Origin: Phaeobacter sp. 11ANDIMAR09
GTDB lineage: Bacteria > Pseudomonadota > Alphaproteobacteria > Rhodobacterales > Rhodobacteraceae
NCBI RefSeq assembly: GCF_001294455.1
Contig: NZ_LIKT01000005.1
Span: 124,001-188,000 of the forward strand
DNA length: 64,000 nucleotides
Direction: 5' to 3'
Made by a program: the position numbers and the translations under genes. Below the pieces are notes generated by a model. It was not told the origin of the DNA, searched no databases, and saw nothing but the letters and a program-made list of their open reading frames with translations. Positions 1 through 64,000 of the stretch are shown here, in pieces. Within the stretch, counting starts at the first letter, position 1. Every line of letters begins with the position of its first letter.

Positions 1-101
1 GCGCTGGGAGCGGAGGGCGCGGGCGGAATAGCATCCATTGTCATGCTGCAAGACTCGCTGCAACGGCGGCAAGAATCAAGCCATTTCAGGCGCACCAGAG
101 T

Positions 102-551
102 TCAACGATGCGCCTGAGGCACCCAGTCGGCGGCCTCCTGGTTCCAGAACCGGTTCGGGTTGTCCTCGTCCTGACCACGCCGATGCAGGCTGCGCGCCGC
201 CGCAATCAGCTGGATCACTGGCTCTTCATAGGGGTGAGCATGATAGATGGTCCGCAACAGCGGCTCCAAGTCCTGCCCCTGCTTGGGCACAAAGATCTGC
301 AGCTCGACACAGGTCACCTCGACAGCCTGATCCGTCGCCAGATTGCGTCCGCCAGGAAGCGAGCGAAACTGCTGAACCCCGGGACGGGTGATATAGGCCA
401 CCTGATCATAATCGCCCCAGCGCAAAGTCTCCCGAGACAGGATCGCCTGCAACAGGCCCGCAGCGGCCTGCTGGGGCACCTGGATCAGCAACCTGGTGCC
501 CGCTTCGATGGTAAACCGGTCGGAGCGGAGAGTGGTCAGGCTATCAGGCAT
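102..551 (-). CDS. CutA/NIF3-like (PII-fold) protein
   Basis: This 149-residue protein carries the motif IYHAHPYEEPVIQL near residues 102-115. That motif is typical of the CutA1/PII-like domain found in NIF3-family proteins and in related stand-alone proteins. The family adopts a small ferredoxin-like fold and is linked to metal or small-ligand binding; the ligand here cannot be read from sequence. The start codon at 551 lies inside the end of the upstream ArsR-type gene (8 bp overlap), so the two are very probably translated from one message and the regulator may act with or on this protein. No signal peptide or membrane segment is visible. The fold assignment rests mainly on one motif; the cellular role is not known. 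Confidence 0.75.
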   Translation of the reverse strand: MPDSLTTLRSDRFTIEAGTRLLIQVPQQAAAGLLQAILSRETLRWGDYDQVAYITRPGVQQFRSLPGGRNLATDQAVEVTCVELQIFVPKQGQDLEPLLRTIYHAHPYEEPVIQLIAAARSLHRRGQDEDNPNRFWNQEAADWVPQAHR

Positions 552-1245
552 TGATCAAGGCCTCACACCGCAGTCCCAGAATTTGCTCCAGCGCCCGCTG
601 CCCCAGCCCAGTGATCTCCAGCCCGCGCTTGTGCCTGCTGCGCGTCACCCAACCTTGGTCAAAGAAATAGGTCAGGATCTGTTTGCCCAGCGGCCCGGAG
701 ACATGCAGGCGCCGCTCGGTCCAGTCCATGCAGGGGCGAGCAAAAGGCTGACGCGCATCGCCGGTCAGGTTTTTTTGCGGCACCTGCACCCCCAGCCGGT
801 GCCAGACCTCATGGCCGCAGATGCGAAAACCGCCGTTTTCCTCGACCAGCATACCACGCGCCAGAAACTCTCCGGTCATGGCCACGGCCACTGGACCGGC
901 CAGATGGTCGTAGCAGCTGCGCAATTGGGCGATATCCCCCGCCTTGCGTCGCTGGGCCAGATGCAGATGCGAACTGGGGGCAATGGCCGCCAGTTGCTCC
1001 AACACCTGCGCCACTTCGCCATTGGCGAGGCGATGAAAAACACAGCGCCCGCGTTTCTCAGCGAGCACCAGTCCGGCATTTTGCAACATCCGTAGATGCG
1101 CGCTGGCGGTCTGCGCCGTGATCCCTGCAGCCGAGGCCAGCTCCTTGTTGGTAAAGGAGCGCCCCTCCATCAGCTCACAAAGCATTCGGGTGCGGCTGGC
1201 ATCGCTCAGGGCCTGGCCAATGATATCAAAACGTGGTGTTGTCAT
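544..1245 (-). CDS. ArsR-family winged-helix transcriptional regulator
   Basis: The first ~80 residues form an ArsR-type winged helix: SDASRTRMLCELMEGRSFT, then the recognition region AGITAQTASAHLRMLQNAGL and the wing AEKRGRCVFHRLA. The usual ArsR metal motif ELCVCDL is absent from the alpha-3 position, which reads NKELASAAGI, so metal sensing by the classical site is unlikely. At 233 residues the protein is about twice the usual ArsR length. The extra C-terminal half has scattered Cys and His (CGHEVWH, RPCMDW) and ends with another helix-turn-wing-like stretch around GLGQRALEQIL. It overlaps the downstream CutA/NIF3-like gene by 8 bp. Autoregulation is typical for the family, but no operator was identified here. 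Confidence 0.85.
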   Translation of the reverse strand: MTTPRFDIIGQALSDASRTRMLCELMEGRSFTNKELASAAGITAQTASAHLRMLQNAGLVLAEKRGRCVFHRLANGEVAQVLEQLAAIAPSSHLHLAQRRKAGDIAQLRSCYDHLAGPVAVAMTGEFLARGMLVEENGGFRICGHEVWHRLGVQVPQKNLTGDARQPFARPCMDWTERRLHVSGPLGKQILTYFFDQGWVTRSRHKRGLEITGLGQRALEQILGLRCEALINA

Positions 1246-1685
1246 GCCCCAAGGCTAATCCCCTGCCGCGGGCTTGCCCATAAAAATCCCTTCGCTGCGG
1301 AACGAACTAACAGGCCCTGACCTGCCGGATCAGCGAAAGCGACCCAAACCACGCCAGCCCAGCGCAGTTTAACGCAGAAATAACCTGAGTGTTGGACACT
1401 GCCCTCGCACGGGACTGCAGGCCGCTTAAACCGACCTGCGCCCTACACAAGATGAGTTCGGCCCCAGGCCGTAGAAATCAAAAGATAGGAGGCGGCAATG
1501 GGCCATGCAAAAACCGCTCTACCTGTCAGGGCCGAAGATCCGGGTTCAACAGGAGCACAGCCGCATTGGCAGAAGGGGCATCGCAAAATGTTCCCAGATC
1601 CGTTCCGCTTCACGATGCCATACACCCCGCCGCTATGGCCGGCCCGCGCCAAGGCTACAGCCCTCTTGGGAGAGGAGATACCGTT
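1246..1685. other. Intergenic region with one possible small ORF
   Basis: About 440 bases separate the ArsR gene start from the likely start of the cytochrome c' gene. The only notable item is a 66-codon open frame at 1498-1698 preceded by a strong Shine-Dalgarno sequence (AGGAGG, 1486-1491). Its product has no motif I recognise. No RNA gene, repeat or clear terminator was seen. Confidence 0.5.
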
Positions 1686-1698
1686 TTGTTTGGGATAG
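1498..1698 (+). CDS. Possible small protein, unknown function
   Basis: This 66-residue frame starts with ATG, six bases after an excellent AGGAGG ribosome-binding site. That site is better than those of most genes nearby. The predicted peptide is rich in proline and basic residues, has no transmembrane segment or signal peptide, and matches no family I know. It overlaps the proposed TTG start of the cytochrome c'-like gene (1686) by 13 bases in another frame, so translational coupling is possible. It could equally be a chance frame, because the composition is unremarkable for a high-GC genome. Confidence 0.3.
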   Translation: MGHAKTALPVRAEDPGSTGAQPHWQKGHRKMFPDPFRFTMPYTPPLWPARAKATALLGEEIPFCLG

Positions 1699-2222
1699 GA
1701 TCCATTTTACAGCTGATCGAGCGCACAGTGTTCAAACATAGTTGGCGGATAGTCCTGTCCCGCCAAGGTGCTGTCTGCATATTCTGTCTCAGCTTCGGCG
1801 TCCTGGGCGCGGAATTGACGGCGGGCAGCGCTGTCATTACCGATAAACATATCCAAGCCCGCCTGACCTTGATGCGCGCCCAGAAAGACGCGCTTCTTAC
1901 CTTAAGTGATATGGTGGCCGGACGCCGGGTCTTTGAGCCAAAGACCGCGCGGGCGGCGCGCCGGGTATTGATGGAAAACACCCGCAGGATCCCCAAGGTC
2001 TTTGCCAGACAGCGCATGGAGGTGAACTCCCACGCGCGGCCCGAGATCTGGACCCGCTGGCAGGATTTCGAATTCCGGGCCTCAAAGGCGCGCCAGGCTG
2101 CCAAACAGATCAGTGCCCGCTCGATGAAAGGGCTGCGCCGCAGCCTGCCCCCCCTGGTCGAGACCTGCCACAGTTGCCACCAGAGCTACCGGACAACGCC
2201 CAATCGGGCGATTACGCATTAA
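1686..2222 (+). CDS. Cytochrome c'-like (class II c-type) protein
   Basis: The C-terminus carries a single haem-binding motif CHSCH followed within a few residues by the stop. This is the class II (cytochrome c', four-helix bundle) arrangement, as opposed to the N-terminal haem site of class I cytochromes. The rest is helical and Arg/Lys-rich with no second CxxCH. The frame stays open upstream to 1389, but that part does not look coding. I place the start at TTG 1686, eight bases after GAGGAG at 1673-1678. GTG at 1728 is the alternative. Either start gives a basic n-region then a hydrophobic stretch (CIFCLSFGVLGA), consistent with Sec export to the periplasm where haem is attached. Members bind NO or act in electron transfer; the role here is inferred only. 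Confidence 0.7.
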   Translation: MFGIGSILQLIERTVFKHSWRIVLSRQGAVCIFCLSFGVLGAELTAGSAVITDKHIQARLTLMRAQKDALLTLSDMVAGRRVFEPKTARAARRVLMENTRRIPKVFARQRMEVNSHARPEIWTRWQDFEFRASKARQAAKQISARSMKGLRRSLPPLVETCHSCHQSYRTTPNRAITH

Positions 2223-2231
2223 CCTGGATCT

Positions 2232-2861
2232 CTATTTGGGTGGCGCAGCTTCATACCGCGCCAGGAATGTCTCAACCGCGCCCTCAACAATCCGGCTGCG
2301 CTCTTCTTCAGAAAAACTGGCGTCAATGTTGAACAGAAACCGCGGCACCAGATCGGCGCGGCAGAGTTCGGCGAACTGATCCGCTGCAAGGTCAAAATCC
2401 GCGATCTGCAATTCTCCCTTGGCATCCGCGCTGCGCAGATAGTCGCGAATCTTGCCGCGAATCAACATTGGGCCGCTTTCATAGAATTGCCGTCCCAAAT
2501 CAGGGAACCTATCAGCTTCGGCCACGCAGATGCGAAACATCCGCATACCAAAATCAGACAGGCTGGCTGACAGGATATGGCCCGCCGCCGCGCTCAGGAT
2601 CTGACGCGGGGAGCTGGAACAGGTCGCCAGCTCCATCGGCGCATCTGCCTGGCGGGCGCATTCGCTGCGCGCGACCTCCATGAACAACAGACGTTTATCC
2701 GGGAAATAGCTGTAAAGCGTCGCCTTGGAGACCCCGGCCGCACGTGCAATGTCGTCGACGCTGGCGCCTTCGAACCCATCTGCCAAAAACACCTCACGCG
2801 CGCCTTGCAGGACCTGATCGAACTTGCGACCGGTGCGCAGAATGCTGGCGTGTTCGTTCAT
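2232..2861 (-). CDS. TetR/AcrR-family transcriptional regulator
   Basis: Residues ~15-60 form the TetR helix-turn-helix (AREVFLADGFEGASVDDIAR, then AGVSKATLYSYFPDKRLLF). The remaining ~145 residues are the ligand-binding helical domain and look like the AefR-type C-terminal domain. The protein is 209 residues, normal for the family. I chose ATG 2861 because GAGG lies just upstream; the GTG twelve bases earlier overlaps that site. The ligand and target are unknown. The gene ends 9 bases from the convergent cytochrome c'-like gene, and structured element A lies about 110 bases upstream. Confidence 0.85.
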   Translation of the reverse strand: MNEHASILRTGRKFDQVLQGAREVFLADGFEGASVDDIARAAGVSKATLYSYFPDKRLLFMEVARSECARQADAPMELATCSSSPRQILSAAAGHILSASLSDFGMRMFRICVAEADRFPDLGRQFYESGPMLIRGKIRDYLRSADAKGELQIADFDLAADQFAELCRADLVPRFLFNIDASFSEEERSRIVEGAVETFLARYEAAPPK

Positions 2862-2970
2862 GGCTGACCTCACGGCTTTGGCGGGCTGGAACGGTCAGTC
2901 TAGCCGAGAGCGCGCAGAGGCAACAGCTTTCTCTTTGCCTTCTCTGCTGCACCTGGCGGAGGCCACAACA

Positions 2971-3056
2971 GAAAGGGAGCACTCCCGCCCACCCTTGCGG
3001 CCTTCGAACGAAGGCCAGGGCCGTTGGGGGTGGCGCCGCGCTGACACGCGGCGCGG
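2971..3056 (-). repeat. Structured repeat element A
   Basis: Read on the minus strand, the element has three parts. First is a perfect 8-bp palindrome (arms 3033-3040 and 3047-3054, GCGCCGCG/CGCGGCGC). Then comes a CCACCCCCAACGG spacer and a perfect 8-bp hairpin with a two-base loop (2999-3006 with 3009-3016). It ends with GGGCGGGAG followed by CTCCC and a short T-rich stretch (2971-2990). The same layout recurs in five other places in this window. Confidence 0.7.
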
Positions 3057-3176
3057 CAACGCCTCTTGAGAAGTTGCCCGTAGAACAGGCAGGTCTGTCA
3101 TACGAGACAGGTTTATACACTGCCAACATAGTCCCCCTTTGCCGGTCCCAAGTGAGGCGAGCCAGAGCAATAGAGC

Positions 3177-3261
3177 CCGCGCCGCGCGTCAGCGCGGCGC
3201 TGCCCCCAACGGGAGGCGGGCATCTGTGATGCCAAACGACGGGCGGGAGCCCCCCTTTTTT
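3177..3261 (+). repeat. Structured repeat element B, terminator-like end
   Basis: The palindrome arms are at 3179-3186 and 3193-3200 (GCGCCGCG/CGCGGCGC, loop CGTCAG). They are followed by CCCCCAACGGGAGG, a second hairpin (GGCATC 3219-3224, GATGCC 3228-3233), and GGGCGGGAGCCCCCC running into six T residues (3256-3261). The last part has the form of an intrinsic terminator or attenuator about 80 bases before the AEC gene. It is inverted relative to element A. Confidence 0.7.
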
Positions 3262-3339
3262 GACCACCACGACCCACTTTGCCACCACCTCTAATCTTTC
3301 CATCTTGCCTTTTCACCCGCAGCCGCTACCACTTTGGCG

Positions 3340-4269
3340 ATGGCTGATATTTTCTTTAGAACGCTGCCCTTTTTTGCAATCATCGGCCTGGGATACTGGG
3401 CTGGTCGAAGCCGCTTTTTCAGCGAAGAAGCCACCGCCTATCTGACCAAATTCGTCTTCTTCTTCCCCCTCTCGGCGATGATCTTCCGCTTTGCAGCCAA
3501 TCTGTCCTTTGCGGAGATCTTTGATCCTGACCTGGTCCTCGCCTATCTGTGCGGGACGATGGCTGTTTATCTCTTGGTCACGCTGGTGGCGCTGCTGCGC
3601 CGCCTGGACATGCCCACAGCCGCCGTCGAGGCGCAATGCGCTGCCATCGGCAATGTCGGCTTCCTTGGCCTGCCGATGATGGCCATGCTCTTTGGCGAGG
3701 CCTCCATCGCGCCAATGATGGTGGTTCTAAGTGTTGATCTGGTGGTTTTTTCCTCGCTGATCGTGATCCTGATCAACCTCGGCCGCGGCACCGGTTCGGG
3801 CCTGGGCACGCTGCGGCTGGTGTTTTTGGGCCTGTTGCGCAACCCGATGATCCTGGCCATCTGTGCAGGCCTTGCCTGGTCCGCCGCCGAAGTGCCGATC
3901 CCGGTGCCGATGAATGATTTCCTGTCGATCCTGGGCGGCGCCGCCACCCCTGGCGCGCTTTTTGCCATTGGCGCCTCGCTGGCGTCCAAATCGGCTGAGC
4001 GCATGCAGATCGCCGTCTGGCTCAGCTTTGCCAAGCTGGTACTACATCCGCTTTGCGTTGCCTTCTGCGTTCTCTATCTGCTGCCTGTCACCAGCTTTTC
4101 GGCCATGGTCGCCATTGCCGCCGCATCACTGCCGGTGGCCGGCAATGTCTATATGCTGGCACAGCATTACGGCGTGGCACCGCACCGGGCCTCGGCGGCC
4201 ATTTTGATCTCCACCATAGTCTCCATTTTGACTGTTCCGATGGTGATCGCCTGGGTTTCCGCGCTCTGA
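3340..4269 (+). CDS. AEC-family auxin-efflux-type transporter
   Basis: This 309-residue protein is almost entirely hydrophobic, with about 8-10 membrane segments. It has the two-repeat layout of auxin efflux carriers: N-terminal ADIFFRTLPFFAIIGLGYWA, mid-protein AAIGNVGFLGLPMM, and C-terminal ASLPVAGNVYMLAQHYGV. These match the conserved Asn-Gly/Pro crossover sites of PIN/AEC transporters. Bacterial AEC proteins export or exchange organic acids such as malate; the substrate cannot be read from sequence. I chose ATG 3340 over the TTG six bases earlier. fghA follows 134 bases downstream in the same direction, but co-transcription is uncertain. Confidence 0.85.
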   Translation: MADIFFRTLPFFAIIGLGYWAGRSRFFSEEATAYLTKFVFFFPLSAMIFRFAANLSFAEIFDPDLVLAYLCGTMAVYLLVTLVALLRRLDMPTAAVEAQCAAIGNVGFLGLPMMAMLFGEASIAPMMVVLSVDLVVFSSLIVILINLGRGTGSGLGTLRLVFLGLLRNPMILAICAGLAWSAAEVPIPVPMNDFLSILGGAATPGALFAIGASLASKSAERMQIAVWLSFAKLVLHPLCVAFCVLYLLPVTSFSAMVAIAAASLPVAGNVYMLAQHYGVAPHRASAAILISTIVSILTVPMVIAWVSAL

Positions 4270-4403
4270 GCTTGCCGTGGGTCAAGCTCTTCAGACTATT
4301 GTAACACGATTGCCGCAAAAACAGGGAGAGCTGCCGCAGCCACCACTGGACCTGCGCGCCGCCGACAGGTAGCGATAAGGCAACCATTTATAGGAGCCTC
4401 ACC

Positions 4404-5237
4404 ATGGAAACCGTATCGGAAAACAAAGCCTTTGGCGGACTGCAGGGTGTCTATCGTCATAAGAGCACCGCAACCAACTGCGATATGACCTTTGGTCTCT
4501 TCCTGCCCGAGGAGGCCAAAGACGGCCCAGTTCCGATTCTGTGGTATCTCTCGGGCCTGACCTGCACCCATGAAAACGCCATGACCAAGGCCGGAGCCCA
4601 GGCATGGTGTGCCGAGCAGGGCATCGCCATCGTCTTTCCAGACACCAGCCCGCGCGGCGAAGGGGTTGCGGACGATGAGGCCTACGACCTAGGCCAGGGC
4701 GCCGGGTTCTACGTCAATGCCACCCAGGAGCCCTGGGCCGCGCACTATCAAATGTGGGACTATATCGCCGAAGAACTGCCCGCCCTGCTGGCCGAAAACT
4801 TCGCCATTGATCTCGACCGTCAGGCTATCACCGGCCATTCCATGGGGGGCCATGGCGCGCTGACCCTGGCAATGAACCTGCCCGGTCGGTTCAAATCGGT
4901 CTCTGCCTTTGCGCCGATCTGCAATCCTACCGGTGCCGACTGGGGCCGCAAGCAGCTCTCTGCCTATCTGGGCGAGGATGAAGCTGCCTGGGTCAAGCAT
5001 GATGCCTCGTTGATGATGCGCGAAACCGGATTTGATGGTCCAGTTCTGATTGATACCGGCACGACAGATCAGTTCATTGACCTGCTGCGCCCCGAAGCCC
5101 TTGCCGCCGCCGTTGCCGAAAAGCGCCAAGAGGCAATTTTGCGCCTGCAACCAGGCTATGACCATAGCTATTTCTTTGTTTCCAGCTTCATGGAAGATCA
5201 CGTCACCTTCCACGCCGAAGCCCTGTACCGGGATTAA
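4404..5237 (+). CDS. fghA: S-formylglutathione hydrolase
   Basis: The enzyme is an alpha/beta-hydrolase of the esterase D family that cleaves S-formylglutathione to formate and glutathione, the second step of glutathione-dependent formaldehyde detoxification. The nucleophile elbow GHSMGGHGA places the catalytic Ser at residue 146. The conserved LSGLTCTHEN segment near residue 50 and YDHSYFF near the C-terminus (catalytic His) complete the family pattern. Length (277) is normal. The ATG is preceded by TAGGAG at good spacing. sthA begins three bases after the stop, so the two are co-transcribed. The first-step dehydrogenase is not in this window. Confidence 0.95.
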   Translation: METVSENKAFGGLQGVYRHKSTATNCDMTFGLFLPEEAKDGPVPILWYLSGLTCTHENAMTKAGAQAWCAEQGIAIVFPDTSPRGEGVADDEAYDLGQGAGFYVNATQEPWAAHYQMWDYIAEELPALLAENFAIDLDRQAITGHSMGGHGALTLAMNLPGRFKSVSAFAPICNPTGADWGRKQLSAYLGEDEAAWVKHDASLMMRETGFDGPVLIDTGTTDQFIDLLRPEALAAAVAEKRQEAILRLQPGYDHSYFFVSSFMEDHVTFHAEALYRD

Positions 5238-5240
5238 ACC

Positions 5241-6755
5241 ATGACCACATCCGCAACCCCCTCCATGACTGATTTCGACTACGACTATGATCTGGTGATC
5301 ATCGGCTCCGGTCCTTCGGGGCGGACCGCTGCGATCCAGGCCGGTAAGCTGAAACGCCGGGTGCTGGTCATTGACCGGGCCGATCGGCTGGGTGGGGTTT
5401 CGGTGCATACCGGAACCGTTCCGTCCAAAACCCTGCGGGAAACGGTGCTCAACCTCTCTGGTTGGCGCGAACGCAGCTTTTATGGCCGCTCCTACCGGGT
5501 GAAGGATCAGATCGCCGCCGAGGACCTGAAGGCTCGCCTGCATATGACCTTGGATCATGAGGTCGACGTGCTGGAGCACCAATTCAACCGCAACCACGTG
5601 GAATGGCTGGCAGGCCTCGCCAAATTCATTGGCCCCAATGAGGTTGAGGTCGCCACAGAGGCCGGAGACACCACCCGGATCACCGGCGAAAAGTTCCTCA
5701 TCGCCACCGGCACTCGCACCTACCGACCAGATGATGTGCCCTTCAACGGAAAAACCGTTGTCGACGGGGATGAGTTCCTGGAGATGTCCTCGATCCCCCG
5801 CTCCCTGATTGTGGTTGGCGCCGGTGTTATCGGTGTGGAGTATGCCACCATGTTCTCGACCCTGGATGTGCGGGTCACCCTGATTGAACCCCGCGATACC
5901 TTCTTGGATTTTATCGACAGCACCCTTATTCAGGACTTCACCCATCAGATCCGCGAAAACGGCGTTGATCTTCGTCTTGGCTCTGCGATTGAGAGCATCG
6001 AAGACGAAGGCGACCATATTGAGGTCACGCTGGACAATGGTCGTCACGTGCGCAGCGAGATGCTGCTCTTTGCCGCCGGACGCATGGGCAATACCGATGG
6101 GCTGAACCTCAAATCCGTTGGGCTAGAAACCGATCATCGCGGGCGTCTCAGCGTTGAGCGCAAGACCTATCAGACCGCAGTGCCGCATATCTATGCTACT
6201 GGCGATGTCATCGGCCACCCCTCGCTGGCCTCCACCTCGTTGCAGCAGGGCCGGGTTGCCGCCTGTCACGCGCTGGAAACGCCCACCCTGCCGGAAAGCC
6301 CCTGGTATCCCTATGGCATCTATTCGGTGCCCGAGATGTCCACCTGCGGCATGTCCGAGGAAGAGCTGCAAGAGCGCGGTATCCACTACGAAATCGGTGT
6401 CGCCCGCTTCCGCGAGACCTCACGCGGGCATATCATGGGGCTGGAACACGGCATGCTGAAAATGCTGATCAGCCTCAAAACCCGCCGCCTGTTGGGGGTG
6501 CAGATCGTCGGTGAAGGCGCCACAGAGCTGATCCATATTGGCCAGGCGGTGATGAACCTGCAGGGCACGGTGGACTACTTTGTCCAGAACACCTTCAACT
6601 ACCCGACCCTAGCCGAAGCCTACAAAATCGCAGGTCTCGACGCCTTTAACCGAATGCCCATCCCGGAAGAGTTCAAGGTGAAGAAACCTACAAAACCAGC
6701 GGCAAAACCCAAGGCAAAAACTGCCCCGAGTACCGATAAAAAGGCGGCTAAGTGA
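5241..6755 (+). CDS. sthA: Soluble pyridine nucleotide transhydrogenase
   Basis: This flavoprotein balances NADH and NADPH pools in the cytoplasm. The N-terminal FAD Rossmann motif is [13 protein letters not shown], and a second nucleotide-binding motif [12 protein letters not shown] sits mid-protein. The region that holds the CxxxxC redox disulphide in dihydrolipoamide dehydrogenase-type enzymes reads [17 protein letters not shown], with both cysteines missing, which is characteristic of SthA. The dimerisation domain ends around NRMPIPEEF. It is followed by a ~30-residue Lys/Pro/Ala-rich tail that I do not expect in typical SthA. It is co-transcribed with fghA and overlaps the next start by four bases (GTGA). 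Confidence 0.92.
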
Positions 6756-7210
6756 GCGCGCTCTACATCGATGCGGATGCCTGCCCGGTCAAAGAAGAGG
6801 CCGAGCGGGTGGCCACCCGCCACAAACTAAAAATGTATGTGGTCTCTAATGGCGGTTTGCGCCCCTCGCGCAATCCGCTGGTGGAAAACGTGATCGTCGA
6901 TCAGGGGGCCGATGTAGCCGACATGTGGATCGCAGACCGCTGTGGCCCTGGGGACGTAGTGGTCACCGGAGACATCCCGCTGGCCGCAAAATGTATCGAG
7001 GCCGGTGCCCAGGTGCTGCGCCACAATGGCGAGCGCTTTACCCAGGCCAATATCGGCCAGCAACTGGCGATGCGCGATCTGATGGCCGACCTTCGCGCCG
7101 CCAACCCGCTCGGCGCGGGCGGTTCTGGAAAAGGGTTTACCAAGGCCGACCGTTCCCGGTTTCTGGACGCATTGGAACGGGAAATCCGAGCGGCTAAATC
7201 CGCCGGATAA
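6752..7210 (+). CDS. YaiI/YqxD (DUF188) family protein
   Basis: The 152-residue product begins with [17 protein letters not shown] and contains [14 protein letters not shown] and [20 protein letters not shown], the conserved acidic motifs of the DUF188 family. This family has a PIN/NYN-like nuclease fold, and the clustered Asp residues fit a metal-dependent site, but activity is unproven. The GTG start overlaps the sthA stop, indicating translational coupling. It is probably the last gene of the fghA-sthA operon. Confidence 0.9.
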
Positions 7211-7445
7211 CCGCGCCGGGCTTCGCGTCCGCCTCCTCCAGGCCTTCACTGCGGCGAGATCAGTGGGCGTTAACTTAATGGGGCTGTCGGGCGGGCAGTA
7301 TTCTCCCGCACATCACCTCTGCAGAGGATCACTCCCTAGGTCTTTGGCCAGCCCGTGCCATCTTTTCCCTCCGATTTTGGCGCGCCCCATTGCTACGGAT
7401 GTATTTTTACGCAATGCATCATCCTATAGGGCAACGGAGGCTGAA

Positions 7446-8408
7446 ATGAACGACACAGTAAAAGTCAGCCTTCTGGGGCTCATGGCCGCTGCCGGGTCGG
7501 CCATCTGTTTCTCGATCATTGATGTCTTGGTCAAATTCCTGTCCGGAGACTACCCGCTCTACCAAGTGGTGTTGCTGCGCTCCTTAGTGGCGATGCCGAT
7601 CCTTTTGCTGATCATGGTACCGCTGGAGGGCGGTTTCCACGTCTTGCGCACGCGTCAACCAAAACTGCACCTGATCCGCTGCGGCGCGGTGCTCTTTGCC
7701 AATATCTGTTTTTACACGGGTCTGGCGACCATGCCCATGGCCGATGCGGTGGCGATTGCCTTTGCTACCCCTTTAATCGTCACTCTGCTCTCCGTGGTGC
7801 TGCTGGGGGAGCGTCCCGGCATCTGGCGCTGGAGCGCGGTGGCCGTAGGGTTTCTCGGCGTGTTGATCATCATGCGTCCTGGCCCCGGCACCTTTCAGGC
7901 GGCGGCGCTGCTGCCGTTTTTTGGCGCCTGTGGCTATGCCACGCTGCATGTGCTCACACGCCGCGCCGGTGGTGCCGACAGCCCCGCAGCGCTGACCTTC
8001 TATCCCTCTTTGGCCTTTATGATCGTCAGCGCCGTTGTCGGGCTCAGCACCGGGGATGGTCGCTTTGCCAGTGGCGACAGCGCCGCGTTAGATTTCATCC
8101 TGCGGGCCTGGATCTGGCCTGCATCTGGCGATTGGTGGGCCTTTGTCGCACTGGGGCTTACCGCCTCTATTGGTGGCTACCTGATCAGCTTTGCCTATCG
8201 CCAATGCGAAGCCGGGCTGGTGGCGCCTTTTGAATACATCGCCATGCCCATGGCCGTGCTCTGGGGTATTTTGGTGTTTCAGGAATGGCCCGATCTGGCG
8301 GTTTGGCTCGGAAGTGGCTTGATCATTGGCGCTGGTCTTGTTTCCCTCTGGCGCGAAACCCGCAACAACCGCCCCACCAGCCGCCCCCGTCCGCGGTCCA
8401 CAGGATAG
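7446..8408 (+). CDS. EamA/DMT-superfamily transporter
   Basis: This is a 320-residue membrane protein with about ten hydrophobic helices arranged as two EamA repeats. The first repeat starts at LLGLMAAAGSAICFSIIDVL and the second at LPFFGACGYATLHVL. Family members export amino acids, nucleobases or other small metabolites; the substrate is not evident. The frame is open upstream to 7263, but ATG 7446 has a GGAGG site ten bases before it and starts at the first helix. The C-terminus ends in an Arg/Pro-rich tail. The HAD gene follows 14 bases later, so the two likely share a message. Confidence 0.88.
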   Translation: MNDTVKVSLLGLMAAAGSAICFSIIDVLVKFLSGDYPLYQVVLLRSLVAMPILLLIMVPLEGGFHVLRTRQPKLHLIRCGAVLFANICFYTGLATMPMADAVAIAFATPLIVTLLSVVLLGERPGIWRWSAVAVGFLGVLIIMRPGPGTFQAAALLPFFGACGYATLHVLTRRAGGADSPAALTFYPSLAFMIVSAVVGLSTGDGRFASGDSAALDFILRAWIWPASGDWWAFVALGLTASIGGYLISFAYRQCEAGLVAPFEYIAMPMAVLWGILVFQEWPDLAVWLGSGLIIGAGLVSLWRETRNNRPTSRPRPRSTG

Positions 8409-8422
8409 AAAGAGCCAGGACA

Positions 8423-9043
8423 ATGACCATCGAAGCCGTCGTTTTTGATATTGGCAATGTGCTGATTGAATGGGACCCCGAGCGGTTCTATGACGCCCGA
8501 CTCGGGGTTGCCGCCCGCCAACGCCTGTTTGCCGAGGTGCCCCTGCACGACATGAACCTAGGATTGGATCGTGGCGATCCCTTCCGCTCTGCGGTCTATG
8601 ACCTGGCAGCGCAACACCCCGAATGGGCCGAAGAAATCCGCCATTGGCACGACAGCTGGCTGGAGTTTGCCCATAGGGATATTCCCCAGTCCGTCCGCCT
8701 GCTGCGCGCCCTGCGCCAGAAGGGTGTGCCAGTGCTGGCCCTCAGCAATTTTGGCATCGGAACCTTTGAACTGGCGGTTGAGGCCTATCCCTTCCTGAGC
8801 GAATTTGACCAGGCCTATATCTCAGGGCATCTGGGCTGCATCAAACCTGAGCCCGAAATCTACGCGCGTCTGGAACAGGGCGCGGGTCTGCCAGTGGACC
8901 GCCTTCTCTTTGTTGATGACCGCCCGGAAAACATCGACGCCGCCACGGCGCGCGGTTGGCAGGGGCATCTTTTCACCACCCCCGAGGACTGGGCCGCGCG
9001 CCTGATCGAGGCCGGACTACTCTCAGAACAGGACGCCCAATGA
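8423..9043 (+). CDS. HAD-superfamily hydrolase (YihX-like)
   Basis: The 206-residue product begins with AVVFDIGNVLIEW, the HAD motif I with the nucleophilic Asp9. Motif II is PVLALSNFG, and motifs III/IV are CIKPEPEIY and LLFVDDRPENIDAA. An alpha-helical cap lies between motifs I and II. The DxG form of motif I resembles the YihX/epoxide hydrolase N-terminal subgroup, which are sugar-phosphate phosphatases. The substrate is unknown. The stop overlaps the start of the next gene by four bases (ATGA), so the two are translationally coupled. Confidence 0.88.
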   Translation: MTIEAVVFDIGNVLIEWDPERFYDARLGVAARQRLFAEVPLHDMNLGLDRGDPFRSAVYDLAAQHPEWAEEIRHWHDSWLEFAHRDIPQSVRLLRALRQKGVPVLALSNFGIGTFELAVEAYPFLSEFDQAYISGHLGCIKPEPEIYARLEQGAGLPVDRLLFVDDRPENIDAATARGWQGHLFTTPEDWAARLIEAGLLSEQDAQ

Positions 9044-9957
9044 GCATTCCTATGATCACCTTTGACGCCGGCGAAGCCCTGCTGGACTGGATCGACTTCA
9101 CCCAAGCCCTGGTCCGCGGCCATGACCTTCCCAAAGCAGAGATCGGCGATACTTTCCTGTACCGCGACCCGGATACGCTGCTCAGCCGCTCGGCCTGGAT
9201 AGATGGCATGGGGCTGGCGGTCAAAACCGCCAATATCTTCCCGCGCAACCCCGATGCAGGCAAGCCGATGATCAATGGCTCGGTTTGTCTGTATTCGGAT
9301 CTGGATGGCACGCTGGAAGCCCTGGTGGATTTCCACCTGGTGACTAAATGGAAGACCGCCGGCGACAGTCTTCTGGGCGCGCTGCGTCTCGCCAATCCGG
9401 ACAGCCGCGAGATCTTGATCGTGGGGGCAGGCACCGTTGCCGGATCACTGGTTGAGGCCTTTGGCACCGCCTACCCGCAGGCGCAGATTCGTATCTGCAA
9501 TCGCACCCAATCCAAGGCCGAAGACCTGGTGGCGCGCTATCCGGGAACCGCTGTGGCCGCCGATCTGGAAGCAGCGGTCAAAGCAGCGGATATCGTCGTC
9601 ACTTCGACCATGTCCTCAACCCCGGTGATCAAGGGCGACTGGCTGCGTCCCGGCCAGCATCTGAACATGATCGGCGCCTATCGCCCAGACATGCGAGAGA
9701 CCGACGACACGGCCCTCACCCGCGCGCAGATCTTTTGCAACAGCTTTGACACCACGCTGGACCATATCGGCGAGTTCAAAATTCCGCTGGCCGAGGGCGT
9801 GATCCAGCGCAGCGATGTGCTGGCGGATTTCTACAGCATCGACCAGTTCCCGGCCTTTGACCCTGAGGCGATCACCCTGTTCAAAAACGGTGGCGGAGCG
9901 CATCTGGATCTGATGACCAGCCACCATATCCTGGAAAAATGGAAAGCCGCGCAATAA
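9040..9957 (+). CDS. Ornithine cyclodeaminase / mu-crystallin family enzyme
   Basis: The protein has 305 residues. The NAD(P)-binding Rossmann motif is EILIVGAGTVAGSLVEAF (around residue 124), followed by RICNRTQSKAEDL and DIVVTSTMSSTPVI, all typical of the OCD/mu-crystallin family. The N-terminal half has the substrate-side segment MGLAVKTANIFPRN. Members catalyse ornithine cyclodeamination or reduce cyclic imines such as pyrroline-2-carboxylate; sequence alone does not separate these. The start overlaps the HAD gene stop, so the EamA-HAD-OCD genes probably form one operon. Confidence 0.88.
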   Translation: MSIPMITFDAGEALLDWIDFTQALVRGHDLPKAEIGDTFLYRDPDTLLSRSAWIDGMGLAVKTANIFPRNPDAGKPMINGSVCLYSDLDGTLEALVDFHLVTKWKTAGDSLLGALRLANPDSREILIVGAGTVAGSLVEAFGTAYPQAQIRICNRTQSKAEDLVARYPGTAVAADLEAAVKAADIVVTSTMSSTPVIKGDWLRPGQHLNMIGAYRPDMRETDDTALTRAQIFCNSFDTTLDHIGEFKIPLAEGVIQRSDVLADFYSIDQFPAFDPEAITLFKNGGGAHLDLMTSHHILEKWKAAQ

Positions 9958-10033
9958 CCTGACGGCATCGCGCGGCTGTGCCGTTCTTGGTCGGGTCGCC
10001 TTGTCTCAGGCGACCCCAAAGCATTGCCTGCAA

Positions 10034-11275
10034 TCAGGCGACCACGGCTTGTGCGGCTTTCTCGCGCACCGGCAGATGCACCACGGCGCTAAAGGCCCCG
10101 ACCGCGACGCCGATCCACCAAACAAAGGTGTAGTCGCCGTAGACATCATACATCCGACCACCAAGCCAGACGCCCAGGAATCCGCCCAGCTGGTGGCTGA
10201 AGAAGACAATCCCATAGAGCGTGCCCATGTAGCGCAGCCCGTAAAGATGCGCGATCAGGCCAGAGGTGAGCGGCACCGTAGCCAGCCAAAGCGAGCCCAT
10301 GACCACCGAGAAGATAATCACGCTCATCGGGGTGATCGGCAGCAGGATAAACACCGCCGCCACCACCGTGCGCGCCGTGTAGATCCCTGCCAGCAAGTAT
10401 TTCTTGCTGTAGCGATTGCCCAACCACCCGGCAAAGAGCGTGCCGCCCACATTGGCGGCACCAATCAGGGCAATCGACACCGCCCCCAGCGCCGAGGTGG
10501 TAGTGATCCCGATGCTGTGCAGCGCCCCGCCCGGCAGGATCGGCCCACACATCTCGGTGACAAAGGCGGGGAAATGCGCAGTGATAAAGGCCAGCTGATA
10601 GCCACAAGAAAAGAAGCCGAGGAAGATCAGCGTAAAAGACGGATCCTTAAAGGCCTGTTTCAGGACCGTGCCGATGCTGGCCTCAAGCTCAGCTTTGCTG
10701 GCCGCCTGTGGGGCACGCATCAGGGGTAATGTCAGGACCAAGGCCAGTACCACACCGGCAAAGACCATGAAGACCGTTTGCCAGGACATCATTGACAGCA
10801 GGAACTCCGCCGTTGGCGCGCCAATGATCTGGCCCGCAGATCCAGCGGCGGTCACGATTGCCAAAGACATTGAGCGGTTCGCATCGGAACTGGCCCGCCC
10901 CACGACCGCGAGCACCACGCCAAAGCCGGTACCGGCAATGCCAAAGCCCACCAGCCACTCATAGGCCTGCATCTCAAATGGCGTGGTTGCCCCAGCGCTG
11001 AGCACCAGGCCGGCGGCATAGGTGATGGCACCAAGGATGATCGCCTTGCGGTCGCCTAGCTTTTCCGCCAGCGCGCCAAAGATCGGCTGGCCAATCCCCC
11101 AGGCCAGATTCTGGATGGCGATGGCCAGCGAAAACTCGGCCCGCAGCCAGCCAAATTCCTCGGCGATGGGGATCTGAAACACCCCAAAGGAGGCCCGCAC
11201 CGCAAAGCTAGCCATGATGATGACGCAGCCGACAATCAAGACCGGCGTAAAAAGGGGCGTATGAGTACGTGGCAT
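10034..11275 (-). CDS. MFS transporter
   Basis: This 413-residue protein has about twelve hydrophobic helices and the MFS loop signature GALAEKLGDRKAIILGAITY between helices 2 and 3. A related loop sits in the second half (AGWLGNRYSKKYLLAG). The overall pattern resembles monocarboxylate/oxalate-type MFS carriers, so an organic acid is a reasonable guess but not more. The ATG at 11275 has GGAGA at good spacing. It is transcribed alone, convergent with the OCD gene. No adjacent regulator is present. Confidence 0.88.
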   Translation of the reverse strand: MPRTHTPLFTPVLIVGCVIIMASFAVRASFGVFQIPIAEEFGWLRAEFSLAIAIQNLAWGIGQPIFGALAEKLGDRKAIILGAITYAAGLVLSAGATTPFEMQAYEWLVGFGIAGTGFGVVLAVVGRASSDANRSMSLAIVTAAGSAGQIIGAPTAEFLLSMMSWQTVFMVFAGVVLALVLTLPLMRAPQAASKAELEASIGTVLKQAFKDPSFTLIFLGFFSCGYQLAFITAHFPAFVTEMCGPILPGGALHSIGITTTSALGAVSIALIGAANVGGTLFAGWLGNRYSKKYLLAGIYTARTVVAAVFILLPITPMSVIIFSVVMGSLWLATVPLTSGLIAHLYGLRYMGTLYGIVFFSHQLGGFLGVWLGGRMYDVYGDYTFVWWIGVAVGAFSAVVHLPVREKAAQAVVA

Positions 11276-11377
11276 GAGGCTTCTCCAGTTCAGCCCGGCA
11301 AAGCTAGAGAAATCCAGCCAAGCGTCAAATCAAAGATACTGCTTGCTCAGTTAAGGAAAATTGATGTGAGAGGGCAT

Positions 11378-12271
11378 CTAGCCTCGCATGAGGAATTTTG
11401 ACAAAGCCGCCGCGACAGAAGGATCCAGGCCTCCTTCTTCACGTACAGTTCCGTCACTGGAAGGGCGAAACAATGCCGCATACACCAAAGCCCGTTGTTC
11501 TCTGGCTTCTTCAGAAACATCCCCCTCGCGCACGAGCCCGAGATAAGACTCGGCGAAGGCTTTTCTTTCACGTGCATCAAGCGCCAAGTGTCTCTCTGCT
11601 AGGAACAGCTTCATTTGCAGACGCGCAAACCACAACAATAGCGTCAGAATGGTCAAAGTACCGGTGGCAATAAGAGCCCCTCTAAGGCTAATGCCGTCGC
11701 AATTTACCTGATTTTCTGGATCGCATCCAAAAGGAGCGAGCAACTGCTCAACAAGAACAATTTCAGTAGCAAGGAAATAGACCAGCGCTGCAACCAAGGC
11801 AGTTGTCAAAAGAACTCCAAACATGAACAGGGCAAAATTTATCCATTTAGAGACTGTATGCTCGGATTGTTTTTGCGTCCAAAGCTCAACTGGTTTGGTT
11901 ATGGCTTGTTTTTCAAAAAACGCTGCTTGTGCGGCATCTAGCCCTTTGTCAAATTCCTCTAGAATTTCGGATTTTGACTGTACCAGACTCTTTTGATGTT
12001 GCAGGAGTGTCTCTTCCAAATTCCCTTGGGCGACTTTGATCTCGCCCTGTAGAAACTCCCTCTTCTCAACTCCTTCGGAGATTCGCACATATATCTCTTG
12101 AGCTTTCTGTGTCTCTGCCTTCGCCTCCGACACGGAGAGCTCCAATTCGGCCACTTCCGGTAGGATCTCTTCCACAAGAAACCGCAGGGTATCTTCTTTG
12201 GTTCCGCTGCTTTCAGAAAGAATTTCGAGCTTTCTTCGCAATTCGCTCTTCAATTTTGGAATTTTGGCCAT
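11378..12271 (-). CDS. Coiled-coil, two-TM membrane protein (DUF6161-like)
   Basis: The 297-residue product has an N-terminal helical, strongly charged region (residues 1-120, probable coiled coil). Next come a first membrane segment (about 143-168), a short loop with two cysteines (C183 and C191) and a second membrane segment (about 197-219). The cytoplasmic tail contains HLALDARERKAFAESYLGL and ALFRPSSDG. The tail resembles, from memory, the domain called DUF6161; this is a tentative match. The gene is visibly more AT-rich than its neighbours and uses many codons they avoid, suggesting acquisition by transfer. I chose ATG 12271, preceded by AGGAAG, over the TTG three bases earlier. It stands alone between an MFS gene and zapE. 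Function is unknown. Confidence 0.75.
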   Translation of the reverse strand: MAKIPKLKSELRRKLEILSESSGTKEDTLRFLVEEILPEVAELELSVSEAKAETQKAQEIYVRISEGVEKREFLQGEIKVAQGNLEETLLQHQKSLVQSKSEILEEFDKGLDAAQAAFFEKQAITKPVELWTQKQSEHTVSKWINFALFMFGVLLTTALVAALVYFLATEIVLVEQLLAPFGCDPENQVNCDGISLRGALIATGTLTILTLLLWFARLQMKLFLAERHLALDARERKAFAESYLGLVREGDVSEEAREQRALVYAALFRPSSDGTVREEGGLDPSVAAALSKFLMRG

Positions 12272-12440
12272 CAAAAATCTTCCTATTGAGAAACTCGCGT
12301 TGGGCGAAGCCCAATCTGACTTGCGATGCGCCTACTGATCCCTAAAGCGGTATCAACAGCCCAAAATTGTTTCAACTCCGATAAAACCACTCTAAACACT
12401 CGGACTTCCCATCGCCAGGCCTTCGCGGTAAGCCTAGCCC

Positions 12441-13514
12441 ATGACCGATCTCAGCACGCTTTATGCCCAAAAGATTGCCAATGGCGATCTGCGCCCCGAC
12501 CCTGCACAAGAGGCGGTCCTGCCGCAGTTTGACCGTATCTCCGAAGGGCTGCGGGCCGAGCCGGTGAAACGCGGGCTGTTTCGCCGCGCCAGCCCAGCCC
12601 CGGCACCAAAGGGTCTGTATCTTTGGGGCGGAGTTGGTCGCGGCAAATCTATGTTGATGGATCTCTTTGTCGATAGCCTTGGTGATATCCCGTCTCGGCG
12701 TGTGCATTTCCATGCCTTCATGCAGGAAATCCACGCCAAGATGCATGCCGCCCGCCAAGAGGGGGTGCAGGATGCCTTGGCGCCAGTGGCGCAGGAAGTG
12801 GCGGCTTCCGTCCGGGTCCTGGCCTTTGACGAGATGCAGATCTCTGACATCACCGATGCGATGATTGTTGGCCGTTTGTTTGAGGCCCTTTTTGAGGCAG
12901 ATGTCTGTGTTGTCACCACCTCCAACCGGCTGCCGGATGAGCTTTATAAAAACGGGCTGAACCGGCAGCTCTTTTTGCCCTTTATCGCTCTCATCAAGAA
13001 CAAGATGGAGGTCTGGGAGATGGTCAGCCCGGTGGACTATCGTCAGGACCGCCTGAAAGGCAGCGAAGTCTATTTCAGCCCTGCGGATGCGGCGGCGCGG
13101 CAGGCGCTGCAATCGATCTGGCAGGATCTGTCCGGCGGCGATGCCCAGCCCCTAACGCTGGAGGTGAAGGGGCGCGAAGTGGTTCTGCCAGCCTTTCGCA
13201 ATGGTGTCGCTCGCGCAACGTTTTTTGATCTCTGCGGCAAGATGCTGGGGCCTGGCGATTACCTGGCGATTGCTGAGGAGGTGAAGGTCCTGGTGCTGGA
13301 GGGAATTCCCCGGCTTAGCCGCAACAACTTCAACGAGGCCAAGCGCTTTGTTACTCTGATTGATGCGCTCTATGAAGCAAGGGTCCGGCTGATCTGTACG
13401 GCGGCCGCAGAGCCTGAGTTGCTTTATGTCGAGGGCGATGGGGCGTTTGAGTTTGAACGCACCGCCAGCCGCCTGCGAGAGATGCAGGATCAGGACTGGG
13501 GGCAGGCGGAGTAA
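12441..13514 (+). CDS. zapE: Cell division protein ZapE (AFG1-like ATPase)
   Basis: The 357-residue protein has the Walker A motif LWGGVGRGKSMLMD near residue 60 and the Walker B motif VLAFDEMQISDITDAM around residue 130. Sensor region VVTTSNRLPDELYKNGLNRQ is the highly conserved AFG1/ZapE sequence. FFDLCGKMLGPGDYLAIAE and RLSRNNFNEAKRFVTLIDALYE complete the family pattern. ZapE is a cytoplasmic AAA-type ATPase associated with FtsZ ring constriction; homologues in mitochondria handle membrane-protein turnover. A GC hairpin sits directly on the stop codon. Confidence 0.95.
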   Translation: MTDLSTLYAQKIANGDLRPDPAQEAVLPQFDRISEGLRAEPVKRGLFRRASPAPAPKGLYLWGGVGRGKSMLMDLFVDSLGDIPSRRVHFHAFMQEIHAKMHAARQEGVQDALAPVAQEVAASVRVLAFDEMQISDITDAMIVGRLFEALFEADVCVVTTSNRLPDELYKNGLNRQLFLPFIALIKNKMEVWEMVSPVDYRQDRLKGSEVYFSPADAAARQALQSIWQDLSGGDAQPLTLEVKGREVVLPAFRNGVARATFFDLCGKMLGPGDYLAIAEEVKVLVLEGIPRLSRNNFNEAKRFVTLIDALYEARVRLICTAAAEPELLYVEGDGAFEFERTASRLREMQDQDWGQAE

Positions 13515-13530
13515 GGGGGCTTTGCCCCCT
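13512..13530 (+). terminator. GC hairpin at the zapE stop codon
   Basis: GGGGGC (13515-13520), loop TTT, GCCCCC (13524-13529) forms a perfect six-pair stem, extended by an A-T pair, directly after the TAA. No T-tract follows, so it is a weak intrinsic terminator or a 3'-end-protecting hairpin. Confidence 0.45.
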
Positions 13531-13583
13531 CGCGCCAAGGGCGCTCACCCCCAGGATATTTGCGGCCAAATGAAAGCGAGACC

Positions 13584-13664
13584 GCGCCGCGTCAGCGGCG
13601 CCGGGCCCAAGGGGCGAGGATCATTCTGCAAGAATGGTTCAAGACAGGCGGGAGCTCTAGCCTG
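13584..13664 (+). repeat. Structured repeat element F
   Basis: The palindrome is GCGCCGC (13584-13590), loop GTCA, GCGGCGC (13595-13601). GGGCCCAAGGGG follows as spacer. The second hairpin is CATTCT (13622-13627), loop GCA, AGAATG (13631-13636). The end is CAGGCGGGAGCTCTAGCCTG, which forms its own stem. The element lies between the convergent zapE and folC genes. Confidence 0.65.
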
Positions 13665-13665
13665 C

Positions 13666-13688
13666 CAGATCAGATCAGATCAGATCAG
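13666..13688. repeat. CAGAT pentanucleotide tandem repeat
   Basis: Four CAGAT units run from 13666 to 13685, followed by a partial CAG. The array abuts the folC stop codon (TGA, 13685-13687 on the minus strand). It lies outside the reading frame, so copy-number change would not alter the protein. Confidence 0.8.
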
Positions 13689-14959
13689 CCGTTTTCGCGC
13701 AGGATATGGCCAGCAAGGTAAAGTGAGCCACAAATCAACACACGCGCGTCGGGATCTTTTTTCACGATATCCTGTAGCGCCTCTGCAGTGTTGTCGGCGG
13801 TTCCTGCTGCAAGCCCAACAGATTGAGCTGCGGCCTGGGTTGCGGCGGCAGGCAGGGTGTTGACCTCATCCGGAATCGAGATTGCCGTGAGGCTTGCAGC
13901 CTGTCGAGCCAAAGGCGCCAAATAGCCGGTCACATCCTTGGTATTGAGCATACCGCAGATCAGATGCGTAGGTCGTTTGGGCAGGCCGGCCAGGACCTCC
14001 TCCAACGCAAGCCCCGCCGCCGCATTGTGGCCACCGTCCAACCAAAGCTCGGCCTGCCCCGCCAGACCGACCAGTGGGCCCCGCTTCAGCCGTTGCATCC
14101 GGGCGGGCCATTCCGCCTGGGTCATGGCCGCCTCAAAGGCCGCCTCATCTGCGCCAAGATGGCGCAGCACGGCCAGGGCCGCGCCGGCGTTTTGCACCTG
14201 ATGTGCCCCCAGGAGCGCGGGCAGGGGCAGATCCAGCAATCCGCGCTCATCCTGATAGACCAAGCGGCCCCGCTCCAGGCTGACATGCCAGTGTTGGCCA
14301 TAGGCAATCACGGGCGCTCCCAGGCGGGCGGCGGTGGCCTCGATGACCTCCAGTGCCTCTTCCGGCTGGGGACCGACGACGACCGGCACGCCCCGTTTGA
14401 TGATCCCGGCCTTTTCAGTCGCGATCTTACTCAGGGTGTCGCCGAGGAATTGCTCATGATCGATGGAGATCGGGGTGATCACCGTCACCTCGGGCTTGGC
14501 AATCACATTGGTGGCATCCAGCCGCCCGCCCAGGCCCACTTCCAACAGAGTGAAATCCGCCGCAGTGCGGGCAAAGGCCAAGAGACCGGCCACGGTGGTG
14601 ATTTCAAAATAGGTGATGCTCTCGCCGCCATTGGTGGCGTAGCATTCATCGAGGATCTCGGTGAGATGCGCCTCTGAGATCAGCTCTCCGCCCAGCCGGA
14701 TACGCTCGTGGAATCGGGCCAGATGGGGCGAGGTATAGGCATGTACGGATTTACCCCAGCCTTCAAGACCGGCGCGGATCATTGCCTGGGTCGAACCCTT
14801 GCCATTGGTGCCCGCGATATGGATCACCGGAGGCAGCTTGTCCTGTGGGTCGTCCAGCCGTTTCAGCAGGTGCCAGACCCGGTCGAGGGTCAGATCAATG
14901 ATCTTGGGGTGCAGCGCCAGCATACGGGCGAGGATGGCGTCGGACGTCTGGGCAGTCAT
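13685..14959 (-). CDS. folC: Folylpolyglutamate / dihydrofolate synthase
   Basis: FolC adds glutamate residues to folates and, in bacteria, usually also joins dihydropteroate to glutamate. The P-loop is HIAGTNGKGSTQAM (near residue 50), followed by AYTSPHLARFHERI and the conserved EVGLGGRLDATNV with metal- and ATP-binding residues. The C-terminal ligase domain contains LWLDGGHNAAAG. The length (424 residues) is typical. I chose ATG 14959 over a TTG 21 bases upstream, since GAGAG sites precede the ATG. It lies 91 bases downstream of accD on the same strand, the frequent accD-folC arrangement. Confidence 0.95.
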   Translation of the reverse strand: MTAQTSDAILARMLALHPKIIDLTLDRVWHLLKRLDDPQDKLPPVIHIAGTNGKGSTQAMIRAGLEGWGKSVHAYTSPHLARFHERIRLGGELISEAHLTEILDECYATNGGESITYFEITTVAGLLAFARTAADFTLLEVGLGGRLDATNVIAKPEVTVITPISIDHEQFLGDTLSKIATEKAGIIKRGVPVVVGPQPEEALEVIEATAARLGAPVIAYGQHWHVSLERGRLVYQDERGLLDLPLPALLGAHQVQNAGAALAVLRHLGADEAAFEAAMTQAEWPARMQRLKRGPLVGLAGQAELWLDGGHNAAAGLALEEVLAGLPKRPTHLICGMLNTKDVTGYLAPLARQAASLTAISIPDEVNTLPAAATQAAAQSVGLAAGTADNTAEALQDIVKKDPDARVLICGSLYLAGHILRENG

Positions 14960-15002
14960 GGCAGGCTCTCTCTGGCGCAACAGGAGGAAGGGGCAAACGA
15001 CA

Positions 15003-15031
15003 AACGGCCCACCCTGATCAGGCGGGCCGCT
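15003..15031 (-). terminator. Possible attenuator between accD and folC
   Basis: On the minus strand GGCCCGCC pairs with GGTGGGCC (one G-U pair) around a short loop, directly after the accD stop, and is followed by GTTTGTCGTTT. The T-tract is interrupted, so it may reduce rather than end read-through into folC. Confidence 0.4.
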
Positions 15032-15050
15032 TGGCTAGACTTTATCAGTT

Positions 15051-15995
15051 TCAGCTCTCGGAGGCAGTGGTTTCTGCGGCATCCACAGTTTTATTCGCGG
15101 CCTCTGCACCCGCAACCGGCGCTGGCAGCTCGCCCACCACCTGCGGGGACAGCCCCATCAGCATGCGGATGATGGTGATCAGCTCATTGCGCATTTCTGT
15201 GCGCGGGATCACTCGATCCAGCATGCCGTGATCCAGCAGGTATTCGGCGCGCTGGAAACCTTCGGGGAGCTTTTCGCGGATGGTCTGTTCGATCACCCGG
15301 GGGCCGGCAAAGCAGATCAGCGCATTGGGTTCGGAAATATGCACATCCCCCAGCATCGCGTAAGAGGCCGTCACACCACCGGTGGTGGGATGGGTCAGCA
15401 CGACGATATAGGGCAGGTTGGCCTCTTTCAGCATCTGCACCGCCACGGTGGTCCGGGGCATCTGCATCAGCGACAGGATGCCTTCTTGCATGCGGGCGCC
15501 ACCAGCTGCCGAGAACAGCACCAACGGGCGGCCCAGTTTTACAGCCTCTTCGGCGGCAGCAACAATCGCATTGCCGACATACATCCCCATGGAGCCGCCC
15601 ATAAAGGAGAAATCCTGCGCTGCGGCCACAATTGGAGTGCGGCCGATCTCGCCGGCCGCCACCAGCATGGCTTCTTTTTCGTCGGTCTTTTTCTGCGCCG
15701 CCTTCATGCGGTCAGGGTATTTTTTCTGGTCCCGGAACTTCAGCGGATCGGCAATGGGCTCGGGCACAGTGACTTCGGTGAAGACACCGCCATCAAACAG
15801 CGCCGCAAACCGGTCACGCGGCGTGATATGCATGTGATGGCCACAATTGGTGCAGACATTCTGATTGTCGCTCAACTCGCGGTGAAACAGCATGGTGCCG
15901 CATTCGCTACACTTCTGCCAGAGGTTCTCGGGCACTTCGCGGCGCGAAAACAGCGAATTGATCGTTGGGCGGACGTAGTTGGTGATCCAGTTCAT
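15051..15995 (-). CDS. accD: Acetyl-CoA carboxylase carboxyltransferase beta subunit
   Basis: AccD, with AccA, transfers the carboxyl group from biotin to acetyl-CoA to make malonyl-CoA, the first step of fatty acid synthesis. The N-terminal four-cysteine zinc ribbon is at C29, C32, C48 and C51. The crotonase-fold carboxyltransferase domain follows, with [27 protein letters not shown] and [15 protein letters not shown], which form the acyl-CoA oxyanion sites. Length is 314 residues. The ATG at 15995 is preceded by GAGG. The C-terminus is Ala/Glu/Thr-rich and probably disordered. Confidence 0.96.
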
Positions 15996-16069
15996 AACAT
16001 GCCTCTGTCAGAGCCGTTTGGCGGCGGCCAGTTTGGACACCAGATAAGCTGCCTTGCATCGAATTGCAA

Positions 16070-16960
16070 TCAGCGGCGTATCGCCAGCCGTGCCGCCAGC
16101 CACAGAACCAGCATGGTCGCACAATCCACTATCAGCCAGGGGCGCATTGCAGCGACATCCGACATCTCATAGGGCAGCAGGTAAAGCGCCAAACCATGTA
16201 GGCTGCTGGGGGAGCCGAAGATTAGTAAGGCCACGAAGTTATTGGCAAAATGCACTGCTATGGCTGGTCCCATCGTGCCTGCTCGCGCCGTAAGATCTGC
16301 CATCAAGAGGCCAAAACCCATAGCCCAGAGGCAGATCAGCAGGGCATTGTCTCCGGCGACCTGTGGCATGTAATGAGCCGCGCCAAACAGGGCCGCCGGC
16401 AGCCCAAGCCAGATCAATGGGCTTTGGAATCGCGCCGCCAGACCCTGCTGCAGGTAGCCGCGAAACACCAGTTCTTCGGCGCTGACTTGCACCAGCACAG
16501 CCAGCAGTGACAGCGGCAGTAGGCCAAGCCAGACAGGCCAGCTCAGATTTGCAACCAGCGGAACGCCAAAATCATAGGGCGGCAAAAGGAACAGGGTCGC
16601 AAAAACCGCAAGTCCCGCCAGGCCACACAGAATGAACTGCTGCAGCATCAGCCCCGGTCGGCCAATCAGGCTGAGCAGGCTTCTGTTCTGTAGCAGACGC
16701 GCGGCCAGCGCCACCCCAAGGGTGAGAAAACCAAATGTCGCCAGCAGAATCAGCAAGGCAAGCGGCGTGCGCCCCTGTTCCAGCGCAATCAGCCACTCCA
16801 GAGAAGTAATGCGCAAGAGCCCCAAAAAGGTCACCAGGTTGAGCCCATAGCTGACCAAGACAATCACCCCGAGCCCCAGCAACAAGCGCCAAACCTCTGG
16901 TCTGGATCGGCCAGGTGCAACCAGGGCCTCATGCGCTGGGTAAACGGGGTCTTGGCTCAT
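16070..16960 (-). CDS. CPBP-family intramembrane metalloprotease homologue
   Basis: This 296-residue protein has about eight membrane helices. The CPBP (CAAX protease / bacteriocin-processing) motifs are present: EELVFRGYLQQGLA supplies the EE and R, AAHYMP supplies the first His, and AIAVHFANNFVALL supplies the later His and Asn. All four catalytic motifs look intact, so an active intramembrane protease is plausible. I chose ATG 16960 because AGAGGA lies at good spacing; the frame extends 12 codons further. It begins 32 bases after the stop of the pseudo-ABC/cNMP gene, so the pair forms an operon. Confidence 0.85.
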   Translation of the reverse strand: MSQDPVYPAHEALVAPGRSRPEVWRLLLGLGVIVLVSYGLNLVTFLGLLRITSLEWLIALEQGRTPLALLILLATFGFLTLGVALAARLLQNRSLLSLIGRPGLMLQQFILCGLAGLAVFATLFLLPPYDFGVPLVANLSWPVWLGLLPLSLLAVLVQVSAEELVFRGYLQQGLAARFQSPLIWLGLPAALFGAAHYMPQVAGDNALLICLWAMGFGLLMADLTARAGTMGPAIAVHFANNFVALLIFGSPSSLHGLALYLLPYEMSDVAAMRPWLIVDCATMLVLWLAARLAIRR

Positions 16961-16992
16961 CTGGGGCGTCCTCTTGAGACTGTTCCGCGGTG

Positions 16993-19900
16993 TCATTCTC
17001 CGGCAGGCAGTTGCGGAGGTGAACTGCCCCTGGCCTCCTCAGCGGAGGCTTCCACCTCGCCCGAGAACCCCATGACTGGCAAGCCCTCTTGTCGAACCTT
17101 GGTTGCCAGGGCCACCAAATGCCCTGAAACGGTTTCCAGCAGCTGCGTCGCCACACCGGCATCGCTTTCAATCACCGCGCGGTATTCTTCGGCGCCGATG
17201 CGCAGGAACAGGCAGGGTTCAGCGGCCCGTAGATCCATTTCGCGCGGCTGGCGCAGAATCACTGCCAGATCGCCGATCAGGCGGCCAGGCTCGATAACCG
17301 CCACCGGAACCGTTCCGGCGGGCGTATCCGGCCAGAGCAAATCAGCCCGTCCCTCCAAACACAGGTAGACCGCGTCGCCGCTTTCACCGTGGGCAAAGAC
17401 CAAATCCCCTTGGTCGACCCGATGCCATTGCGCGGAAAAAGCCAGAAGACGCTGATTGCGCCCATCCAGCTGCGCAAACAGGCTAGCCTGGCCAATGACA
17501 TCCAGTTTCTGCTGGAAATCTGTGGCAACCAGACCCTCGGATCGCGGCGTTTGACGGCGTTCAACCCCGTCAAATCGCCCGTTGATCTGGCCATCACGAA
17601 TTTCAACAAAGAGATCATAGCGTTCCGGGTGGCGAAACTCATCCTCCAAAAAAATCATCGTGGTTGCCGGCATCAAGCTGCGAAGCCGGTCGCGGGTGCG
17701 CAACCGGCTGTCGGAATCGTGGCTGGCCAGGGCCCGGTCCAAAATCAGAATATCAGGGCGTTTGATCGCCGCACGGGTAAAGGCCGCACGTTCCTGAAAC
17801 ACCGGATCCAGCAGCGATCCCCCCAGCCCCGTGGGCAGATCATACAGGATCAACGCCAGACGCTTTTGCAGGCCATGGGCAATCACGATCTCGCTCACCA
17901 GGTCTTCGACCTGACGCGCCTTGTCCCCGGCATGGCGCGACACCTTGCCAAACAGCAGGTTCTCCATCACCGAAAGACGGGCCACATAGGCGCTAGGCTG
18001 CAAGGCGGTAAACAGCCCCCCTGACCGCTCCCTCAGCGCTGCGCCGCTACTGGCGCGGATCTTCAGAATGCGCGCCTTAAAAGGGCTGGGAAAACCAGGA
18101 CCGATTTGCTCGGCCGACAGCAGAAACGGAATGGTCATCAAGGCCGCCCGCGATCTCTCGCTCAACCCCTGGCCTGGCTCGGTCGAACCAGACCGCCCCT
18201 GAGCCGCAGCCTCCATCCCGTTTTCCAAAGCCGTAAATTCTTCGGCGGCGCTGCACAGGCGCCAATATAGCTCTTCATCCAGGCCCAGACGTTGAAACAA
18301 CGGATGATCCAGATCCTCACGGCCAAAGGTCTGGATCAGGGTCTTGGCCACCCCCAAGCCGATGCCCAGCGTCTCCTCGGCCAGCTTCTGATCACGGATC
18401 ACCTGATAAAACAGCGTCCCCGGTGCCAGCAGCTCTTCGGGGGCAATGTTTCGCGTCGGCGCGGCAAAGAGCATATTGCCCGCGAGGGGCACAGCGGGAT
18501 TAAAGGCTTCGGGGTCAAAATGGTGAACCACCCCGTCCAAGCCAGCCTCCGTCAGGCGCTGCCTGATCAGCGGCCGCAGTTGCACGATCTGTCGCTCCAA
18601 CAACGGATAGCTGCCCTGTGGCAATTGGGCCTGCAGGGTTCGGCGGAACAGCTGCTGGTCCACCCCCATGGCCTCGATCAGCTGAAACCACCAATCCCGC
18701 ATGTCATCCTCGGACCCCAGCCCGGCCAGCTCCGGATTGACCCAATCGGCCTCCAGCGGGTCGGGGCTATTGCCGGCACGGATCGACTCGGCCATTTGGC
18801 GCTCGGTCTCGGCAGAGGGGCGCGGCAGGCTGGGAGTGCTGCGCAGGGGCATCAACACATTGTCGCCCAGGGAGCCCGAAAACAGATAGGGGTGCGAATG
18901 CGCATAGCCAATCCGCGCGGCAAGCACCCCCTGATGCAGCGCCTCCAGCCGATGCCCGGCCAGGGTAATCGACCCCCGCGTCGGCAGAACTTCACGGGTC
19001 AGAAGCTGGGCAAAGGCTGCCCGTTCCGCGTCACTGTTGCTTTTGACCGCCACCCGTGCGCCCTTGGGGATTGTCAGGGACAGGTTTTCCAGCACCATAT
19101 TGCCCTCGCCGTCGCGCAGAGAGACGTTGCGAAAGATCACATCGCCCCGCAGGTGCGGCAGGCGCTCGGGGGTGCCTTCGATCAAGGCCGCGTCGATCAT
19201 GTCCTTAGGCGCGAAACGCTCTGTCATGATCACCCAGCGCAGCCCCATATCCTGCACCTGATTGTAATAGGTCAGAAGCTCCTTCCAGGGCGCGGACAGG
19301 TCCTTGTGCGCCGCCAACCCAGCGACCAGAGCCCCCACGGTGATCTCGCCACGGATCGCCAAGACCCCGCCTGCGGAATAGAACACAAAGGGCGTCAAAT
19401 GGCCGATCAGGTTGTTGAGGAATTTCATGAAGTATTTTTTGTTGTAGATCCGACGGCGAATTTCGAACAGGCGCCCCAGCCGGTCCGAGATCTGCGCCAG
19501 CCGAAATCGCCAGCCACCATTGCCCCGCAGATCTGAAATCCCGGCAGCGGTCTCGCCAATTTCGGCGGCCAGGGCGCGCACTTCCTGGATACGGTCCTTG
19601 TTCAAGAGGTTGATCTGGCGTTGCAGCAGCGGGATCAGCCAGGCCTGCAAAGGGATTAGCGCGATGGCGACCAGACCAAACCAGACACTCTGCATGAACA
19701 AGAAAGCAACGATGGTCAGCATCTGGCCCGCCTGAAACACCGGCTGCGCCAGGGCATCCCCCATCAAGCCGCCCATCGGCTCGCTTTCCGAGGTGATCAT
19801 CGAAACCAGCTCCCCCTGGCTGGTGGTGCGAAAATAGGGTTTAGGAAAGCGGATCATTCGGCGGATCAGGCTGTAGCGCAGCCGCCGCAACAGCCGCTCT

Positions 19901-20184
19901 GCCGTCACCCCCTTGGCGGTATTGAGCCGCATCTTCAGCACCCCGGCGATGACCACCGAAGCCAGAAACCCGCAACACAGCAGCAGCAGATAGGCCACCT
20001 GGCTCATCTCCTGACCCCAGACCTGTACTACAGATTCGGGCGCCCCAATGGCATCGTTGATGATCTGCTTGGGCAGTTCCAACGAGGCATAGAGGAAAGG
20101 AAAAATGAGCAAGGTCAGTGCCAATAGGCCCAGCTGCTGGCGCTTTGAGTAGCGCCAGATAAACGAAAACAGCGTCTGCGGCAT
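16993..20184 (-). CDS. ABC-like transporter with degenerate ATPase motifs and cNMP-binding domain
   Basis: The 1063-residue protein starts with an ABC exporter-type membrane domain (about 1-320). A nucleotide-binding-domain-like region follows whose key motifs are all altered. The Walker A position reads GARVAVKSNSDAERAAF (about 375-390), without GxxGxGKS/T. The Q-loop position reads YAHSHPYLFSG. The LSGGQ position reads GLGGSLLDPVFQERAA (about 788), the Walker B position ILILDRALAS lacks the catalytic Glu, and the switch position FLEDEF has no His. About 270 extra residues separate the two halves of the domain. Residues ~898-1030 form a CRP-like cyclic-nucleotide-binding domain (EPGRLIGDLAVILRQPREMD). 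ATP hydrolysis looks impossible by known chemistry. ATG 20184 has AAGGA upstream. Confidence 0.85.
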   Translation of the reverse strand: MPQTLFSFIWRYSKRQQLGLLALTLLIFPFLYASLELPKQIINDAIGAPESVVQVWGQEMSQVAYLLLLCCGFLASVVIAGVLKMRLNTAKGVTAERLLRRLRYSLIRRMIRFPKPYFRTTSQGELVSMITSESEPMGGLMGDALAQPVFQAGQMLTIVAFLFMQSVWFGLVAIALIPLQAWLIPLLQRQINLLNKDRIQEVRALAAEIGETAAGISDLRGNGGWRFRLAQISDRLGRLFEIRRRIYNKKYFMKFLNNLIGHLTPFVFYSAGGVLAIRGEITVGALVAGLAAHKDLSAPWKELLTYYNQVQDMGLRWVIMTERFAPKDMIDAALIEGTPERLPHLRGDVIFRNVSLRDGEGNMVLENLSLTIPKGARVAVKSNSDAERAAFAQLLTREVLPTRGSITLAGHRLEALHQGVLAARIGYAHSHPYLFSGSLGDNVLMPLRSTPSLPRPSAETERQMAESIRAGNSPDPLEADWVNPELAGLGSEDDMRDWWFQLIEAMGVDQQLFRRTLQAQLPQGSYPLLERQIVQLRPLIRQRLTEAGLDGVVHHFDPEAFNPAVPLAGNMLFAAPTRNIAPEELLAPGTLFYQVIRDQKLAEETLGIGLGVAKTLIQTFGREDLDHPLFQRLGLDEELYWRLCSAAEEFTALENGMEAAAQGRSGSTEPGQGLSERSRAALMTIPFLLSAEQIGPGFPSPFKARILKIRASSGAALRERSGGLFTALQPSAYVARLSVMENLLFGKVSRHAGDKARQVEDLVSEIVIAHGLQKRLALILYDLPTGLGGSLLDPVFQERAAFTRAAIKRPDILILDRALASHDSDSRLRTRDRLRSLMPATTMIFLEDEFRHPERYDLFVEIRDGQINGRFDGVERRQTPRSEGLVATDFQQKLDVIGQASLFAQLDGRNQRLLAFSAQWHRVDQGDLVFAHGESGDAVYLCLEGRADLLWPDTPAGTVPVAVIEPGRLIGDLAVILRQPREMDLRAAEPCLFLRIGAEEYRAVIESDAGVATQLLETVSGHLVALATKVRQEGLPVMGFSGEVEASAEEARGSSPPQLPAGE

Positions 20185-20314
20185 ATCCGGTCCTTGTTGC
20201 AAAAAAGCTGCATGGCAGAGTCTTGCGCATGACACCGGCTTGCCGCCCAGGGCGGAAATTGGGTCACTATGTCAAAACTTGGCAACCCTATGCCCCAAAT
20301 CCAGAAAATCAAAG

Positions 20315-20328
20315 GTGATCTAGGTCAC
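20315..20328. promoter_or_regulatory. CRP/FNR-family-like palindrome
   Basis: GTGA (20315-20318), six bases, TCAC (20325-20328) matches the core of the CRP-type consensus TGTGA-N6-TCACA, with the outer positions diverged. It lies between the divergent pseudo-ABC/cNMP gene and the lipoprotein gene. A single 8-base match is weak evidence. Confidence 0.35.
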
Positions 20329-20428
20329 GCTACTTTAGGGTTGTCCTCACAAAGTCGTGAATTTATTGCGCGCCCAAACCAACAGACCCCGCCTACGGGG
20401 CAAAAGAGGCTGACCAGGCCTGGTCAGA

Positions 20429-21400
20429 ATGCCAACAGAGATGAATTCCAGCACTGCGAGTCGGCCCCAAAGGCGGGACCAAGCCAACGTTTCCACTGCC
20501 AATGGATGCCGTGATCGCCAGAAGCCGGGCGCAAAGGCCGCCGGGCGTCTCGGCAAAAGAGCCGCCCTGCTCGCCTTGGCATGTACGCTTACCGCCTGCT
20601 CACCCCTGTCGGAGACCGGGTTTTCCTTTCCGACCCGCGGCGAACAGATCGGGGGTAGCCCCCGCCTGACAGCTCCGGCCAAGACCCGAACGCAGGCCAG
20701 CTTTGCCCAGGGCAGGGTCACGCTGGTTGCCCCTTCGGGGCATTGTATCGACACCACCATGCTGCGTCAGGAGACGGAGGGGGGCTTTGCCCTGCTGCCG
20801 CGTTGCAACCTGTTGAATGGCGCCCAACTGTTTGGCCGCAACCGCGCTGCGGTGATCACCGCAACCATCGGCCCGGCGCGGGGCTCTGAGACGCCTTCGA
20901 CAACGGATCTGGCCCGCACTGCCGCAGGCGCCAAACTGCTTTATTATGACGACAAGGGTCCGCTGCCTCTGGTCCGGCTGCATTGGCCTGGCCATAGCGC
21001 CATGGGCGGGTCAGGCGCCAGCGACGAACAGTGGCGCGGGGCCTTTGTGGTCAATGGCCATCTGGTTGTTCTGGCGCTATATGCCCCCGAAGGCAGCGAT
21101 CTGCTGGGCCCTGCCGGCGCGCGGCTGTTGACCGACATGACGCGCCGCAGTCAAAAGGCCAGCCAGAGGGCCGCACCAGGCCCCGAGGTTCTATCGGCGC
21201 GGGAGGAAACGACGCCTGAAATGGTTCCCAGCTCTGCCCCCGCGCGCCTCCGCCCCAAAGCCCGTCCTGGCACAGAGCCCCGACAGTCAAATGCCGATCC
21301 GGGAGGTTCCTCAGATACACCGGCGCAAAAACTCTCGCTGGGCAAACGGATTAGCGGTTTATTTCAGAGCAATCGCCCAGCTAGATTGACAACAGAGTAA
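20429..21400 (+). CDS. Putative lipoprotein of unknown function
   Basis: The 323-residue product has a hydrophobic stretch ending in a lipobox, LTAC (Cys57), after basic residues (GKRAALLALACTLTAC). This predicts lipid modification and anchoring in the envelope. The 40-residue n-region before it is unusually long; ATG 20441 (residue 5) is an alternative start, and no closer one exists. The mature part has a folded-looking core (about 90-230) with two cysteines, then a Pro/Ser-rich C-terminal tail. I recognise no enzyme motif. It is divergent from the pseudo-ABC gene and followed in the same direction by the DUF6478-like gene. Confidence 0.65.
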   Translation: MPTEMNSSTASRPQRRDQANVSTANGCRDRQKPGAKAAGRLGKRAALLALACTLTACSPLSETGFSFPTRGEQIGGSPRLTAPAKTRTQASFAQGRVTLVAPSGHCIDTTMLRQETEGGFALLPRCNLLNGAQLFGRNRAAVITATIGPARGSETPSTTDLARTAAGAKLLYYDDKGPLPLVRLHWPGHSAMGGSGASDEQWRGAFVVNGHLVVLALYAPEGSDLLGPAGARLLTDMTRRSQKASQRAAPGPEVLSAREETTPEMVPSSAPARLRPKARPGTEPRQSNADPGGSSDTPAQKLSLGKRISGLFQSNRPARLTTE

Positions 21401-21499
21401 AGAAGGCCGAAGGCTCGCCCAACCAGGCAGCCAGACCTGCTGAAGACAAGACACCCAAGGCAGAAGCCGAGGGGGCAATACAAAGGTGCAGAACGCAAA

Positions 21500-22261
21500 A
21501 TGGGCGGTTTTCTCAGCAAGCTGTTTCATCGGCGCACGTTGCGGCGTTGGAAACAGGTGGCGGCGCAGGCGGCAAAAGTGCCGCTGCCACAGCTGCGCCA
21601 ACAGCGGAACCAGGCTCAGGCGCTGCGCGGTCAGTTAGACCGGATGATCCATATCGCCGAGGGGCGGCTGGCTTTGCCGCAAATTGGATCCTCCTTCTTC
21701 CCACGCCCCCATGGCACCGATTGGTCCTGGCGCCCAGAACTGTGGCGCGGCCCGATGCCAACGCCTGGCCTCTCTTCGGTGCCTTCAAAATCCAAACTTG
21801 GCGAAGAAATCAGCCTGTTTCACGATTGCAGCATCTCGGAACTAACCCTGCGCCAACTGCGCAACAGCCGCGAAGAAGATCTCGCGCCCTTTGGGCTGCG
21901 CATGGATGTGTTCAATTTTGACGGCTCTTTCCTGTCGCTGGTGGTGGATCTGCCAACCGATGCCTGCACTGGGTTGTCTCGTCATCATTTGATGCGCATC
22001 GACAGCATTATCGAGACCGAAAAGCCGATCGAAATCTTTGCCCGTCTCAACATCCGCCACGGACCAAATACCGAACAGCTGGTGCGGGAATTGCCCCTGG
22101 GGGAAAAGAACGTCACCGTCGAATTCGATCTCGCCTATTCCGATCTGAACGAAAAGCGCATTGAGCGTATCTGGCTCGACCTCATCTTTGAGGCGCCTGA
22201 CATGAATCAGGTGGTTCTGCGCGATCTGACCTTTGCGCGTCACCGCCGCGCCAATATCTGA
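21500..22261 (+). CDS. DUF6478-like family protein
   Basis: This 253-residue soluble protein begins with a basic amphipathic segment (LSKLFHRRTLRRWKQVA) and continues with a beta-rich region (LRMDVFNFDGSFLSLVVDLP, IEIFARLNIRHGP, VTVEFDLAY, IWLDLIFEAP). I believe it is the family named DUF6478, seen mainly in Rhodobacterales, from the RPELWRGPMPTPGLSS and FHDCSISELTLRQLRN segments; this is from memory. No catalytic motif is evident. The next small gene starts ten bases after its stop, so the two are an operon and possibly a functional pair. Confidence 0.7.
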   Translation: MGGFLSKLFHRRTLRRWKQVAAQAAKVPLPQLRQQRNQAQALRGQLDRMIHIAEGRLALPQIGSSFFPRPHGTDWSWRPELWRGPMPTPGLSSVPSKSKLGEEISLFHDCSISELTLRQLRNSREEDLAPFGLRMDVFNFDGSFLSLVVDLPTDACTGLSRHHLMRIDSIIETEKPIEIFARLNIRHGPNTEQLVRELPLGEKNVTVEFDLAYSDLNEKRIERIWLDLIFEAPDMNQVVLRDLTFARHRRANI

Positions 22262-22271
22262 GGCCAAAACA

Positions 22272-22652
22272 ATGAGCGACCTGACCGTCACCAAGATCCG
22301 TTTTCGCAATGGCACCTGGGAAGGGGTGATTCAGAACGCCAAAGACAATGGGCTGCCGCCGGAAATCAAGGTGCTCTATCAAGATCAGCCCCTGGGCGAA
22401 ATTTCAATCACCGAAGGCAATGCCGCAAACGAGTGGAACCTGCATATCACCATCCCCACAGAGGCGATTTGCGACGGGGTGCAGACCTTTGTCATCACCG
22501 AAGGCAGCAGTGCGGGGCAAAAGCTGGAAAGCTTTTCGCTGATTGCCGGGGAGGCCGCCGTTGATGATATGCGCGCCGAGATCGAGCTGCTGCGCGCCGA
22601 GCTGGACATGCTGAAACGGGCCTTTCGCCGTCACTGCCTGGAAACCAGCTGA
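22272..22652 (+). CDS. Small conserved hypothetical protein with C-terminal coiled coil
   Basis: The 126-residue product has a beta-rich N-terminal two-thirds (TKIRFRNGTWEGVI, EWNLHITIPTEAI, VQTFVITEGSS). A short helix with heptad spacing near the C-terminus (MRAEIELLRAELDMLKRAF) probably mediates oligomerisation. The frame is open upstream, but ATG 22272 fits the gap after the DUF6478-like gene. I do not recognise a family. Confidence 0.65.
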   Translation: MSDLTVTKIRFRNGTWEGVIQNAKDNGLPPEIKVLYQDQPLGEISITEGNAANEWNLHITIPTEAICDGVQTFVITEGSSAGQKLESFSLIAGEAAVDDMRAEIELLRAELDMLKRAFRRHCLETS

Positions 22653-22681
22653 CCCAGGCCTCCCCTGTTTTCGGACCCTGA

Positions 22682-23428
22682 TCACGCCAGGGCGGCAAAA
22701 GCCTCACCCAGCTGTTTCATCGCCTTGGCATAGGGCCCCGGTCCATAGCTGGCCCGCGCCACCCCGGCTTGGGCCATGGCAGATAGCGACATGCCACCTA
22801 GCATCATCACATTGACCGGCAGCGCCGCCGCCGCTGTGATCCCGGCGATCAGCGTTGCATCTGTCAGACCCGGCACAAAAAACCCACTGGCCCCGGCCTT
22901 GGCATAGGCCTCTGCCCGCTCCAGCGCTTGATCAACCAAACCTGCGTGTTTCTCTGTATCGGTCTCCTTCAGGAACAGATCCGTGCGGGCATTGATAAAG
23001 TAGTCGGCATTGGCCGCGCGCATAGCGGCGATCCGCCCAGCCTGCTCTGCAACCGAATAAAGCCCCGTGCCGCCAATGATCTGATCCTCAAAATTCACTC
23101 CCACAGCCCCGGTATCCACCAGTTTGCGGGCGTTCTGGGTCAAACTCTCGGCTGCCTGGGCAAAGCCGCCTTCAAAATCCACTGTCAGCGGCAGGTCGCA
23201 TGTCGCGGTGATCCGGGTGACGATCTGCAACAACAGATCCAGCGGAATATCCTCTCCGTCGCCATAGCCCTGTGCCGCCGCAACGGACCAGCTGCCTGTG
23301 GCCAAAGCCTGAGCACCGGCCTTGGCTATCGCCGTGGCGCTGCCGGCATCCCAGATATTATAGAGCACCAAGGGGGTGCCGGGGTTATGCAGCGCGGCAA
23401 AAGCGCGAGCGCGCTCGGAATAGGTCAT
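22682..23428 (-). CDS. PEP mutase / isocitrate lyase-family enzyme
   Basis: The 248-residue product fits the phosphoenolpyruvate mutase/2-methylisocitrate lyase TIM-barrel family. Segments seen are LVLYNIWDAGSATAIAKAG at the N-terminus, PLTVDFEGGFAQ, GAVGVNFEDQI (metal-binding acidic residues), NARTDLFL and GASGFFVPGL. The lyase loop KKCGH is absent, as in many short homologues, so the reaction is probably a C-C or P-C bond reaction on an unknown oxo-acid. It overlaps the ada stop by four bases (ATGA), so its translation is coupled to ada. Confidence 0.85.
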   Translation of the reverse strand: MTYSERARAFAALHNPGTPLVLYNIWDAGSATAIAKAGAQALATGSWSVAAAQGYGDGEDIPLDLLLQIVTRITATCDLPLTVDFEGGFAQAAESLTQNARKLVDTGAVGVNFEDQIIGGTGLYSVAEQAGRIAAMRAANADYFINARTDLFLKETDTEKHAGLVDQALERAEAYAKAGASGFFVPGLTDATLIAGITAAAALPVNVMMLGGMSLSAMAQAGVARASYGPGPYAKAMKQLGEAFAALA

Positions 23429-24489
23429 GCAGTCAGCCTTTCTGTGTAGCTGGTTTCAATCTCGATCAGGCGTTGCTTGCGCCACAGCCCGCCACCATAT
23501 CCGGTGAGGCTGCCATCCGCCGACAGCACCCTATGGCAGGGCACCACCACGGCAAGTTGATTGCTGCCATTGGCCCGGGCCACGGCGCGGGTGGCCGAGG
23601 GGCGTCCCAGCTCCCGCGCGATCTGCGAATAGCTGCGGGTCTCGCCCGCCGGGATCTGCAGCAGGTAGCGCCAGACTTCGCGTTCAAAATCCGTGCCATG
23701 CAGCGCCAGGGCGGTATCAAAGTGTGCCTGTGTGCCGTTGAAATAGGCCGCAAGCTCGGTCGCGATCTGCTGCGTTGGTTCTGGCCGACCAAAGCCGATG
23801 CCGCCAGGCTGCGCCTTTTGCAGCCGCTGCATCTCGCGGGGCAGGGCCTTGCGATCGGCAAACTCCAACAAATGCAATTGGTGCTGACAGCTGATGGCAA
23901 TCATTGCCCCCAGTGGCGTATCGATCCAATCCGCCAAGAGCAGTGCATCCCTGCGAAAGCTTCCCGGCGCCACGCCGACCAGCCGGGCAAAGGCGGCCCG
24001 AAAGGCCGAGGGGCTGTCAAAGCCCGCATCAATCTGCGCCGCAATCACCGGCTCCCCGGCAGAGAGGGCGGTAAAGCCTTCGCGAAGGCGGCGTTGCCGC
24101 GCCATCTCGAGGAAGGTCATGCCAAAATGCCTCTTGAAGGCGCGGCGCACCGTGGAAGGGTCATAGCCCAGCGCCACCAGATCGCCCTCGCGCCAGCGAT
24201 GGGTCGGGCGTGCCTCGAGCGCGTCAATCAGCGGCTGAACCATCGGGTCATCGCCAGCGGCGGCCTTGAGAGGCTTGCAGCGTTTGCAGGCACGAAATCC
24301 CGCTTCGATACATTCTCCGGGCGTGGCAAAGAACTGACAGTTTTCGAACTTGGGATTACGCGCCGGGCAGCTGAGGCGGCAAAATATACCGGTGGAAGAG
24401 ACGCCAACATAGGCGCGTCCCTCATAGCTGGCATCACGAGCACAAAGGGCGGCATAGAGCGTCTGGGAATCAGGCAGGTCAAACATCAT
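23425..24489 (-). CDS. ada: Ada: methylated-DNA repair protein and transcriptional regulator
   Basis: Ada removes methyl groups from phosphotriesters and O6-methylguanine and, once methylated, activates alkylation-response genes. The N-terminal zinc domain has FCRLSCPARNPKFENCQFF and AGFRACKRC, giving the four-Cys site with the phosphotriester acceptor. An AraC-type HTH follows (TFLEMARQRRLREGFTAL and AGFDSPSAFRAAFARLVG). The C-terminal methyltransferase has VVVPCHRVLSADG with the acceptor Cys. Length (354) is standard. A second ATG lies at codon 2. The PEP-mutase-like gene overlaps its stop. Confidence 0.95.
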   Translation of the reverse strand: MMFDLPDSQTLYAALCARDASYEGRAYVGVSSTGIFCRLSCPARNPKFENCQFFATPGECIEAGFRACKRCKPLKAAAGDDPMVQPLIDALEARPTHRWREGDLVALGYDPSTVRRAFKRHFGMTFLEMARQRRLREGFTALSAGEPVIAAQIDAGFDSPSAFRAAFARLVGVAPGSFRRDALLLADWIDTPLGAMIAISCQHQLHLLEFADRKALPREMQRLQKAQPGGIGFGRPEPTQQIATELAAYFNGTQAHFDTALALHGTDFEREVWRYLLQIPAGETRSYSQIARELGRPSATRAVARANGSNQLAVVVPCHRVLSADGSLTGYGGGLWRKQRLIEIETSYTERLTA

Positions 24490-24579
24490 GACCCAACATT
24501 ACCCATTCCCAGACCGCCGCGTCGCCGGTTTCCGGGCGTTAATGTGAAAAATCACCGATCACGCTTCTGTGTCCCAAAG

Positions 24580-25662
24580 CTACCGCCGGGTCTTGCGGTA
24601 GCGTTTTTGCGCGGGGCGGCTGGTCTTGTGCTGCACCTTGTCACTGCCCTTGCGCTCTGACAGCGAAGCCGTGTTGTACCGCTCTTCCTCGGTCAACTTG
24701 TTCCAGCGCTCAAACCGCGCCTGGGTGATCTCGCCGCGCGCCAGGGCCGCGGTCAACGCACAGCCTGGTTCGCTTTCATGTTTGCAATTGCGGAATTTGC
24801 ACTGGGTGGCGAGCTCCGTCAGATCGTCAAACAGATCCGCAATACCGCTTTCGGCCTCGGCCATCTGCAATTCACGCATCCCCGGCGTATCCATCACCGC
24901 GCAGCCATTGGGCAAAAACCGCATATGCCGATGACGAGTGGTATGTCGGCCGCGGGCATCGTCTTCGCGAATTTCTGCCGTTTCTGCCGTATCTTTACCA
25001 AAGAGCGCATTGACCAGCGTTGATTTCCCGACCCCGGAAGACCCCAGAAACACCAGCGTCTCGCCGGGTTTGCACCAGGGTGCGAGCTGCGCCTTGGCGC
25101 TGTCACTTTTGGCATTGAGCAAAACCACCGGCACCCGGTCCGAGATGGCTTCGGCCTGCTCCACATAGGGAGTCGGGTCCTCGCAGAGATCCAGTTTGGT
25201 CAACAGGACAACCGGCGCAACACCAGCTTCAAAGGCCAAGGCAAGATAGCGCTCCAACCGGGCCAGATTAAAGTCTGGGTTGCAGGAGCTGACGATAAAG
25301 CTGGTGTCGGTATTGGCCGCGATCAGTTGCAGGCTGCGGTCATGTCCAGGTGCGCGGCGTTTGAACAGGCTCTTGCGCTCCAGCACCCGACTGGAGGTGG
25401 GCAGCACCCGGTTCAACAGTATCCAGTCGCCCACCGTGGCGGCCAGCTTTGGCGGCACCAGTTCGTCGATGCCATCGCCCTGCACCCGCAACCCGCTGCG
25501 ATGCGCCTCAACAACCCGCGCCGGTGGGGTTTCTTCCAAATCGACCCCAACCACCTGATCAGCAAAGAAATCCTGCCAGCCGAGCTTTTCCAGCGCTGTC
25601 AGGTCAGATCCGCCCTGATCGGTCTTGCTCGGCTGCGCTTGGGGGTCATCCCGTCGTATCAT
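24580..25662 (-). CDS. rsgA: Ribosome small-subunit-dependent GTPase RsgA
   Basis: RsgA is a circularly permuted GTPase that checks late 30S assembly. Motif order is permuted as expected: the G4 motif LLTKLDLC (about 150) precedes G1 FLGSSGVGKSTLVNALFG (about 205) and G3 MDTPGMRELQ (about 260). The C-terminal zinc-binding segment CKFRNCKHESEPGCAL holds the three Cys and one His. An N-terminal OB-fold region precedes the GTPase core. The C-terminus is very basic (KTSRPAQKRYRKTRR), consistent with rRNA contact. The gene appears monocistronic. Confidence 0.95.
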   Translation of the reverse strand: MIRRDDPQAQPSKTDQGGSDLTALEKLGWQDFFADQVVGVDLEETPPARVVEAHRSGLRVQGDGIDELVPPKLAATVGDWILLNRVLPTSSRVLERKSLFKRRAPGHDRSLQLIAANTDTSFIVSSCNPDFNLARLERYLALAFEAGVAPVVLLTKLDLCEDPTPYVEQAEAISDRVPVVLLNAKSDSAKAQLAPWCKPGETLVFLGSSGVGKSTLVNALFGKDTAETAEIREDDARGRHTTRHRHMRFLPNGCAVMDTPGMRELQMAEAESGIADLFDDLTELATQCKFRNCKHESEPGCALTAALARGEITQARFERWNKLTEEERYNTASLSERKGSDKVQHKTSRPAQKRYRKTRR

Positions 25663-25779
25663 AAAAGATCTGCTTTCTTGCGGCGCCCAAACGGCCCTGG
25701 TTGCAGGCTAAGGATCACATTTTGCCCGACAGCTAAAGCCCCCTTGCACATGTTCAGGACAGCTACACAGCCGCGCGAC

Positions 25780-25810
25780 AAAAAGGGACCGCCCCCGAAG
25801 GCGCGGTCCC
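25780..25810 (-). terminator. Intrinsic terminator of the gpmI-envC-ctpA operon
   Basis: On the minus strand GGGACCGC pairs with the matching GCGGTCCC across a short loop, followed at once by TTTTT. It lies 55 bases after the ctpA stop and reads in the ctpA direction, so it should end the operon transcript. Confidence 0.85.
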
Positions 25811-25864
25811 GATAGCTCATGGCTGGAAAAATCAGGGAGTCCGCCCCCGATGCTCCCCCATAGA

Positions 25865-27205
25865 TTATTGCTTTGGCCCCAGAGCAACGAGACCTTTGAG
25901 GATGTCGATGGCATAGGCCAGCTGATAGTCCTGCGCACGCAGTTCAGCTGCTTTTTCCGCCCGTTCTCGATCCTCTTTGATCTGGCGGATTTCATCCTCG
26001 GTCAGGCTGTCATTATTGAGGCTCCCCCGCAGATCCGCCTCGGTGCGGGTGCGGCGGGCTGCGCTTTCCTCTGCGGCCTCTTCGGTCTCGGGGGTGCGGC
26101 GGGGCTGTTCCACCACAATGTCAGGCGAGACGCCCAGCGCCTGGATTGAGCGACCCGATGGTGTGTAATAGCGCGCCGTGGTCAGGCGCATCGCACCATT
26201 GCCGCGCAGTGGCATCACGGTCTGAACCGAACCTTTACCAAAGCTTTTGGTGCCAACGACGATGGCACGGCGGTGATCCTGCAGCGCACCGGCCACAATT
26301 TCAGAAGCCGAGGCCGAGCCGCCATTGATCAGCACCACGATGGGCTTGCCCTGGGACAAATCACCAGGCACCGCGTTAAAGCGCTCACCGTCTTCAGGGT
26401 TGCGGCCCCGGGTCGAGACAATCTCGCCGCTATCAAGGAAACTGTCGGCCACGCTGATCGCTTCGGTCAGCAAGCCACCAGGGTTGTTGCGCAGATCCAG
26501 CACGATGCCCGTCACCTTGTCGATACCACCGGCCGCTTCGATCTGCTCTTTCAGACCCGCTTCCAGATTGGGGGTAGTTTGACGGTTGAAGGTGGTGATC
26601 CGCAGCACCACGGTTTCGCCCTCGGTCCGGGCGCGCACGGCGGTCAGCTTGATGGTGTCGCGGATGATTGAGACGTCAAAGGGCTCTCCCTCGCCTTCGC
26701 GCACCACGGTGATCACAATTTCCGATCCCACCGGACCGCGCATCAGATCAACCGCTTCGTCGAGACCAAGGCCCAACACGCTTTCGCCATCCACATGGGT
26801 GATGAAATCGCCCGCTTCCATGCCGGCCTCATCCGCCGGGGTGCCATCAATGGGGGAGACAACTTTGACAAAGCCCTCTTCCTGGGTCACTTCGATGCCC
26901 AGTCCGCCGAATTCACCGCGCGTCTGCACCTGCATGCTGGCCGCATCATCGGGCTTCAGATAGCTGGAATGCGGATCAAGCGAGGACAGCATGCCGCCAA
27001 TGGCCGCCTCGATCAGCTCTTTTTCGTCGACCTCTTCGACATATTGCGCGCGGATGCGCTCAAAAATGTCACCAAACAGGTCCAGCTGTTCATAGACCGT
27101 GGCTTCGCGGTCCGTTTCCTGTGCCAGCAGAGGGCCGGCCACATAGGTCGTTGCAACGATTCCGGCCAGCGTGCCGCCGATCGCCGCCATGGCAAATTTT
27201 CTCAT
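25865..27205 (-). CDS. ctpA: Carboxyl-terminal processing protease (S41)
   Basis: This 446-residue periplasmic serine protease has an N-terminal signal/anchor (FAMAAIGGTLAGIVATTYVAG). A PDZ domain covers about 95-165 (GLGIEVTQEEGFVKVVSPID, GMEAGDFITHVDG). The peptidase domain contains LDLRNNPGGLL, NGGSASASEIVAGALQDHRR with the nucleophilic Ser, and GTKSFGKGSVQ with the catalytic Lys. CtpA trims or degrades envelope proteins, including cell-wall hydrolases. It follows envC with an 8-base separation between the ctpA start and envC stop, consistent with a role in controlling envelope hydrolases. The C-terminus is Glu/Arg-rich. I chose ATG 27205, preceded by GAAGG. Confidence 0.95.
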   Translation of the reverse strand: MRKFAMAAIGGTLAGIVATTYVAGPLLAQETDREATVYEQLDLFGDIFERIRAQYVEEVDEKELIEAAIGGMLSSLDPHSSYLKPDDAASMQVQTRGEFGGLGIEVTQEEGFVKVVSPIDGTPADEAGMEAGDFITHVDGESVLGLGLDEAVDLMRGPVGSEIVITVVREGEGEPFDVSIIRDTIKLTAVRARTEGETVVLRITTFNRQTTPNLEAGLKEQIEAAGGIDKVTGIVLDLRNNPGGLLTEAISVADSFLDSGEIVSTRGRNPEDGERFNAVPGDLSQGKPIVVLINGGSASASEIVAGALQDHRRAIVVGTKSFGKGSVQTVMPLRGNGAMRLTTARYYTPSGRSIQALGVSPDIVVEQPRRTPETEEAAEESAARRTRTEADLRGSLNNDSLTEDEIRQIKEDRERAEKAAELRAQDYQLAYAIDILKGLVALGPKQ

Positions 27206-27212
27206 GAAACCT

Positions 27213-28361
27213 TCATCCACCTTTTCCGATGCGGAACCATGTTTCAGGATCCACCGGGCTGTTGTCCATTCTGACTTCTATATAGAGCGTTTCTGTCCGG
27301 TCAGTTCCACCCCCTTCACCGCTTAGTGACAAAATGGCACCAGCCTGTGGGGCACTGCCGCCCATCAGGCCCACCGGCGTGCCTGCGGGGATGACCTGAC
27401 CGGCAGAGCCGTAAACCTCTGCAAGTCCTGACAGAATAAAAAGCGTATCGGGCTGCGGTTCAAGGATCACCACATTGCCAAGATCCAAAAGCGGGCCCCG
27501 GTAGCGGATTGTCGCCGCCGTGGGTGAGATCACCAAGGCGCGTGGACGCGCAGCAATCAGCAGGCCGGGGCGGGTAATGCCTGCGGCATCGCGCTTGTTG
27601 AAGGCCCGCAGCAGCAGGCCCTCCACTGGGAGGTCGATCTCGCCTCGCTGGGCGCTGACATCCACCGTGAGCGGCACGATTTCTTCTGGCCCACCAGCGA
27701 TTTCTGCCAGACCGCTGGCAAATCCTGACAGTGTTTCCGTGGACGAAATCAGGATCGCGGTGCGCACCGGGTTTTCGGTGAAACGCCGCGGCAGATCGGT
27801 TCGGTCCGAAATCGCCGTCGACAGCGCAGTGCGCGCCTGCTGTACGCCAGTCAGTCCCTTTTCCAGCGTGTCCGCGGCGCTTTGCTGCAACAGGCGCAGG
27901 GTCTGCACCTCGTCCAGATCCCGGCGCAGGGCCTCCGCGCGGGCGTAGAGCCCCGGCGTCACCTCTGCCACCATCATAGCCGAACGCGCCGCCCCCAGGG
28001 GCCCCGAAGGATGCAGCATCAGAACTGGCGGCGCTGATGTTTCAATGGTTTGCAGAATGCCCAGAAGCTCGGCCACTTCGTCTTCGCGAGATTGCAACTG
28101 AGCCAGCAGCTGCGATTCGCGTCGCGCCACTCGCCGCAGGCCTTCACGCATCGCGCCCAGCCCGGCCTCATAGGCGCGCACCGTGCCGGTCAGCGCCTTG
28201 ACGCGGTCCCGCGCGCTTTCGGCCGCTTCCAAAGCCACAGTTGCCGCCTCCAACTGATCCGCTGCCGCCTGCGCTGCCTCGGCAGGCGCCTGCTGCCCCT
28301 GCAGCGGCGCGGCAAAGCTGATCGTCAGAAAAAGAAGCAGCCCGGCGGCGCGTTTTATCAT
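27213..28361 (-). CDS. envC: EnvC-like murein hydrolase activator with degenerate LytM domain
   Basis: The 382-residue protein has a signal peptide (RAAGLLLFLTISFAAPLQGQ) and a long coiled-coil region (about 28-190). A C-terminal LytM/M23-fold domain follows (about 265-380), recognisable from LVISPTAATIRYRGPLLDLGNVVILEP and GQVIPAGTPVGLMGG. The zinc ligands of active M23 peptidases (HxxxD and HxH) are missing; for example the usual HLS segment reads LFILSG. That is the EnvC situation: a periplasmic, non-catalytic activator of amidases at the division site. It lies between gpmI and ctpA in one operon. Confidence 0.88.
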   Translation of the reverse strand: MIKRAAGLLLFLTISFAAPLQGQQAPAEAAQAAADQLEAATVALEAAESARDRVKALTGTVRAYEAGLGAMREGLRRVARRESQLLAQLQSREDEVAELLGILQTIETSAPPVLMLHPSGPLGAARSAMMVAEVTPGLYARAEALRRDLDEVQTLRLLQQSAADTLEKGLTGVQQARTALSTAISDRTDLPRRFTENPVRTAILISSTETLSGFASGLAEIAGGPEEIVPLTVDVSAQRGEIDLPVEGLLLRAFNKRDAAGITRPGLLIAARPRALVISPTAATIRYRGPLLDLGNVVILEPQPDTLFILSGLAEVYGSAGQVIPAGTPVGLMGGSAPQAGAILSLSGEGGGTDRTETLYIEVRMDNSPVDPETWFRIGKGG

Positions 28362-28388
28362 ATGGTTCAGGTCTTTTTGGTCTGGGTC

Positions 28389-29906
28389 TCAGGTCAAAAG
28401 GCTCTCACCGGTCATCTCATCCGGCTTGGGCAGATCCATAAGCTCTAACAGGGTGGGGGCAAGATCGGCAAGACGGCCATTGCGTAGCCCAGCGCCTTTG
28501 GGTCCGCCCACCAGTGCCAATGGCACCAGGTTGGTGGTATGGGCGGTATGCGCCCCGCCGGTTTCGGGATCCAGCATGACTTCGCAATTGCCGTGATCCG
28601 CTGTCACCAGCATGGCGCCGCCGGCCTTTTCAAGCGCCGCAACAACCTGGGCCAGCCCCTGATCCACTGCCTCGCAGGCCTTGATCGCCGCCTGAATATC
28701 ACCGGTATGGCCCACCATATCGGGATTGGCGTAATTGGTCACAATCAGATCATAGCCTGCCTCAATCGCCGCAACAAACCTTTCGGTCACTTCCGGCGCG
28801 CTCATCTCAGGCTGCAGATCATAGGTCGCCACTTTAGGCGATTTGGGCATGGCACGGTCTTCGCCCTGTTCCGGCTCTTCCTTGCCACCATTCAGAAAGA
28901 AGGTCACATGGGGATATTTCTCGGTCTCCGCCAAGCGGAACTGGCGTTTGCCCTGTTTGGCAACCCATTCGCCTAGGGTATTGACCAGTTCGGCCTTGGG
29001 ATAGGCGGTTGTCATATATTCATTATGGGCCTTGGAATAATCCACCATCCCCAAGAGTGCTGCCAGTTTGGGGCGCGCGCCAGTGTCAAACTCGGCAAAG
29101 CCCGGCTCGCCTATGGCGCGCAGGATTTCGCGGGCACGATCTGCCCGGAAGTTCAAACAAAAGAATCCGTCCCCCTCTTTGACACCCTCATAGCCGCGCA
29201 GCACACTCGCCCCGATGAACTCATCCGTTTCCGACTGGTTGTAGGCATGTGTGACAGCATCATGGGCATCCGCAACCGAGCGCCCCTCGCCCTTGATCAT
29301 CGCGCCGTAGGCCTCGCCAACCCGCTCCCAGCGATTGTCGCGGTCCATGGCAAAATAACGCCCGGTGACGGTTGCGATCCTGGCGCCTCGGGGCAGGCCT
29401 TCTTTCAGCTGTTCAAAATAGCCATAGGCGGATTTTGGTGCCACATCGCGCCCATCGGTGATGGCATGCAGCCAGACCGGCACGCCGGCCTCGGTGATGG
29501 CCCGGATCGCGGCCAGGATATGGTTAACATGGCCATGCACGCCCCCATCCGACACCAGCCCCATCAGATGCGCCGCACCGCCGGTCGCTTTCAGTTTGGC
29601 AATAAAATCCAGAAGCGCAGCATTCTGGGCGAAAGAGCCTTCCTCGATCGCCAGATCAATCTGGCCCAGATCCATTGCCACCACACGGCCGGCACCAATA
29701 TTGGTATGACCCACTTCGGAATTGCCCATCTGACCGCTGGGCAGCCCGACATCCGGCCCATGGGTGATCAACCGCGCCTGCGGACCCGCCGCCATCAGCG
29801 CATCAAAAGTCGGGGTCTGCGCCAAATAGGGCGCATTGGCCGCCCCGGGTGCCGCACTGCCCCAACCATCAAGAATGCAAAGTACGACGGGTTTCGGCGT
29901 GGACAT
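28389..29906 (-). CDS. gpmI: 2,3-bisphosphoglycerate-independent phosphoglycerate mutase
   Basis: GpmI interconverts 3- and 2-phosphoglycerate in glycolysis and gluconeogenesis using manganese. The N-terminal metal motif is LCILDGWG, and the phospho-accepting Ser lies in SGQMGNSEVGHTNIGAGRVV. Metal ligands also appear in MLVTADHGNCEVM and GAHTAHTTNLVPL near the C-terminus. At 505 residues from ATG 29906 it is the normal length. The frame stays open 113 codons further upstream, but those residues are not enzyme-like and a GGAG site precedes 29906. It leads the gpmI-envC-ctpA operon. Confidence 0.96.
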   Translation of the reverse strand: MSTPKPVVLCILDGWGSAAPGAANAPYLAQTPTFDALMAAGPQARLITHGPDVGLPSGQMGNSEVGHTNIGAGRVVAMDLGQIDLAIEEGSFAQNAALLDFIAKLKATGGAAHLMGLVSDGGVHGHVNHILAAIRAITEAGVPVWLHAITDGRDVAPKSAYGYFEQLKEGLPRGARIATVTGRYFAMDRDNRWERVGEAYGAMIKGEGRSVADAHDAVTHAYNQSETDEFIGASVLRGYEGVKEGDGFFCLNFRADRAREILRAIGEPGFAEFDTGARPKLAALLGMVDYSKAHNEYMTTAYPKAELVNTLGEWVAKQGKRQFRLAETEKYPHVTFFLNGGKEEPEQGEDRAMPKSPKVATYDLQPEMSAPEVTERFVAAIEAGYDLIVTNYANPDMVGHTGDIQAAIKACEAVDQGLAQVVAALEKAGGAMLVTADHGNCEVMLDPETGGAHTAHTTNLVPLALVGGPKGAGLRNGRLADLAPTLLELMDLPKPDEMTGESLLT

Positions 29907-30251
29907 GTCAAAGCTCCAAGGCAAGGGCGGATGAAAAAGATTTCTCTGCCTTTTAGCCGCTTGCCCCGCCGGGGTGAACCGGCAACCTGTCACAGATGGC
30001 GTTATCAGTTGTTGCCGCCCTGCCTGACGCGGCAACAGCGGCGCGCGACGCGCCGGATCTGATCCCAGCAGCTTGGACAGGCCCCGCGCTTCACCCTCTG
30101 GGTTCTGCGACGTCAGCAAATGTCGCCCCCCTGTCAGGGGGCGCAGCGAGCGCGAAACTTCCCCTCTGAGCAAGCTCGCAGCCGGAGCAAGCTGCGGGCC
30201 AGGAACCCCAGGTGCGCAGCCCCTACAAAGGGCATGCCTCCCCAAAAGACC
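29907..30251. other. Intergenic region upstream of gpmI
   Basis: This 345-base gap should hold the gpmI operon promoter, though I cannot assign boxes with confidence. It contains a hairpin with an 8-pair stem near 30124-30142 (CGCCCCCT/AGGGGGCG) and an imperfect direct repeat GAGCAAGCTCGCAGCC / GGAGCAAGCTGCGGGCC around 30170-30202. No gene was seen. Confidence 0.5.
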
Positions 30252-31208
30252 TCACCCTGATTTTGTCAGCGATAAAAAGACATCCTCCAGATCAGCCTCG
30301 GCGGTTTTAACATCGCGGATGGAAATCCCAGCACTATGTACAGCGGCCAGCACCTCTTCGGCACTGGTCTTATTGCCGTGATACCGCAATAAGACCGCGC
30401 CATCGTCGCGCATCTCGGCTGAGATGCCAGCCCCCTGTGGCAGCCTCGCAACCGGGCTGGCGGGATGGACCACCATGGATTTGGCATCCAGCCGTCCCAG
30501 CAGATTGGCAGTGCTGTCGCGCGCCACCACCTCTCCCTGGTCGATGATGGCGATCTCATCACACATCTCCTCGGCCTCTTCCAGATAATGAGTGGTCAGG
30601 ATGATGGTCATGCCCTGCCGGTTCAGCTTGCGAATATTGGCCCAGAGCATCTGCCGCAGCTCGATATCGACCCCGGCGGTGGGTTCGTCCAGCACCAGAA
30701 TATGAGGGTGATGCACCAGCGCCTTGCCCAGCAAGAGCCGTCGCCGCATGCCCCCCGACAGGGTACGAGCATAGGCATGGGCCTTATCCGTTAGCCCGAC
30801 CATTCCCAGGATCTCATCACTGCGACGATCTGCCTTTGGCACACCATATAGGCCCGCCTGCACCTCCAGCGCGCCGCGCGGAGTAAAAAACGGATCCAGA
30901 TTCAGCTCCTGCGGCATCACGCCGATGGCGGCGCGGCTTTGGCGCGGGTTGGCGTCCTGATCAAAGCCCCAGATCGTTACCCGACCAGATGTCTTGCGCA
31001 CCAAACCCGCCATGATGTTGATCATGGTGGATTTGCCAGCGCCATTTGGCCCCAGAAGCCCAAATACCGAGCCCCGCGGGATGGTGAGGTCAATGCCCTT
31101 CAGCGCGTGTTTTTCGGGCTGCCCCTTGGCGCCTTTGTAGGTTTTGCGCAAGCTTTCGATACGGATTGCATCATCTCTCACAGCAGTACTTGCCCCCGGT
31201 TTTTGCAT
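30252..31208 (-). CDS. ABC transporter ATP-binding protein (ABC-2/drug-export type)
   Basis: The 318-residue ATPase has an intact Walker A (GLLGPNGAGKSTMINIMAG), a signature motif (TLSGGMRRRLLLGKALVHHP), Walker B (ILVLDEPTAGVD) and the switch His in ILTTHYLEEAEEM. The C-terminal extension is like that of CcmA/NodI-type exporters. No permease gene lies nearby, so its membrane partner must be encoded elsewhere. ATG 31208 is the chosen start, although its ribosome site is poor; GTG 31180 is an alternative. It is divergent from the zinc-finger gene with a 55-base gap. Confidence 0.88.
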   Translation of the reverse strand: MQKPGASTAVRDDAIRIESLRKTYKGAKGQPEKHALKGIDLTIPRGSVFGLLGPNGAGKSTMINIMAGLVRKTSGRVTIWGFDQDANPRQSRAAIGVMPQELNLDPFFTPRGALEVQAGLYGVPKADRRSDEILGMVGLTDKAHAYARTLSGGMRRRLLLGKALVHHPHILVLDEPTAGVDIELRQMLWANIRKLNRQGMTIILTTHYLEEAEEMCDEIAIIDQGEVVARDSTANLLGRLDAKSMVVHPASPVARLPQGAGISAEMRDDGAVLLRYHGNKTSAEEVLAAVHSAGISIRDVKTAEADLEDVFLSLTKSG

Positions 31209-31263
31209 CAGACATACATGGTTCACCCATGCGCCTAGCCGAAATTCATAAGGACCGCCAGCG

Positions 31264-31446
31264 ATGACCATTGAAGCGCCCGAAACCAAGATCGTTGAAA
31301 CCTACCGTGTTGCCTGCGACGGCGGCGAAGGCGCGCTGGGTCACCCCCGGGTTTACCTGCAGATCCCCGAAGCAGACGGCTTTGTCGAATGCCCCTATTG
31401 CGACTGCAAATACATCCACAAAGATCACGTAGAGGCCGCCGCCTGA
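31264..31446 (+). CDS. Zinc-finger protein (NDUFS6/zf-CHCC type)
   Basis: This 60-residue protein carries VACDGG, GHPRVYLQI and VECPYCDCKYIHK. Together these form the Cys-His-Cys-Cys zinc site found in the small zinc-finger domain related to the NDUFS6 subunit of respiratory complex I. In alphaproteobacteria such short proteins are usually encoded alone. A role in complex I assembly is plausible by homology only. AAGGA precedes the ATG at good spacing. Confidence 0.88.
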   Translation: MTIEAPETKIVETYRVACDGGEGALGHPRVYLQIPEADGFVECPYCDCKYIHKDHVEAAA

Positions 31447-31490
31447 CGCGCCGATAGATCTGGACCCGCAGCCTGGCACAGATCCAGTCT

Positions 31491-32141
31491 GTGCCAGCTT
31501 TTCTGCTTCTGGCCTATGGCCTTGCTGCCCTGCTGGGCGCGATGACCCCTTCGGGCGCTGCCAAGTCTGCCACGGGCCCGCGCAGCCATCAGGTGCTCTT
31601 GGTCGCCGGCCCGATCCACTATGATTTTCTGATCCCCCTGGATCCGCAAGTGCGCAGGCAGTTTGGCTTTCTTGCCGCTTCGGGGCTGGCAATCACAGAT
31701 CCAGGTTCTGAATGGCTGGTGATCGGCTGGGGTGCGCGCGAGTTCTATACCACGATTGGCGACTACAGGGACATTGAGCTGTCAGCCATCGTCAAAGGTG
31801 CGCTCGGTGATCGTTCCGTGCTGCGCGTCGATGTGCTGGGGGCACTGCCGCCGCTGCCAGATATGCCAAGGGTAGGGTTTACGGATACCGAGTTTGACGC
31901 CCTGCTGAGCGCCATAGCCAGTAGTTTCGAAGCAGGCCCGGCGCAACAGGTCCAACGGCTGCCGCACAGCGGTTTTACCCACAGCGATGCTTTCTTTGCT
32001 GCCAAAGGGCGCTTTCACCTGTTTCGCACCTGCAACACCTGGGTCGCGCAGATGGTCCGGGCCTCGGGGCGTCGGTTTGGCGCCTGGACGCCGCTGCCCT
32101 ATTCTGTGCGCCTGGCGCAGCGCCTTTATCTGAGCGACTAA
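31491..32141 (+). CDS. DUF2459 (TIGR02117-type) membrane-associated protein
   Basis: The 216-residue product has a hydrophobic N-terminus (PAFLLLAYGLAALLGAM) that could be a signal or anchor. It then shows HQVLLVAGPIHYDFLIP, WLVIGWGAREFYTT and LFRTCNTWVAQMVRASGRRFGAWTPLP. The WGAREFY and CNTW motifs match DUF2459; the His and Cys arrangement resembles NlpC/P60-like cysteine peptidases, which is inference. The GTG start at 31491 has no clear ribosome site. It follows the zinc-finger gene by 44 bases. Confidence 0.78.
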   Translation: MPAFLLLAYGLAALLGAMTPSGAAKSATGPRSHQVLLVAGPIHYDFLIPLDPQVRRQFGFLAASGLAITDPGSEWLVIGWGAREFYTTIGDYRDIELSAIVKGALGDRSVLRVDVLGALPPLPDMPRVGFTDTEFDALLSAIASSFEAGPAQQVQRLPHSGFTHSDAFFAAKGRFHLFRTCNTWVAQMVRASGRRFGAWTPLPYSVRLAQRLYLSD

Positions 32142-32199
32142 CCTTGTTCTGCTTTGCCTCCACTCTGGCCCCCTGCCCCAATCCGGCTATGCTACCCGC

Positions 32200-32685
32200 A
32201 TGAGCCAATTGCTGATCATCTATCATTCCCGCACCGGTGGCGCGCGCCAGATGGCCGAGGCCGCCTATCAGGCGGCACAGCCAGAAGGCCCGACGCGCTT
32301 GCTTCAGGCCTCAGAGGCCCAGCCACAGGATCTGCTGGAGGCAGGCGGCTTTATCTTCTGTGCGCCGGAGAATCTCGCCGCCCTCTCGGGTCAGATGAAA
32401 GAGTTCTTTGACCGCTGCTACTATCCAGTTCTGGGGCAGATCGAAGGGCGCGCCTATGCGCAGATGATCTGTGCGGGGTCAGATGGGTCAAATGCCGCCC
32501 GGCAACTGGCCCGCATTGCCACCGGCTGGCGCCTGAAAGAGGTGCAGCCGCCATTGATCCTATGCACTCATGCCCAGACACCCGAAGCCATCCTGACAGA
32601 GAAGCATCTCTCAGCAAAGCAGCTAGAGCCTTGCACCGATTTGGGCCAAGCCATGCAGGCAGGCCTGTCCATGGGAATGTTCTAA
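32200..32685 (+). CDS. Flavodoxin-like NAD(P)H:FMN oxidoreductase family protein
   Basis: The 161-residue product starts LLIIYHSRTGGARQMAEAAY, which matches the FMN phosphate-binding loop of flavodoxins (SxTGxT-like, here SRTGGA). GGFIFCAPENLAALSGQMKEFFDRCY matches the second FMN-contacting loop. The family includes NADPH-dependent FMN reductases and Wrb-type proteins; the electron partner is unknown. polA begins 125 bases downstream in the same direction. Confidence 0.82.
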   Translation: MSQLLIIYHSRTGGARQMAEAAYQAAQPEGPTRLLQASEAQPQDLLEAGGFIFCAPENLAALSGQMKEFFDRCYYPVLGQIEGRAYAQMICAGSDGSNAARQLARIATGWRLKEVQPPLILCTHAQTPEAILTEKHLSAKQLEPCTDLGQAMQAGLSMGMF

Positions 32686-32810
32686 CAAGGACACCCAGAG
32701 CCCCAGTCCCTATCTGTGAAACTGGCCAAAGGGCAATTGCCCTTGCCCGCCAGATCACCGATAACCGGAAAACAGAACACGAACGAAATCCTAAGGGAGC
32801 GCGACAGGCC

Positions 32811-35618
32811 ATGAGCGAAACAAAATTCGGTAAGGGCTGCCACCTGCATTTGATTGATGGCTCCGCCTTCATCTTTCGCGCCTATCATGCGCTGCCACCG
32901 CTAACGCGGAAATCCGACGGGCTTCCCATTGGCGCTGTTGCCGGGTTCTGCAACATGTTGTTTAAACAGATCGAAGACAACAAGGGTCCCGATGCGCCGA
33001 CCCATGTGGCGGTGATCTTTGACCATTCCGGCAAGAGCTTTCGCAATGATCTGTACGACCTCTACAAGGCCAATCGCCCCCCTGCCCCCGAAGATCTGCG
33101 GCCGCAGTTCCCACTGACCCGTGACGCCACCCGCGCTTTTAACATCGCCTGCAAAGAGGTCGAAGGCTTTGAGGCCGATGACATCATCGCCACCCTCGCC
33201 CATCAGGCCCGAGATGCCGGCGGACGCTGCACGATTATCTCGTCCGATAAGGATCTGATGCAGCTGGTTGGCGGCGGCGTTGAAATGCTGGACGCGATGA
33301 AGAACAAGCGCATCGACAGCGATGGGGTGCACGATAAATTCGGCGTGGGCCCCGACCGGGTGGTCGATGTGCAGGCCCTGGCCGGCGACAGCGTCGACAA
33401 TGTGCCAGGCGCGCCTGGTATCGGCATCAAAACCGCTGCTTTGCTGATCAATGAATATGGCTCCCTCGAAGAGCTGTTGGATCGCGCCGAAGAGATCAAA
33501 CAGCCCAAACGTCGCCAGACGCTGATCGAAAAACGCGACCAGATCGAGATGTCCAAGACATTGGTGCAGCTGGACTGCACAATGGAGTTGGATTTCACCA
33601 TCGAGGATCTCGAGGTGCAGGACCCGGATCCAGAAACCCTGCTTGGCTTTTTGTCACAGATGGAGTTCCGCACCCTGACCAAGCGAATGGCGGACCAGAT
33701 GGGGCTGGACGCCCCCGCCATCCCCGAAACCAGTGCCTCGGGCTCTGCCACATCGGCCGAACCAGCTGCGGCTGTGGCCTTTGACGCCGAAAAATATGAA
33801 TGCGTCAGCGATGCGGCTGCACTGCAGGTCTGGATCGACCGAATTTATGACCGTGGCTATGTTGCCGTGGATACGGAAACCACCGGGCTGGATGCCATGG
33901 TGGTGGATCTGGTTGGGGTTTCGCTCTGCGTTGATGCAGGCGAGGCCTGCTATATTCCGCTGACCCACAAGCAAGGCGGTGATGATCTCTTTGGTGGCGA
34001 GGGCCTCGCCGAGGGGCAGATGCCACTGGAGCAGGCCCTGACGATGCTGAAGCCAATGCTGGAAGATCCGGCCGTGCTCAAAATCGGCCAGAACATGAAA
34101 TATGACGCCAAGATCCTGCATCGTTACGGCATCACCGTTGCGCCGATCGACGACACAATGCTGATGTCTTATGCGCTGCACGCGGGCGAGCATAACCACG
34201 GCATGGATATCCTGTCGGAGCGCTATCTCGATCATAAACCGATCCCAATCAAACCTCTGCTCGGCACCGGCAAATCCGCCATCACCTTTGACCGGGTGCC
34301 CATTGCCGACGCGGTGCCCTATGCCGCAGAGGATGCCGATATCACCCTGCGCCTTTGGCAACACTTCAAGCCCGAACTGCATCAGCGGCAGGTAACAGTG
34401 GTCTATGAAACCCTAGAGCGCCCGCTGGTCCCCGTGCTGGCTGAGATGGAACGCAATGGCATCAAGGTGGATCGCGACACCCTGAGCCGCATGTCCAATG
34501 CCTTTGCCCAGAAGATGGCCGGACTGGAGGATGAAATCCACGAGCTGGCCGGTCAGCCCTTCAATGTCGGCTCGCCGAAACAGCTTGGCGAAATCCTGTT
34601 TGATAAGCTTGAGCTGCCCGGCGGCAAAAAGGGCAAGACCGGCGCCTATGCAACCGGTGCAGATATCCTCGAGGATCTGGCCACCGAACACGCCCTGCCC
34701 GCCCTGGTGCTGGACTGGCGGCAACTGAGCAAACTGAAATCCACCTACACGGATGCGCTGCAGGACCATATCAATCCAGACACCGGTCGGGTACATACCT
34801 CCTATATTCAGACCGGGGCCAATACCGGCCGCATGGCCTCCTCTGATCCCAACCTGCAGAACATTCCCGTGCGCTCCGAGGAAGGTCGCCGTATCCGTGA
34901 GGCCTTTGTGGCGGAAGAGGGCAATGTGCTGCTGTCGCTCGACTACAGCCAGATCGAGCTACGGATCCTTGCCCATGTGGCCGGGATCGACGCGCTGAAA
35001 GCCGCCTTTGCCGCCGGCCAGGACATTCACGCCATGACAGCTTCGGAAATGTTCGATGTTCCGATGGAAGAGATGACAGCAGATATCCGGCGCCAGGCCA
35101 AGGCGATCAACTTTGGCGTCATCTATGGTATCTCTGGCTTTGGTCTGGCCCGCAATCTGCGCATCCCCCGGGCCGAGGCCCAGGGGTTTATCGACCGCTA
35201 CTTTGAGCGCTTCCCCGGCATTCGCAGCTATATGGACCGGACCGTGGAATTTGCCAAGGAACACGGCTACGTGCAGACCCTATTTGGCCGCAAGATCCAC
35301 ACGCCAGAGATCGCCGCCAAAGGCCCACGCGCGGGCTTTGCCAAACGCGCTGCCATCAATGCGCCGATCCAGGGCACGGCCGCCGATGTGATCCGCCGCG
35401 CCATGGTACAAATGCCGCCCGCCATCGCCCATCTGCCCGCGCGAATGCTGCTGCAGGTCCATGATGAACTGCTGTTTGAAGTGCCGGAAGCCGCAGTGGA
35501 AGAGACCATTGAGACCGCGCGCCGGGTCATGGAAAACGCCGCCGATCCCGCCCTGCATCTGGATGTGAAGCTCAGCGTTGATGCCGGCAGGGGCAAAAAC
35601 TGGGCCCAAGCGCATTAA
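32811..35618 (+). CDS. polA: DNA polymerase I
   Basis: At 935 residues from ATG 32811 this is a full three-domain Pol I. The N-terminal 5'-nuclease contains LHLIDGSAFIFRAYHALP and FEADDIIATLAH. The 3'-5' proofreading domain has an intact DxE (D354, E356 in VAVDTETTGL). The polymerase domain has SLDYSQIELRILAHVAG, RRQAKAINFGVIYGISGFGL and LQVHDELLFEVPE with the catalytic carboxylates. It fills Okazaki-fragment gaps and repairs DNA. The frame is open 83 codons upstream inside the flavodoxin-like gene, but that extension is not Pol I-like. Confidence 0.97.
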   Translation: MSETKFGKGCHLHLIDGSAFIFRAYHALPPLTRKSDGLPIGAVAGFCNMLFKQIEDNKGPDAPTHVAVIFDHSGKSFRNDLYDLYKANRPPAPEDLRPQFPLTRDATRAFNIACKEVEGFEADDIIATLAHQARDAGGRCTIISSDKDLMQLVGGGVEMLDAMKNKRIDSDGVHDKFGVGPDRVVDVQALAGDSVDNVPGAPGIGIKTAALLINEYGSLEELLDRAEEIKQPKRRQTLIEKRDQIEMSKTLVQLDCTMELDFTIEDLEVQDPDPETLLGFLSQMEFRTLTKRMADQMGLDAPAIPETSASGSATSAEPAAAVAFDAEKYECVSDAAALQVWIDRIYDRGYVAVDTETTGLDAMVVDLVGVSLCVDAGEACYIPLTHKQGGDDLFGGEGLAEGQMPLEQALTMLKPMLEDPAVLKIGQNMKYDAKILHRYGITVAPIDDTMLMSYALHAGEHNHGMDILSERYLDHKPIPIKPLLGTGKSAITFDRVPIADAVPYAAEDADITLRLWQHFKPELHQRQVTVVYETLERPLVPVLAEMERNGIKVDRDTLSRMSNAFAQKMAGLEDEIHELAGQPFNVGSPKQLGEILFDKLELPGGKKGKTGAYATGADILEDLATEHALPALVLDWRQLSKLKSTYTDALQDHINPDTGRVHTSYIQTGANTGRMASSDPNLQNIPVRSEEGRRIREAFVAEEGNVLLSLDYSQIELRILAHVAGIDALKAAFAAGQDIHAMTASEMFDVPMEEMTADIRRQAKAINFGVIYGISGFGLARNLRIPRAEAQGFIDRYFERFPGIRSYMDRTVEFAKEHGYVQTLFGRKIHTPEIAAKGPRAGFAKRAAINAPIQGTAADVIRRAMVQMPPAIAHLPARMLLQVHDELLFEVPEAAVEETIETARRVMENAADPALHLDVKLSVDAGRGKNWAQAH

Positions 35619-35630
35619 ATTCCTGTTGCA

Positions 35631-35720
35631 GAGGGGGGCTCCCGCCCGTCTCGGAACAATCAAAGATTGATCCTCCCCCGTTGGGCCTAGCGCCGCGCCG
35701 ACGCGCGACGCGGCAGCGCC
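35631..35720 (-). repeat. Structured repeat element C
   Basis: Read on the minus strand: palindrome (arms 35690-35697 and 35704-35711, one mismatch), spacer AGGCCCAACGGGGGAGG, second hairpin (CAATC 35657-35661 with GATTG 35665-35669, three-base loop), and end GGGCGGGAGCCCCCC. It points back towards polA, antisense to it. Confidence 0.65.
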
Positions 35721-35759
35721 AATATGCAACCCATTTCCTATTGGGGCGGCCCTGTGGGG

Positions 35760-35823
35760 CCGATTCGGGTCAAGGGCGGCAAAGCCGCCGCGCCCTGCGC
35801 GGCTTGCCCTTGAGGCGAATCGG
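35760..35823. repeat. Large nested inverted repeat
   Basis: Arms of 18 bases (35760-35777 and 35806-35823) match at 16 of 18 positions: CCGATTCG-gg-TCAAGGGC against GCCCTTGA-gg-CGAATCGG. Between them are smaller GC hairpins (GGCGGC-aaa-GCCGCC overlapping the left arm, and GCGC-cct-GCGC). It lies between elements C and D. Confidence 0.75.
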
Positions 35824-35893
35824 TCCCTTGTTACGCTCGCATTGGTGCTTCAGGGCAGACCTGCCCCTGAAGCGCTTCTCAGCAGCCCTTTTT

Positions 35894-35989
35894 GCGCCGC
35901 GCGTCAGCGCGGCGCCACCCCCAACAACGAAGGGACATCCTTTGGGATGTTCCGGAATTGGCGGGAGCGCTAGCCCCCCCCGCAAAAAA
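35894..35989 (+). repeat. Structured repeat element D
   Basis: Palindrome arms at 35894-35901 and 35908-35915 (GCGCCGCG/CGCGGCGC, loop CGTCAG) are identical to element B. The spacer is CACCCCCAACAACG. The second hairpin is ACATCC (35935-35940) with GGATGT (35945-35950), extended on both sides. The end is GGCGGGAGCGCTAGCCCCCC. The upstream flank shares CAGACCTGCC and CTTCTCA with the flank of element A. Confidence 0.7.
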
Positions 35990-36030
35990 ACACTGCATAA
36001 AAGGAGGGCGCCCTGGCCGGTGCTCCTGCC

Positions 36031-36267
36031 TCAGTCCTGATGCGGAGGTTTCACCCAAGAGGCCACCAGACCTCGGACAACCGGTCCAGCAATCAACACG
36101 ACAACAAAGGCAATCGGCCAACCAAAAAACCAGGCGTTCAGCCAGGTCGAAACCACCTGCCCACTGAACCCAACCGTTTTGATCGACGCAACCAAGGTCA
36201 CGATACAGGACATCAGCCCCGACAGGATCAATCCAACAAGGGCGGGGGCAAAACGAGCAGGGATCAT
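36031..36267 (-). CDS. DUF2798 small membrane protein
   Basis: The 78-residue product has two membrane segments (VGLILSGLMSCIVTLVASI and FFGWPIAFVVVLIAGPVVRGL) and starts with IPARFAPALVGLILSGLMS, the recognisable DUF2798 pattern of a two-helix membrane protein. The function of this family is unknown. It stands alone, convergent with polA. Confidence 0.85.
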   Translation of the reverse strand: MIPARFAPALVGLILSGLMSCIVTLVASIKTVGFSGQVVSTWLNAWFFGWPIAFVVVLIAGPVVRGLVASWVKPPHQD

Positions 36268-36411
36268 GGCAGGCGCCCTTTGGCTGGTGCAGGGAGTGTT
36301 GGGCTAGGCATCAGGCCTGTGTCTTTGCGCAAAATACATTCCAGTAAAAAGATGTAAAGGGTTCAAATCGACATCCGCCCACCGCTGCCCCATAAGCTCC
36401 GGCAGCGAGGT

Positions 36412-37161
36412 CTACATCCAGCCGAGGCTATCCTCGGTGCACAGGGTAGAGGGCGTATATTCGGCGCTCACCCAGCCCTCATACCCACTGTCATCAATAG
36501 CACGAAACAGCGAGTCAAAATCCACCGGCCCGGTACCGGGTTCGCAGCGACTGGGTGCCGCGCCGATCTGCACATGCACGGCCTGTTTGCCAAAACTCTC
36601 CCAGACCTTGGCGGCATCGCCGTGGATCATCTGCGCATGATAGGCATCATACTGCAGCCCCACATTGGGCCGGTTCACCGCCTCCAGAACTTCGGCCGCC
36701 AGATTGTAGTCATCCAGAAAATAGCCCGGCTGATCACCGGCATTCAACGGCTCGATGGTAAAGCGTTGCTGAGGCGCAAAATCCGCAGCCCAGCGCAGGT
36801 TGGTAATAAAGGTATCGCGGGCTTCATCGCCCTTGGCATAGCCCGCCATGACGTGGATCAGCCCAACATTGAGCATCTCGCCATAGCGCAGCACCCGACG
36901 GATATCGCGTTGGAACCGATCCACCCCACCTGGTAGCGCCGCATAGCCCGGCTCTCCGCCGGTATAATTCGGTGGCGGCGCGTTGATCAGCAAAAGCTCG
37001 AGCCCATTGGCCAGCAAGGCCCGCTGGGTCTCCTTGGCCGCAAAATCATAGGGGGACAGGATTTCCACCGCTGTGAAGCCCGCATTGGCTGCCGCCGCAA
37101 ATCGGTCCAGATAGGGCAGCTCGGCAAAGAGCATTGAGATATTTGCCGCAAATCGAGGCAT
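36412..37161 (-). CDS. Hydroxypyruvate isomerase-family TIM-barrel protein
   Basis: The 249-residue product matches the Hyi/xylose isomerase-like TIM barrel: FAANISMLFAELPYLDRFAAA at the N-terminus, RFTIEPLNAGDQPGYFL with the first catalytic Glu, LQYDAYHAQMIHGD, VHVQIGAAPSRCEPGTG and GWVSAEYTP with the second Glu. Such enzymes interconvert hydroxypyruvate and tartronate semialdehyde in glyoxylate metabolism. No gcl or glxR gene is adjacent, so the substrate assignment is by family only. GGAG precedes the ATG. Confidence 0.88.
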   Translation of the reverse strand: MPRFAANISMLFAELPYLDRFAAAANAGFTAVEILSPYDFAAKETQRALLANGLELLLINAPPPNYTGGEPGYAALPGGVDRFQRDIRRVLRYGEMLNVGLIHVMAGYAKGDEARDTFITNLRWAADFAPQQRFTIEPLNAGDQPGYFLDDYNLAAEVLEAVNRPNVGLQYDAYHAQMIHGDAAKVWESFGKQAVHVQIGAAPSRCEPGTGPVDFDSLFRAIDDSGYEGWVSAEYTPSTLCTEDSLGWM

Positions 37162-37292
37162 GTCAGAGATCTCCTGTCCGTGGTCGCCAATGGTCTAACG
37201 CTATCGCGGCCACGCCGCCAAGCAGAGAAAGCAAAGCATTTTGCCTAACCCCAGGCAAAGCCGGCAAACGCACGTCAAAACAACTGCGCCCT

Positions 37293-37892
37293 CTAGGGCA
37301 GTTCATCAGAAGGGATCACCGGAAAGAACGCCCCCCCGGACCAGAGCCCAAACCAATCCTCATGATGACAGCCCAGCTCCACCAGGCGGTAGAAGCTCTT
37401 GCGATCAATCAACGCCTCCAGATCACTGCGCACCAGCACATAGGGGGAAGGTTCGCCGGTCTCGGCGTCGCGTTCGACCCGAATCGGATGCTCCGGCCCC
37501 GCCAGCATCTGATCGCCCACATGGGTGGTAAACTGCAGCTGCTGTGCTTCGCCGGCGCCATTGGCTTCAAAATCCACCGCTACAAAGGGAGCATCGTCTA
37601 CGGTGATGCCAACTTTTTCGACCGGGGTGACCAGGAAGTATTTGCCCTCTTCCCGCTTCAGGATCGAAGAAAACAACTTAACCAGTTCAAAGCGCCCGAT
37701 CGGCGTTCCGAGGTAAAACCAGGTGCCGTCCCGGGCAATCCGCATGTCCAGGTCACCGCAAAAGGGCGGGTTCCACAGATGCACCGGCGGCAATCCGCCC
37801 CGCGCTCCAGCCTTAGCCGCTGCCTGGATCGAGGCCGCCAGCCCATCTGCCGATGGTGTCACAGCTTTTTGTCCACTCATTGCTTTTGCCAT
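37293..37892 (-). CDS. DUF1285 protein
   Basis: From ATG 37892 the product is 199 residues. It contains LPPVHLWNPPFCGDLDMRIARDGTWFY, GTPIGRFELVKLFSSIL and YFLVTPVEKVGITVDDAPFVA, the pattern of the DUF1285 family. Its biochemical role is unknown. A GAGG sits close to 37892; ATG 37880 is the alternative start. It is divergent from moxR with a gap of about 50 bases, so the two share a promoter region. The open frame upstream of 37892 runs antisense through moxR and is not coding. Confidence 0.85.
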   Translation of the reverse strand: MAKAMSGQKAVTPSADGLAASIQAAAKAGARGGLPPVHLWNPPFCGDLDMRIARDGTWFYLGTPIGRFELVKLFSSILKREEGKYFLVTPVEKVGITVDDAPFVAVDFEANGAGEAQQLQFTTHVGDQMLAGPEHPIRVERDAETGEPSPYVLVRSDLEALIDRKSFYRLVELGCHHEDWFGLWSGGAFFPVIPSDELP

Positions 37893-37944
37893 TTCCCTCA
37901 ACCGCGATACAGTAAGACCATATATCCGCCGCGAAAGGAATGTC

Positions 37945-38952
37945 ATGTCCGAACCCGACGATCTGCTGGTCAGTATTGAGCTGCTGGAACACAAGCTGCA
38001 ACTGGCACGGGATTCGATCACCCGCCGTTTCATCGGCCAGGAGAGGGTCGTGGACCTGACGCTGGCCACCCTGCTCTGTGGCGGCCATGGTCTTCTGGTC
38101 GGGCTACCAGGGCTGGGCAAAACCCGCCTGGTGGAAACCCTGTCGACCGTCATGGGGCTGGACGGCAAACGGGTGCAATTCACCCCGGATCTGATGCCGG
38201 CTGATATCCTCGGCTCTGAGGTGCTGGATACCAAGACGGACGGCAGCCGCGCCTTTCGCTTTGTGCCCGGGCCGGTGTTCTGCCAGCTTTTGATGGCGGA
38301 TGAGATCAACCGCGCCAGCCCGCGCACCCAGTCCGCCCTTTTGCAAGCGATGCAGGAACGTCAGGTCACGGTTGCAGGTGACAACCGCCCATTGGGTCCG
38401 CCCTTTCACGTGCTGGCGACCCAAAACCCCATCGAACAAGAGGGCACCTACCCCCTGCCCGAAGCACAGTTAGACCGCTTCCTGTTCCAGATTGATGTGC
38501 CCTATCCCACCCGCGAGACCGAGCGTGAAATCCTGCTGACGACCACCGGCATCGAAGAGGGTGCGGCTCATCAGGTCTTTGCGCCGGAGGAGCTTATTGC
38601 CGCGCAGGACTTGCTGCGGCGCATGCCAGTGGGCGAATCAGTGGTAGAGATGATCCTCGATCTGGTGCGCGCCTTCCGCCCGGACGAACCCGGTGTATCT
38701 GAACGGGTGGCGCAGACCGTTGCCTGGGGTCCCGGTCCCCGTGCAGCGCAGGCTCTGATGTTGGCGGTGCGCGCCCGCGCCCTGTTGCAAAGCCGCCTGG
38801 CTCCCAATGCCGAAGACGTGCTGGATATGGCGCTGCCGGTGCTGAGCCACCGCATGCAACTGAGCTTTGCCGCGCGGGCCCGCGGCGATAGCCTCAGTGA
38901 TCTGATCACCCAGACCGCCGATGAACTGGCCCAGGCCCGGGTCGCCGCATGA
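37945..38952 (+). CDS. MoxR-family AAA+ ATPase
   Basis: The 335-residue protein has Walker A (LLVGLPGLGKTRLVETL), Walker B with sensor context (LLMADEINRASPRTQSALLQAMQERQVTV) and the MoxR signature LATQNPIEQEGTYPLPEAQLDRFLF. MoxR proteins act as chaperone-like ATPases working with von Willebrand-type or DUF58 partners. It heads a four-gene operon; its stop overlaps the DUF58 gene start by four bases (ATGA). AAAGGAA precedes the ATG. Confidence 0.93.
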   Translation: MSEPDDLLVSIELLEHKLQLARDSITRRFIGQERVVDLTLATLLCGGHGLLVGLPGLGKTRLVETLSTVMGLDGKRVQFTPDLMPADILGSEVLDTKTDGSRAFRFVPGPVFCQLLMADEINRASPRTQSALLQAMQERQVTVAGDNRPLGPPFHVLATQNPIEQEGTYPLPEAQLDRFLFQIDVPYPTRETEREILLTTTGIEEGAAHQVFAPEELIAAQDLLRRMPVGESVVEMILDLVRAFRPDEPGVSERVAQTVAWGPGPRAAQALMLAVRARALLQSRLAPNAEDVLDMALPVLSHRMQLSFAARARGDSLSDLITQTADELAQARVAA

Positions 38953-39875
38953 GCCCGCCCGCCGCGCGCAGATCTTCCGCTCAGCAGCCTGTCGCTCCCT
39001 CCGGCAAAGCGGTGCATCTGCGCGCCGATGCCGAAGCCGCCGCAGGTGCGTTGCCGCCACTTCTGGTGCAGGCGCAACAACTGGCCGGCTCCATGCTGAG
39101 CGGCGATCACGGGCGGCGACGGGCGGGTCTTGGCGATGATTTCTGGCAATACCGCCCCCTGCAACAGGGCGACAGCCGCCGGATGATAGATCACCGCCGC
39201 TCGGCCCGGGGCGATCAGCAGTTTGTTCGCGAACGCGAGCTGCAGATTGCCCAGACTGTGCATCTCTGGGTCGATCAGGGCGCCTCCATGCGCTTTGCCT
39301 CGACCGCCGAATTGCCGCGCAAAATTGATCGCGCCCGCCTGATAGGTTTGGCCCTGTCGATCCTGATGCTGCGCGGCGGCGAACGTGTCGGCCTGACGGG
39401 GGGCAGCCTGCCACCGCGCCGGGGCAATCTGCAGATCCTGCATCTTGCCGACGCGCTACGCGCAGATAACACCCTGGACTATGCCCCTCCAGAGGACCGC
39501 GCCATGGCGCCCCATGCCCGCGCCCTGTTCATTTCCGATTTCCTCGGCCCTTTTGCGCCGCTGGAACGCGCCCTGTCGAAAGCCGCTGATCGCGGCGTCC
39601 ATGGTGTTTTGCTGCAGGTTCTGGACCCGGCCGAGGAGCGTTTTCCCTTTGCCGGTCGCACCCGTTTTGAAAGCGTTGGTGGCGGGCTCTCGCATGAGAC
39701 GCTAAAAGCGGCAGCCCTGCGCGACCAATATCTGGAGCGGCTGGCGGAACGGCGGGACGCGCTGGATCGCCTGTGCCGCGCGGCGGGATGGCGCATCGGT
39801 CAGCATCACAGCGATGAGACCGCGCTGTCGGCCTTAATGTGGCTCTATCACGCGATGGATCGGGGTCAGATATGA
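38949..39875 (+). CDS. DUF58 domain protein
   Basis: The 308-residue product contains HGRRRAGLGDDFWQYRPLQQGDSRRMIDHRRSA across residues ~50-82, the core DUF58 motif that always accompanies MoxR. It lacks strong membrane segments and looks cytoplasmic. The C-terminal half has a von Willebrand A-like strand pattern (ARALFISDFLGPFAPLERAL). It overlaps both neighbours by four bases, giving tight translational coupling within the operon. Confidence 0.9.
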   Translation: MSPPAARRSSAQQPVAPSGKAVHLRADAEAAAGALPPLLVQAQQLAGSMLSGDHGRRRAGLGDDFWQYRPLQQGDSRRMIDHRRSARGDQQFVRERELQIAQTVHLWVDQGASMRFASTAELPRKIDRARLIGLALSILMLRGGERVGLTGGSLPPRRGNLQILHLADALRADNTLDYAPPEDRAMAPHARALFISDFLGPFAPLERALSKAADRGVHGVLLQVLDPAEERFPFAGRTRFESVGGGLSHETLKAAALRDQYLERLAERRDALDRLCRAAGWRIGQHHSDETALSALMWLYHAMDRGQI

Positions 39876-42676
39876 CAATCATTGGTGGCCTTGGTTTCAC
39901 CGCGCCCTGGCTCTTGCTGGGGTTATTGGTACTGCCACTTTTGTGGATTTTGCTGCGCGCTGTGCCCCCGGCGCCGCGCAAACAGGTCTTTCCCGCCGTC
40001 ACCCTGTTGCTGGGCCTTTCGGATAAAGACAGCCAATCCGACCGCACCCCCTGGTGGCTCTTGCTGTTGCGGCTCTTGGCGGTGGCGGCGGCTATCCTGG
40101 GCTTTGCCGGGCCGGTGCTGAACCCCAATCAAAAGGAAGGCGGCTCCGGTCCGCTGGTTCTGGTGCTGGATGGCAGCTGGGCCGGCGCCAATGGATGGCA
40201 GGAAACAGTTCAGCAGATCGGCAGCCGTCTGGACGAAGCCGGTCGGGCCAACCGTCCGGTGGCGCTGCTGCAACTCACCGCACCGCAAGCGCTGCAGTTT
40301 CAGGCCGCCAGCACTTGGCAACAACAGTTGCCTGGCCTGCAGCCGCACCCCTGGCAGCCCGCTGCCAAACAGTTAGACACGGCTCTGACCCATATTGCCG
40401 CCAGCAGCGACAGTTTTGAGACGCTCTGGTTTAGCGATGGGCTGGCCTATGACGGCCAACACGACCTCACCCAAGCGCTCCAGACCCGGGGGGATGTCAC
40501 GGTCATCTCACCTGGTCTGCCGGTTCTGGGGCTCCTGCCACCGGTGAACAAGGACGGCGCGCTGGAACTCACCCTGTTGCGCAGCCATCCCGAGGGCGCG
40601 GCTTTGGGGCCGCGATCCGTCCAGGTACTGGCCCGCGGGCGGGACCCCGGCGGCACCCACCGCACTCTGGCGCAGGTCACGGCGCAATTCGGAACCAACG
40701 CGACCGAGACCAGCCTGCAGCTCTCCCTGCCTGCCGAACTTCGAGCCAGGATCGAGCGGTTTGAACTGCCCGATCAGCGTTCGGCCGGGGCCGTCGCCCT
40801 GGGTGATGACAGCCTGCGCCAGCGCGAGGTGGCGTTGATTTCATCAGGCGCCCCGGATGAGGGGCTGGCGCTGCTGTCACCGCTGCATTACCTGCGCCAG
40901 GCGCTGAAACCCACGGCTGCACTGATCGAAGGCAGCCTGGGCGATATTCTGCCCGCCAATCCGGATGTCATTGTTCTGGCCGATGTCGCCAGGCTGGCCC
41001 CGGATCTGCAAACCGCGCTTGCGGCTTGGGTCGAAGAAGGGGGCCTGCTCTTGCGCTTTGCCGGGCCGCGTCTGGCCGCCAGCGATACCGCACGGGACAG
41101 CGAAGAAGTGCTGATGCCCGTCCGCCTGCGCATTGGTGGCCGCAGCATCGGCGGCGCCATGAGCTGGGGAGAGCCCAAAACCCTCGCCCCCTTTGCCGCA
41201 GGCTCGCCCTTCTTTGGTCTGCCGATCCCGGAGGAGGTCTCGGTCTCGTCGCAGGTGGTGGCCCAGCCCGACCCCAGCTTGGCCTCTCGTGTTATTGCTG
41301 CACTGGAAGATGGCACGCCTTTGGTCACCCGCAAGGCATTGGGACAGGGGCAGGTTGTGCTATTTCATGTCACCGCCAATGCGGAATGGAGCAGCCTGCC
41401 GCTTTCCGGGCTGTTTGTGCGTATGTTGGAGCGGCTCGCCGTATCCACCACCACAAAACCACCGCAGGCCAAAAGCCTCGAAGGCACCACTTGGCGGCCA
41501 ATCACGGTGCTGGACGGCTTTGGCCGCAGCACTGAGGCCTCGGCCCTGCCAGGTGTCTCCGGACCCGATCTGGTTGACCAGCCCGCCGGCCCGATGCTGC
41601 GCCCTGGCCTCTATCAAAGCGACAACCGCAGCCTGTCGCGCAATACGCTGAAGTCGGGCGATCAGCTGACAGCTGCCACCTGGGGGGCGGATATTACCCT
41701 GATCGGCTATAACAAGAGCTCCGAACAGGCGCTGGCCGGGCTTTTGCTCGGCGTTGCGCTGGTCCTGCTGAGCCTGGATGTGCTGGCAACCTTGCTGATC
41801 TCTGGCCTGCTGCGACGCGGCCCCGGCCTGGCCCTGCTGGCCCTTGGCCTGGGATCGGCGCTTGGGCTGGCGACATTGCCTGGGGCCCTGCAGGCGCAAT
41901 CATCCGCGCCAGCAGAGGCCAGTGCGGAACATGTGCTGCGGGCGGGCGAGTTGACCCTGGCGCATGTTCTCACGGGCGACGCCAAGACTGACCGGATTGC
42001 CCTGGCCGGGTTGCAGGGGCTGTCGGATACGCTGTATTTTCGCACCTCTGTCGAGCCCTCAACCCCGGCCAGCATTGATCTGGAACGTGATGATCTGGCG
42101 CTCTACCCCCTGCTTTACTGGCCAGTCACCGCAGGGCAACAGCTGCCCTCTCCCCAGGCCTATGAACGGCTGAACGCCTATCTTGGCTCCGGGGGCATGA
42201 TCCTCTTTGACACCCGCGATGCCGGGCACGCCGCCAGCGGCAGTGCCAGCCCGGCAGCCCGGCGTTTGCAGCAACTGGCGCTGCCGTTGGACATCCCGCC
42301 GCTGGAGCCCCTGCCCAGCGATCATGTGCTCACCCGTTCCTTTTATCTGTTGCAGGATTTTCCAGGCCGACACCCGCGTGGCGCGCTCTGGGTTGAAGCC
42401 GCCCCGGCCGACGCCGAACAGGTGGAGGGCATCCCCTTCCGAGACCTCAATGACGGGGTGACACCCGTGGTGATCGGCGGCAATGACTGGGCCTCCGCCT
42501 GGGCCGTGGATGCCAATGGTCGGCCGATGCTGCCGGTCGGGCGCGGCTATGCAGGGGAGCGTCAGCGGGAGCTTTCCTATCGCTTCGGCGTCAACCTGGT
42601 GATGCATGTGCTCACCGGAAACTATAAATCCGATCAGGTCCATGTGCCGGCCCTGCTGGAACGATTGGGACAATAG
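39872..42676 (+). CDS. BatA-like/DUF4159 membrane protein
   Basis: The 934-residue product begins with two membrane helices (FTAPWLLLGLLVLPLLWILL and LLLLRLLAVAAAILGFAGP), the BatA N-terminal layout. A large extracytoplasmic region follows, then more membrane segments (about 617-670). The C-terminal DUF4159 domain covers roughly 685-930, with YPLLYWPVTAGQQLPS, GGMILFDTRDAG, HVLTRSFYLLQDFPGR and RFGVNLVMHVLTGNYKSDQVH. In this operon type the protein is thought to support envelope integrity with the MoxR ATPase; the mechanism is unknown. The start overlaps the DUF58 gene stop. Confidence 0.88.
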   Translation: MTIIGGLGFTAPWLLLGLLVLPLLWILLRAVPPAPRKQVFPAVTLLLGLSDKDSQSDRTPWWLLLLRLLAVAAAILGFAGPVLNPNQKEGGSGPLVLVLDGSWAGANGWQETVQQIGSRLDEAGRANRPVALLQLTAPQALQFQAASTWQQQLPGLQPHPWQPAAKQLDTALTHIAASSDSFETLWFSDGLAYDGQHDLTQALQTRGDVTVISPGLPVLGLLPPVNKDGALELTLLRSHPEGAALGPRSVQVLARGRDPGGTHRTLAQVTAQFGTNATETSLQLSLPAELRARIERFELPDQRSAGAVALGDDSLRQREVALISSGAPDEGLALLSPLHYLRQALKPTAALIEGSLGDILPANPDVIVLADVARLAPDLQTALAAWVEEGGLLLRFAGPRLAASDTARDSEEVLMPVRLRIGGRSIGGAMSWGEPKTLAPFAAGSPFFGLPIPEEVSVSSQVVAQPDPSLASRVIAALEDGTPLVTRKALGQGQVVLFHVTANAEWSSLPLSGLFVRMLERLAVSTTTKPPQAKSLEGTTWRPITVLDGFGRSTEASALPGVSGPDLVDQPAGPMLRPGLYQSDNRSLSRNTLKSGDQLTAATWGADITLIGYNKSSEQALAGLLLGVALVLLSLDVLATLLISGLLRRGPGLALLALGLGSALGLATLPGALQAQSSAPAEASAEHVLRAGELTLAHVLTGDAKTDRIALAGLQGLSDTLYFRTSVEPSTPASIDLERDDLALYPLLYWPVTAGQQLPSPQAYERLNAYLGSGGMILFDTRDAGHAASGSASPAARRLQQLALPLDIPPLEPLPSDHVLTRSFYLLQDFPGRHPRGALWVEAAPADAEQVEGIPFRDLNDGVTPVVIGGNDWASAWAVDANGRPMLPVGRGYAGERQRELSYRFGVNLVMHVLTGNYKSDQVHVPALLERLGQ

Positions 42677-42687
42677 GGGCGGATGCA

Positions 42688-44745
42688 ATGACACAGAGTA
42701 TTCTCTTTGATCCGCTGTTGCCCTGGCCTCTGCTGGCCGGATTGGCACTGCTGGTGCTGGCCAGCCTGGGACTGGGGCTGTGGCGCGGATTGCCGGGGTG
42801 GGGTCTGCGGGGGCTGGGCGCACTTTGCTTGCTTGCAGCGCTAAGCGGCCCGCTGCGTCAGAGCGAAGACCGCGCGCCGCTCAACGATATCGTCCTAGTG
42901 GCGGTGGACAATACCGCCAGCCAGCACCTGTCGGATCGCCAGGCCCAGGTGGCTGAGGCCCGCGCCGGGCTGGAACGTCAGCTGTATTCCCGTCCCAATA
43001 CCGAAACCCGCTGGATCACGCTGGAAGATGGCGAAGGCGACAATGGCACGGCCCTGATGCAGGCACTGTCCCAAGCCTTGGCCGACGAGCCGCAGGGACG
43101 GGTTGCCGGCATAGTTGCCTTGTCGGATGGTCAGGTACATGATGCCGAACAGGGGGTCGATTTGCCCGCCCCCCTGCATCTGTTGATGACCGGTCGCCAA
43201 GGCGATTGGGACCGGCGTCTGATCCTGCAGAACGCCCCGGCCTTTGCCATCATTGGCGAGCCTATTACCCTTACCTTGCGGATCGAAGATCAGGGGGCCG
43301 CTCCGGCGGATCAAACCCAGGCCCCGCTGGAGATCTCTATTGATGGCGGTGCGCCCCAGCGTTTCAACCTGCCGCTGGGCGTGGACTTTGACCTGCCACT
43401 CACCCTGCCGCACGGCGGCCGCAACGTGATCCGCTTTGCCACACCCGAAATCGACGGCGAGCTCACAGATCGCAACAATGCCGCCCTGGTGCAGATCAAT
43501 GGCGTGCGAGATCGGCTGCGGGTACTCCTGGTCTCGGGGGAGCCCCATGCTGGCGGGCGCACCTGGCGCAATCTTTTGAAATCCGACAGCTCGGTTGACC
43601 TGGTGCATTTCACCATCCTGCGGCCGCCGGAAAAGCAGGACGGGGTGCCGGTGGATGAGCTGTCGCTCATCGCCTTTCCCACCCGTGAGCTGTTTCTGGA
43701 AAAGATCGAGGATTTTGATCTGATCATCTTTGACCGCTACAAACGGCGCGGCATCCTGCCTGCGATCTACCTCGACAATGTGGCCAACTATGTCGAGCAG
43801 GGCGGCGCCGTACTGGTGGCAGCGGGGCCGGATTTTGCCAGCGCCGATTCCATCTATCGCTCGCCCCTGGCGCGGGTGCTGCCTGCCAGCCCCACTGCTC
43901 GGGTGCTGGAAGAGCCCTATCGCCCCACCGTGACCGAGCTGGGCCTGCGCCATCCGGTGACCGCCGGACTGAACCCGCAGGACCATGAGGAGACGCCGCA
44001 ATGGGGCAGTTGGCTGCGCCAGATCGAGTTGAGCGCGGCCCAGGGCCATGTTCTGATGGAGGGGGTCGAGACCCGGCCTCTGCTGGTGCTGGACCGGGTG
44101 GCAGCCGGACGGGTGGCGCTTTTGGCCTCGGATCACGCCTGGCTTTGGAGCCGGGGGTATCAGGGCGGCGGGCCACAGCTGGAGCTTCTGCGCCGCTTGG
44201 CCCATTGGATGATGAAAGAGCCAGAGCTGGAAGAAGAGATGCTCTGGGCCGAGGTCACCGGTCAAACCATGCAGGTTTTTCGCCGCCGGATGAGCGGCAC
44301 GGCAGGGGAGCTGATGGTGACGGCGCCGGATGGCAGCCAGACCAGCCTGCCGATGCAGGAACGCGCTCCGGGCCTCTGGCAGACAGTCTATACTGGTGCA
44401 GAGCCGGGGCTTTACCGCTTGGGAGAAGGTTTGGCAGAGGCGGTTGTTGGTCTAGGCCCCGCTGCGCCGCGCGAGTTTCAACAGACCATCGCCAGTGCAG
44501 ATCTACTGGCACCGGTGCTGGCGCCGCTGCGCGGTGGAGCCCTGGCGCTGGAGGACGGCTTACCACGCCTGCGCGAGGTCAGCCCCGGCCGCCCCGCCTC
44601 GGGACGCGGTTGGATCGGGCTGACGCCCCGCGCCGCCTATGAGACACGATCCGTCTCGCAAACTGCGCTGCTGCCGGCCTGGTTGGGTCTGGTGCTGGCT
44701 GCAGGTTTTGTCATTGCTGGCTGGCTGCGCGAAGGCCGTCGCTAA
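42688..44745 (+). CDS. Glutamine amidotransferase-like membrane protein of the MoxR operon
   Basis: The 685-residue product has two N-terminal membrane helices (PWPLLAGLALLVLASLGLGL and GLRGLGALCLLAALSGPL), a von Willebrand A-like region (DIVLVAVDNTASQHLSDRQA) and a class I amidotransferase-like region (DLIIFDRYKRRGILPAIYLDNVANYVEQGGAVLVAAGP). A C-terminal membrane segment (LLPAWLGLVLAAGFVIAGWL) precedes a basic tail. The amidotransferase nucleophilic Cys is not evident, so that domain is probably non-catalytic. It is the last gene of the MoxR-DUF58-DUF4159 operon, starting 11 bases after the previous stop, and is convergent with pbpC. Confidence 0.85.
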   Translation: MTQSILFDPLLPWPLLAGLALLVLASLGLGLWRGLPGWGLRGLGALCLLAALSGPLRQSEDRAPLNDIVLVAVDNTASQHLSDRQAQVAEARAGLERQLYSRPNTETRWITLEDGEGDNGTALMQALSQALADEPQGRVAGIVALSDGQVHDAEQGVDLPAPLHLLMTGRQGDWDRRLILQNAPAFAIIGEPITLTLRIEDQGAAPADQTQAPLEISIDGGAPQRFNLPLGVDFDLPLTLPHGGRNVIRFATPEIDGELTDRNNAALVQINGVRDRLRVLLVSGEPHAGGRTWRNLLKSDSSVDLVHFTILRPPEKQDGVPVDELSLIAFPTRELFLEKIEDFDLIIFDRYKRRGILPAIYLDNVANYVEQGGAVLVAAGPDFASADSIYRSPLARVLPASPTARVLEEPYRPTVTELGLRHPVTAGLNPQDHEETPQWGSWLRQIELSAAQGHVLMEGVETRPLLVLDRVAAGRVALLASDHAWLWSRGYQGGGPQLELLRRLAHWMMKEPELEEEMLWAEVTGQTMQVFRRRMSGTAGELMVTAPDGSQTSLPMQERAPGLWQTVYTGAEPGLYRLGEGLAEAVVGLGPAAPREFQQTIASADLLAPVLAPLRGGALALEDGLPRLREVSPGRPASGRGWIGLTPRAAYETRSVSQTALLPAWLGLVLAAGFVIAGWLREGRR

Positions 44746-44800
44746 AGGCCAGCTCACCCGCACGTCACTGCCGTTGTGTCTGGAGGCAAATACTGCGCAG

Positions 44801-46891
44801 CTAGGGATCGGGCCTGTCTATTTCGACTCCGACACTGGCGCTTTGCCCAGCGCTGTCCAGCACCACCAGATTGGCAAAGCCCGGCCCCGGGTTGGGCACC
44901 TCAAACTCCCGGCGGCGCTGCCCCTTAGCCAACACCCGGCCATCAGCCAGTAGGGCAAAGGGCGCAGTACCACCGCGCAGCTTCACCACCAGAGGCTCCC
45001 CCTGCAGCGCCAAGCCTGCCCCGTCAGGCGGAAACAGAACCTGCGGTGCGCTGGCGCTTTGGGCAAAAACCGCATCGCGCGGGCGGAAACGGCGCAATGG
45101 CAGCGGCAATTCTGCCGCGCCAAGGATCAGAGTTGCCGCGGGGGGGGGCGGGGGGGCCGCACCTTCGGGTTTTAGCCGCCCAAAGGCTTCAAACAGCACC
45201 GGTGCAGCCAGATCGCCGCCAAAGGCCCCCGGCACCGGCGTGCCATCAGCCCGGCCCAGCCAGACGCCAATCACATGCTGCCCGTCCCAGCCAATCGCCC
45301 AGGCATCACGGTGCCCATAGGAAGTCCCGGTCTTATAGGCCAGGACACCTGCCCGCGCTCCGGGAGGCGGCGCCAATCCCCGCAGGATATCCCCCAACTG
45401 CCAGGCCGCCACCTCTGACATCATGCGCGGCATCACAGCCGGGCGCGCGGCGACGTCGGCGCGCAGCCGCAGCCCCTGTCCGCCCGCTGCAATCCCGGCA
45501 TAGATCTGCACCAGATCCTGCAGAGAGGTGCCAATGCCACCCAGGCTGATCGCAAGACCCGGTTTCCCTCCCGGCAGTTGCGGCCTGGCACCGCCGCGCC
45601 GCATCGCCGCCAGTAGCTGCGCCGGGCCGATCTCGCGGGTGAGCCGCACCACGGGGATATTCAGCGACAATTGCAGCGCATCGCGCACCCGAAGATCGCC
45701 GCGAAATACCCCGTCAAAGTTCTGCGGCGCATAGCCGTCAAACTCCACCGGCCCGTCGTGGATCAGACTTTCGGGGTGGATCAGACCGGCGTCGAACCCC
45801 AGCCCGTAGACCAGTGGTTTGAGGGTGGACCCCGGCGATCGCAGGGCCTGTGTCATATCAACAAACCCCTGTCGGGCGCTGTCCTCATAGGCAGGCGAAC
45901 CAACCGAGGCCAGGATCTCGCCGCTGTGATGATCCACTGCCAATAGCGCAGCCGACACCTTTGGGCCGGCCCCACGGGCAGCCCCGGCGACCAAGGCCTC
46001 CATCTTGCCCTGCAGCTCAGCATCCAGTGTCAGCCTTAGGCGCGGCGTGCCGGGCTGCGCCGCCAGCAGACGATCAGACAGATGGGGAGCCAGCCGCGGG
46101 AACCCCTGCATAGCGCGCGGCAGGGTGGCATGGCGTGCCACCACAACGTCAGATGCGGTCACCAATTGGGCCTGCTCAAGCCGGGCCAATACCCGCTCCC
46201 GTGCCGCGCGCGCCGCAGTCGGCGCCCGGTCCGGACGGCGCCGTTCCGGGGATTGCGGCAGGGCAATCAGCAGCGCGGCCTGTGCAGGCGTCAAGCGCTT
46301 GGGCCCCTTGCCAAACCAGGCGTAGCTTGCCGAGCGGATGCCCTCCAGATTGCCGCCATAGGGAGCATGGGTCAGATAAAGCGTCAGGATCTGCTGTTTG
46401 GACAGTCGCCGTTCCAGCGCCAGGGCCAGGCGGATCTGGCGCAGCTTGCCCGCCCAGGCGCCCGTGGTGCCATCCTCCAGCAGACGTGCCAGCTGCATGG
46501 TCAGCGTCGATCCCCCAGATACAGCACGCCCATTCCACAGTGCCTGCCCCACAGCCCGCAGCATCGCCAGCGGATCCACCCCGGGATGAGAGTAGAACCG
46601 CTTGTCCTCATAGGCGAGGAGCATGGCGATAAAGCTGGGGTCCACCTGGTCCAGCTGGGGCGCCATGCGCCAGATGCCATCCTCTACCGGGTAGACCCGT
46701 AAAAGCGCCCCGTTGCGATCCAGCACCTCTGTCGAGGTTTCCGCCAGCGTGACCGGCAGAACCGTGCCTTCCACCCATTGATCAAACCGCTGTCCCCCCG
46801 CAAGGACGACAGCCAGAAGCAGGGCCAGAGAAAAGCCCCGATGCCACAGGCCCCAGGCCGCTCGGATCTGTAGCATCAAGCGTCGGATCAC
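44801..46891 (-). CDS. pbpC: Penicillin-binding protein 1C
   Basis: This 696-residue bifunctional peptidoglycan synthase has one N-terminal membrane anchor and a glycosyltransferase domain with MLLAYEDKRFYSHPGVDPLAM and GGSTLTMQLARLL. The transpeptidase has the Ser motif in SPGSTLKPLVYGLGF and the KTG motif in VLAYKTGTSYGHRDAWAIGWD. A C-terminal BiPBP_C beta domain (about 600-690) is characteristic of PBP1C. The GTG start overlaps the alpha-2-macroglobulin stop, so the two are translationally coupled, as is common for this gene pair. Confidence 0.95.
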   Translation of the reverse strand: MIRRLMLQIRAAWGLWHRGFSLALLLAVVLAGGQRFDQWVEGTVLPVTLAETSTEVLDRNGALLRVYPVEDGIWRMAPQLDQVDPSFIAMLLAYEDKRFYSHPGVDPLAMLRAVGQALWNGRAVSGGSTLTMQLARLLEDGTTGAWAGKLRQIRLALALERRLSKQQILTLYLTHAPYGGNLEGIRSASYAWFGKGPKRLTPAQAALLIALPQSPERRRPDRAPTAARAARERVLARLEQAQLVTASDVVVARHATLPRAMQGFPRLAPHLSDRLLAAQPGTPRLRLTLDAELQGKMEALVAGAARGAGPKVSAALLAVDHHSGEILASVGSPAYEDSARQGFVDMTQALRSPGSTLKPLVYGLGFDAGLIHPESLIHDGPVEFDGYAPQNFDGVFRGDLRVRDALQLSLNIPVVRLTREIGPAQLLAAMRRGGARPQLPGGKPGLAISLGGIGTSLQDLVQIYAGIAAGGQGLRLRADVAARPAVMPRMMSEVAAWQLGDILRGLAPPPGARAGVLAYKTGTSYGHRDAWAIGWDGQHVIGVWLGRADGTPVPGAFGGDLAAPVLFEAFGRLKPEGAAPPPPPAATLILGAAELPLPLRRFRPRDAVFAQSASAPQVLFPPDGAGLALQGEPLVVKLRGGTAPFALLADGRVLAKGQRRREFEVPNPGPGFANLVVLDSAGQSASVGVEIDRPDP

Positions 46892-49800
46892 CGGATCACA
46901 ACCGAGCCTGCCGCAGTATGGGCCCGGTAGGCGGGGCGGTACATGTCTTCGACCTGCGCGGCCGGGCGATGGAACCTGCCCGGTGTCACAGCGCGGCTGA
47001 TATAGGCCAGAGTTGCGGGTTTGCGCCCTGACAGATCCACCGCCGCTAGAAAGCGGTCGCTGCGGAACTCAGCATGTTCGGCCTCGCTGGGGTTCAGCCA
47101 GGCGAGATCGCGCAGGTCGCCCGAGCGCAGCAGATTGGGATTGTCGATCTCGATCCCTGCGGCCAGCGGATCGTTGATCATCAGCCGCGCCCCTACGGTT
47201 TCATGCGGTGTGACGCGCAGCACAGTGACAAACCGATCGCCCACCTTGAAGGCCGCGCCATCCAGCTCCTGCCCCTCCAGCGAAAAATAGCTCCGCTCAA
47301 TCGTGTAGCCATAGCCGCCTGCTTCGGGGGGCTGTACGGGCACGCCCAGGGTGGTCAGGGTAAGATCCGTCACCGCGCCGCTGGCACTGGTAACCGACAT
47401 ATCCACTGCCCCCTGCCCGTCGTGGATTTGCACAAAGGCCCCCTCCGAGGGCTGGCCATTGATCAACATCCCCGAGACCTCGGGGTTTTTGATCAGCGCA
47501 TGAGCCGCCAGCAGGGTCCAGGTGGATTCCTGCGTCGACATAGGCCCCGTATCTGAGCTGATCCGGCGGCTCAGGCGCTCGGCGCTAACAGCCTCGGTGC
47601 CCGCCTCGGCAACCAGGGTCAGAACCGCCGCTGCGTCTCGACGCCGGGTGCCATAGTCTGCCCGCCAGACCGGGTCTTCCCGATCCGCCTTCTGCAGCAG
47701 ATCGCCCGCGCGGGCAAACATCCGGTCGGCACGACGCTGATCCCCATAGGCGGCCAGGGCCGCGCCCAGCTGCGCTGCCGCCAGCGGCGTGGCAAAGGCC
47801 CCTGCCTTGACATCCGCATAATAGCGCAGATCCCCCATCGAGGCTGCGCCCTCGCGGGCCAGAACCAGCAATGCATAGGCCACATCCTCGCCACCCTCGT
47901 CAAAGTCAGAGGCATAGTTCAGCCGGTTGCGCAGATTATCCATGGCCCGCACAAAGGCTGCTTCGGGCACATCATGCCCCTGCCTGCGCGCCCGCGACAG
48001 GAAGTCGGACACATAGGCATCCAGCCAGAAATCACCGGTTTCGGCCCGCCAGAGACCAAAGGCCCCATTCCCAGCCTGCCGCGTCAGCACCCGTTGGATC
48101 GCTGTTTTTATCCGCGCCCTGACCTCGGGCCCACGCCCCAGTCCCAGCGACTGAGCCACCGAAGACAGGTAGAGCAGCGGCATCGCCTTGGACGTCACCT
48201 GTTCGGTGCAACCATAGGGATATTGATCCAGGCTTTCGAGCAAGCCCGGTACGTCGAATTTGGCCAGCGGCCCGGCTGACAGAACCGCCCGGGCAGTGCC
48301 CGGCCTGTAACCGGCAAAAACATCCTGCGTCAGCTGAAAGCTGCTGCCCTGGTTCAGCGTAAACCGCCGGGTACTGGCCAGCACCGGATCATTGGCGCGA
48401 ACCGGCAGCCGCAGGACCTGGCTCAGATGCTTGTCATCCGGGGTGATCAGAGACAGCACCACCTCGGGATCGCCGACCTCTGTCGCCGTTACCGGCAGCT
48501 CCAGCACCGCTTTGCCCTGCGGGCCCAGGGTGACCGACCCCGGCAGAGCGCCAAGCGAAAGACCCGAACCCAGGGATTGTGCCAGCAGGGTCATCTCGCC
48601 CGTGGGGCCATCGGCATGCACCAATTCGATGCTGATCCGGCTCTGGTCTCCGGGCGCCAGGAACCGCGGCAAGGAGGCGGTGACAACAACCGGATCCCGC
48701 ACCAGCATATCGGCTTCGGCCTGCCCCACGGCCTCTTTCGACCAGGCCATGGCCATCAGCCGCACAGTGCCATTAAAGGCAGGCAGTTCCATCGGGAAGG
48801 CAATGCCCCCATCGGGGCCCACCTGTACCGCGCCCGAGAAAAAGGCCACCAGATCCTGAGTGGGGGGCGGAGATTGCATCTGCAAACCACGATCCGCATC
48901 GCCGCCAGAGCGCACCTGCCCCAGAGCGCCATTGCCCGGATCAATCAACCGCCCATAGATATCGCGCAGCTCCATCCCCAGACGCCGCTGACCATGATAG
49001 TGACTGCTGGGGTCGGGCGTTTTAAACCCGGTGAGGTTCAGAATGCCCAGGTCCACCGCGGCCAGGGTCAACCAAACCGGCTTGCCCGGTTTGGCGCCTG
49101 TGACGGTAATCTGTGCGGTCTCAGTGCTGCGCGGGCGCGCCACCTCGGGCACAGTGATCACCACCTGCAATTCCTGCCCCGGCTGGGTCACTGTGGCATG
49201 GGCCAACCCCAAAGCCCGAGTCGGGGTCCGGCTGGTCTTGCCCGTCAACGGCTGCAGCATCATCGCGGTGACATAGGCCCCGCTGCCCCAATCCTGGCTG
49301 ACCGTCAGCGGCACAACCACCTCACCCGCTTCAACCTCAACCGCGTGACGTTCGATCACCCGGTTAGAGAGCACGGAAATCAACGCCGTTCCGGCGCTTT
49401 GCGGCACCAGACGCAGGCGGGCGATCTCACCCGGCTGATAGCTGTCGGCATCGAGCGACATCTCCAACCGGTCCGGGGTGGCCGAAGCATCAGCTGGCGC
49501 ATACCAGCCCGCATAGAAATCCAATGCCGCCTCGACATAGTCCCCATCCAGGCGCTCGATCACCAGTTCATAGCGGCCCCAGTCCACGGGGGGCGACAGC
49601 AGAAAGGGGCTCCCCTCCCCTAGCTGGGCCTCGCCCGTCGCAACGCTGATGCGGCGGGTGCTGCGCTCCCAGTTCCAATCCCCATAGAGCTGATACCAAT
49701 GATACCGTGTCTCGATCCGGTTCAGGCTCCATTTCACCCGCATGGGCATCGGCTGCTGATCCTCCGACAGGGCCAAGAGTTCGAACCCAGCCTCAGTGCC

Positions 49801-52443
49801 TTCGGCGACCACCTCCTCAAATAGGGGTTTGATGCCCAGCACCGGGCCGCTTGAGCGCACCGGCAGATCTATGTTCCGCTCGACCGGACGACCAGAGCCA
49901 TCCGTCAATCTGGTCGTCAATGTGGCCTCAAAGGGCATGCCCGAGGTCTGAACCGCCGGCAATTCCACTGCTACGCGCGCCGCGCCGCTGGCATCTGTAC
50001 GATCACCGCCAAAGTAATTGCGCTGGCTGTCGCGCGGCGCATCAAAGCGGCCAAAGTGATAGCCCGGCCATTGCTCCAACGTGCTGGTCGGACGCAGGCG
50101 CAGATCGCCATCAATGCCAAGATCCGCCCCCGGTGCACCAAAGAGATAGCGCGCAGAGATATCCAGCTGGGCAAATTCTCCAGGGCGCAGATCACCCACA
50201 TTTTCAATGCTTTGATCAAAGTCGATCCGCTCTGGCATAAAATCTTCGACCAGAATTTGACGGCTGGCCAGCGCAGCTGCTTTGACATCAGTTTTGATCT
50301 CAAGTCGCCAGGTGCCGCGTGGAGCTGTACTGCCAACCGGTAGGTCAAAAACATGCCCCCCCACCTTGCCTGCAGCAGAGACATGACGGCTGTACTCCAC
50401 TCCGTCCGGGCGAGTGAGGATGGCCGTCAGCGGCAGGTCTTCGATCGCCTGAGCGCGGCTGTCGCGGGTTAAGGCCGTGGCATGGATCACCTCTCCGGCG
50501 CGATAGGCGCCACGATCCGTGGCTAAAAACACATCCACGGGACCCGGAGAAGGCTGCCCTTCGACCCCGCGGTCCGACAGATCAAAGGCCGCATCCTTGA
50601 GCGACAGAAAGGCAAAATCCTCTGCACCATCTGCGCCGATGACCTGCGCCTGGATCATCGCCACCGCAGCCCCGCCGCGGCCCCGGGCCAGCCCCGGTTC
50701 AAAATGCGCATAGCCCGTGTCATCGCTCAGCGCCTTGCCCAAAACGGCATTGGCATTGGAGATCAGCGTCACCTCCACCCCGGCGCGCGGCTTGGCGTCA
50801 GACAACCCCTGCACCTGCACATGCAACCCATCGCTGCCCGACATGGTGCTAAGGCCGAGATCCGTCAGCACAAACCACTGGGTCGCGCTGGGTTCTTCAT
50901 AGGGGTCAGCGCCCTTGTAACTGGCAAAGAGCGCATAGATGCCCACCGGCTGACCCGCGATGGCCTCCGCCAGGGGCAGACGCGTGGTCATGTCCTGATT
51001 GAGTTCACTTTGCACCGTCGCGGTGCCGCTCCAGACATCTTCGGCAATATCGCTGGCAAAATGTTCCTCCTGCCACTGCGACAGCGGGCGCCCAAAATAG
51101 CCATCCTGCATGCTGCGCAACAGATTGCGGTCACTGACCCGGCGCAGTTGCAGCGTGACCTCTGTCAGGTTGACGGTTTCAATGGGCAGCGCCGCCTGAT
51201 CGGTCTTGGCCAGGACATAGGCCCGCCCCGGAAAACGCAGCGCCGGACTGCGGTCGCTGATATAATGCGTCAGCTCCACATCTTTGATCAGCGCATCCCC
51301 ATTGCCACCAGGCAGACCGCTGCGCAGCGTCATCCGGTAGCGGCGACCGTGCTCCAGCCCCTCGACGCAGAGCTCGCGATCTTCGGCAATGGCAACGATG
51401 CCGGGGGCCGACAGTTTGATGTAATCCTCATAGGTCACACCGCTCAGGAGCAGGGGATCGGAGAACTCAACGCAGAGACGCGGTGTGGCACTGTCGCTGT
51501 CCACCCGACTATCGGTGACCCGGAAGCCGTATTTTTCAATGCCGCGCTCCAGCAGCCGAGCGGTATCGCGGCGTGGCGCGATCTCTTCGGCCAGGCGCAG
51601 CAACGGCAACATATCCCGGCCCCGGCCCAGCTTTTCCAACGCCTGTGCCGCAGTCACCAATCCATTGACCTGCACCGCCGTCGACGGGGCGCGCAGATAG
51701 GCGTTAAGACCCGCAGCCAGCGCCTGTTTTCGGGTTTCGCGTTTGTTGACACCCTTGACTCCGCTATGGCGCAGCAGCACCGCCGAGTATTCGGCCCAAA
51801 GCCCGGCTTCATCGCTGAGCGCAACCGCCTGGGCCAACCAGCGCAAAGCCCCTTTGGTATTGCCACCGCGGGCCTGGATTTGCGCGGCCTCCACCATGTC
51901 CTCCAGCGCCGCCCCCTGGTTTGGGAACCGGCGTGCCATTTCCTCGGCCGCCCTATAGGCCAGTTTAAAATCCGCCTCCCGCAGGGTGCTCAACCTCTGG
52001 GCGCGGGTCTCAGCCTGGGCCAGGAGCGCCGTCGGCTGGGTTTGTTTCAGGGCCGAAATTGCCCCAACAAAGGGCGAAGAGGTCTGCATCTGTTGCTTGG
52101 GAAAACAAGCGTTGGAGCGGGTATTGTAGGAAAAGCCGGCACAGGCCTGTTGCGCGCTGCAAGCCGCCTGACAAGAGGCCAGATCCGTATCAAACAGCGC
52201 CTGCAGGTCTGAGCCGTAATAGTCGGTGTCCATATGGGCCTGATACCGCAGTGGCGGAATGTAGGGGCCAGCCTGTGCCACAACTGCAAAAAAAGTTGCA
52301 AAAACAAGGGGCAGGACAGCTGCAAGCCCCGCAAATCTGCCAGCTGTTTCGGCGCTGCCTGGCGCTCTTCGCAGCAGCCCGGCGATGCTCTGGCAAAGGC
52401 GAAGAAGAAAAATCGTGAACCGAACAATAAAACAAACTGGCAT
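46888..52443 (-). CDS. Bacterial alpha-2-macroglobulin with N-terminal PAN-like domain
   Basis: This 1851-residue protein has an N-terminal hydrophobic stretch (about 37-58) for export and anchoring. A short Cys-rich segment follows (C91, C95, C101, C113 in SCQAACSAQQACAGFSYNT) that resembles a PAN/Apple domain. Tandem macroglobulin domains come next, then an alpha-2-macroglobulin region. The thioester motif YGCTEQ is intact with Cys1412, so the protein should trap attacking proteases covalently in the periplasm. With PBP1C, encoded next, it forms the known defence-and-repair pair. The start has a perfect AGGAGG site. Confidence 0.94.
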   Translation of the reverse strand: MPVCFIVRFTIFLLRLCQSIAGLLRRAPGSAETAGRFAGLAAVLPLVFATFFAVVAQAGPYIPPLRYQAHMDTDYYGSDLQALFDTDLASCQAACSAQQACAGFSYNTRSNACFPKQQMQTSSPFVGAISALKQTQPTALLAQAETRAQRLSTLREADFKLAYRAAEEMARRFPNQGAALEDMVEAAQIQARGGNTKGALRWLAQAVALSDEAGLWAEYSAVLLRHSGVKGVNKRETRKQALAAGLNAYLRAPSTAVQVNGLVTAAQALEKLGRGRDMLPLLRLAEEIAPRRDTARLLERGIEKYGFRVTDSRVDSDSATPRLCVEFSDPLLLSGVTYEDYIKLSAPGIVAIAEDRELCVEGLEHGRRYRMTLRSGLPGGNGDALIKDVELTHYISDRSPALRFPGRAYVLAKTDQAALPIETVNLTEVTLQLRRVSDRNLLRSMQDGYFGRPLSQWQEEHFASDIAEDVWSGTATVQSELNQDMTTRLPLAEAIAGQPVGIYALFASYKGADPYEEPSATQWFVLTDLGLSTMSGSDGLHVQVQGLSDAKPRAGVEVTLISNANAVLGKALSDDTGYAHFEPGLARGRGGAAVAMIQAQVIGADGAEDFAFLSLKDAAFDLSDRGVEGQPSPGPVDVFLATDRGAYRAGEVIHATALTRDSRAQAIEDLPLTAILTRPDGVEYSRHVSAAGKVGGHVFDLPVGSTAPRGTWRLEIKTDVKAAALASRQILVEDFMPERIDFDQSIENVGDLRPGEFAQLDISARYLFGAPGADLGIDGDLRLRPTSTLEQWPGYHFGRFDAPRDSQRNYFGGDRTDASGAARVAVELPAVQTSGMPFEATLTTRLTDGSGRPVERNIDLPVRSSGPVLGIKPLFEEVVAEGTEAGFELLALSEDQQPMPMRVKWSLNRIETRYHWYQLYGDWNWERSTRRISVATGEAQLGEGSPFLLSPPVDWGRYELVIERLDGDYVEAALDFYAGWYAPADASATPDRLEMSLDADSYQPGEIARLRLVPQSAGTALISVLSNRVIERHAVEVEAGEVVVPLTVSQDWGSGAYVTAMMLQPLTGKTSRTPTRALGLAHATVTQPGQELQVVITVPEVARPRSTETAQITVTGAKPGKPVWLTLAAVDLGILNLTGFKTPDPSSHYHGQRRLGMELRDIYGRLIDPGNGALGQVRSGGDADRGLQMQSPPPTQDLVAFFSGAVQVGPDGGIAFPMELPAFNGTVRLMAMAWSKEAVGQAEADMLVRDPVVVTASLPRFLAPGDQSRISIELVHADGPTGEMTLLAQSLGSGLSLGALPGSVTLGPQGKAVLELPVTATEVGDPEVVLSLITPDDKHLSQVLRLPVRANDPVLASTRRFTLNQGSSFQLTQDVFAGYRPGTARAVLSAGPLAKFDVPGLLESLDQYPYGCTEQVTSKAMPLLYLSSVAQSLGLGRGPEVRARIKTAIQRVLTRQAGNGAFGLWRAETGDFWLDAYVSDFLSRARRQGHDVPEAAFVRAMDNLRNRLNYASDFDEGGEDVAYALLVLAREGAASMGDLRYYADVKAGAFATPLAAAQLGAALAAYGDQRRADRMFARAGDLLQKADREDPVWRADYGTRRRDAAAVLTLVAEAGTEAVSAERLSRRISSDTGPMSTQESTWTLLAAHALIKNPEVSGMLINGQPSEGAFVQIHDGQGAVDMSVTSASGAVTDLTLTTLGVPVQPPEAGGYGYTIERSYFSLEGQELDGAAFKVGDRFVTVLRVTPHETVGARLMINDPLAAGIEIDNPNLLRSGDLRDLAWLNPSEAEHAEFRSDRFLAAVDLSGRKPATLAYISRAVTPGRFHRPAAQVEDMYRPAYRAHTAAGSVVIR

Positions 52444-52598
52444 AGCGGCCTCCTAAATCGCTCACAGGCTGGCACGCGCTTAACACCATAGCAAGAAGTT
52501 CACGCGTAAGACTATGGCTGAGACCTTTGTATCAACGCCCGACGTTCGCCTCATTTATGGGGAAAAACCAATTGTTATAACAGATGGAGCCCGCAGGG

Positions 52599-54857
52599 AT
52601 GAGCCTTGCTGACAAAATCGCAGAAGAACGCCGGGCAAGACTGGCGGCAGAGCGGCTGCTTGAACTCAAGCAGGCTGAACTGTCGGCCGCGAATCGTAAA
52701 CTTGGCCGCCATGCCCTGGCTCTAACCAAACAAATTGGTGTAACTCAGGCCGAAGTGGCGACGGTGCGGGACGAAAACGCCAAGGTAAAATCCGACCTGA
52801 GCATGGCCAATGAGAAGATCGAAACCGCCGAGCGGCGGCTTTGGCATTCGATCCAGGCCTTTCAGGACGGCTTTGCCTTCTTTGACGCCGACAGCCAGCT
52901 CATCGGAGCCAATACCGCCTATCTCAATATCTTTGACGGCTTGGAAGAGGTCACCCCGGGCATCTCCTATATGCGCATCCTGCAGATCCTGACCGACGAA
53001 GGTCTGGTCAATACCGGGGATCTGAGGCCGGACAGCTGGCGCGCAATGATGAGCGAACGCTGGTTGTCGATGTCGCCCGAACCCGTCGTCATCCAATTGT
53101 GGGACGATCGCTATCTGCGCCTCATTGACCAACGCGGCCATGGGGGGGACGTGGTGAGCCTGGCCCTCGATATCACCTCGACGGTGAATTACGAGGAAGA
53201 ACTGCGCGCCGCCCGTGAACGCGCCGAAGCCGCCAACCGTGCAAAATCGGCCTTCCTCGCCAATATGAGCCACGAGATCCGCACTCCGATGAACGGGGTT
53301 GTCGGCATGGCCGAGCTGTTGAACGACACCACCCTCAGCGACGAACAAAAGCTTTACGCCAATACCATCAAGAACTCCGGCGAAGCGCTGCTGGTGATCA
53401 TCAATGACGTGCTCGACTATTCCAAAATCGAAGCCGACAAGCTGGTCTTGCACGAAGAAGTCTTTGACCTAGAGCGCTGCATCCATGAGATCGTCATGCT
53501 GCTGCAGCCTACCGCCCGGGACAAAGGCTTGAACATGGTGGTGGACTACGACCTGTTCCTGCCCACCCGTTTTGTCGGCGACCCGGGCCGCATCCGTCAG
53601 GTATTGACCAACCTGGCCGGCAATGCAGTGAAATTCACCAGCGAAGGTCATGTGACCCTGCGAGTGACCGGGATCACTGACCCCGAAGAGGGCACCTGCG
53701 CCGTCCATTGTATGATCGAAGACACCGGCATTGGCATTCCGGAAGAAAAGATCGACCATGTCTTTGGCGAGTTCAACCAGGTCGAGGATGAGCGCAATCG
53801 CAAATTTGAAGGCACCGGTCTGGGGCTGGCGATCTCTCGCCGTCTGATTGAACTGATGGATGGGGAGATCTGGGTCGAAAGCGACGAAGGCGTGGGGTCC
53901 TGCTTTGGCTTCCGTATCCCGCTGCCCACAGTTGCCGACAGCACCGCCTTCACGCCCAGGCTTCCCAAAAGCCTGCGTCACATCCTGGTGGCGGATGAAT
54001 CATCGCTGAACAGTGAAATCATGCAACGTCAGTTGATGTTGTTGGGTGTCGAAACCACGACAGCAGAGAGCGTGCCGGATGCCCTGGGGAAAATGAATGT
54101 CGGGGTTGATCTGATCCTCTCCGATCATGCCATTCCCGGCGGTGGCGGTTTGGAACTGGCGCGCCAGCTGCGAAAGGGCAAATGGGCCAACATTCCCATG
54201 CTCATGCTCTGTTCCAACCCGCATGAATACTCAGAGGATGAGCTGAAAGATCTCGATGTCGGCCTGCTGCCACGCCCCACTCCGCGGGATGAATTGTTCG
54301 CCAAGTTGGAAAGCCTTGGCAATGGGCTGTTGAAAACACCGCCAGAGCAGCCCTCGGCCTCTGAGGCCCCGACACAGACTCTGGAAGAGGCCTATGCCGC
54401 AGATAATGCCGCAGCGCCGCCCCTGCCGGATACGGCTACCAATGATCAGCGCCAGATGCGCATTCTGGCGGCAGAAGACAACCGGACCAACCAGCTGGTC
54501 TTCCGCAAGATGGTCAAGGATCTCAACATCGAGCTGAAATTTGCCAACAATGGCATCGAAGCGGTGGAGCTCTATCAGTCCTTTGAGCCGGATCTGGTCT
54601 TTATGGATATTTCCATGCCGGAAATGGACGGCAAGGAGGCGACGGGCGAGATCCGCAAACTGGAAGCCCTGAGTGGAAAACACGTGCCTATCGTCGCCCT
54701 GACCGCCCATGCCATGACAGGCGATTCAGACGGCATCCTGGCCGCAGGCCTCGATCACTACCTGACCAAGCCGCTGCGCAAAGCGGTCATCCTGGAACGC
54801 ATCCTGCAGCATGTCTCGGACGAGTTTCAGCAGGTCGAGACAACCTCGGCTGCCTAG
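52599..54857 (+). CDS. Hybrid sensor histidine kinase with two receiver domains
   Basis: The 752-residue protein has an N-terminal coiled coil (about 1-75), a PAS-like sensor (HSIQAFQDGFAFFDADSQLI), and a histidine kinase core with H225 in MSHEIRTPMNGVVGMAELL. The ATPase lobe has VLTNLAGNAVKFT, DTGIGIPEEKIDHVF and GTGLGLAISRRL. The first receiver (about 468-590) looks partly degenerate: the conserved Lys is Arg in LLPRPTP. The second receiver has the phospho-accepting D670 in VFMDISMPEMDG and an intact Lys in YLTKPL. No membrane segment is visible, so it senses a cytoplasmic cue. ATG 52599 is chosen for its GGAG spacing over 52584. Confidence 0.92.
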   Translation: MSLADKIAEERRARLAAERLLELKQAELSAANRKLGRHALALTKQIGVTQAEVATVRDENAKVKSDLSMANEKIETAERRLWHSIQAFQDGFAFFDADSQLIGANTAYLNIFDGLEEVTPGISYMRILQILTDEGLVNTGDLRPDSWRAMMSERWLSMSPEPVVIQLWDDRYLRLIDQRGHGGDVVSLALDITSTVNYEEELRAARERAEAANRAKSAFLANMSHEIRTPMNGVVGMAELLNDTTLSDEQKLYANTIKNSGEALLVIINDVLDYSKIEADKLVLHEEVFDLERCIHEIVMLLQPTARDKGLNMVVDYDLFLPTRFVGDPGRIRQVLTNLAGNAVKFTSEGHVTLRVTGITDPEEGTCAVHCMIEDTGIGIPEEKIDHVFGEFNQVEDERNRKFEGTGLGLAISRRLIELMDGEIWVESDEGVGSCFGFRIPLPTVADSTAFTPRLPKSLRHILVADESSLNSEIMQRQLMLLGVETTTAESVPDALGKMNVGVDLILSDHAIPGGGGLELARQLRKGKWANIPMLMLCSNPHEYSEDELKDLDVGLLPRPTPRDELFAKLESLGNGLLKTPPEQPSASEAPTQTLEEAYAADNAAAPPLPDTATNDQRQMRILAAEDNRTNQLVFRKMVKDLNIELKFANNGIEAVELYQSFEPDLVFMDISMPEMDGKEATGEIRKLEALSGKHVPIVALTAHAMTGDSDGILAAGLDHYLTKPLRKAVILERILQHVSDEFQQVETTSAA

Positions 54858-54865
54858 CGCGGCAA

Positions 54866-55636
54866 TTATCCAGCAGAGTGCCGCAGGAACACAGGCTTCA
54901 TCGGTTCGGACAGGGTCGGCTGATAGGCATATCCGCCAGTGTCAAATTCCTGCAGCGCCGCCATATCTGAAATCCGGTTCTGGATCACATAGCGCGCCAT
55001 CGCACCACGGGCGCGTTTGGCATAGAAACTCACCACTTTGGGCGTGCCACCTTTGTCTTCCATAAAGACCGGGGTCACCACTTGCGGTTTCAGCGCCTTC
55101 AGGTCGACGGCGCCAAAATACTCCTGGCTGGCGCAGTTCACCAGGACCTGAGCGCCGACCTCTTCGGCCTGAGCATTCAGCGCCTCGGCAATCTGGCTGC
55201 CCCAGTATTCATAGAGGTTTTTGCCGCGCGCGTTTTTCAGCCGCGAGCCCATTTCCAGCCGGTAGGGCTGCAGCGCATCCAGCGGGCGCAGCAACCCGTA
55301 AAGCCCGGACAGAATGCGAAAATGATCCTGCGCCCAGGCCATTTCCTCAGGCTCCAATGACGCCGCTTCCAGCCCCTGATAGGTGTCGCCCGCAAAGGCC
55401 AGCGCGGCGGGACGCAGATCCTCGGTCTTCGGATCCGCCTGGAAATCGCGAAAGCGGTCGTAATTCAGCTTGGCCAGGTCTTCGCTGATATGCATCAGCT
55501 TCATCAGCTCCGGCACCGTGAGGTCGCGCGCAACGGCGTTCAATGCGATGGCATCGCTTTGAAAGGCGGGGAAGGTCATCTCCTGATCCCGCTCCGACCA
55601 ATCCAGCTTTTTGGCCGGGGATACCACTACCAGCAT
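54866..55636 (-). CDS. yaaA: Peroxide stress protein YaaA
   Basis: The 256-residue product begins with MLVVVSPAKKLDW, and LNYDRFRDF and ILSGLYGLLRPLDALQPYRLEMGS are typical of the YaaA (DUF328) family. YaaA limits intracellular free iron during hydrogen peroxide stress and binds DNA in E. coli. AAAGGAG precedes the ATG at good spacing. It lies 41 bases downstream of recQ on the same strand and may be co-transcribed with it. Confidence 0.95.
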   Translation of the reverse strand: MLVVVSPAKKLDWSERDQEMTFPAFQSDAIALNAVARDLTVPELMKLMHISEDLAKLNYDRFRDFQADPKTEDLRPAALAFAGDTYQGLEAASLEPEEMAWAQDHFRILSGLYGLLRPLDALQPYRLEMGSRLKNARGKNLYEYWGSQIAEALNAQAEEVGAQVLVNCASQEYFGAVDLKALKPQVVTPVFMEDKGGTPKVVSFYAKRARGAMARYVIQNRISDMAALQEFDTGGYAYQPTLSEPMKPVFLRHSAG

Positions 55637-55677
55637 CGCGCGCTCCTTTGTTTCCGATTTGTTTCCTTTTTCCAGAC

Positions 55678-57750
55678 TTAATCAGTCTGGCGCAAAACGT
55701 CCAGAAAGGCGGGCAAGAATCTCTCTGCCCGGCGCTCGCCCAACAGCATTGTGATGCCGCGCGTATCCTCGACCCGCATCTGCGCCAGCTTTGCGAGCAT
55801 GGCAGCCGGACAGCTGAGCGGTTTCAAAGTGCCGCAACTCCCCCGGATCAGCCCAGTCTGAGCCTCCATCAGGGCGTCATAGGTCGATCCCGCCCCAGCC
55901 CGTGTTGCCAGTTTGCGCCTCTGGGGGTGCAGCTGTTCCACCGCGCCGGTGATCACCTCAAGAAACTCATCACCGTAACGGTCCAGTTTTTTGGCGCCAA
56001 CGCCCCCAATCCGAGCCATCTGATCCAGAGTTTCCGGGCGGGTTTCGGCCATCTCGATCAGGGTCTTGTCGTTGAACACCACATAGGCTGGCACTTTCTG
56101 CGCCTCTGCCAGGGCGCGGCGCTTGGCTTTCAGGGCCGACAGCAGTGGCGCATCTTCTTCGGAGACCAGCATCTTGACCGCCGGGCGGCGTTCGGCAGAT
56201 TTGATAGTATCCCTGCGCAGGGAGATCTGCGCCTCTCCCTTCAGCACCGGCAGCGCTGCCTCTGTCATCCGCAGGGCACCATGGCGTTCGGGATCAGGGC
56301 GCACCAGATCATGACCCATCATCTGGCGAAACACTGCCTGCCACTGGCGTTTGCTGTATTCCTTACCACAACCAAAGACCGATAGTTCGTTATGACCCTT
56401 TTCGCGCACCCGGTCGGTCTCATTTCCATAGAGAACGTCGATCAGATGCCCAGCGCCATAGGTCTCATTGGTGCGCAAAATAGCCGAAAGCGCCTTGCGT
56501 ACCGCCGTAGTGCCGTCAAAGACCTCCACCGGGCTATCGCAGAGATCACAATTGCCGCAGGGGTCCGAGTCTTCCTCGAAATAACCCAATAGGGTCTGGC
56601 GGCGACAGGTCAGCGCCTCGGCCAGACCCAGCAGCGCATTCAAACGCGCGTGATCTGCCGCACGACGTTCCGAGGGGGCCAGGCCTTCGTCGATCTGGCT
56701 GCGCCGCAACCGGATGTCATCAGATCCAAACAGGGTCAGGGTTTCCGCAGGGGCCCCGTCGCGACCCGCGCGGCCAATTTCCTGATAGTAGGATTCGATG
56801 GATTTGGGCAGATCAGCATGGGCCACCCAGCGGATGTCTGGCTTATCTATCCCCATACCAAAAGCCACGGTGGCCACCACAATCAGGCCATCCTCGCGGG
56901 CAAAGCGTGTTTCCACGTCGCGCCGATCCCCAGCCTCCATGCCACCGTGATAATGGCAGGCCGCGTGACCAGCGTCACGCAGGGCGCGGGCCAGGTCTTC
57001 GGTTTTGGCGCGGGTGCCGCAATAGACGATGCCTGACTGACCCTTGCGGGCTGCTGCAAACTCCAGGATCTGACGGCGCGGCCCGTCCTTGGCGGCAAAG
57101 GCCAGATGGATATTGGGCCGGTCAAACCCCCGCAGAAAGGCGCGCGGCGCATGACCATCAAACAGCTTGCGAATGATCTCTTCGCGGGTCTCTGAATCGG
57201 CGGTGGCGGTAAAGGCCGCCAGAGGCACATCCAGTGCCTGGCGCAGCTCGCCGATGCGCAGGTAGTCGGGGCGGAAATCATGGCCCCATTGGCTGACACA
57301 ATGGGCCTCATCCACAGCGATCAGGCTGACATTGATGCGCTGCAACATGTTCAGCGTCGCCCCCGAAGCCAGCCGTTCCGGCGCCATGTACAAGAGCTTC
57401 AGCGCGCCGGATTCGATGGATTGCCAGACCGCTTCGGTCTCTTCTTCGGTATTGCCAGAGGTGAGCGCCCCCGCCGTGACCCCCACCGCCTGCAGCGCCC
57501 GCACCTGATCGCGCATCAGCGCAATCAGCGGCGAGATCACCACCGTGATGCCAGCCCGTTGCAGCGCGGGTAGCTGGAAGCACAGCGATTTTCCTCCGCC
57601 CGTGGGCATGATGGCCAAAACGTTTTCGCCGCGCGTTACCGCCTCAACGATCTCTTCCTGACCGGGGCGAAAGGCATCAAAGCCAAAAATCTCACGCAGC
57701 AGCGGAGCGGCGGTGCTCTCCGTCTCGGTGATCGCTGGCGCGGCTGTCAT
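55678..57750 (-). CDS. recQ: ATP-dependent DNA helicase RecQ
   Basis: The 690-residue helicase has the RecQ motif 0 (FGFDAFRPGQEEIVEAV), Walker A (AIMPTGGGKSLCFQLPAL), the DEAH-type motif AVDEAHCVSQWGHDFRPDYL and motif V/VI segments (VATVAFGMGIDKPDIRWV, YYQEIGRAGRDG). The zinc-binding RQC region shows CGNCDLCDSP, and an HRDC domain follows (about 520-600). RecQ unwinds DNA for repair and recombination. I chose ATG 57750 because GAGG lies nine bases upstream; the 26 codons before it are not RecQ-like. Confidence 0.95.
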   Translation of the reverse strand: MTAAPAITETESTAAPLLREIFGFDAFRPGQEEIVEAVTRGENVLAIMPTGGGKSLCFQLPALQRAGITVVISPLIALMRDQVRALQAVGVTAGALTSGNTEEETEAVWQSIESGALKLLYMAPERLASGATLNMLQRINVSLIAVDEAHCVSQWGHDFRPDYLRIGELRQALDVPLAAFTATADSETREEIIRKLFDGHAPRAFLRGFDRPNIHLAFAAKDGPRRQILEFAAARKGQSGIVYCGTRAKTEDLARALRDAGHAACHYHGGMEAGDRRDVETRFAREDGLIVVATVAFGMGIDKPDIRWVAHADLPKSIESYYQEIGRAGRDGAPAETLTLFGSDDIRLRRSQIDEGLAPSERRAADHARLNALLGLAEALTCRRQTLLGYFEEDSDPCGNCDLCDSPVEVFDGTTAVRKALSAILRTNETYGAGHLIDVLYGNETDRVREKGHNELSVFGCGKEYSKRQWQAVFRQMMGHDLVRPDPERHGALRMTEAALPVLKGEAQISLRRDTIKSAERRPAVKMLVSEEDAPLLSALKAKRRALAEAQKVPAYVVFNDKTLIEMAETRPETLDQMARIGGVGAKKLDRYGDEFLEVITGAVEQLHPQRRKLATRAGAGSTYDALMEAQTGLIRGSCGTLKPLSCPAAMLAKLAQMRVEDTRGITMLLGERRAERFLPAFLDVLRQTD

Positions 57751-57908
57751 GGAGTGGGACCTCGTTGGGTGCGGCTGCTCTGATTTGAGCGCCACAATCC
57801 CACAGGTCGATTCGGGCGGCAAGAGCAAGGGGCAAAGCTTTACGCTTCGCCCCCTTGGTTTTATTCATATCATCCGCTGAAACAGCCCAAACCGGCCACC
57901 AGGGAGGC

Positions 57909-58199
57909 CTAGTAGAATGCGGCCATGTTGTTCTGGATGATAATGCGCAGGGCATAGACCGCGATCAGCACCACCAACGGCGCCAGATCAATGCCGCTCA
58001 TATTGGGCATAATGCGGCGCACCGGCGCGTAAAGCGGCTCGAGAATACGCTGCAACATGTACCAGATCTGGCTCACCAGCTGCTGTTGCAGGTTCAGAAC
58101 CTGGAAATTGATCAGCCAGCTCATGATCACATGAGCGATGATGAAGAACCAGACGATGTCCAGGATCAACAGCAGAATTTGGAGCAGCGAGAGCATCAT
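57909..58199 (-). CDS. YggT-family membrane protein
   Basis: The 96-residue product has two membrane helices (LLQILLLILDIVWFFIIAHV and LAPLVVLIAVYALRIII) separated by EPLYAPVRRIMP, the hallmark of the YggT family. Its members affect osmotic tolerance and division-site membrane proteins in various bacteria; the biochemical role is not established. ATG 58199 and the next codon, ATG 58196, are both possible; AGAGG is upstream. It is divergent from the thioesterase-like gene. Confidence 0.88.
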   Translation of the reverse strand: MMLSLLQILLLILDIVWFFIIAHVIMSWLINFQVLNLQQQLVSQIWYMLQRILEPLYAPVRRIMPNMSGIDLAPLVVLIAVYALRIIIQNNMAAFY

Positions 58200-58328
58200 G
58201 TACCTCTTTGGAATAACAGCCTTACAGGTAAGCAGCCTGTGGCATTTGTGCAAGCCTTCCGCGAGGTTGCGGTTGACCATTGGTTAATCGGTGGCAAGAG
58301 GGGCACAACTCGACAGGAGAAGCCGCAA

Positions 58329-58880
58329 ATGTTCCCGATTTTCCGCCTGATCAAAGACCTGATGAAGGCGCGCCGCATGACCCCGCTGGGTCTGACCGAA
58401 ACCCATGTCTCTCGGCATATCTGCTGGCCCTGGGATCTGGATATCTGGCTGGAGCTGAACAATGGCCGCGCCATGACGCTGTATGATCTGGGGCGCACCA
58501 TGCAGGCCCAGCGGGTTGGGCTGATTGGTGCCCTGCGCCAAAACCGCTGGGGCATGACCGTCGCGGGTACCAGCGTGCGGTTCCGTCAACGCATCCGTGG
58601 CTTTGAACGCTTTGAAATGCGCAGCCGGGCGGCAGCCTGGGATGACAAATTCATCTACCTGGAACAGTCGATGTGGAAAAAGGACGGCACCTGCGCCAGC
58701 CATGTAATGCTGCGCACCGCGCTCACCGACAAAAACGGCATCGTGCCGCCCGCGCGGGTGCTCGAGGCCATGGGTCTGCAAGACACACCAACGCCGCCGA
58801 TGCCGGACTGGATTGATGCCTGGCGCGCAGCAGACGCGCAACGTCCCTGGCCACCGATGCAAGAGCCCCTTGCCTCGTGA
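58329..58880 (+). CDS. Hotdog-fold thioesterase-like protein
   Basis: The 183-residue product resembles the 4-hydroxybenzoyl-CoA thioesterase/THEM6-type hotdog family. ETHVSRHICWPWDLDIWLELNNGRAMTLYDLGR corresponds to the central helix region, with NN-G in place of the usual HV-N acidic site. KFIYLEQSMWKKDGTCASHVMLRTALTD forms the beta-sheet part. The catalytic Asp position is Leu/Glu, so activity is uncertain. GGAG precedes the ATG. It is followed 54 bases later by the UMF1 transporter. Confidence 0.78.
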   Translation: MFPIFRLIKDLMKARRMTPLGLTETHVSRHICWPWDLDIWLELNNGRAMTLYDLGRTMQAQRVGLIGALRQNRWGMTVAGTSVRFRQRIRGFERFEMRSRAAAWDDKFIYLEQSMWKKDGTCASHVMLRTALTDKNGIVPPARVLEAMGLQDTPTPPMPDWIDAWRAADAQRPWPPMQEPLAS

Positions 58881-58934
58881 CCTAAGTCCCTGTCTTATCG
58901 CAGATAACAAACAGCTGGGGACAGGCGGGAAAAG

Positions 58935-60299
58935 ATGAGCAATATTTCAACGCGCAAGCGCATTTGGGGCTGGTGGTTCTTTGACTGGGCCAGCCAACCC
59001 TATCACACGCTGCTGGTGACCTTTGTCTTTGGCCCCTTCTTTGCCGCCGTCGCTGCAAATCACTATTTGGGGGAGGGCCTGGAGCCCGAAGCCGCCAAGG
59101 CCCAGGCCCAGACCATGTGGTCGATTGGCATGACCGCCACCGGGCTGATGATTGGGTTTGGAGCGCCCTTTATCGGCGCTCTGGCCGATATTTCCGGACG
59201 CAAACGCCCCTGGCTCATTGGCTTTTCGCTGATGTATATCCTGGGCGCCTGGGGGATCTGGTACTCGGACCCCGCCGGCAGCAACCTGTGGTGGATGCTG
59301 GTAACCTTTGGCTTTGGCTTCATTGGCGCGGAATTTGCATTGATCTTTGCCAATTCGCAGCTGCCCAGCCTCGGCAGCAAGGACGATGTCGGGGCGATCT
59401 CTGGCTCTGGCTTTGCCTTTGGCTATCTTGGCGGGGTGATTGCACTCTTCATTATGCTGTTGCTCTTTGTGGAACAGGGCACTGGAAAAACCCTGATCGG
59501 ATTGGACCCAATCCTGGGACTGGAGGCTGCAACCCGAGAAGGCACCCGCGCGGTGGGGCCCTTTACGGCGTTGTGGTTCCTCGTCTTTATGGTGCCCTAT
59601 TTCCTCTGGGTCAAAGACGATGCTGGCACCGGCACGCGCGGCACGCTTGGGCAGGCGGTCACTCTGGTGGTCACTTCGATCAAGGCGCTGCGGCACCGCT
59701 TCAGCCTGGCCAGTTATCTTGGCTCTTCGATGCTCTACCGCGATGCGCTCAATGGGCTTTATGGCTTTGGCGGCGTTTATGCCAGCCTGGTCCTGGACTG
59801 GGAGATCACCCAGATCGGTATCTTTGGCATCATCTCAGCAATTGCCGCTGCAGCCTTTAGCTGGGTTGGCGGCATGGCCGACAAACGCTTTGGCCCCAAA
59901 CCCGTCATCGTGGCTGCCATCCTGGTGCTGACGCTGGTCTGCATCACCGTGGTGAACATGTCGCGTGAGGCGCTCTTTGGCATGCCTCTGGCTGCAGAAT
60001 CCACACTGCCCGACGCCATCTTCTTTGGTTGCGGCATGCTGATCGGCGGCTTCGGCGGTATCTTGCAGGCCGCAAGCCGCAGCCTGATGGTACGCCATAC
60101 CGATCCTGCAAAGGCGACTGAGAGCTTTGGGCTCTACGGTCTGTCGGGTCGCGCCACCGCCTTTTTGGCGCCTGGGCTGATTGGGCTTGCCACAACCGTG
60201 ACAGGTAGCGCACGATTGGGTATCTCCCCGGTGATCTTCCTGTTTATCCTCGGGTTGATTGTGTTGCGTTGGGTCAAGGCAGAAGGAGACCAGGGTTGA
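58935..60299 (+). CDS. UMF1-type MFS transporter
   Basis: This 454-residue protein has about 11-12 membrane helices and begins with IWGWWFFDWASQPYHTLLVTFVFGPFF, characteristic of the UMF1/Atg22-like MFS branch. The loop GALADISGRKRPWLIGF follows helix 2, and AGGMADKRFGPKPV-like sequence (WVGGMADKRFG) marks the second half. Substrates in bacteria are unclear. Its TGA overlaps the TTG start of mepA, so the two are coupled, which hints at a wall-turnover product as cargo, though this is speculative. Confidence 0.85.
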   Translation: MSNISTRKRIWGWWFFDWASQPYHTLLVTFVFGPFFAAVAANHYLGEGLEPEAAKAQAQTMWSIGMTATGLMIGFGAPFIGALADISGRKRPWLIGFSLMYILGAWGIWYSDPAGSNLWWMLVTFGFGFIGAEFALIFANSQLPSLGSKDDVGAISGSGFAFGYLGGVIALFIMLLLFVEQGTGKTLIGLDPILGLEAATREGTRAVGPFTALWFLVFMVPYFLWVKDDAGTGTRGTLGQAVTLVVTSIKALRHRFSLASYLGSSMLYRDALNGLYGFGGVYASLVLDWEITQIGIFGIISAIAAAAFSWVGGMADKRFGPKPVIVAAILVLTLVCITVVNMSREALFGMPLAAESTLPDAIFFGCGMLIGGFGGILQAASRSLMVRHTDPAKATESFGLYGLSGRATAFLAPGLIGLATTVTGSARLGISPVIFLFILGLIVLRWVKAEGDQG

Positions 60300-61165
60300 G
60301 ACTGCTATTTGCGAGTTTTTGTTTATTGATTGCCGGCTTGATCAGCGCCAGTGCTGCGACCCCGGCCAAGCAGCTTTTTGGCGCCAAGGGCAGCGCATCG
60401 CAGCAGACGCCGGCCGCCTTTGGTTCCTATGCCAAGGGCTGTGTCGCCGGGGCCGTGCAACTGCCGGAAACCGGCCCGACCTGGCAGGCCATGCGGCTGA
60501 GCCGAAATCGCAACTGGGGCCACCCTGAAACCATCAGCTTTATCGAAAAGCTAAGCCAGGTCGCGGCCCGCCAACCCGGCTGGGACGGGCTATACATTGG
60601 GGACATCAGCCAACCCCGGGGCGGACCAATGCTGTCGGGGCACCGTAGCCATCAGGTGGGCCTGGATATCGACATCTGGATGCGCCCGGCGGATCGGTTG
60701 AACTACAGCCGCGCCCAGCGCGAGAAGATCTCGTCGATCTCGATGCGGCGCAACAACGGCGCCTTTGTAAATTCCGACTGGACCCGCGCCCATCACGAGA
60801 TCATCAAGGCAGCCGCGCAGGACAAACGGGTGGCACGTATCTTTGTCTTTCCCGGCGCCAAAGTGCAGATGTGCAAGGACGCCAAGGGCGACCGGCGCTG
60901 GCTGCGCAAGATCCGCCCCTGGTGGGGGCATCACTACCATTTCCATGTGCGCCTTGCCTGCCCCAAGGGATCGCAGGGCTGCGTCAATCAGGATCGCCCC
61001 CCTCGTGGGGACGGCTGCGATGCGGCCCAGAAATGGGTCGATGACATCCTGAGCCCACCCCCGCCAAAGCCTGCAGATCCCAATGCGCCAGCTCCAAAGC
61101 CCCGCCGGGAGTACACCCTGTCGGATCTGCCCCGGCAGTGCTCTGCCGTCTTGCAATCAAACTGA
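60296..61165 (+). CDS. mepA: Penicillin-insensitive murein endopeptidase
   Basis: The 289-residue product has a signal peptide (LLFASFCLLIAGLISASA) and the MepA zinc motifs: LSGHRSHQVGLDIDIWMRP with the HxxxD pair, and WGHHYHFHVRLACPKGSQGC with the final ligands. It cleaves the D-Ala-mDAP cross-bridges in peptidoglycan in the periplasm. Six cysteines could give disulphides. The start is TTG 60296, eight bases after AGGAG, and overlaps the UMF1 stop. A Pro-rich C-terminal tail follows the catalytic domain. Confidence 0.93.
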   Translation: MRLLFASFCLLIAGLISASAATPAKQLFGAKGSASQQTPAAFGSYAKGCVAGAVQLPETGPTWQAMRLSRNRNWGHPETISFIEKLSQVAARQPGWDGLYIGDISQPRGGPMLSGHRSHQVGLDIDIWMRPADRLNYSRAQREKISSISMRRNNGAFVNSDWTRAHHEIIKAAAQDKRVARIFVFPGAKVQMCKDAKGDRRWLRKIRPWWGHHYHFHVRLACPKGSQGCVNQDRPPRGDGCDAAQKWVDDILSPPPPKPADPNAPAPKPRREYTLSDLPRQCSAVLQSN

Positions 61166-61176
61166 GCCTGAACACC

Positions 61177-62085
61177 ATGAAGCGTAGAAAACTGATCGGT
61201 GGCCTTGTTCTGGCCTCCGGCCTCATTGCGGCGGCAGCAGGCTTTGCTGCGGCCCAACTGGACCGGTTGGAAAACGCCGCCCAGTTTACAGGCAGCTACA
61301 CCTGGCGAGCGACCCCCGATTGGTTCGGGGGGTTCTCCGGGCTTGAGCTCTCAGCGGATGGATCGCAACTGGTTGTCCTAAGCGACCGCGCCCATGTGGC
61401 CCGGGCATATATCCACCGGCAAGACGGTGAGATTTCAGAGATTTCCCTGCGCAGTGCCCAGCATCTGCGCTCTTCCAAGGGGCGACAGCTCCTGGGACGG
61501 ATCATGGACAGCGAAGGCCTGGCCCTGGCACCCGGTGGCTCGCTGTTTATCTCCTTTGAAGGCCTGGCCCGCGTGGTGCATCACCAAACCGAGGCCAGCC
61601 GTGCCCGCGTGCTGCCGCGTCCCCATGATTTTCGCGGTTTACCCCTGAACAAATCGCTCGAGGCCCTCGCTATTGATCCCCAGGGGCGGCTGTATACCCT
61701 ACCGGAAAACGCACTGAATGCCGAAGGAGAGATCCCGGTCTGGCGCTGGAATGGCGCACGCTGGAGCCAGCCTTTCACCCTGCCCCGGCGGGGTGGCTTT
61801 CTGCCCGTGGGTGCCGATTTTGGCCCCGACGGGCGGTTTTACCTGCTGGAGCGCAACTTTGTCTTTATCGGTTTCCGCAGCCGTTTGCGCCGCTGGGACA
61901 TCACCGATCAGGGCGCGACAAACGAAGTGACCCTATTGGAAAGCAGCACCGGCGTGCATGACAACCTCGAAGGGCTATCCGTCTGGCGCGATGCCACGGG
62001 AACCCTGCGTGCCACCATGGTGTCTGACGACAATTTCAAATCCCTGCAACGCACGGAAGTGGTCGAATACACACTGCCGGAATAA
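61177..62085 (+). CDS. Phytase-like esterase domain protein
   Basis: The 302-residue product has a signal peptide or anchor (LIGGLVLASGLIAAAAGFAAA) and a beta-propeller-like body: GGFSGLELSADGSQLVVLSDRAH, MDSEGLALAPGGSLFISFE, LEALAIDPQGRLYTLPE and DNLEGLSVWRD. This matches the 'esterase-like activity of phytase' family (PF13449-type). The pattern LEALAID/DNLEGLSV holds the conserved Asp/Glu residues. The substrate is unknown. It starts 11 bases after mepA, so it is probably part of the same operon. Confidence 0.85.
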   Translation: MKRRKLIGGLVLASGLIAAAAGFAAAQLDRLENAAQFTGSYTWRATPDWFGGFSGLELSADGSQLVVLSDRAHVARAYIHRQDGEISEISLRSAQHLRSSKGRQLLGRIMDSEGLALAPGGSLFISFEGLARVVHHQTEASRARVLPRPHDFRGLPLNKSLEALAIDPQGRLYTLPENALNAEGEIPVWRWNGARWSQPFTLPRRGGFLPVGADFGPDGRFYLLERNFVFIGFRSRLRRWDITDQGATNEVTLLESSTGVHDNLEGLSVWRDATGTLRATMVSDDNFKSLQRTEVVEYTLPE

Positions 62086-62406
62086 GGGAAAGACACTTTC
62101 ACTCTGCGTCACAGATATTGCAGATACTGGCCCTGCTAACCTTTAGTGCCCAAACATGTCAGCCGTCCTCGGCTTCTCTACCTGCCGCAACCGCACCGCG
62201 CGGCAGCGCGGTGCCGGACCCAACGGGAGAGACACATTCTTTGAATGTGGCGATCCGGGCGGGAGCCCCACCTTTCGCAGCTCCGCTGGGTTCTTCGATG
62301 CTTCAAAACACTTGCCAAGTGTCTCCAACACGGCTAGGTGAGCGCGTCTTCCGCACAAGATGCGGAACAAGTCGCCGCGACCTTGTATAAAAAACGGAAC
62401 TGAAAA
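62086..62406. other. Structured leader region before the VUT transporter
   Basis: The 321-base gap holds element E and two more hairpins: ACACTT-gcc-AAGTGT (62308-62322) and TTCCGCA-caaga-TGCGGAA (62349-62367). The second ends 39 bases before the transporter start. No ORF with a ribosome site was seen. Confidence 0.6.
62193..62268 (+). repeat. Structured repeat element E
   Basis: The palindrome is GCACCGCG (62193-62200) with CGCGGTGC (62207-62214). Relative to elements B and D both strands have changed (C to A and G to T), which keeps the pairing. The spacer is GGACCCAACGGGAGAG. The second hairpin is CACATTC (62233-62239) with GAATGTG (62243-62249), loop TTT. The end is GGGCGGGAGCCCC. Confidence 0.7.
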
Positions 62407-63030
62407 ATGAATCGTTATTACCTACCTGGCATTCTTGCCATGGCTGCCGTTGTGGTGGCCTCCAATATCCTGGTGCAATTCCTCTTTGGCCAATGGCTGA
62501 CCTGGGGCGCCTTTACCTATCCTATCGCCTTTCTCATCACTGATGTGATGAACCGCGTCTATGGTGCCGGACCTGCCCGCCGCGTGGTTTTTGTCGGCTT
62601 TGTGGTGGGCGTCATCTGCTCGCTCATCGGCACCCAGATTATGGGTGAATTTGGCCCGCTGGTCACCCTGCGCATCGCAATTGGCTCTGGCCTCGCCTTC
62701 CTCACCGCTCAGCTGCTCGACGTGTCGATCTTTGCCGCCCTGCGGACCGGCAAATGGTGGCGTGCGCCGCTGGCCTCCACCCTGGTGGGCTCCTCGGTGG
62801 ATACGGCCATCTTCTTTACCGTGGCCTTTTCCGGCGCGCTCACCTGGATTGAACCCGGCAATGACGTCTCCTGGGCCACCGAAATGCTGCCGCTCTTGGG
62901 CGCAGGCCCTATGGCACCGCTCTGGGTCTCGCTGGCGGTGGCCGACTGGATGGTAAAACTCTCGCTGGCCCTGCTGGCCCTGGTGCCCTTCCGCATGATC
63001 GTCAGCCACCTGACGGCCAAGCCCGCCTAA
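62407..63030 (+). CDS. VUT-family queuosine precursor transporter
   Basis: The 207-residue membrane protein has about six helices and the VUT/YhhQ motifs: YPIAFLITDVMNRVYG near residue 40, SGLAFLTAQLLDVSIFAAL and STLVGSSVDTAIFFTVAFSG. YhhQ-type proteins import queuine or preQ precursors for tRNA modification. The structured leader upstream suggests regulated expression, but I did not recognise a preQ1 riboswitch. Confidence 0.9.
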   Translation: MNRYYLPGILAMAAVVVASNILVQFLFGQWLTWGAFTYPIAFLITDVMNRVYGAGPARRVVFVGFVVGVICSLIGTQIMGEFGPLVTLRIAIGSGLAFLTAQLLDVSIFAALRTGKWWRAPLASTLVGSSVDTAIFFTVAFSGALTWIEPGNDVSWATEMLPLLGAGPMAPLWVSLAVADWMVKLSLALLALVPFRMIVSHLTAKPA

Positions 63031-63058
63031 GCACCCACAGCAATACAACAGTCTTGGC

Positions 63059-63091
63059 AAAAGGCCGTGGTCCAGCGGACTGCGGCCTTTT
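63059..63091 (+). terminator. Strong intrinsic terminator
   Basis: AAAAGGCCG (63059-63067) pairs with CGGCCTTTT (63083-63091). The stem is extended by GTCC-agc-GGAC inside, with two mismatched bases on each side. The T-run completes a terminator for the VUT gene, and the flanking A-run makes it potentially bidirectional. Confidence 0.8.
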
Positions 63092-63122
63092 CCATTTGCG
63101 CCAGCCGCGCTACATGCGGCCC

Positions 63123-63548
63123 ATGCTCCATATCACCAACGATATCGCACTCCAGGACTGGGAACTCTCCGAAAGCTTCATGCGCGCCTCGGGCCCCGGC
63201 GGGCAGAACGTCAACAAGGTGGCCACCGCCGTCGAGCTGCGGTTCGAGGCCGCCCGCTCCCCATCGCTCACCCCGGCAGTGAAATCCCGCCTCAAACGGC
63301 TGGCGGGGCGACGCTGGACCAAAGAGGGCGCGATTCTGATGCAATGCGACGAAACCCGCTCGCAGCTGCGCAACCGCGAGCTGGTGCGCGAACGGCTAGC
63401 CGAGCTGATCCGCAAGGCCCTGGTCGCCCCAAAACGTCGTATAGCGACCAAACCAACCCGCGGCTCCGTCAAACGACGACTGGAGAGCAAAAAGCAGCGC
63501 AGCAGCCTCAAATCAACGCGAGGAAAAATCACTCCCGAAGGCTCCTAG
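63123..63548 (+). CDS. arfB: Alternative ribosome-rescue factor ArfB
   Basis: The 141-residue product contains MRASGPGGQNVNKVATAVELRF, the GGQ motif that hydrolyses peptidyl-tRNA in the ribosomal P-site. The C-terminal tail is very basic (KRRLESKKQRSSLKSTRGK), matching the ArfB tail that enters the empty mRNA channel of stalled ribosomes. Length is normal. ATG 63123 is chosen because it starts the homologous region; the frame is open further upstream through the terminator. Confidence 0.93.
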   Translation: MLHITNDIALQDWELSESFMRASGPGGQNVNKVATAVELRFEAARSPSLTPAVKSRLKRLAGRRWTKEGAILMQCDETRSQLRNRELVRERLAELIRKALVAPKRRIATKPTRGSVKRRLESKKQRSSLKSTRGKITPEGS

Positions 63549-63610
63549 CGATTGCACCTCGCCACAGGCTTGGTCATGTTTGCTGCAATTGGATTTTGAG
63601 GGAGAGCATT

Positions 63611-64000
63611 ATGCGGCTTGCAGGAAAATGCGCGATTGTAACCGGCGGCGCCTCTGGCTTTGGGCTTGGCATCGTTGATAAATTTCTAGCCGAAGGGGCA
63701 AGGGTGATGATCGCCGACATCAACGGCGACGGCGCGAGCACCTTGGCAGAGGACCGGGGAGAGGCCATTGCCCAACAGGTTGATGTCGGCAATGCCGCTT
63801 CGGTCACTGCCATGGCGGAGACCGCGATAACCGCCTTTGGCCAGGTCGACATATTGATCAACAACGCCGGCGTGACCCATCTGCCTACCCCGCTGGACGA
63901 GGTGAGCGAAGAGGATTTTGACCGGGTCTTCAACGTCAACATGAAGTCGGTCTATCTGACCGCGCGCGCTTTGGTGCCACATATGAAAGCACATGGCAGC
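63611..64000 (+). CDS. SDR-family oxidoreductase, truncated by the window end
   Basis: The frame is open from ATG 63611 to the window end (130 codons), with GGGAGAG upstream of the start. The NAD(P)-binding motif TGGASGFGLGI lies at residues ~11-21, and DILINNAG at ~83-90, both classical for short-chain dehydrogenases. RVFNVNMKSVYLTARAL continues the pattern. The catalytic Ser-Tyr-Lys part lies beyond the window, so the substrate cannot be guessed. Confidence 0.88.
   Translation, partial: MRLAGKCAIVTGGASGFGLGIVDKFLAEGARVMIADINGDGASTLAEDRGEAIAQQVDVGNAASVTAMAETAITAFGQVDILINNAGVTHLPTPLDEVSEEDFDRVFNVNMKSVYLTARALVPHMKAHGS

Follow-up and report, generated by a model that had tools for sequence, protein, structure and literature searches.

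Dispersed two-hairpin elements with covarying stems and fixed feet at convergent gene ends in Phaeobacter: possible 3′-UTR RNA modules with REP-like dispersal

What kind of element recurs with a constant architecture and changing stem sequences in a 64,000-nucleotide stretch of the genome of Phaeobacter sp. 11ANDIMAR09 (the whole stretch analysed, hereafter the window)? The original prediction described a family of six copies without a known name, which could be an RNA motif, a terminator class or a small mobile repeat. All six elements (A–F) were found at the places indicated, A and C on the minus strand and B, D, E and F on the plus strand. In each of them a GC-rich hairpin (P1) is followed by a short spacer, CCCAA, a second, variable hairpin and GCGGGAG, and each copy folds better than most of its own shuffles (z from −2.1 to −3.4). 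The spacer had been given as CCCAAC-type: its CCCAA part was found throughout, while its last letter did not hold for element F, which has CCCAAG.

From the placements obtained with the covariance model R1, elements A (2974..3064, minus strand; P1 hairpin, CCCAA, the variable hairpin GGCCTTC/GAAGGCC and GCGGGAG) and B (3169..3257, plus strand; class 1, CCCAACGGGAG...CGACGGGCGGGAG, then CCCCCCTTTTTT) form a back-to-back pair, A on the left. The pair is flanked by the divergent genes for a TetR protein (2232-2873, minus strand) and a membrane transporter (3334-4269, plus strand), so that the 3′ ends of A and B point to gene starts. Element F (13574..13662, plus strand) is a single copy between the convergent zapE (12441-13514, plus strand) and folC (13685-14980, minus strand) genes. 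Element C (35631..35721, minus strand) is antisense to polA, which lies upstream of it on the plus strand and ends at 35618, and is found 12 bp past the polA stop codon. Element D (35884..35975, plus strand) comprises P1 (35894-35915), CCCAA (35920-35924), the variable hairpin and GCGGGAG (35961-35967). A small ORF on the minus strand (36031-36267; 78 aa, of low coding score, called also in genomes G005, G003 and G008) has its stop 55 bp beyond D, and past this ORF a hydroxypyruvate-isomerase-like gene is present (36412-37161, minus strand). Element E (62183..62273, plus strand) lies between two codirectional genes, a phytase-like one on its left (61138-62085, plus strand) and one for a queuosine-precursor transporter on its right (62407-63030, plus strand).

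The family proved to be much larger than six copies, and the lack of further copies in the same genome, which would have spoken against it, did not come true: R1 detected 65 copies (E ≤ 0.1) in the 4.7-Mb genome of the window, and an exact pattern gave 50 matches against 14 with the reversed control pattern. The constant parts of the element are the two feet, CCCAA and GCGGGAG, both of which are at the expected place in 63 of the 65 own copies, with an identity of 99.4% across 66 orthologous pairs, a value that refers to detected copies only. The pair directly inside the feet varies (C-G 139, G-C 22, A-T 5; n = 174). Inverted, back-to-back pairs recur among the own-genome copies; element copies fall into two classes, and in several pairs different classes face each other.

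Selection on structure, which had been deduced from bases that change yet keep pairing, is supported by strong covariation in the own genome and in other genera. For 32 own-genome sequences, chosen from 44 listed cores and aligned with MAFFT without fitting to the structure, the covariation score was 0.381 against 0.153 for shuffled alignments (0/500) and 0.071-0.221 for slid structures; significant covariation, the absence of which would have undermined the proposal, is thus present. In other genera the score was 0.525 against 0.120, with an alignment fitted to the model. Compensatory changes were also seen within single orthologous stems, as judged by eye. For the GG spacer and the C run, whose possible pairing was also looked at, the columns hardly vary. 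Internal mismatches in the second hairpin are far more often G-T than A-C (71 versus 13; p 8e-11), which shows that the hairpin folds on the GCGGGAG strand. For P1 the mismatches reveal no bias towards the RNA strand (G-T 21 versus A-C 30; 10 versus 26 in other genera).

The element lies mostly between convergent genes. Convergent regions account for 43 of the 53 element-bearing intergenic regions, to be compared with 47 of 313 background junctions (Fisher p 2e-21) and with 82 of 338 gaps of at least 120 bp (p 2e-15), the latter control itself including element-bearing gaps. By counting orthologous gaps separately in the stretches from six genomes, the element was present in 15 and absent from 11 of the 26 convergent gaps of at least 150 bp. 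At 107 of 141 convergent and codirectional-antisense sites the GCGGGAG end is at most 60 bp from the stop of the opposing gene. At single convergent sites the tendency to lie closer to the opposing stop is modest (44/65), which weakens the idea of an ‘antisense insulator’ always hugging the opposing gene. A sense gene is missing next upstream for 8 of the 65 own copies (6 codirectional-antisense and 2 divergent) and for 27 of 113 copies elsewhere (25 and 2, respectively).

A second structured unit, the U module (35757..35884, plus strand; fold z −5.7 for this copy), lies between C and D. It consists of a three-way junction (approx. 35757-35827) with a covarying outer helix, a GG/GG internal loop, a TCAAGGG/CCCTTGA helix and two hairpins, and, downstream, of a hairpin with GGGCAG/CTGCCC (approx. 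35844-35877) and the box CTTCTCAGCA (35875-35884). Pairing is maintained in 93.9% of the cells, against 77.7 after shuffling. In the own genome (G000) U was found 18 times, 14 of them between convergent genes; 5 of the 18 copies are not followed by a sense element. Where a convergent copy has no inverted partner upstream (10 copies), the distance from the sense stop codon to the start of U is 4-66 nt. Among the U loci of genus-mates, 21 of 27 are convergent, and in these the distance is 12-140 nt, a range in which loci with and without partners are not separated.

The orientation of U behind stop codons and the one-strand folding of the second hairpin (71 versus 13), which a cruciform does not predict, both argue against a device acting at the DNA level, namely a cruciform, or a site for gyrase or a nucleoid protein, that takes up supercoils where genes converge, as has been proposed for E. 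coli BIMEs. The placement of the element between convergent genes and the palindromic P1 without strand bias are features that such a device would share, and we regard it as very improbable. The properties of U, a large and highly covarying fold with a conserved box, along with the near invariance of the feet among detected copies, would instead suit a regulatory RNA, i.e. 3′-UTR-derived small RNAs or a protein-binding hub, in which case U, CTTCTCAGCA and the feet would serve for contacts rather than as ends. The genes that flank the window copies and those at 10 further loci are unrelated to one another, which argues against one specific regulon. Furthermore, no match was found over the 64-kb window with Rfam (release 15) at gathering thresholds, so that the exact Rfam match that would have counted against the proposal did not materialise. 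With relaxed settings, sbcD was matched over element A (22.5 bits versus a threshold of 40; E 3.4) along with two matches elsewhere in the window, and at eight loci ncS54, SorY, SorX and CRISPR-DR29 were obtained, all sub-threshold (best E 0.041). Titles and abstracts in the open-licence literature yielded none describing the element in Rhodobacterales, and the portion of the R. pomeroyi small-RNA paper considered here mentions no such family (PMC4809877). A regulatory RNA is, overall, an improbable explanation.

REP-like repeats at gene 3′ ends are an already known kind, and the element is REP/BIME-like in the broad sense of many dispersed intergenic palindromes, often in inverted pairs. E. 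coli BIMEs and Rhizobium-specific intergenic mosaic elements (RIMEs) are, like it, intergenic mosaics of several palindromic modules; their sequences and modules are not known to match those found here. Integron attC sites were dropped from inspection of the sequence (a single attC-like foot, both orientations and no array). Hairpin repeats, inverted pairs and intergenic location are common to the element and to GTAG REPs/REPINs. It differs from them in that the six window copies have no GTAG flush with the hairpin, their feet being CCCAA and GCGGGAG, and in being nearly always without a RAYT transposase. A search for the Y1 transposase (PF01797) in 36 genomes, which did not include G026, found none in G000. 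Of the 11 genus-mates, 10 likewise had none and G006 had a match to 38 of 121 profile positions; of two element-rich genera searched, G018 had one full match and G016 none. A RAYT association was therefore rejected for this genus, Y1 being missing from 11 of its 12 genomes.

The CGTC-tagged REPs of Alphaproteobacteria, in the part of their description taken into account here (PMC3733652), are dispersed palindromes without a dedicated transposase, mostly head-to-head dimers and in several families heterodimers, that adjoin the 3′ ends of convergent genes; the unit has an 8-9 bp stem, a complementary A/T start next to the unpaired CGTC tag and a CCA tail. The element shares with them dispersal, the lack of a dedicated transposase, head-to-head dimers, heterodimers and the position at convergent 3′ ends (as in conv-REPs). 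The CGTC letters, a possible counterpart of the tag, occur in many class-1 copies: among own copies 15 of 63 have GACGG (CGTC on the other strand) ahead of GCGGGAG, and among copies elsewhere 84 of 111, a set that had been selected with a class-1 pattern; tag variants are left uncounted. It differs from what is described of them in having no AT/AT stem start (AT adjoins the CGTC letters in a single own copy out of 63 and a single copy out of 111 elsewhere), a unit of approximately 85 nt that has two hairpins and a pair of fixed feet, stems that both covary freely, and the extra three-way-junction module.

A non-autonomous mobile palindromic repeat of REP/BIME type is an alternative, in which a lost or trans-acting transposase would read the hairpins on one DNA strand and gene 3′ ends would be safe harbours. 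Dispersal, modularity, back-to-back pairs and the two classes facing each other speak for it, as do the preference of REPs for convergent gaps in the portions of the literature considered (PMC1525189; PMC3733652) and a patchy presence in the family, where 23 of 120 genomes (own genome counted) carry the element. Within the genus, all 11 mates searched have copies. Sites also vary between species: F was found in G005, G007 and G008, with an empty orthologous site in G010, E in 5 of the 6 genomes compared (absent in G007), and one site is restricted to G007 and G008. However, C and D are both kept in 6 of 6 genomes, most compared sites are common to the genus, Y1 is absent from nearly all genus genomes, and compensatory change at the same site keeps the stems paired, which is not expected from passive decay. 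In a plasmid collection, element E had no match, and a 5.4-kb query over C and D hit 5 records only, in pieces covering 4-20% of the query. A purely mobile repeat is considered unlikely.

With intrinsic (Rho-independent) terminators the element shares hairpins between a gene end and the opposing gene and, in the genus Phaeobacter, a T-richer tail. However, TTTT at +4 to +25 was seen behind no more than 15 of 63 own copies (3 in the control) and 10 of 111 elsewhere (1 in the control), and because T runs occur in a minority of copies the element is not a canonical intrinsic terminator, made of a stable stem and an immediate U tract. Moreover, such terminators need neither conserved feet nor a multi-hairpin build, both of which are present here. 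At 80 convergent gene ends that lack the element, a simple home-made scan detected no canonical terminator; this zero is only indicative, since 5 of 44 divergent controls gave a hit in the scan.

Of the options initially offered, an RNA acting at gene 3′ ends is favoured over a purely mobile repeat because of the strand test, the gene-3′-end position and the three-way-junction module, with past dispersal being needed too. On balance, it is plausible, at somewhat under even chances, that the elements are sense-strand 3′-UTR RNA modules that close the transcripts of convergent genes and that spread long ago in the manner of REP repeats. That the stems change and yet keep pairing suggests an RNA device without a name that marks message ends. 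In its full sense arrangement, the device would comprise the stop codon, about 20 nt, the U module (three-way junction, hairpin and CTTCTCAGCA), P1, CCCAA, the variable hairpin and GCGGGAG, followed by a C-rich stretch, a T-richer one (in this genus) and the opposing stop codon. Many sites have the P1 and CCCAA/GCGGGAG module alone and many others two of them back to back, in which case each copy would serve one transcript. Once transcribed, the folded RNA may help RNA polymerase to stop just before the opposite gene and/or may block 3′-5′ exonucleases. More tentatively, and with rather low probability, these units could form a lineage-wide modular RNA code in Rhodobacterales (P1, the two-class CCCAA-stem-GCGGGAG and the three-way junction behind convergent stops) that replaces U-tract terminators; a putative factor would then recognise the fixed feet, and the stems would be free to drift.

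Rhodobacterales are abundant marine bacteria, and in the stretches examined within the genus recognisable terminators are found at few gene ends. A covarying family present in 15 of the 26 longer convergent gaps examined would help to reveal how messages are ended and protected in these bacteria, and the two covariance models built, for the element and for the U module, already list hundreds of candidate copies. REP biology also gains a case in which repeats look selected, site by site, for a structure on one strand; with pairing mutants, the old issue of parasite versus part becomes testable for such repeats.

Read directly, each of the six window elements (A–F) folds better than most of its own shuffles (z −2.1 to −3.4), with a common order of GC-rich P1 hairpin, 3-nt spacer (mostly NGG, at times NCC), CCCAA foot, second stem and GCGGGAG foot. 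In the 4.7 Mb genome to which the window belongs (G000, 101 contigs; window at C5:124001–188000), the exact pattern was matched 50 times versus 14 for a reversed control pattern, and a covariance model (R1), trained on a MAFFT alignment of 32 cores of similar length chosen from 44 listed, matched 65 places at E ≤ 0.1, 63 of which carry both feet at the expected place; one weak match at C19:53095 (E 0.034) is doubtful. The commonest second-stem type, class 1, reads CCCAA-CGGGAG...CGACGG-GCGGGAG and is paired, from the feet inward, as C-G, G.G, G-C, G.A, A.G and G-C, so that, judging from its letters, it would hold a tandem G.A/A.G step; copies outside class 1 have Watson–Crick pairs at the G.A/A.G positions.

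In the 32 own-genome rows, 78.0% of the cells are paired versus 63.8% after shuffling, with a covariation score of 0.381 versus 0.153 (0/500 shuffles) and of 0.071–0.221 for slid structures. In named genomes, 113 copies at 80 loci gave a score of 0.525 versus 0.120, figures that lean toward the model because the alignment was fitted to it and the loci were drawn with the class-1 pattern. The pair directly inside the feet (n = 174) is C-G in 139 copies, G-C in 22, A-T in 5 and not a standard pair in 8, and because it swaps in this way CCCAAC/GGCGGGAG and CCCAAG/CGCGGGAG are one motif. When the best stem was chosen with G-T and A-C scored alike, internal mismatches of the second hairpin were found to be G-T in 71 cases and A-C in 13 (p 8e-11; 25:7 in the own genome, p 0.002, and 46:6 in other genomes), which identifies the GCGGGAG strand as the folded one. 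The claim does not extend to P1, where G-T is not in excess overall (21:30; 11:4 in the own genome and 10:26 in the others).

Gene calls around the elements were obtained with a small purpose-written gene caller; of the 20 flanking genes of 10 loci picked at random, 19 matched a Pfam family on the called strand at E ≤ 0.001, with one of these matches (prefoldin, 6.8e-4) falling below the cut-off that Pfam itself sets, and the remaining gene gave no match. Convergent genes flank 53 of the 65 own-genome copies, the others being codirectional-antisense (6), codirectional-sense (4) or divergent (2, namely A and B). Other genera contributed 113 copies: 57 in a convergent, 25 in an antisense and 16 in a sense setting, 2 between divergent genes, 11 at the edge of a locus and 2 within a called gene. 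Element-bearing regions are convergent in 43 of 53 cases versus 47/313 gene junctions from five relatives (20 stretches; Fisher p 2e-21) and 82/338 gaps ≥120 bp from 100 loci, a set in which many had been picked for holding a copy (p 2e-15). The GCGGGAG end lies ≤60 bp from the stop of the opposing gene at 107 of 141 convergent and codirectional-antisense sites, and it is the end nearer to that stop at 44 of 65 single convergent sites (p 0.006). In the window and five relatives, with orthologous gaps counted separately, the 15 convergent gaps with an element measure 160–657 bp, versus 29/40 under 150 bp among those without one. On one side of elements C and D lies polA, on the other a small minus-strand ORF (window 36031–36267) or, if the latter is discounted, an isomerase-like gene at 36412. 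The coding score of this 78-aa ORF is low; it is called at the matching place in three genus-mates (G003, G005 and G008), and its product resembles, judged by letters, a small membrane protein.

The sequence between C and D contains a second module, U (window 35757–35884 with its following hairpin and box), a three-way junction whose outer helix spans approximately 11 bp and which also has a GG/GG loop and two hairpins. It includes a conserved TCAAGGG/CCCTTGA helix and is followed on its 3' side by the hairpin GGGCAG/CTGCCC and the box CTTCTCAGCA. Four copies in G000 fold alike (z −3.2 to −6.0), and in nine own-genome copies (12 loci tried, 10 with a match, one shortened match left out) 93.9% of cells are paired versus 77.7% after shuffling, with a covariation score of 0.446 versus 0.141. 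The U-module model (R2) matched 18 copies in G000 and 7–18 per genome across 11 genus-mates. A sense element stands behind 13 of the 18, four of which also have an inverted element in front, and five are without a sense element. Fourteen lie between convergent genes: the 10 without an inverted partner in front start 4, 10, 11, 13, 19, 21, 23, 30, 31 and 66 nt past the sense stop, and the four with one start 97–138 nt past it. In genus-mates 21 of 27 U loci are convergent, with starts 12–140 nt past the stop, inverted partners not being separated. A 3'-UTR RNA is indicated most clearly by the register that the unpaired copies keep with the stop codon. Three U modules that lack a sense element (L305 from 1706, L307 from 1686 and L309 below 1531, minus strand) share, by eye, a GCGCGG(T/A)AGCGCTC-like stretch behind them, possibly a third type of end module.

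Synteny with five genus-mates extends across long stretches of the window. The C/D site is kept in 6/6 genomes and A/B in the three that could be compared, element E is present in 5/6 (absent from G007) and F in 4/5 (absent from G010), and one additional site is found in G007 and G008 only. Over 66 orthologous pairs from six sites, identity is 99.4% in the feet, a value biased upward since copies were located via the model and via the feet, and 90.8% in the whole foot module, with 82.1% in the upstream and 76.9% in the downstream flanks; random pairs, aligned just as leniently, reach 71.7%. By eye, both stem sides are altered in E of G010 (ACATT/AATGT to ACAGT/ACTGT), in A of G007 (GGCC.../...GGCC to AGCC.../...GGCT) and in D of G010; single mismatches result from other changes at these sites, as for E in G003 and G005, the two genomes in which the left half of P1 is gone from E and the foot module is kept. 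At the sites orthologous to window 62085–62200, these same two genomes carry about 0.5–0.7 kb of additional sequence upstream of E. Window 30064–30254 is an insertion hot spot, with additional DNA of about 2.5 kb (G005), 3 kb (G007) and 20 kb (G008), and the additional element copy of the latter two sits there. Beside F, a short tandem GATCA repeat (window 13668–13690) occurs in G000 and not in G005, G007 or G008; between zapE and F, CCCCCAGGATATTT...GGCCAAATGAAAG (window 13540–13575) is conserved in relatives, and a form of it persists in the F-less G010; possibly this too is a common motif of gene ends.

Element matches were found in at least 19 of 60 relatives, comprising the own genome, 11/11 genus-mates and 7/24 other genera of the family, and in 0/24 genomes of other families searched in the same way; at least 23 of 120 genomes in a family-wide search (one per genus, own included) match at E ≤ 1e-4, counts per genome in both searches being lower bounds, with weak matches possibly missed. 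A pattern scan of named genomes gave at least 117 stretches. The 80 titles among the matches listed bear names that we take to belong to Rhodobacterales, the placement of Rubricella and Mangrovicoccus having been looked up, except for one MAG labelled Alphaproteobacteria only.

A mobile REP-like repeat is a rival to the transcript-end RNA reading. REPs of both tagged superfamilies are described as forming dimers and as situated close to 3' ends, in the gaps separating convergent or unidirectional genes (PMC3733652), and the present family occupies the same places. Within G000, the back-to-back pairs C1:81071/81126 and C17:42775/42835 have one central P1 common to both mates, and several pairs among the matches listed combine class 1 on one side with a class starting CCCAAGGC on the other; 10/63 own and 8/111 other copies start in this way. 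Related copies occur at unlinked sites, stems GGGGGAGG...CCGAGACGG, for example, being common to C and to copies on contigs C7, C17 and C25, which shows that duplication, too, has at some point spread the family, as with REPs. Unlike GTAG REPs, however, the six window copies have no GTAG foot, and the RAYT gene is missing in 11/12 genus genomes. CGTC REPs are described as mainly alphaproteobacterial and without a transposase, with families in all alphaproteobacterial orders, the Rhodobacterales genus names tried being absent from the main text of that source (PMC3733652). The present family lacks their AT stem start, but the CGTC letters occur on the opposite strand in 15/63 own and 84/111 class-1-selected copies, so that a distant kinship is possible. 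We file the family as a REP-like variant with RNA-motif character, a member of neither tagged superfamily. Sub-threshold Rfam similarities, to sbcD across element A (window 2935–3089, minus strand, 22.5 bits versus 40) and to ncS54, SorY and SorX opposite the element strand (locus L044 708–788, minus strand, best E 0.041), are probably chance matches to GC-rich hairpins.

From their placement at message ends, folding on one strand, conservation at individual sites and the register of U with stop codons, the elements are proposed to act as sense-strand RNA that would close transcripts before collision with the opposing gene; speaking against this reading are A/B, a divergent pair, and those sites that have no sense gene upstream. 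A home-made scan detected no terminator at 80 convergent ends without an element, four at 30 ends with one, eight at 56 codirectional ends and five in 44 divergent controls, so that U-tract terminators seem to play a minor part in these genomes. A C run 3' of GCGGGAG is followed in this genus by a T-richer stretch (57–63% T at +8 and +9), which was not seen in copies of other genera. Since this stretch is confined to the genus, the transcript-closing RNA may protect the end or stop transcription with the aid of a factor instead of terminating it intrinsically.
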